Below are positions 1-17,746 of a DNA stretch of 17,746 nucleotides, one piece after another (the first letter of the stretch is position 1; every line of letters starts with the position of its first letter). The notes beneath the pieces are model-generated. The model was not told the DNA's origin. It saw nothing but the letters and a program-made list of their open reading frames with translations, and did not search any database. Location: positions 1-17,746 of the forward strand of contig JAFYIK010000163.1 of the NCBI GenBank assembly GCA_017538685.1, in the 5' to 3' direction. The translations under genes were made by a program, and so were the position numbers. The stretch comes from Bacteroidales bacterium (GTDB lineage Bacteria; Bacteroidota; Bacteroidia; Bacteroidales; UBA932).

Positions 1-1
1 C

Positions 2-733
2 CTCTTCCGGTGGATCAAGGGTTCCGCGGCGATGAACATCGCCCTCGCGATCATAGCCCTGCTCTTCCTCCGGATTGTGGTGGATGCCCTGAAGATGAGG
101 ATGATGTCCTCGCTGCTGGGTACGGTGATCGACGTTGGCGCGGTAGCGCTGATTGTGATCTTCCAGCCGGAAATCAGGCACTTCCTCTACAATCTCGGCC
201 GCAGCACCTTCTCGGGCGAGGGCAACTCCTGGCTCGGCAAGCTCTTCCGCAGGCGCGAGGCGATCCTCGTCGCGGATATGGCCGACGAGGTGGTCCAGGC
301 CTGCTTCGAGATGGCGGAGCAGAAGGTGGGAGCGCTGATAGTATTCACCTCCGCCGACCCTCTCGAGGACATAGTGTCCACGGGCGACAAGCTGGACGCG
401 ACCATCAGCAAACCCCTTATCGAGAACATCTTCTTCAAGAACTCGCCGCTCCACGACGGAGCGATGGTCATACGCGGCAGCCGCATTGTGGCGGCCCGCT
501 GCACCCTGCCCATCACGGACAGGACGGACATCCCGGCCCGCTACGGTATGCGCCATAAGGCGGCCATAGGCATAACCGAGAAGACTGATACCAAAGTGAT
601 AGTGGTGAGCGAGCAGACCGGCGACGTATCCTTCGTTGCAGACGGCAAACTCGAGAAGATCAAGAGCAAGACCACCTTAAAACTCAAGCTCGCAGATGAC
701 GGACAGAAGACTGGAAGCGAAGCTGGGGTTTGA
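2..733 (+). CDS. cdaA: Diadenylate cyclase CdaA (c-di-AMP synthase), 5'-truncated by window edge
   Basis: Membrane-anchored DisA_N-domain enzyme that condenses two ATP into the second messenger c-di-AMP. The frame is open from base 2 and continues upstream of the Met at base 32, and the residues before that Met (LFRWIKGSAA) fit the loop after the first membrane helix of the family, so the true start lies outside the window. What remains is hydrophobic membrane segments (about bases 32-175) followed by the cyclase domain. The catalytic DGA motif is at bases 455-463. The second signature, normally RHR, reads RHK at 551-559 and is followed by AAIGITE. The last 38 bases overlap mutS2, which implies coupled translation. 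Identity is confident; whether RHK affects activity is unknown. Confidence 0.93.
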   Translation, partial: LFRWIKGSAAMNIALAIIALLFLRIVVDALKMRMMSSLLGTVIDVGAVALIVIFQPEIRHFLYNLGRSTFSGEGNSWLGKLFRRREAILVADMADEVVQACFEMAEQKVGALIVFTSADPLEDIVSTGDKLDATISKPLIENIFFKNSPLHDGAMVIRGSRIVAARCTLPITDRTDIPARYGMRHKAAIGITEKTDTKVIVVSEQTGDVSFVADGKLEKIKSKTTLKLKLADDGQKTGSEAGV

Positions 734-3173
734 CAAGGTCCGGGAGACCATCTCCAACCGGTGCCAGACTGAATACGCCGCCGACAGGGTTGCCGGCGAG
801 GAGTTCTGCGCGGACGCCGATGAAATACGCCGCAGGCTTCAGCTCACGGACGAAATGAGGCTCGTGCTGATGTTCGAGGACAGTTTTCCCACCACCGGTT
901 ACATCGACGCCCTCCCCTTCCTCGCTCCCCTTTTGAAAGAGGGCTTCAGTATGGACAAGCTCTCTCTTGCCAAGCTGGGCTCGCTTCTGGAACTTTCCCG
1001 CAAAACCTCCCAGTTCTTCGTGTCCATCAAGGACGGCGTGTATCCGTCGCTGAAAAAGCTGACCGCGAAGATGGTCTCCTTCCCGGAAGTGCGCCGCAGG
1101 ATAGAGAGCATACTGGACAAATACGGCGAGATCAAGGACTCCGCCTCCGACGAGCTGCTGCACATCCGCCAGGACCTCCGCGCCAAGGAAGCGGCCATCT
1201 CCAAGAAAGCCACGGCCATCCTCAACAGCGCCAAGGAAGATGGGATAGTGGACGGCGACTCTGCGGTCTCCGTGCGCGACGGCAAGTTCCTCATTCCCGT
1301 GAGCACATCCGCCAAGCGCAAGATCCGCGGCTTCGTCTACGACCTCTCGGCCTCCGGCAAAACCACCTTCGTGGAACCGGCCGAGGTGATCGAACTTGAA
1401 AATGAAATCAGCGAGCTGCGTTTCGAAGAAGCCCGCGAAATCTCCCATATCCTCTACGCCTTCAGCGAATTCGTGCGCCCCTACGTCCCCGACCTTATGG
1501 AGACCGCGCGCACGCTCGGGGAGGTGGATTTCCTGATCGCGAAAGCGCAGACGGCGCTGGACTATGTCGCCGGCGTGCCCGTGGTCAGCACCGACGGCTC
1601 GCTGAGCCTGCGCAAGGCCCGCCATCCCCTGCTTGAAAAGTCGCTGAAGAAGGAAGGGCGGCAGATCTGCCCACTCACGGTCAGCCTCACACCGCAGAAG
1701 CGCCTGCTGATCATCTCCGGCCCCAACGCGGGAGGAAAGTCGGTCTGCCTTAAGACCACCGGCCTGCTGCAGTATATGTTCCAATGGGGTATGCTGGTCC
1801 CCACGTCCGAAAGCTCCGAGCTGCCGGTGTTCGACCGCATACTCGTGTGCATAGGCGACGACCAGTCGCTGGAAAACGACCTCAGCACCTACAGCTCCTT
1901 CCTCGCGGATATGAAGGATATGCTCGCGAAAGCGGACGAGCGCACTCTGATCCTGATCGACGAATTCGGATCCGGCACCGAACCTGCGGCGGGCGGGGCG
2001 ATCGCAGAGGCCATCCTCGCGGAATTCGACCGCCGCGGCGCGTACGGAGTCATCACCACGCACTACACCAACATCAAGCTCTATGCGGCCGGGGAGAACA
2101 CGCACGCCGTGAACGGGGCTATGCTCTACGACACCTCGAAGATAGCGCCGCTGTTCCAGCTTAAAATCGGTATGCCGGGCAACTCGTTCGCCTTCGAGCT
2201 GGCGCGCAAGATGCAGCTGCCGGAACCGATAGTGAAGGATGCGGAAACGCGCGCCGGCGAGGAGTTCGTGGGGATAGAGAGGAACCTTCGCAAGATAGCG
2301 AAGAACCGCCGCGTGCTGGACGAGAAGATCCGTAAGGTCAAGACCACGGACAAGAACCTCGAAGAACTGGCAGACCAGTACGAGCGGGAGCTTGAAGACA
2401 TACGCAGCCGCAAGAAAGAGATCCTCGACCAGGCGCGCCTGGAGGCGGAAGAAATAATCCGCAGCGCTGGCAAGCAGGTCGAAAAGACTATCAAGGACAT
2501 CAAGGAAAGCAACGCCGAAAAAGAGCGCACGAAAGAGGCGCGGGCCGAGTTGTCCGGTTTTATGGCCGCCCTGGAGGAGCGCAAGAGCAAGGAGCGCAGG
2601 GAGCAGGACGAATACATCGAGCGCAAGAAGGCCCTTCTGAACAAGCGCAAGAAGAGCGCGAAGAACACCGAAGAAAGCCGCGAAGAGGCTTTCCGCAGCG
2701 CGCCGCTGAAGATAGGCGAGAAGGTACGCGTGAAGTCGAACGGGATGGTCGGCGAGGTGGTCGGCGTGAGCGGGAAGAAGGTGACCGTGGTGATAGGCAA
2801 CATCACCAGCAAGCTGCCCTCCGAGCGGGTGGAGCGCATCTCCTCGAACGAGTACAAGGAAGCGTCGAAGAAGAGCTTCACGCCCGTCTACGAGAAGCGC
2901 GACCCTGCGATCACGGCACGCAGGCTGAACTTTTCCCCCGAGCTGGATATCCGTGGCGAGAGGCTGCAGGCCGCTATGGACATAGTGGTCCGCTATATCG
3001 ACGACGCGCAGATGCTCGGAATCGGGTCCGTGCGCATTATCCACGGCAAGGGCACGGGCGCGCTGCACGACGAAATACAGAGATACCTGAAAACTGTGCC
3101 CGGAGTGCTCTCCGTGGCCGATGAGGACATACGCCACGGCGGCTCTGGAGTCACCGTGGTCACATTCGAATAA
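696..3173 (+). CDS. mutS2: MutS2 family protein (ATPase with C-terminal Smr domain)
   Basis: MutS2 proteins bind branched DNA or collided ribosomes and act in recombination control or ribosome rescue, not in classical mismatch repair. The 825-residue length is normal. The N-terminal core domain opens with KLGFDKVRETI. Walker A is GPNAGGKS at residues 342-349, the STYSSF signature at 397-402, Walker B LILIDEFGSGTEP at 418-430, and the following TTHY at about 454-457. A long charged coiled coil spans roughly 500-665, then a KOW-like segment (about 675-715). The Smr domain starts at LDIRG (750-754) and has HGKGTG at 783-788, followed by ALH where ALR is usual. The ATG at 696 lies inside cdaA and is chosen because it gives the family's usual N-terminus. 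The gene is followed 2 bases later by the YraN-family gene. Confidence 0.97.
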   Translation: MTDRRLEAKLGFDKVRETISNRCQTEYAADRVAGEEFCADADEIRRRLQLTDEMRLVLMFEDSFPTTGYIDALPFLAPLLKEGFSMDKLSLAKLGSLLELSRKTSQFFVSIKDGVYPSLKKLTAKMVSFPEVRRRIESILDKYGEIKDSASDELLHIRQDLRAKEAAISKKATAILNSAKEDGIVDGDSAVSVRDGKFLIPVSTSAKRKIRGFVYDLSASGKTTFVEPAEVIELENEISELRFEEAREISHILYAFSEFVRPYVPDLMETARTLGEVDFLIAKAQTALDYVAGVPVVSTDGSLSLRKARHPLLEKSLKKEGRQICPLTVSLTPQKRLLIISGPNAGGKSVCLKTTGLLQYMFQWGMLVPTSESSELPVFDRILVCIGDDQSLENDLSTYSSFLADMKDMLAKADERTLILIDEFGSGTEPAAGGAIAEAILAEFDRRGAYGVITTHYTNIKLYAAGENTHAVNGAMLYDTSKIAPLFQLKIGMPGNSFAFELARKMQLPEPIVKDAETRAGEEFVGIERNLRKIAKNRRVLDEKIRKVKTTDKNLEELADQYERELEDIRSRKKEILDQARLEAEEIIRSAGKQVEKTIKDIKESNAEKERTKEARAELSGFMAALEERKSKERREQDEYIERKKALLNKRKKSAKNTEESREEAFRSAPLKIGEKVRVKSNGMVGEVVGVSGKKVTVVIGNITSKLPSERVERISSNEYKEASKKSFTPVYEKRDPAITARRLNFSPELDIRGERLQAAMDIVVRYIDDAQMLGIGSVRIIHGKGTGALHDEIQRYLKTVPGVLSVADEDIRHGGSGVTVVTFE

Positions 3174-3175
3174 CT

Positions 3176-3562
3176 ATGGAAAACGTCAGAAGCAAAACAG
3201 GGCAAAGAGGCGAGCAGGAAGCCTGCCGCTATCTGGAAAGCCTCGGCCACCTTATAGTGGAGCGCAATTGGAGACACTCGCACAAAGAGGTGGACATTAT
3301 TTCGCTGAGCGAAGGGAAGGTGCTGCACATAGTGGAGGTCAAAAGCAAGACCGAACCGGTGGTGGCGAAGCCCGAGCTTAGCGTGGACGGAAAGAAAATG
3401 CAGAATCTGGCGGCGGCCGCGCGCGGTTACCTCCACTCTGCGAACAGGATAAAATTACCAACCGATCTGGAGGTTGTGTTCGACGTGGTGTCGGTCGTGT
3501 TTTCCGACCAGGGCCCGCGAATAGAATATTTCCCCCAGGCATACATACCAACTTATGCTTAA
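3176..3562 (+). CDS. YraN/UPF0102 family nuclease-like protein
   Basis: Small 128-residue protein of the UPF0102 (YraN) family, which has a PD-(D/E)xK nuclease-like fold and is often linked to DNA processing; its biochemical function is not settled. Visible family features are GxxGExxAxxYL at the N-terminus (E13), a core acidic motif KEVDII (D40), and VEVKSK (E54, K56), which together match the D...ExK catalytic arrangement. The start lies 2 bases after the mutS2 stop and the end overlaps manC by 8 bases, so it is part of the same transcript. Its position next to mutS2 is compatible with a DNA-metabolism role, but that is inference. Confidence 0.92.
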   Translation: MENVRSKTGQRGEQEACRYLESLGHLIVERNWRHSHKEVDIISLSEGKVLHIVEVKSKTEPVVAKPELSVDGKKMQNLAAAARGYLHSANRIKLPTDLEVVFDVVSVVFSDQGPRIEYFPQAYIPTYA

Positions 3563-4625
3563 CAGTCACTATTATTGCGCGATAATGGCCGGCGGTCTCG
3601 GAACCCGTTTCTGGCCCATCAGCCGCAAGGCGCTGCCCAAACAGTTCCTCGTGTTCACTGAAGGAGGCAAGACCTTCCTTCAGCAGGCCTATGAAAGGAT
3701 GTCGATGGTCGTGCCAGAGGATAATATCCTGATAGTCACGCTGAAAGAATATAAGGACATAGTCAGGCAGCAACTCCCGTACATCGCGGAAGAAAACATC
3801 CTGCTGGAACTCTACAACCGCAACACCGCGCCGAGTATCACCTACGCGGCGAAAGAGATAATGCGCAGGGACCCGGAGGCGGTGATGATTGCCACCCCGG
3901 CCGACCATATAATCGAGGGCCTGGACGAGTTCAAGGCCACTATGGACTGCGCGCTGGACTACGCCGCGTCGCACGACGAACTGGTCACGCTCGGCATCCT
4001 GCCAACGCGTCCGGACGCCAACTTCGGCTACATCCAGGTGAGCGGAGGGCACGACGTGATTAAGGCCCGCACCCCCGTGCCGGTGAAGACCTTCACCGAA
4101 AAGCCCACGAAGGAAATAGCCGAACTCTTTCTCAAGAGCGGCGAATTCCTGTGGAACTCCGGTATCTTCGTCTGGCAGGCGAGGGTGATTCTGGAGGAAC
4201 TGGGTCATTACGCGCCGGGCATCATTTCGCTATGGGAGCATTCCAACGACATAGACCGGATCTACACCGACTGCCCGCGCACTTCGATAGACTACGCGGT
4301 GATGGAAAAGACCGGCCGCGCGACCGTGTTCCCCTCGAAGTTCAAATGGGCCGATATAGGCACCTGGGAGTCGCTCTACGACAACATCGGCAATCCGGAC
4401 CGCACTGGAAACGTTACCAACATATCCGGCAAGCACCTCTTCAAGGAGGATGAGGAGAATATCATCTACTGCCAGAAAGAAGGTAAGCTGATTGCCATAC
4501 GCGGACTGGAAAATATGATAGTGGTGGACACGGACGACGTGCTGATGATCTGCCCGCGCAACGAACGCAAAGTGAAGGAGTTTCTTTCGGAACTCGCAAT
4601 GCCTGAATACGAAGATTACAGATAG
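3555..4625 (+). CDS. manC: Mannose-1-phosphate guanylyltransferase
   Basis: Converts mannose-1-phosphate and GTP to GDP-mannose, the donor for surface polysaccharides and a precursor of GDP-fucose. The nucleotide-binding signature GGLGTRFWP (residues 13-21) is followed by SRKALPKQFL. Further family motifs are PADH (115-118), FTEKP (180-184), WNSGIF (200-205) and WADIGTW (265-271). At 356 residues it is the single-domain form; the C-terminal phosphomannose isomerase domain of bifunctional AlgA-type enzymes is absent. The ATG at 3555 overlaps the upstream gene by 8 bases and leaves three bases before thrA. Its place between DNA-metabolism and aspartate-family genes has no obvious pathway logic. 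Confidence 0.95.
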   Translation: MLNSHYYCAIMAGGLGTRFWPISRKALPKQFLVFTEGGKTFLQQAYERMSMVVPEDNILIVTLKEYKDIVRQQLPYIAEENILLELYNRNTAPSITYAAKEIMRRDPEAVMIATPADHIIEGLDEFKATMDCALDYAASHDELVTLGILPTRPDANFGYIQVSGGHDVIKARTPVPVKTFTEKPTKEIAELFLKSGEFLWNSGIFVWQARVILEELGHYAPGIISLWEHSNDIDRIYTDCPRTSIDYAVMEKTGRATVFPSKFKWADIGTWESLYDNIGNPDRTGNVTNISGKHLFKEDEENIIYCQKEGKLIAIRGLENMIVVDTDDVLMICPRNERKVKEFLSELAMPEYEDYR

Positions 4626-4628
4626 GAT

Positions 4629-6587
4629 ATGGAGGTTTTGAAATTCGGCGGTACTTCCGTGGCGAACGCCACTGCGATTTCGAGGGTGCTCGACATCGTG
4701 GATGCGGCGCGCTCGAGGGGTAAGGTCGTGCTGGTCTGCTCTGCCATAAGCGGATGCACGGACGCGCTGATAGCTATGTCGGCCCTTGATGAGGCCGAGA
4801 GGGTTGAAGCCGGTAAAGCAATCCTTGACAGGCATAATTCCATTGTCAACAGATTGTTCACAGGCAACGAGCGCCGCAGCGTTTCGCAGATAGTGCAGGA
4901 GACTTACAAGGATCTGTTCGAGGCCGACCCGGAAGATTATCAGACCTTCGGGGAACTGTTCTCCACGAGGATCATAGCGGCCAAGCTTCGCTGCGACGGA
5001 GTGAACGCGCTCTGGCTGGATTCGCGCGACCTGATACGCGTGAACGGTCAGACTGTGGACGAGCTTTCCACCTATAAGCGCATATGCAAGGCAGTTGCCG
5101 ACCATCCTGAAGTGGAAGTGTTCGTGGTGCCGGGCTTCATCGGTTCGGACTACGAAGGGCACGTCCGCACGCTGGGGCGCGGCGGGTCGGACTACACTGC
5201 GTCGCTTTTCGCCGCGGCGCTCCGTGCGGACGATCTGCAGATATGGACCGACGTGCCGGGTATTATGACCACCAATCCCAAGGATGTCCGTTCCGCCCGC
5301 ACGATCCCGCAGATCAGCTACAAAGCGGCGTTCACGCTCGCGGCCAGCGGCGCGAAGGTGCTTTATGCTCCGGCTGTGGAACCGGCAAGGGAGGCCGGGC
5401 TGAACATACGTATCCTGGACACTTTCCACCCGGACCATCCGGGCACGGTGGTGGGACCGTTCCCCTGTCGCGAGCAGGGCGAGTGGGTTGGCATCGCCTG
5501 CCAGAAATACCCTTCTGATTCGAAGCTGTGCCTAGTGGCCGACGGACCGCTGGACGAGTCGGTGGTCGGAGAACTGCGCTTGAGGCTCGAGCGGGCGAAT
5601 ATCGTAACGAAGAGCATCCTTCTTACGGACGGCGACCACGTGCTGATTTCGCTCGCCCACGGCGATGAAATCGAAGCGCTGCGCACCTGCCATTATATCT
5701 GCTTCGAGACTGACGATTCGGTGGACGTGTATCTGGCCGGCGAGGGCAAGGTTGGTAAAGCTTTGCTTGACATCATCCATAACACCGATAACCGCATCAA
5801 CATCCGGCTTATCTCCCGCCACGAATGTGAAGACGAAGAGTTCTTCCGCGAGATGTTCGCAACCGCAGCCGGAAAATCCGTGTTCGTGGACTGCACGGAC
5901 AGCGAGACTATCTATAAATGGTATGTGCCAGTGCTGGAAGCCGGCATCAACATAGTGTCGTCCAACCGCCGCGCGCTGAGCGTCCCGTACGCGGAGTTTG
6001 CGCTGATGAAGCGGACGGCCCGCCGTATGCGCAGGTTCCTCCGCTACGAGACGACCGTGGGCGCGGCGCTCCCTATCCTGGATTCGATCAATATGAGCGC
6101 CAACAGCGCGGACGAGATACTCACTATCGAGGCGGTGGTTAGCTGCACGCTCAATTATATTTTGACTAGCGGGCTTCCGTTCGAAGACGCACTCCGCAAG
6201 GCCCAGGAGATCGGGCTCACGGAGAAGGATCCGAGTATGGACCTCGGCGGCAAGGACGCGGTGCGCAAGCTTCTGATTCTCGCCCGTGAGGCCGGTGTGC
6301 CGCTGGAGGAGTCCGACGTGCAGATAGAGCCGGTGGACGGAGCGGCAGTGCAGCCCGGTCAGAGGTTCGTCGCGTCCATAGAGAAAGACCCCGCTGCGCC
6401 TAAGGGCTACCGTGCGGCAATCAGGCTGCAGACGGTCGGGCCCGACGATCCGGCGTGGGGAGTGCGGGGCACGGACAATATGATCAGCATACGCAGCGCG
6501 TTCCACCCTTCGCCCCTGATTATCCAGGGTGCCGGCGAGGGAGCCAAGATGGCGGCGTCGAGCGTGCTTAACGACATTTTACGATGA
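4629..6587 (+). CDS. thrA: Compact bifunctional aspartokinase/homoserine dehydrogenase
   Basis: Catalyses the first step of the aspartate family (aspartate to aspartyl phosphate) and the reduction of aspartate semialdehyde to homoserine. The kinase half shows KFGGTSV (5-11), FGELFSTR (107-114), RGGSDYT (184-190) and TTNPKD (214-219). Residues about 285-365 are only enough for one ACT-like regulatory unit. The dehydrogenase half has the dinucleotide motif GEGKVG (371-376), TTVGAALPI (475-483), and GKDAVRKLLIL (541-551) with D543 and K547 in the expected catalytic positions. At 652 residues it is well below the roughly 810-820 of E. coli ThrA, mostly because the regulatory region is short. The usual NK after the second strand is N446-R447. 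It is followed by dapE with an ATGA overlap. No thrB, thrC or asd is nearby. Confidence 0.93.
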   Translation: MEVLKFGGTSVANATAISRVLDIVDAARSRGKVVLVCSAISGCTDALIAMSALDEAERVEAGKAILDRHNSIVNRLFTGNERRSVSQIVQETYKDLFEADPEDYQTFGELFSTRIIAAKLRCDGVNALWLDSRDLIRVNGQTVDELSTYKRICKAVADHPEVEVFVVPGFIGSDYEGHVRTLGRGGSDYTASLFAAALRADDLQIWTDVPGIMTTNPKDVRSARTIPQISYKAAFTLAASGAKVLYAPAVEPAREAGLNIRILDTFHPDHPGTVVGPFPCREQGEWVGIACQKYPSDSKLCLVADGPLDESVVGELRLRLERANIVTKSILLTDGDHVLISLAHGDEIEALRTCHYICFETDDSVDVYLAGEGKVGKALLDIIHNTDNRINIRLISRHECEDEEFFREMFATAAGKSVFVDCTDSETIYKWYVPVLEAGINIVSSNRRALSVPYAEFALMKRTARRMRRFLRYETTVGAALPILDSINMSANSADEILTIEAVVSCTLNYILTSGLPFEDALRKAQEIGLTEKDPSMDLGGKDAVRKLLILAREAGVPLEESDVQIEPVDGAAVQPGQRFVASIEKDPAAPKGYRAAIRLQTVGPDDPAWGVRGTDNMISIRSAFHPSPLIIQGAGEGAKMAASSVLNDILR

Positions 6588-7576
6588 TAGATCCCAAGAT
6601 ACTTTCCCTCTTTGAAGAGGTTCTGCGCATAGACTCCACATCGGGCAGCGAGCGCAAACTGGCCGAGTTCGTGCTGAGATACCTGGAAGCTCCTTCCAAG
6701 GAGGGCTTCGAGGTTGGCGACGGCACCCTGAACGTGCTGCTGATGTGGGGCGAAAAACCCAAGGTGGTGTTCTGCTCGCATCTGGACACCGTGCCGCCGT
6801 ATATCCCTCCGACCTTTGCGCACGACTCCGTCGCGGGCCGCGGCGCGTGCGACGCCAAGGGGCAGTGGATAAGTATGTATGCGGCCTGCAAGGAGCTGGA
6901 GCGCCGCGGCCGGGACGGCTTCGCGCTGCTTCTGCTCAGCGGCGAGGAGGTGGGATCGGTGGGCGCGAAGGCGTTCTCCGGTTCGTTGAAGGCCCCGCTG
7001 CTGGTGATCGGCGAACCGACGGACAACATCCCGGTTTCGGCTGCGAAGGGAACCAAATCCTACGATTTGAAATTCACCGGCGAGCCCTTCCACAGCGGCT
7101 ATCCCGACAAAGGACGCAGCGCGGTGGAGATGTTTATGGACTTTATGATAGGGCTGGAGATAGAGGCCGACTTCCCCGTGGACCGCGCGCTCGGCGAGAC
7201 CACCTGGAACGTGGGGATGCTTCGCAGCGACAACCCGAAGAACGTGCTGAGTCCGGAACTGACCTGCCAGCTTTATTTCCGCACCACTTTCGCCAGCGAC
7301 GTGCTCGTGCAGAAGTGGATGGAGCGCCGCAGACCGGGAGTTGAGGTGGTGGCCCGCGGAGGCGATGCGCCGTGGGAATACTACGTCCCCGAAGGCTTCA
7401 AGGGTAAACCCGTGGCCTTCGGCAGCGATGCGCCGCATCTGGCCGGTTTTGACAAAAAGACAATCTGCGGACCGGGCTCAATCTTTGTTGCCCACCGCGA
7501 CGACGAACAGATCACGTTCGCCGAAATGGAGAAAGCCATAGATAATTACATAAAGATTTATGAAGGTTATAATTAG
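6584..7576 (+). CDS. dapE: M20 family metallopeptidase, probable succinyl-diaminopimelate desuccinylase (DapE-type)
   Basis: Dinuclear zinc amidohydrolase of the M20 family. The metal ligands and catalytic residues are visible: H66 and D68 (HLDTV), D90 (CDAKG), the E121-E122 pair (SGEE), E144 (GEPT) and H304 (AHRDDE). H170 in HSGYPDKGRS lies in the short dimerisation domain. At 330 residues it is shorter than E. coli DapE (375). Sequence alone does not separate DapE from ArgE or LysK type deacylases. The substrate is inferred from its neighbours: it starts within the thrA stop (ATGA), overlaps dapB by 17 bases, and the other dedicated steps of the succinylase route follow directly. Family certain; DapE function likely. 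Confidence 0.75.
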   Translation: MIDPKILSLFEEVLRIDSTSGSERKLAEFVLRYLEAPSKEGFEVGDGTLNVLLMWGEKPKVVFCSHLDTVPPYIPPTFAHDSVAGRGACDAKGQWISMYAACKELERRGRDGFALLLLSGEEVGSVGAKAFSGSLKAPLLVIGEPTDNIPVSAAKGTKSYDLKFTGEPFHSGYPDKGRSAVEMFMDFMIGLEIEADFPVDRALGETTWNVGMLRSDNPKNVLSPELTCQLYFRTTFASDVLVQKWMERRRPGVEVVARGGDAPWEYYVPEGFKGKPVAFGSDAPHLAGFDKKTICGPGSIFVAHRDDEQITFAEMEKAIDNYIKIYEGYN

Positions 7577-8225
7577 TGGGTATGGCCGTATGGGCCATAT
7601 GGTGGAGGGAGTCCTGATGGAGCGGGGTATCACCGTCGCCGAGTGTTCCGAAGATGTCTGCGCGACCGACCCGGCGCTGGCCAGGGAGTGCGTGTGCATA
7701 GATTTCACCACACCGGACGCTTTCAAGGCGAATTATAAGTTCCTCGCGGCGAACTTCAAGGCAGTGGTGGTCGGCACCACCGGCTGGGACGACATCCGTC
7801 CCCAGGTAATCGCCGAATTCGAAGCCCGCGGCACCACCCTGATCTATTCTTCGAATTTCTCCATCGGAGTCAACGCTATGTTCGCCGCGGTCGAGAAGGT
7901 GAGCGCCATTCTTCGCGGCCACGGTTACATTCCGCATATCGAGGAGACCCACCATATCCACAAACTGGACGCCCCGAGCGGCACGGCGAAGACGCTGGCC
8001 GGAATCGTGAGCGAAGAACTGGGAGTTACTCCGGATATCACATCCGTGCGCGAAGGCGAGGTGCCGGGAATCCACATAGTGAAGTTCAAATCCGAGGTGG
8101 ACAAGATCAAGATCAGCCACGAAGCTTTCTCTCGCCAGGGTCTGGCAGAGGGCGCGGTGGTTGCAGCTTTGATGACGGAGAAATGTAGCGGAGTACACGA
8201 GTTTAAAGAAATTCTTTTAGGATGA
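7560..8225 (+). CDS. dapB: 4-hydroxy-tetrahydrodipicolinate reductase
   Basis: NAD(P)H-dependent reductase giving tetrahydrodipicolinate from the DapA product. Nucleotide-binding GYGRMG is at residues 7-12, VGTTGW at 71-76, SSNFSIGVN at 97-105, and the substrate and catalytic motif HHIHKLDAPSGTA starts at 131 (general acid/base H131-H132, K135). At 221 residues it is shorter than E. coli DapB (about 273); the shortening lies mostly between the glycine-rich loop and the IDFT motif. The ATG at 7560 sits 17 bases inside dapE and the stop overlaps dapA by 4 bases (ATGA), so translation is likely coupled on both sides. Confidence 0.95.
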   Translation: MKVIISGYGRMGHMVEGVLMERGITVAECSEDVCATDPALARECVCIDFTTPDAFKANYKFLAANFKAVVVGTTGWDDIRPQVIAEFEARGTTLIYSSNFSIGVNAMFAAVEKVSAILRGHGYIPHIEETHHIHKLDAPSGTAKTLAGIVSEELGVTPDITSVREGEVPGIHIVKFKSEVDKIKISHEAFSRQGLAEGAVVAALMTEKCSGVHEFKEILLG

Positions 8226-9097
8226 AAAAAATTCTTTTCAGGGGCGCAGGTCCCGCTTTGGTCACGCCATTCAAGAGTGACGGCACAGTCGACTACGAAG
8301 CCTATGTGAGCCTCGTGCGGCGTCAGGTCGCAGGCGGCGCGGATTTCCTCGTGGCATTGGCCACATCGGCCGAAGCGCCCGTGCTGAGCGCGGAGGAGAA
8401 GCTCAGGCTTCTCGCCCTGACGCGCGAAAACGCGGGCGGGCTGCCGATAATCGTAGGCGCAGGATCGAATTCCGTTCCCGGCACGAAGGCCAATATGGAG
8501 CTCCTGAAGGATGCGGATGCGTGGCTGATAGTGGTCCCGTTCTACAACAAGCCCACCCAGGAAGGAATGTACCTTTACTATAAGGAGATTTGCTCCCTGA
8601 CGGACAAACCGGTTATTATTTATAATGTGCCTGGCAGGACTGGAGCGAATATGCTTCCTGAAACAGCACTCAGGCTCGCCCGCGAAGTACCCGGAATAGC
8701 CGGCACCAAGGAAGCGTCCGGCAAGTTCGAGCAGATAAAAGCTATCATCGACGGCGCGCCGGAAGGCTTTGCCGTGCTGAGCGGCGACGACGATATGACT
8801 TACGATATAATCGCCGCGGGAGGTCACGGAGTAGTGTCCGTGGCCCAGAACGTTCTCCCAGAACCTGTCGCGGAAATGACACACCTTGCTCTTGAAGGCA
8901 AGCTGACCGAAGCCGCCGCGTTGAACGTCAGGCTTCAGCCACTTTTCAAAGGATGTTTCGTGGAGTCCAATCCTATTCCCGCCAAGGCGGCTCTCGCCCA
9001 GATGGGCCTCTGCACGAAGACTATGCGTCTTCCGCTTACCTCAGCCACCGAAGCGACCGAATGCACCATCAAAGAAATCCTCAGCCAATGGAAATAA
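8222..9097 (+). CDS. dapA: 4-hydroxy-tetrahydrodipicolinate synthase
   Basis: TIM-barrel class I aldolase condensing pyruvate with aspartate semialdehyde, the committed step to diaminopimelate. The Schiff-base lysine is K163 in GTKEAS, with Y134 and R139 in IYNVPGRTG and Y108 in PFYNKP. The loop that is GTTGES in E. coli reads ATSAEA here (residues 47-52): the catalytic Thr is kept (T48) while the neighbouring residues differ. Length 291 is typical. It begins in an ATGA overlap with dapB and runs 10 bases into dapD. Lysine feedback sensitivity cannot be judged from the sequence. Confidence 0.95.
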   Translation: MKKILFRGAGPALVTPFKSDGTVDYEAYVSLVRRQVAGGADFLVALATSAEAPVLSAEEKLRLLALTRENAGGLPIIVGAGSNSVPGTKANMELLKDADAWLIVVPFYNKPTQEGMYLYYKEICSLTDKPVIIYNVPGRTGANMLPETALRLAREVPGIAGTKEASGKFEQIKAIIDGAPEGFAVLSGDDDMTYDIIAAGGHGVVSVAQNVLPEPVAEMTHLALEGKLTEAAALNVRLQPLFKGCFVESNPIPAKAALAQMGLCTKTMRLPLTSATEATECTIKEILSQWK

Positions 9098-9861
9098 CGT
9101 TAGAAAAGTTCTCGCAGACTCTTGACCGGCTCGAAAAGGGCGAAGTCAGGGTCGCCGAAAAAGTGGACGGCAAGTGGGTCGTCAACAAATGGGTCAAGGA
9201 AGTCATCCTCGCCGGCTTCAAACTCGGCGCGGTGACCGATATGAGCCAGGGGCAGTTCAGTTTCTTCGACAAGGAGACCTTCCCGGTGCGTCAGTTCACG
9301 GCGGCCGACGGCGTGCGCATCGTGCCCGGCGGCAGCAGCATCAGGCGCGGAGCGTATCTCGCTCCGGGCGCAATCGTGATGCCGCCCGCCTACGTCAACG
9401 CCGGAGCTTATGTGGGCGAAGGGACGATGGTGGACTCGCACGTGACGATAGGCAGCTGCGCCCAGGTCGGCCGCCACATCCACATCTCCGCCTCAACTCA
9501 GATCGGAGGAGTGCTCGAGCCCGCAGGAGCTATGCCGACCATCATCGAGGACAATGCCTTCATCGGCGGCAACTGCGGAATCTATGAGGGAACCATCGTG
9601 CAGGAATATGCGGTGATTGGTTCGGGCGTTATCATCACCTCCGCCACCCCGCTGTTCGACAGCACCACCGGAGAGTTCGTGCCCCGCAATGAGGACGGTC
9701 GAGTGGTCGTTCCGCGCGGAGCCGTGGTCGTGAGCGGATCGCGCCCTATGAAGAAGGGCCCCGGAGCGGAACTTGGAGTGTCGCTCTACTGCCCCGTCAT
9801 CGTGAAGTACCGCGACGAAAAAACCGACGGATCAGTAAGGCTTGAGGACGTATTAAGATAA
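9088..9861 (+). CDS. dapD: Tetrahydrodipicolinate N-succinyltransferase
   Basis: Transfers succinyl from succinyl-CoA to tetrahydrodipicolinate, the step that defines the succinylase branch. The N-terminus matches the DapD family (GEVRVAEKVDGKWVVNKWVK). From about residue 85 to 215 it is a left-handed beta-helix of hexapeptide repeats, with EGTMVD (111-116), IGSCAQVG (121-128) and IGGVLEP (139-145). SGSRPMKKG and SLYCPVIVK close the protein as in known DapD. The frame is open further upstream within dapA, but the ATG at 9088, ten bases before the dapA stop, gives the family's N-terminus at 257 residues, so it is preferred. Confidence 0.95.
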   Translation: MEITLEKFSQTLDRLEKGEVRVAEKVDGKWVVNKWVKEVILAGFKLGAVTDMSQGQFSFFDKETFPVRQFTAADGVRIVPGGSSIRRGAYLAPGAIVMPPAYVNAGAYVGEGTMVDSHVTIGSCAQVGRHIHISASTQIGGVLEPAGAMPTIIEDNAFIGGNCGIYEGTIVQEYAVIGSGVIITSATPLFDSTTGEFVPRNEDGRVVVPRGAVVVSGSRPMKKGPGAELGVSLYCPVIVKYRDEKTDGSVRLEDVLR

Positions 9862-9866
9862 TTTTG

Positions 9867-11006
9867 ATGGACTATAAAAAATTCTTTTCGGCCGACACGG
9901 AGTCGTTTATGCGCTCGCCGGTGAGGGAGATTTTCCGCAAGGTGGATCTTTCGCAGATCTATTCCTTCGCCGGAGGCTACCCTTCCGCCGAGACTTTCCC
10001 GCTGGAAACAATCGAACGGCTTTCGGCTGAGGTTCTGCATAAGTACGGTGCGAAAGCGCTGCAGTACGGCGCCACCCAGGGCGTGCCGGAGCTGCGCGAG
10101 GCCATCTCGAAGCGCTACGGCGTGCCTGTGGAGAACATCCAGATCACAACCTCTTCGCAGCAGGGCATCGATGTGTGCACCCGCGTCCTGGTGGACCCGG
10201 GCGACGTGGTGCTCACCACTAACCCCACCTATCTGGGAGCTCTCCAGTCGTTCAAGAGCTACCGTGCGGAGGTAGTCGGCTTTGAGGATGAGTGGCAGAT
10301 CGCCGACCTCGTGGCCGCAGGCCGCCGGATCAAGTTCTTCTACGTCATTCCGGACTTCCAGAACCCGAGCGGGGAGACGCTCACGCTGGCGCAGCGGGCG
10401 GAGCTGGTCGAGCTCGCACGCAAGTACGACTTCCTCATCGTGGAAGACAGTCCCTACCGCGAGTTGCGCTACGAAGGCAGCCCGGTGCCGACCATCTACT
10501 CGCTCGCGCCGGAACGCACGCTGCATCTGGGCAGTTTTTCGAAGATTATGGCCCCGGGCTTCAGGCTCGGATGGGTGATAGGCGCGCCGGAGCTGCTGGA
10601 CCAGATTTACGTGTGCAAGCAGTCGCTCGACCTGTGTCCGCCGATTATGGACCAGTATCTGGCGGCTGAGTTTATGGAGAGCGGCGAACTGGACAAGAAT
10701 CTCGCCCATACGATCGAGCTTTATCGCGAGAAGCGCGACTATATGCTTTATCTGCTGGAAAAGTATATGCCCGTTTGGGTCAGCTGGACTCACCCTGAAG
10801 GCGGACTTTTCCTGTTCCTGACCCTGCCGGAGTGCTATGACACCGTCGCGCTATATGATCGGGCGCTGTCTGCGGGAGTCGCATATGTGGCGGGCTCGTT
10901 CTTCTATGTGGACGGCTCACACAAGAATACTATGAGGCTGAATTTCTCGTTCCTGGAGACTGATCGTATGCGCCTCGGGATTAAATTACTCGCTATGATG
11001 TTATGA
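9867..11006 (+). CDS. Fold-type I PLP aminotransferase, probable succinyl-diaminopimelate aminotransferase (DapC role)
   Basis: PLP enzyme of 379 residues resembling the LysN/2-aminoadipate aminotransferase and MocR-domain group. The PLP lysine is K226 in GSFSKIMAPGFRLGW. Other fold-type I marks are QYGATQGVPELREAI near residue 66, the aromatic contact in NPTYLGAL, the Asn in DFQNPSGETL, and the Asp in IVEDSPYREL. The E. coli N-succinyl-diaminopimelate aminotransferase activity comes from ArgD-type enzymes; this protein is a different subgroup. Its role is inferred from position: it lies between dapD (gap 5) and dapF (ATGA overlap) and supplies the only succinylase step otherwise missing between DapD and DapE. 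The ATG at 9867 is preferred over a TTG one codon upstream. Confidence 0.8.
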   Translation: MDYKKFFSADTESFMRSPVREIFRKVDLSQIYSFAGGYPSAETFPLETIERLSAEVLHKYGAKALQYGATQGVPELREAISKRYGVPVENIQITTSSQQGIDVCTRVLVDPGDVVLTTNPTYLGALQSFKSYRAEVVGFEDEWQIADLVAAGRRIKFFYVIPDFQNPSGETLTLAQRAELVELARKYDFLIVEDSPYRELRYEGSPVPTIYSLAPERTLHLGSFSKIMAPGFRLGWVIGAPELLDQIYVCKQSLDLCPPIMDQYLAAEFMESGELDKNLAHTIELYREKRDYMLYLLEKYMPVWVSWTHPEGGLFLFLTLPECYDTVALYDRALSAGVAYVAGSFFYVDGSHKNTMRLNFSFLETDRMRLGIKLLAMML

Positions 11007-11824
11007 CACACTATCTGTACTCAGGAGCCGGAAACACTTTCGTTGTTCTGGACGGCCGCGAAGTCACCGGGGAAGTTGATATTATCGGCCTTTGCGCGAA
11101 ATATCACACGGACGGTCTGATGATACTGCATCGGTCGAAGGAATGGGACTTCGAAATGGAGTTCTTCAACCCCGACGGCACGGGCGGAATGATGTGCGGG
11201 AACGGCGGGCGCTGCATAGTAGCCTTCGCCGATTACCTCGGCATCAAGCCCGCCGACGGAAAAGTGTATCATTTCATAGCCGGCGACGGGCCGCATACTG
11301 GAGAAATACTGTCTTCTTCTGTCATTCCCGACCTGATCGGGAATCTTAAAACCATCCGCATCCGGATGATAGACGTGAACGAGTTCCGCCGCGAACTGGA
11401 CGGCTGGTTCGTGAACACCGGCACACGGCATTTCGTGAAGTTTGTTCCCGAGGTGGAGGGGCTGGATATGGACGCGGAGGGCAAGCGCTACCGTTGGGAT
11501 CCCGTTTTCGCCCCGGTCGGCGCCAACGCCAATTTCGTGAAGGTGGAGCCGGAGCGACTGGTTGTGCGCACGTTCGAGAAAGGGGTGGAGGGTGAGACGC
11601 TCGCTTGTGGTACAGGAATTACCGCCTCCGCCGTGGCCGCATATCTGTCCGGCACGTCCGGCACAGAAGCCGACGGGCGCGTACTATATAATATCCGCGC
11701 ACGCGAAGATGATTTGAAGGTGGAGTTCCGCCCCGTGGTGGAGAATGGAAGCCTGACGGGCTTTACAGACGTCTACCTTACCGGCCCTGCCAATTGTTGG
11801 GGTTGCGAACAGTCTGATTGTTAG
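11003..11824 (+). CDS. dapF: Diaminopimelate epimerase, with in-frame palindromic insertion
   Basis: Cofactor-independent racemase converting LL- to meso-diaminopimelate with two cysteines as acid/base pair. C65 in MMCGNGGRC and C202 in TLACGTGITASA are both present, as is the N-terminal GAGNTFVVLD motif. Length 273 is typical. Residues 104-116 (SSS then VIPDLIGNLK) are encoded by a palindromic repeat (bases 11321-11345) and sit between GDGPHTGEIL and TIRIRM, a turn between strands, so the fold is probably tolerant. The last residues after VYLTGPA are Cys-rich (NCWGCEQSDC), and this 3' end overlaps the minus-strand small gene by 47 bases. It ends the diaminopimelate gene run; no T-rich terminator is evident after it. 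Confidence 0.94.
   Translation: MTHYLYSGAGNTFVVLDGREVTGEVDIIGLCAKYHTDGLMILHRSKEWDFEMEFFNPDGTGGMMCGNGGRCIVAFADYLGIKPADGKVYHFIAGDGPHTGEILSSSVIPDLIGNLKTIRIRMIDVNEFRRELDGWFVNTGTRHFVKFVPEVEGLDMDAEGKRYRWDPVFAPVGANANFVKVEPERLVVRTFEKGVEGETLACGTGITASAVAAYLSGTSGTEADGRVLYNIRAREDDLKVEFRPVVENGSLTGFTDVYLTGPANCWGCEQSDC
11324..11344. repeat. REP-like palindrome inside dapF
   Basis: Perfect inverted repeat with 8-base arms ATTCCCGA and TCGGGAAT around the 5-base loop CCTGA, in a wider motif that begins GTCATTCCCGACC. In the dapF frame it reads VIPDLIGN. From memory, this peptide and its other-frame versions recur in predicted proteins of several phyla because a mobile palindromic repeat is translated; this is recall, not a search result. 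Confidence 0.75.
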
Positions 11825-12026
11825 GATTCATAATGGGCTGATTCGGCCCTGTCAGCTGCCTGATATAACCTTCCTGGGTATCGCTTGTTGTGATATCGCC
11901 GCGTCCGGAGCCAAACCACCGGTCGCGAGGCACCGCAGTGAAATACGCTACGGCCGTGAAAACTACTGCTATCCAGAATAGGACTGTCCCTAACGATACG
12001 CCCCTCTTTAAGATCTTCTTAGGCAT
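11778..12026 (-). CDS. Hypothetical small single-pass membrane protein
   Basis: Unrecognised 82-residue protein on the opposite strand to all neighbours. It has a basic N-terminus (MPKKILKRG), one hydrophobic helix at about residues 11-31, and a polar tail rich in Asn, Pro and Gln that ends with two similar NPNN units (NPNNQTV, NPNNWQG). Support for a real gene: an unusually good Shine-Dalgarno AAGGAG five bases before the ATG, a TATCTTTG promoter-like box at 12046-12053 on the same strand, and its near-complete fit to the only intergenic gap in the region. Its last 47 bases are antisense to the end of dapF. A chance open frame cannot be excluded, and function is unknown. Confidence 0.6.
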   Translation of the reverse strand: MPKKILKRGVSLGTVLFWIAVVFTAVAYFTAVPRDRWFGSGRGDITTSDTQEGYIRQLTGPNQPIMNPNNQTVRNPNNWQGR

Positions 12027-12045
12027 AACTACTCCTTAACAGGGC

Positions 12046-12053
12046 CAAAGATA
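12046..12053 (-). promoter_or_regulatory. Bacteroidota-type -7 box for the small minus-strand gene
   Basis: Minus-strand TATCTTTG matches the TAnnTTTG -7 consensus of the primary sigma factor in Bacteroidota and lies about 20 bases before the ATG at 12026. No well-spaced TTTG -33 element is visible, so it is a box match only. Confidence 0.5.
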
Positions 12054-12065
12054 GCAAAAAATTAC

Positions 12066-12073
12066 TAAATTTG
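12066..12073 (+). promoter_or_regulatory. Bacteroidota-type -7 box for aspS
   Basis: TAAATTTG matches TAnnTTTG, 30 bases before the aspS ATG in an AT-rich stretch (about 12051-12106) that stands out from the GC-rich coding DNA. A convincing -33 element is not seen. It is divergent from, and 12 bases from, the minus-strand box at 12046-12053. There is no Shine-Dalgarno in front of aspS, as is usual in this phylum. Confidence 0.55.
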
Positions 12074-12103
12074 AGGTTCAGACAAACAATAGTCGTTTAA
12101 TAT

Positions 12104-13870
12104 ATGTACAGAACCAACACTTGCGGCGAGTTAAGACTCTCCGACAAAGGTAAAACAGTTACCCTCGCGGGGTGGGTTCAGAAATCCCGCAAACTTGGAG
12201 GTATGACCTTCATCGACCTCCGCGACCGTTATGGAATCACACAGTTGGTAGTGGACGCCGGAGCAGCCCCGCAACTTGCAGAACTTGCCGAATCGCTCGG
12301 CCGTGAGTTCGTGATCCAGGTCACCGGCGAGGTGCTTGAGCGCCAGAGCAAGAACCCGAAGATTCCCACGGGAGAAATCGAGATTAAAGTCCAGTCTATC
12401 AACATATTAAACAAATCTGTTACTCCGCCTTTCACCATCGAGGAGAACAGCGACGGCGGAGAGGATCTGCGCGCGAAGTACCGTTATCTGGACCTTCGCC
12501 GTCCGCCGCTCCAGCGCGCCCTGGCTCTCCGCCATCGCCTCGCACAGGAGATAAGGACCTATCTGGACGGACAGGGCTTTATGGAGATCGAGACCCCGTA
12601 TCTCATCAAGTCCACCCCCGAAGGCGCACGCGATTTCGTTGTGCCTTCCCGTATGAACCCCGGCCAGTTCTACGCTCTCCCGCAGAGCCCCCAGACTTTC
12701 AAGCAGCTGCTGATGGTGGCGGGCTATGACCGCTACTTCCAGATTGTACGCTGCTTCCGCGATGAGGACCTCCGCGCCGATCGTCAGCCCGAGTTCACGC
12801 AGATCGACTGCGAGATGAGCTTCGTCGAGCAGGAGGATGTCCTGAACACCTTCGAGGGTATGATGCGCGCGATGTTCAAGAACGCAGTGGGCGTGGATAT
12901 TCCCAACCCGCTGCCGCGTATGAGCTGGTACGACGCTATGGACAATTACGGCTCGGACAAACCGGACATCCGCTTCGGAATGAAGATCCACGAAATAAGC
13001 GAACTCGTGAAAGGCTGCGGCTTTTCCGTGTTCGACAGCGCCGAATACGTGGGCGCCATCAATGTGGAGGGCTGCGCGGAGTACACCCGCAAGCAGCTGG
13101 ACGAACTCACCGAATGGGTTAAGCGCCCTCAGGTGGGGGCGAAGGGCCTGGTCTACATCAAGCTCAACCCGGACGGAACGGTCAAGTCCAGCGTGGATAA
13201 ATTCTACACCCCGGAGCAGCTGCAGAAAGTGGCCGACACCCTCGGCGCAAAGACGAACGACCTTATCCTCGTGCTCTGCGGTCCGAAGCGCAAGACCCAG
13301 ACCCAGCTCGGCGTGCTGCGTATCGAGATGGGGAGCCGTCTCGGCCTTCGCGATCCCCACGTCTTCGCTCCGCTGTGGATAGTTGACTTCCCTCTGCTCG
13401 AATGGAGCGAGGAAGACGGCCGCTTCTACGCTATGCACCATCCGTTCACGGCCCCGAAGCCCGAACACGAAAAGTGGTTCTATTCCGACAAGAAGGAGGA
13501 TCTCGAACGTGTGTGCGCAAACGCCTACGACTTCGTGCTTAACGGCTGCGAGCTCGGCGGCGGAAGCATCCGTATCCACAACGCGGATATGCAGAAACGT
13601 ATGTTCGAGGTGCTCGGCATAGGCCCGGAGGAAGCGGAATACAAGTTCGGCTTCATCATCAACGCCTTCAAATTCGGCGCTCCGCCCCACGGAGGACTGG
13701 CATTCGGCTTCGACCGTGTCTGCGCCCTCTTCGGCGGACAGGAGACTATCCGTGACTACATCGCGTTCCCGAAGAACAACCAGGGCCGCGACGTGATGAT
13801 AGATTCCCCGAGCCAGATCGACCAGGTGCAGATGGACGAGCTTTTCCTTGCCAGCACTGTGAAAGAATAA
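12104..13870 (+). CDS. aspS: Aspartyl-tRNA synthetase
   Basis: Class II aminoacyl-tRNA synthetase of the bacterial type, 588 residues, charging tRNA-Asp. Domain order: N-terminal OB fold (about 1-105, [20 protein letters not shown]), catalytic core with [18 protein letters not shown] (about 161-178), [10 protein letters not shown] (195-204) and motif 2 [20 protein letters not shown] (218-237), the bacterial GAD insertion (about 285-410), then [20 protein letters not shown] and motif 3 GLAFGFDRV near residue 532. The start follows the AT-rich promoter interval. The stop shares one base with the murB start (TAATG), so it heads the second gene run. Whether it is Asp-specific or also makes Asp-tRNA-Asn cannot be decided here. 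Confidence 0.97.
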
Positions 13871-14883
13871 TGATAAGAAGGTCCGACAACCACGATCTCA
13901 GCGCGCAGAACACTTTCCGTATGAAGGTGTCCTGCGCCTGCTATATCGAGTACGACACCATCGAAGACCTCAAATCGCTGGATTTCGATTCCCTGCCGAA
14001 GCCGATTATGAGCATAGGCGAGGGATCGAACTTGCTTTTCACCAAAGATTTCGAGGGCACCGTCCTTCGCTCCTGCATCGATTACATCAAGTACTTCGAC
14101 GCCGGCGCGGACAGGGTGCCGCTCGCAGTAGGCTCCGGCGTGAGATGGGACGACCTGGTGGCGAAGACCTGCGCGGACGGGATGTGGGGGATGGAGAATC
14201 TATCCCTTATCCCCGGCACTGTGGGAGCGGCGGCGGTGCAGAACATCGGCGCCTACGGAGTGGAGGCCAAGGACATAATCGCCGGCGTCACCTGCTTCGA
14301 CCTTCAGACCCGCGACAAAACGGCCTTCAAGGTCCACGAACTGCGCTACGGCTACCGCGACTCCCTCTTCAAGGACCCGGAGTTCAAGGGACGCTACATT
14401 ATCACCGGCGTGCTGTTTTCGCTCAGCCGCGTGCCCGCCCCGAAGATAGAATACGGCGCGCTGAAGAAGATTTTCGACGGACGTCAGCCCGCCTCGCCGC
14501 TTGAGGTGCGCGAAGAAATTATCCGTATACGCCGCGATAAGCTCCCGGATCCGGAAGAGATCGGCAGCGCCGGCAGTTTCTTCAAGAATCCGGTCGTGAG
14601 CGCGGCGCAGTTCGCGCAGATCGCAGCCGGCTACGACACCGTCCCGCACTTCCTGCTCGAAGGCGGGTTCGTGAAGGTGCCCGCGGCGTGGATGATCGAG
14701 CAGTGCGGGTTCAAGGGCGTCCGGCGTGGAGGCGCAGCCGTCTATGAGAAGCAGCCGCTCGTGATCGTGAACGCCAGCGGCGAGGCGAGCCCGGAAGAGA
14801 TCGTTGCGCTGGAGCAGGAGGTTATCGATGCCGTCCGCGCCAAGTTCGGCGTCCAGCTGCACCCCGAAGTAGAACACATCTAA
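13870..14883 (+). CDS. murB: UDP-N-acetylenolpyruvoylglucosamine reductase
   Basis: FAD and NADPH dependent enzyme making UDP-MurNAc, the second committed step of peptidoglycan synthesis. Type I MurB of 337 residues: FAD-binding GEGSNLLF (50-57), LSLIPGTVGAAAVQNIGAYG (111-130), R163 in RYGYRDS, the proton donor S236 in GSAGSFFKNP, and E333 in LHPEVEHI, which match the E. coli R159, S229 and E325 triad. The N-terminus SAQNTFRMKV is the usual type I beginning. Translation start overlaps the aspS stop by one base, and murA follows after 12 bases. Confidence 0.96.
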   Translation: MIRRSDNHDLSAQNTFRMKVSCACYIEYDTIEDLKSLDFDSLPKPIMSIGEGSNLLFTKDFEGTVLRSCIDYIKYFDAGADRVPLAVGSGVRWDDLVAKTCADGMWGMENLSLIPGTVGAAAVQNIGAYGVEAKDIIAGVTCFDLQTRDKTAFKVHELRYGYRDSLFKDPEFKGRYIITGVLFSLSRVPAPKIEYGALKKIFDGRQPASPLEVREEIIRIRRDKLPDPEEIGSAGSFFKNPVVSAAQFAQIAAGYDTVPHFLLEGGFVKVPAAWMIEQCGFKGVRRGGAAVYEKQPLVIVNASGEASPEEIVALEQEVIDAVRAKFGVQLHPEVEHI

Positions 14884-14895
14884 CCACAAGCTATA

Positions 14896-16203
14896 ATGAG
14901 TTCGTTCATCATCGAAGGAGGCCGTAAACTCAGCGGCTCAATCACACCCCAGGGAGCGAAAAACGAAGCGCTCGAGGTGCTCAGCGCGGTGCTTCTTACC
15001 GCCGAGCCAGTCAGGATGTCCAACGTGCCGGAAATTCTGGACACGCTCAACCTCATCGACCTTCTGAAAGGGATGGGAGTCGAGGTCACGCGCCACGCAA
15101 AAGGAGATTATACCTTCAAGGCTGAGAACATCGACCTCGAGTATATCCGCAGCCAGGAATTCGTGCGCAAGTGCGCGGCCCTGCGCGGCTCCGTGATGAT
15201 TTCGGGACCGCTGCTCGCCCGCTACGGCGAGGCGTATTTCCCGAAACCCGGCGGAGACAAGATCGGCCGCCGCAGGATAGACACTCATATCGAGGGTTTC
15301 GTGAAGCTCGGCGCTTCCTATATCTACGACTCCGCCGTGAAGGCTTATCACCTCACCGCCCCGAAGGGCCTGACAGGCAGCTATATGCTTCTGGATGAGG
15401 CTTCCGTCACCGGTACGGCCAATATCGTGATGGCAGCCACCCTCGCCCGGGGCACGACCACCATCTACAACGCCGCCTGCGAGCCGTATGTGCAGCAGTT
15501 GAGCAAGATGCTGGTCGCTATGGGCGCCCGCATCGAGGGAATAGGATCTAACCTCATTACCGTCCACGGCGTGGAGAAGCTCGGTGGCGCGAGCCACGTG
15601 ATACTGCCCGATATGATCGAGGTCGGCTCTTTCATAGGCCTGGCCGCAATCACGCGCAGTTCGCTGACTATCAAGAACGTGCATTACGACGAGCTAGGCA
15701 TCATCCCCGAAAGCTTCCGCCGCCTTGGCGTCAAGCTCGAGCAGAGGGGCGACGACATTTATATCCCCGCGCAGGAGTCGTATGTGATCGATTCGTTCAT
15801 CGACGGCTCGATTATGACCATCGCCGACGCACCGTGGCCCGGACTCACCCCGGACCTTCTGTCCGTGATGCTCGTCGTGGCCACCCAGTGCAAGGGCTCG
15901 GTCCTCATCCACCAGAAGATGTTCGAGAGCCGTCTGTTCTTCACCGATAAACTGATCGATATGGGCGCCCAGATTATTCTGTGCGACCCTCACCGCGCAG
16001 TCGTAATCGGCCACGACCACAATTTCAGCCTCCGCGCCGGGCGTATGACTTCGCCTGATATCCGTGCGGGTATCGCTATGCTGCTTGCCGCCCTGTCTGC
16101 GAAGGGAACTTCCGAGATAGAGAACATCGAGCAGATCGACCGCGGTTACGAAGCCATCGACGAACGCCTCAACGCCCTCGGAGCAAACATCAAGAGAAAG
16201 TAA
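14896..16203 (+). CDS. murA: UDP-N-acetylglucosamine 1-carboxyvinyltransferase with Asp at the fosfomycin-target position
   Basis: Transfers enolpyruvate from PEP to UDP-GlcNAc, the first committed step of peptidoglycan synthesis. Two-domain inside-out barrel of 435 residues. K22-N23 are in QGAKNE. The catalytic loop is KPGGDKIGRRRIDTH (117-131). The Cys attacked by fosfomycin in E. coli (C115) is replaced by D121, codon GAC at 15256-15258. ADAPWPGLTPD and the C-terminal DRGYEAIDERL match MurA, not AroA. This Asp form is active and fosfomycin-insensitive in other bacteria that have it. Followed directly, with no gap, by the DUF456 gene. Confidence 0.96.
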   Translation: MSSFIIEGGRKLSGSITPQGAKNEALEVLSAVLLTAEPVRMSNVPEILDTLNLIDLLKGMGVEVTRHAKGDYTFKAENIDLEYIRSQEFVRKCAALRGSVMISGPLLARYGEAYFPKPGGDKIGRRRIDTHIEGFVKLGASYIYDSAVKAYHLTAPKGLTGSYMLLDEASVTGTANIVMAATLARGTTTIYNAACEPYVQQLSKMLVAMGARIEGIGSNLITVHGVEKLGGASHVILPDMIEVGSFIGLAAITRSSLTIKNVHYDELGIIPESFRRLGVKLEQRGDDIYIPAQESYVIDSFIDGSIMTIADAPWPGLTPDLLSVMLVVATQCKGSVLIHQKMFESRLFFTDKLIDMGAQIILCDPHRAVVIGHDHNFSLRAGRMTSPDIRAGIAMLLAALSAKGTSEIENIEQIDRGYEAIDERLNALGANIKRK

Positions 16204-16680
16204 ATGGTAACGCTTGAAGTTTTCGCCGTCATCCTCGCGGTGCTCGGCATAATAGGCAGTGTCGTGCCAGGTATCCCGGGTCCGCCGCTCAGCTGGATAG
16301 GATTGTTTCTGCTGTATCTGGCCCATCTGCCGGATCCGGTGTCGGTCACAACGTTGATTGTGTTTCTGGTGGTAGCGACCGTCATCACCGTGCTGGATTA
16401 CGTCCTACCTCCGACCCTAACCCGTGCGTTGGGAGGCCATAAAGCCGCTTCGGTCGGCGCAGTAATCGGCCTGTTCGCCGGAATGTTCCTCACTCCTATC
16501 GGAATGATTCTCGGAAGCATCCTCGGAGCGTTCATAGGAGAAATGGTGGTTGAAAACCGCGGCTTCTGGGATTCGCTGAAGGCTTCGATAGGAGCGTTCC
16601 TGGGCTTCATCCTCACCACCGGCGCGAAACTGATCGTGTGCGGCTGGATTTTCCTGATTATAATCAAACATATCATATGA
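16204..16680 (+). CDS. DUF456 family integral membrane protein
   Basis: 158-residue membrane protein of unknown function. The N-terminal motif GIIGSVVPGIPGPPLSWIG (about 15-33) is the DUF456 hallmark. About four hydrophobic helices follow, including a Gly-rich stretch (GAVIGLFAGMFLTPIG, then GSILGAFIGE) that looks like tightly packed helices. It begins immediately after the murA stop and its own stop is shared with the next start (ATGA), so it is cotranscribed with the peptidoglycan genes. A role at the envelope is plausible but not shown. Confidence 0.9.
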   Translation: MVTLEVFAVILAVLGIIGSVVPGIPGPPLSWIGLFLLYLAHLPDPVSVTTLIVFLVVATVITVLDYVLPPTLTRALGGHKAASVGAVIGLFAGMFLTPIGMILGSILGAFIGEMVVENRGFWDSLKASIGAFLGFILTTGAKLIVCGWIFLIIIKHII

Positions 16681-17498
16681 GACGTCTTTTAGCAGCGCTC
16701 GCGGCGTGCGTGATGGCCGCATCGTGTACTCTTCCCGCCCTCGAGGAAACCGTCACCATCGACGGCGCAGTCGGGAAACTGGTCGGCGACATCCAGCGCC
16801 CGGCCGTGAAGGGACGCAAAGTGCCCACGGTCATCATCTGCCACGGCCTCACCGGCTGGCGCTCCGAGAATCACAATATGGCGGTGAACGATTCGCTGCT
16901 TGCCCACGGCTATGCGACCGTCCGTTTCGATTTCAACGGCCACGGCGAGAGCGAAGGCCCCTTCAGCGGAATGACCATTGAGAATGAGCTGGAGGATCTG
17001 CACCACATCTACGACTATGTCGCAGGCCTGCCGTGGGTGGATAAGCACCGCATTGCGGTGGCCGGGCACTCGCAGGGCGGCTTCGTTGCGGGAGTGTTCG
17101 CCGGCGATATGGGAGTCGGGAAGGTCAAGTGCGCCGTCCTGCTCGCCCCGGCCGCCTGCATCCACGTTGACGCGGTGAACGGACTCTTCTTCGATGAGCC
17201 TGCAGAGGTCGAGAAGATGGCCGATTCGACATTCTTCTGGGGCCACTGGTTCGGCAAGGACTACTTCCGCGCCGCACGCGATATCGACGTCTACGCCCGC
17301 TCTGCCGCCTACGAAGGCCCGGTGCTCATCGTCCAGGGCGACAACGATATGCCAAATCTGTTCAGGGATTCGAAGGAATACCAGAAATATCTTCAGGACT
17401 GTATGTACGTCGAGCTCCCCGGCCTGACGCACTGCTACGTGGAAAATTACGCCCTCCCCGCCAGCATCACACTGACCTTTATTCAGGAGAACCTGTAG
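16677..17498 (+). CDS. Predicted lipoprotein alpha/beta hydrolase (esterase-like)
   Basis: Alpha/beta hydrolase of 273 residues in the S33/cinnamoyl-esterase-like group. The oxyanion region is CHGLTGWRSENH (55-66). The nucleophile is S132 in GHSQGG, and the likely triad partners are D224 in GDND and H252 in LTHCY. The first 17 residues, MRRLLAALAACVMAASC, form a signal peptide ending in a lipobox-like AASC, so C17 is probably lipidated and the enzyme is exported. The ATG at 16677 is chosen over one 13 codons upstream because it places this signal peptide at the N-terminus and gives the ATGA overlap. Substrate is unknown; feruloyl, acetyl and peptide esters are all possible. Confidence 0.88.
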   Translation: MRRLLAALAACVMAASCTLPALEETVTIDGAVGKLVGDIQRPAVKGRKVPTVIICHGLTGWRSENHNMAVNDSLLAHGYATVRFDFNGHGESEGPFSGMTIENELEDLHHIYDYVAGLPWVDKHRIAVAGHSQGGFVAGVFAGDMGVGKVKCAVLLAPAACIHVDAVNGLFFDEPAEVEKMADSTFFWGHWFGKDYFRAARDIDVYARSAAYEGPVLIVQGDNDMPNLFRDSKEYQKYLQDCMYVELPGLTHCYVENYALPASITLTFIQENL

Positions 17499-17537
17499 TT
17501 TCCTTCTTTTCCTGGTAGGATATTTCGAAAATTGTAT

Positions 17538-17545
17538 TACCTTTG
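17538..17545 (+). promoter_or_regulatory. -7 box for the tRNA-Ala gene
   Basis: TACCTTTG fits the TAnnTTTG -7 consensus and ends 11 bases before the first base of the tRNA, so transcription would begin just upstream of the mature 5' end. The 58 bases between the hydrolase stop and the tRNA contain no terminator hairpin that I can see, so read-through from the upstream genes is possible. Confidence 0.6.
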
Positions 17546-17556
17546 CAGTCCGCAAT

Positions 17557-17629
17557 GGGGTATTAGCTCAGTTGGTAGAGCGTTTGAATGGCATTCAAAA
17601 GGTCAGGAGTTCGATTCTCCTATGCTCCA
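17557..17629 (+). tRNA. tRNA-Ala, anticodon GGC
   Basis: Complete cloverleaf of 73 bases. Acceptor GGGGTAT pairs with ATGCTCC, the D stem is GCTC/GAGC, the anticodon stem TTTGA/TCAAA encloses loop ATGGCAT with anticodon GGC, and the T stem AGGAG/CTCCT encloses TTCGATT. The third acceptor pair is G3-U70, the main alanine identity element, and the discriminator is A. The genome continues with CAA, so CCA must be added after transcription. It reads GCC and GCU alanine codons, which are common in these genes. Confidence 0.96.
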
Positions 17630-17672
17630 CAAATAAGTCCAGCCAATCCGGCTGGATTTTTTTGTGGAGCAT
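17622..17672. repeat. 51-base imperfect palindrome spanning tRNA 3' end and terminator
   Basis: Outer arms ATGCTCCACAAA (17622-17633) and TTTGTGGAGCAT (17661-17672) are exact reverse complements. They flank TAAG and TTTT, then the terminator stem. With one T-T mismatch and one G-T wobble the arms pair for about 23 positions. The left arm contains the 3' acceptor strand and discriminator of the tRNA. Confidence 0.85.
17638..17663 (+). terminator. Rho-independent terminator of tRNA-Ala
   Basis: Perfect 7-base stem TCCAGCC/GGCTGGA with loop AATCC followed directly by seven T. It starts nine bases after the tRNA 3' end. The stem is the inner part of a longer imperfect palindrome. Confidence 0.9.
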
Positions 17673-17689
17673 GCCCGTCTGCGACGGGC
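17673..17689. repeat. Short perfect hairpin in the window tail
   Basis: GCCCGTC/GACGGGC around the 3-base loop TGC, directly after the long palindrome and with no T run behind it. The remaining bases to the window end (17690-17746) hold no feature I can identify. Confidence 0.55.
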
Positions 17690-17746
17690 TGAGCCGCTCA
17701 CTCCTCGTGGCGCGTAAGTGTTTGATTAGCAGCTAGTTACTAAAAC

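Follow-up and report, generated by a model that had tools for sequence, protein, structure and literature searches.

Near-complete loss of the palindrome CATG from the backbone chromosome of a Cryptobacteroides-like Bacteroidales lineage

Introduction

How a bacterial lineage comes to purge one four-base palindrome from its chromosome is the question raised by the DNA analysed here, a stretch of 17,746 bases that we refer to as the window. It belongs to the backbone chromosome of a Cryptobacteroides-like member of the Bacteroidales, a rumen or gut bacterium, from a lineage purged of CATG. An earlier note on this DNA had described the absence of CATG from its first 17,669 bases and read it as probable long-term selection, as expected of a lineage carrying or often exposed to a CATG-specific restriction system or a mutagenic methylase. 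In the part of the study drawn on here, Rusinov 2015 (PMC4687349) ties site avoidance to orthodox Type II systems, lost ones included, reads avoidance without a found system as the trace of a lost one, and sets the avoidance threshold at a ratio of 0.78. A literature search at the level of titles and abstract openings found no report of CATG avoidance in the Cryptobacteroides-like clade.

Results

The stretch without CATG (1..17669, either strand) extends from cdaA to a tRNA-Ala (GGC) gene (17557..17630, plus strand; ARAGORN and Rfam) and its terminator-like hairpin. The only copy in the window lies at 17670..17673 (either strand), 40 bases beyond the tRNA gene, and the absence first described is therefore exact. 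Sixteen genes on the plus strand (32..17498, the first running off the window start) contain no coding CATG; ten of their proteins were named with NCBIfam and the remaining ones by eye. Base composition predicts 65.1 copies in the window, a Markov estimate from 3-mers and 2-mers predicts 49.2, and 200 order-2 Markov sequences contained 29 to 71. With both strands pooled, CATG is the most depleted tetramer of the window, followed by CTAG (4 observed, 20.9 expected). Shuffling synonymous codons 2000 times, with the protein sequences and the pooled codon usage unchanged, gave 68.7 ± 5.4 CATG in the coding DNA with a minimum of 51, and swapping only among codons with the same next base gave 59.2 with a minimum of 43, against zero observed. 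Neither shuffle, the first of a kind suggested with the original observation, reproduces the deficit, and the palindrome is scarcer than codon usage and oligomer content predict, as in Type II avoidance.

The trace of this depletion is visible in the codons. Where a codon ending in C or T precedes ATG in the window, it ends in T in 66 cases and in C in none, compared with 2427 C-ending and 729 T-ending codons overall. Histidine before G is written CAC 31 times and never CAT (elsewhere CAC 40, CAT 31), and none of the 28 NCN codons before TG ends in A. The effect on synonymous codons that the earlier note had seen before ATG is thus real, but it is not confined to the NNC-ATG frame, as CATG is avoided in all three reading frames of the window genes.

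The window's aspS gene (12104..13870, plus strand; named by eye and by matches) served as anchor for relatives and for a tree. The AspS-anchored loci collected from Cryptobacteroides-like Bacteroidales number 80, and in the 74 long ones used for ratios CATG falls below 0.2 of expectation in 16 and reaches 0.6 or more in 44. The nearest relatives of the window, with aspS DNA up to 86% identical, are not depleted, and the depletion state requires at least 13 changes on the 81-row aspS tree. Several relatives therefore seem to have lost CATG independently, and the purge looks both recurrent and fast. The tetramers found below 0.2 of expectation were only the palindromes CTAG, CATG and GATC, plus CTAA in one locus. 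Scarcity of CTAG is general among bacteria, and here CTAG is below 0.2 in 56 of 71 loci, that is, low across nearly the whole clade, so some scarcity of palindromes is general. This likeness lends a little to the idea that composition, codon bias, chance or an assembly artefact accounts for the missing sites, an idea that is nevertheless scarcely credible: the shuffles never reach the deficit, sister species of similar GC have normal CATG, the sites are replaced by synonyms instead of being missing, and the depleted loci stem from several bin series and hosts. CATG differs from CTAG in its distribution: CTAG is scarce in most members of the clade, whereas CATG can be depleted in one sister species and not in the other.

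Pairs of relatives reveal how the sites were lost. In the cleanest sister pair, L020 to L030 (90% identical), 1 of 62 CATG sites was kept, compared with a tetramer mean of 0.66; C was retained before ATG in 1 of 51 cases and before AT[ACT] in 190 of 210. The losses in this pair fall in all three frames, are mostly synonymous (both amino acids unchanged in 54 of 58 coding losses) and include transversions. Mutagenic decay would explain the disappearance without selection, for instance through cytosine methylation in CATG followed by deamination to TATG or CATA, and some features of the window agree with it: when L001 is compared with the window, TATG most often stands in place of CATG (14 of 21 sites), and 9 of 10 losses at fourfold sites of the window went to T, compared with 18 of 62 in the background (p 0.0004). 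In the same comparison, however, all 4 CAT|G sites turned into CAC|G and both NCA|TG sites into NCG|TG. Losses of NCA|TG to NCC|TG occur as well, and the exclusive use of CAC before G in the window likewise speaks against decay of the cytosine. In two pairs of relatives, C was replaced roughly according to the ordinary spectrum of the lineage, with fourfold-site losses of T 17, A 8 and G 7 (background T 73, A 46, G 53) from L020 to L030, and of T 1, A 2 and G 10 (background T 17, A 5, G 49) from L034 to L066. The losses are thus not confined to the changes from C to T (or G to A) that mutagenic cytosine methylation would leave, and m5C methylase genes occur in 4 of 22 depleted and 5 of 28 normal genomes. 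Cytosine decay alone does not fit, and the mutagenic methylase of the earlier note is unlikely, with the T bias of the window leaving it some room.

The depletion extends across the genomes of the relatives sampled. G002 is the depleted relative with the best sampling; 13 of its 19 stretches contain no CATG, and the copies that are present sit in two restriction-modification islands, in a tRNA, in 16S rRNA and near contig ends. Depletion is absent from the sister of G002 and from 18 further Bacteroidota samples, and some other depleted genomes are far from fully cleaned (CATG 167/1041 in G005, 46/477 in G014 and 44/297 in G006). Because any gene that carries the palindrome also has it in its mRNA, coding DNA alone cannot distinguish a DNA-level agent from one acting on RNA, for example an mRNA-cleaving endoribonuclease specific for CAUG. 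The sites in 16S rRNA and tRNA could be shielded by structure from such an enzyme, and the divergent gene gaps of G018 and G005 keep 3 CATG each, clustered within one gap. An RNA-level agent is nonetheless very unlikely, given that G002 has a single intergenic CATG in 20.7 kb (within the tRNA) compared with 97 in 53.5 kb in G034, and none in 5.3 kb of divergent gaps compared with 20 in 8.7 kb. A CATG endonuclease acting without methylation, which the chromosome survives only by having no sites, would be in keeping with the many G002 stretches at zero and with the lack of a recognised CATG methyltransferase in the relatives searched. It is even harder to credit, because the 5 CATG in the partial 16S gene of G002 and the 20 and 9 in its island-bearing stretches would be cut. 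Instead, the persistence of CATG in 16S, one tRNA and imported islands indicates that sites are tolerated, as they would be under methylation. Depletion that is genome-wide in the relatives sampled, acts at the DNA level and proceeds through neutral-looking substitutions is as expected of Type II avoidance, and it fits strong DNA-level selection on CATG in this clade. Selection against the tetramer, as first proposed, is borne out by the involvement of all frames, the mostly synonymous losses and the intergenic deficit; its description as long-term is not, given the normal near relatives and the repeated changes on the tree.

Genes for a CATG-reading agent were sought in 50 relatives (22 depleted, 28 normal), which are incomplete binned genomes and were given a heuristic first look. 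The IceA/NlaIII endonuclease (PF05315) and an NlaIII-type methyltransferase (protein query), the enzymes to which the earlier note had pointed, were each found in 0 of 50, PF05063 had no match in any genome searched, and the incomplete bins of the 22 depleted relatives yielded no recognisable CATG restriction-modification genes. In these searches PF05315, PF05063 and the NlaIII-type query matched no genome at all, not even a control where one was included, and taken by themselves these negatives carry little weight; the PF05315 model did match in G218, outside the 50. PF02086 gives a stronger negative, as it recognises the L157 methyltransferase at 1.8e-48. Six methyltransferase families were searched in the 50 relatives, and none of the five with matches was associated with depletion (p 0.34–1.0); in 6 of the 22 depleted genomes, not one of the five exceeds the cut-off. 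HsdM-like proteins were clustered for a subgroup tracking depletion, and none clearly did. A D12 methyltransferase occurs in 2 of 22 depleted genomes, in G002 beside an N6_N4 gene, as in DpnII sets, and in G008, where it is DpnM-like by eye. The two islands of G002, one with these D12 and N6_N4 genes and one with EcoRII, an m5C methylase and Vsr, were discarded as candidates for the cause: both stretches carry CATG, and their recognition words are presumably GATC and CCWGG, respectively.

Relatives of the L157 methyltransferase are found in 114 plasmid records, 12 phage records and thousands of proteins, with several Bacteroidota among the 120 protein relatives listed and some phage relatives annotated as 'ulcer associated adenine specific DNA methyltransferase'; none of the listed plasmid (20 of 114) or phage records names a Bacteroidales host. 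It is possible that plasmid-borne CATG systems were missed by the incomplete bins, whose incompleteness makes a missing system weak evidence. The agent may accordingly be extrachromosomal or of an unknown family: either selfish plasmid CATG systems whose killing on loss the host escapes by ridding itself of all CATG sites, or a DNA agent of uncharacterised type that reads CATG and lacks any methyltransferase that could be recognised. The empty search and the lack of association with known methyltransferase families agree with this, as does GATC, which behaves like CATG and is most strongly depleted in L060, L058 and L015, genomes without a D12 match. We regard this explanation as possible but doubtful. 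The same incompleteness weakens what supports it, and no CATG plasmid from the Cryptobacteroides-like clade was seen among the 20 plasmid records listed. In addition, plasmid-borne systems typically leave few traces, according to the part of Rusinov 2015 (PMC4687349) used here.

Discussion

Restriction remains the best reading of the CATG loss, and we infer, with a probability of roughly 0.6, that it was caused by an orthodox Type II-like CATG-cleaving restriction-modification activity. Such an enzyme would occasionally cut CATG sites that lack methylation, be it following replication or upon loss of the system; every site would then carry a small cost, and cheap synonymous escapes would become fixed. 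DNA that was imported recently, and RNA sites that are hard to change, would retain CATG, since methylation renders these copies tolerable. The system may have been gained and lost repeatedly, possibly on plasmids dropped by metagenome binning, which would explain the differences between sister species and the failure to see its genes in the bins. The restriction system proposed in the earlier note is thus retained as the favoured explanation, although the search recognised no CATG restriction-modification genes in the 22 depleted relatives and methyltransferase content does not track depletion.

Several observations count against restriction: no system was recognised and no family is associated, G218 and Helicobacter pylori provide the counter-examples described below, the window has its T bias, and some depleted genomes are not clean. 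The likeness to orthodox Type II avoidance, as far as the consulted part of PMC4687349 describes it, lies in a four-base palindrome depleted in the host chromosome, with related genomes that differ. Near-complete loss here differs from the partial deficit there, as do the turnover between sisters ~10% apart and the failure to recognise a system in 50 relatives. NlaIII and HpyI-IceA restriction-modification would read the very word lost here; neither was recognised in those relatives, and elsewhere such enzymes occur without depletion. The Bacteroidota genome G218 carries an NlaIII-type methyltransferase together with a fragment of IceA, yet its CATG is not depleted (95/142), and in H. pylori, where M.HpyI is universal, CATG is reported as the densest methylated motif (PMC10423294).

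Restriction-site avoidance is known mostly as a partial deficit, whereas here sisters within ~10% divergence have erased or kept their sites. One could thereby measure directly how strongly and how fast self-restriction selects against sites, and how far this depends on the enzyme being gained or lost. Blocks bearing CATG in a CATG-poor backbone may mark recent imports without a reference genome. If the agent were plasmid-borne or new, the explanation of avoided words without a visible enzyme would change, and if selfish plasmid systems were responsible, the repeated near-extinction of a tetramer would represent escape of the host from addiction by mobile restriction systems.

CATG deficit in the window

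The window contains a single CATG, at position 17670, compared with 65.1 copies expected from base composition and 49.2 from a 3-mer/2-mer Markov estimate, which bears out the earlier note's claim that the tetramer is absent before that point. CATG is the most depleted tetramer of the window, followed by CTAG (4 copies, 20.9 expected). The deficit holds against codon-preserving shuffles as well: none occurs in coding DNA, while 2000 shuffles that kept proteins and codon usage gave 68.7 +/- 5.4 copies (minimum 51), and stricter shuffles that also kept the following base gave a mean of 59.2 (minimum 43). Avoidance is seen in all three reading frames, with NN[CT] codons ahead of ATG ending in T 66 times and never in C, histidine codons ahead of G written CAC 31 times and never CAT, and none of 28 NCN codons ahead of TG ending in A.

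Best NCBIfam matches in the window, some below cut-offs, include cdaA, mutS2, mannose-1-phosphate guanylyltransferase, aspartokinase-homoserine dehydrogenase, dapB, dapD, and dapF, while yraN, dapA, aspS, murB, murA, and DUF456 were named by eye. An aminotransferase at 9864-11006, within the diaminopimelate gene block, scores highest with MocR/PdxR-like models, below cut-off, and may be an unrecognised lysine-pathway aminotransferase. The lone CATG lies 40 bases downstream of tRNA-Ala (17557-17630), beyond a terminator-like hairpin identified by eye. The 3' end of this tRNA, TATGCTCCACAAA (17621-17633), is repeated in inverted orientation as TTTGTGGAGCATG (17661-17673), with 12 of 13 positions complementary, so that the pair flanks the hairpin on both sides and the CATG forms the end of the inverted copy. 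The repeat is possibly an integration junction or a tRNA remnant.

CATG depletion among relatives

Relatives were found by an AspS search of genome contigs, and the best 80 of 428 were retained. They are Bacteroidales or Bacteroidia bins, mostly from rumen or other gut, several of them named Candidatus Cryptobacteroides. CATG depletion is patchy and recurrent among them. In the 74 loci longer than 9 kb, the observed/expected ratio is <0.2 in 16 (<0.05 in 6), 0.2-0.6 in 14, and >=0.6 in 44, and the closest relatives of the window (L001-L003, aspS DNA <=86% identical) have ratios of 0.79-1.06. With ratios <0.36 scored as depleted, >0.7 as normal, and those between uncounted, an aspS tree of 81 rows requires at least 13 changes of state, an approximate figure because the tree is built from a single gene and support is weak at 20 of its 78 inner branches. 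Adjacent tips can be opposite in state, as for loci L030 (1 observed/80 expected) and L020 (70/98), or L017 (0/76) and L022 (103/101). Among other Bacteroidota, the lowest ratio was 0.66 (18 usable of 20 genomes, one stretch of <=20 kb each).

How CATG sites are lost

Across 17.9 kb in which L020 and L030 are 90.1% identical, 1 of 62 CATG sites is kept, whereas the average tetramer is kept at 66%. In codon frames, going from L020 to L030, C is kept in 1 of 51 cases before ATG, 190 of 210 before AT[ACT], and 1898 of 2275 elsewhere, and we estimate the acceleration of C loss before ATG relative to AT[ACT] at ~39 (log ratio). None of seven CAT codons followed by G is kept, every one becoming CAC, nor is the one NCA codon followed by TG. 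Both amino acids are unchanged in 54 of the 58 coding losses.

Such losses could instead reflect decay of cytosine, and the comparison of the window with L001 offers this explanation some support, as 9 of 10 fourfold-site losses there are to T, against 18 of 62 in the background (p 0.0004). However, the same comparison contains CAT to CAC changes before G (4 of 4) and NCA to NCG changes before TG (2 of 2), which are foreign to cytosine decay. Nor are fourfold-site losses limited to T elsewhere: they are T17 A8 G7 from L020 to L030 (background T73 A46 G53) and T1 A2 G10 from locus L034 to L066 (background T17 A5 G49). These spectra are near background, and the L030 and L066 lineages therefore appear to have shed CATG roughly by the usual changes. 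Judged from these alignments, the evidence is against decay, and the loss of CATG is best attributed to selection.

Avoidance at the level of DNA

Intergenic counts used genes called with a home-made script and excluded beforehand two island stretches of G002, the genome of L017, and the CATG-rich stretches of G005, the genome of L030. Intergenic DNA of G002 contains one CATG in 20.7 kb, within a tRNA gene, compared with 97 in 53.5 kb in G034, a tree neighbour of depleted genomes. Divergent gaps contain 0 CATG in 5.3 kb and 20 in 8.7 kb, respectively; those of G005 and the depleted genome G018 contain three each, grouped within one gap. Tetramers below 0.2 of expectation are exclusively palindromes, except for CTAA in one locus: CTAG (56 of the 71 loci whose expected count was sufficient), CATG (17 of 75, the window included), and GATC (3 of 75). 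In the sampled relatives the avoidance acts on DNA, not RNA.

GATC follows a similar pattern: it is scarcest, and nearly outlawed, in loci L060 (0.10 of expectation), L058 (0.14), and L015 (0.16), and D12 methyltransferases had no match in their genomes.

Surviving CATG sites

G002 has no CATG in 13 of 19 usable stretches, each expecting 11 to 75; the 46 copies counted are confined to the other six. Two of these bear restriction-modification islands, one with D12 and N6_N4 methyltransferase genes of the kind seen in DpnII sets and the other with EcoRII, an m5C methylase, and Vsr. One CATG lies inside a tRNA-Phe gene, and the remaining 16 lie within ~1.1 kb of contig ends. Five CATG are retained in the partial 16S rRNA gene of G002 and six in the 16S gene of G022, another depleted genome. 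In G005 (167/1041), a nearly clean backbone is interrupted by discrete CATG-rich blocks, many of low GC. Other depleted genomes have counts of 46/477 (G014), 2/95 (G021), 12/331 (G018), and 44/297 (G006); counts in the tree neighbours are 1108/1625 (G034) and 274/354 (G035). Because imported DNA carries CATG and structural RNA genes retain it, the tetramer is not lethal.

The CATG-bearing EcoRII island (L205:11020-15381), with its endonuclease, m5C methylase, and Vsr, also encodes an unknown 410 aa protein; the rest of that stretch is CATG-free. Around the G022 16S gene (L293:1-9000), eight CATG lie outside 16S in 7.5 kb. Rfam found no 23S there, which could point to a mixed contig or to recent acquisition of the region.

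Search for the agent

Fifty of the 80 relatives (22 depleted, 28 normal) were searched for candidate enzymes. The IceA/NlaIII endonuclease family PF05315 and MT-A70 were found in none. D12 occurs in 8 (2 depleted), N6_N4 in 15 (13 above cut-off, 4 of those depleted), m5C in 9 (4 depleted), N6_Mtase in 23 (11 depleted), and Eco57I in 30 (23 above cut-off, 12 of those depleted). None of these five methyltransferase families is associated with depletion in the 50 relatives (Fisher p 0.34-1.0), and 6 of the 22 depleted genomes have none of them. Since the genomes are incomplete bins, a system could be plasmid-borne or unbinned.

Across 395 Bacteroidota genomes, PF05315 gave one match, a fragment adjoining a D12 methyltransferase in genome G218. 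Some phage relatives of this methyltransferase carry an annotation that we take to be that of H. pylori HpyIM. The G218 enzyme had no match in the 50 relatives, and G218, with its NlaIII-type methyltransferase, is not CATG-depleted (95/142). GATC in G218 (L268-L271) stands at 26/150 despite normal-range CATG. In H. pylori, M.HpyI is universal and CATG is the densest methylated motif (PMC10423294).

Restriction-site avoidance is tied to orthodox Type II systems, lost ones included (PMC4687349), and the CATG pattern is of this kind. As its cause we favour self-restriction by a Type II system specific for CATG, either still in place or lost not long ago, with a probability of roughly 60%. Compared with known avoidance, what is unusual here is the lack of a recognisable agent, together with the near-completeness of the depletion, its pace, and its repeated turnover between close relatives.
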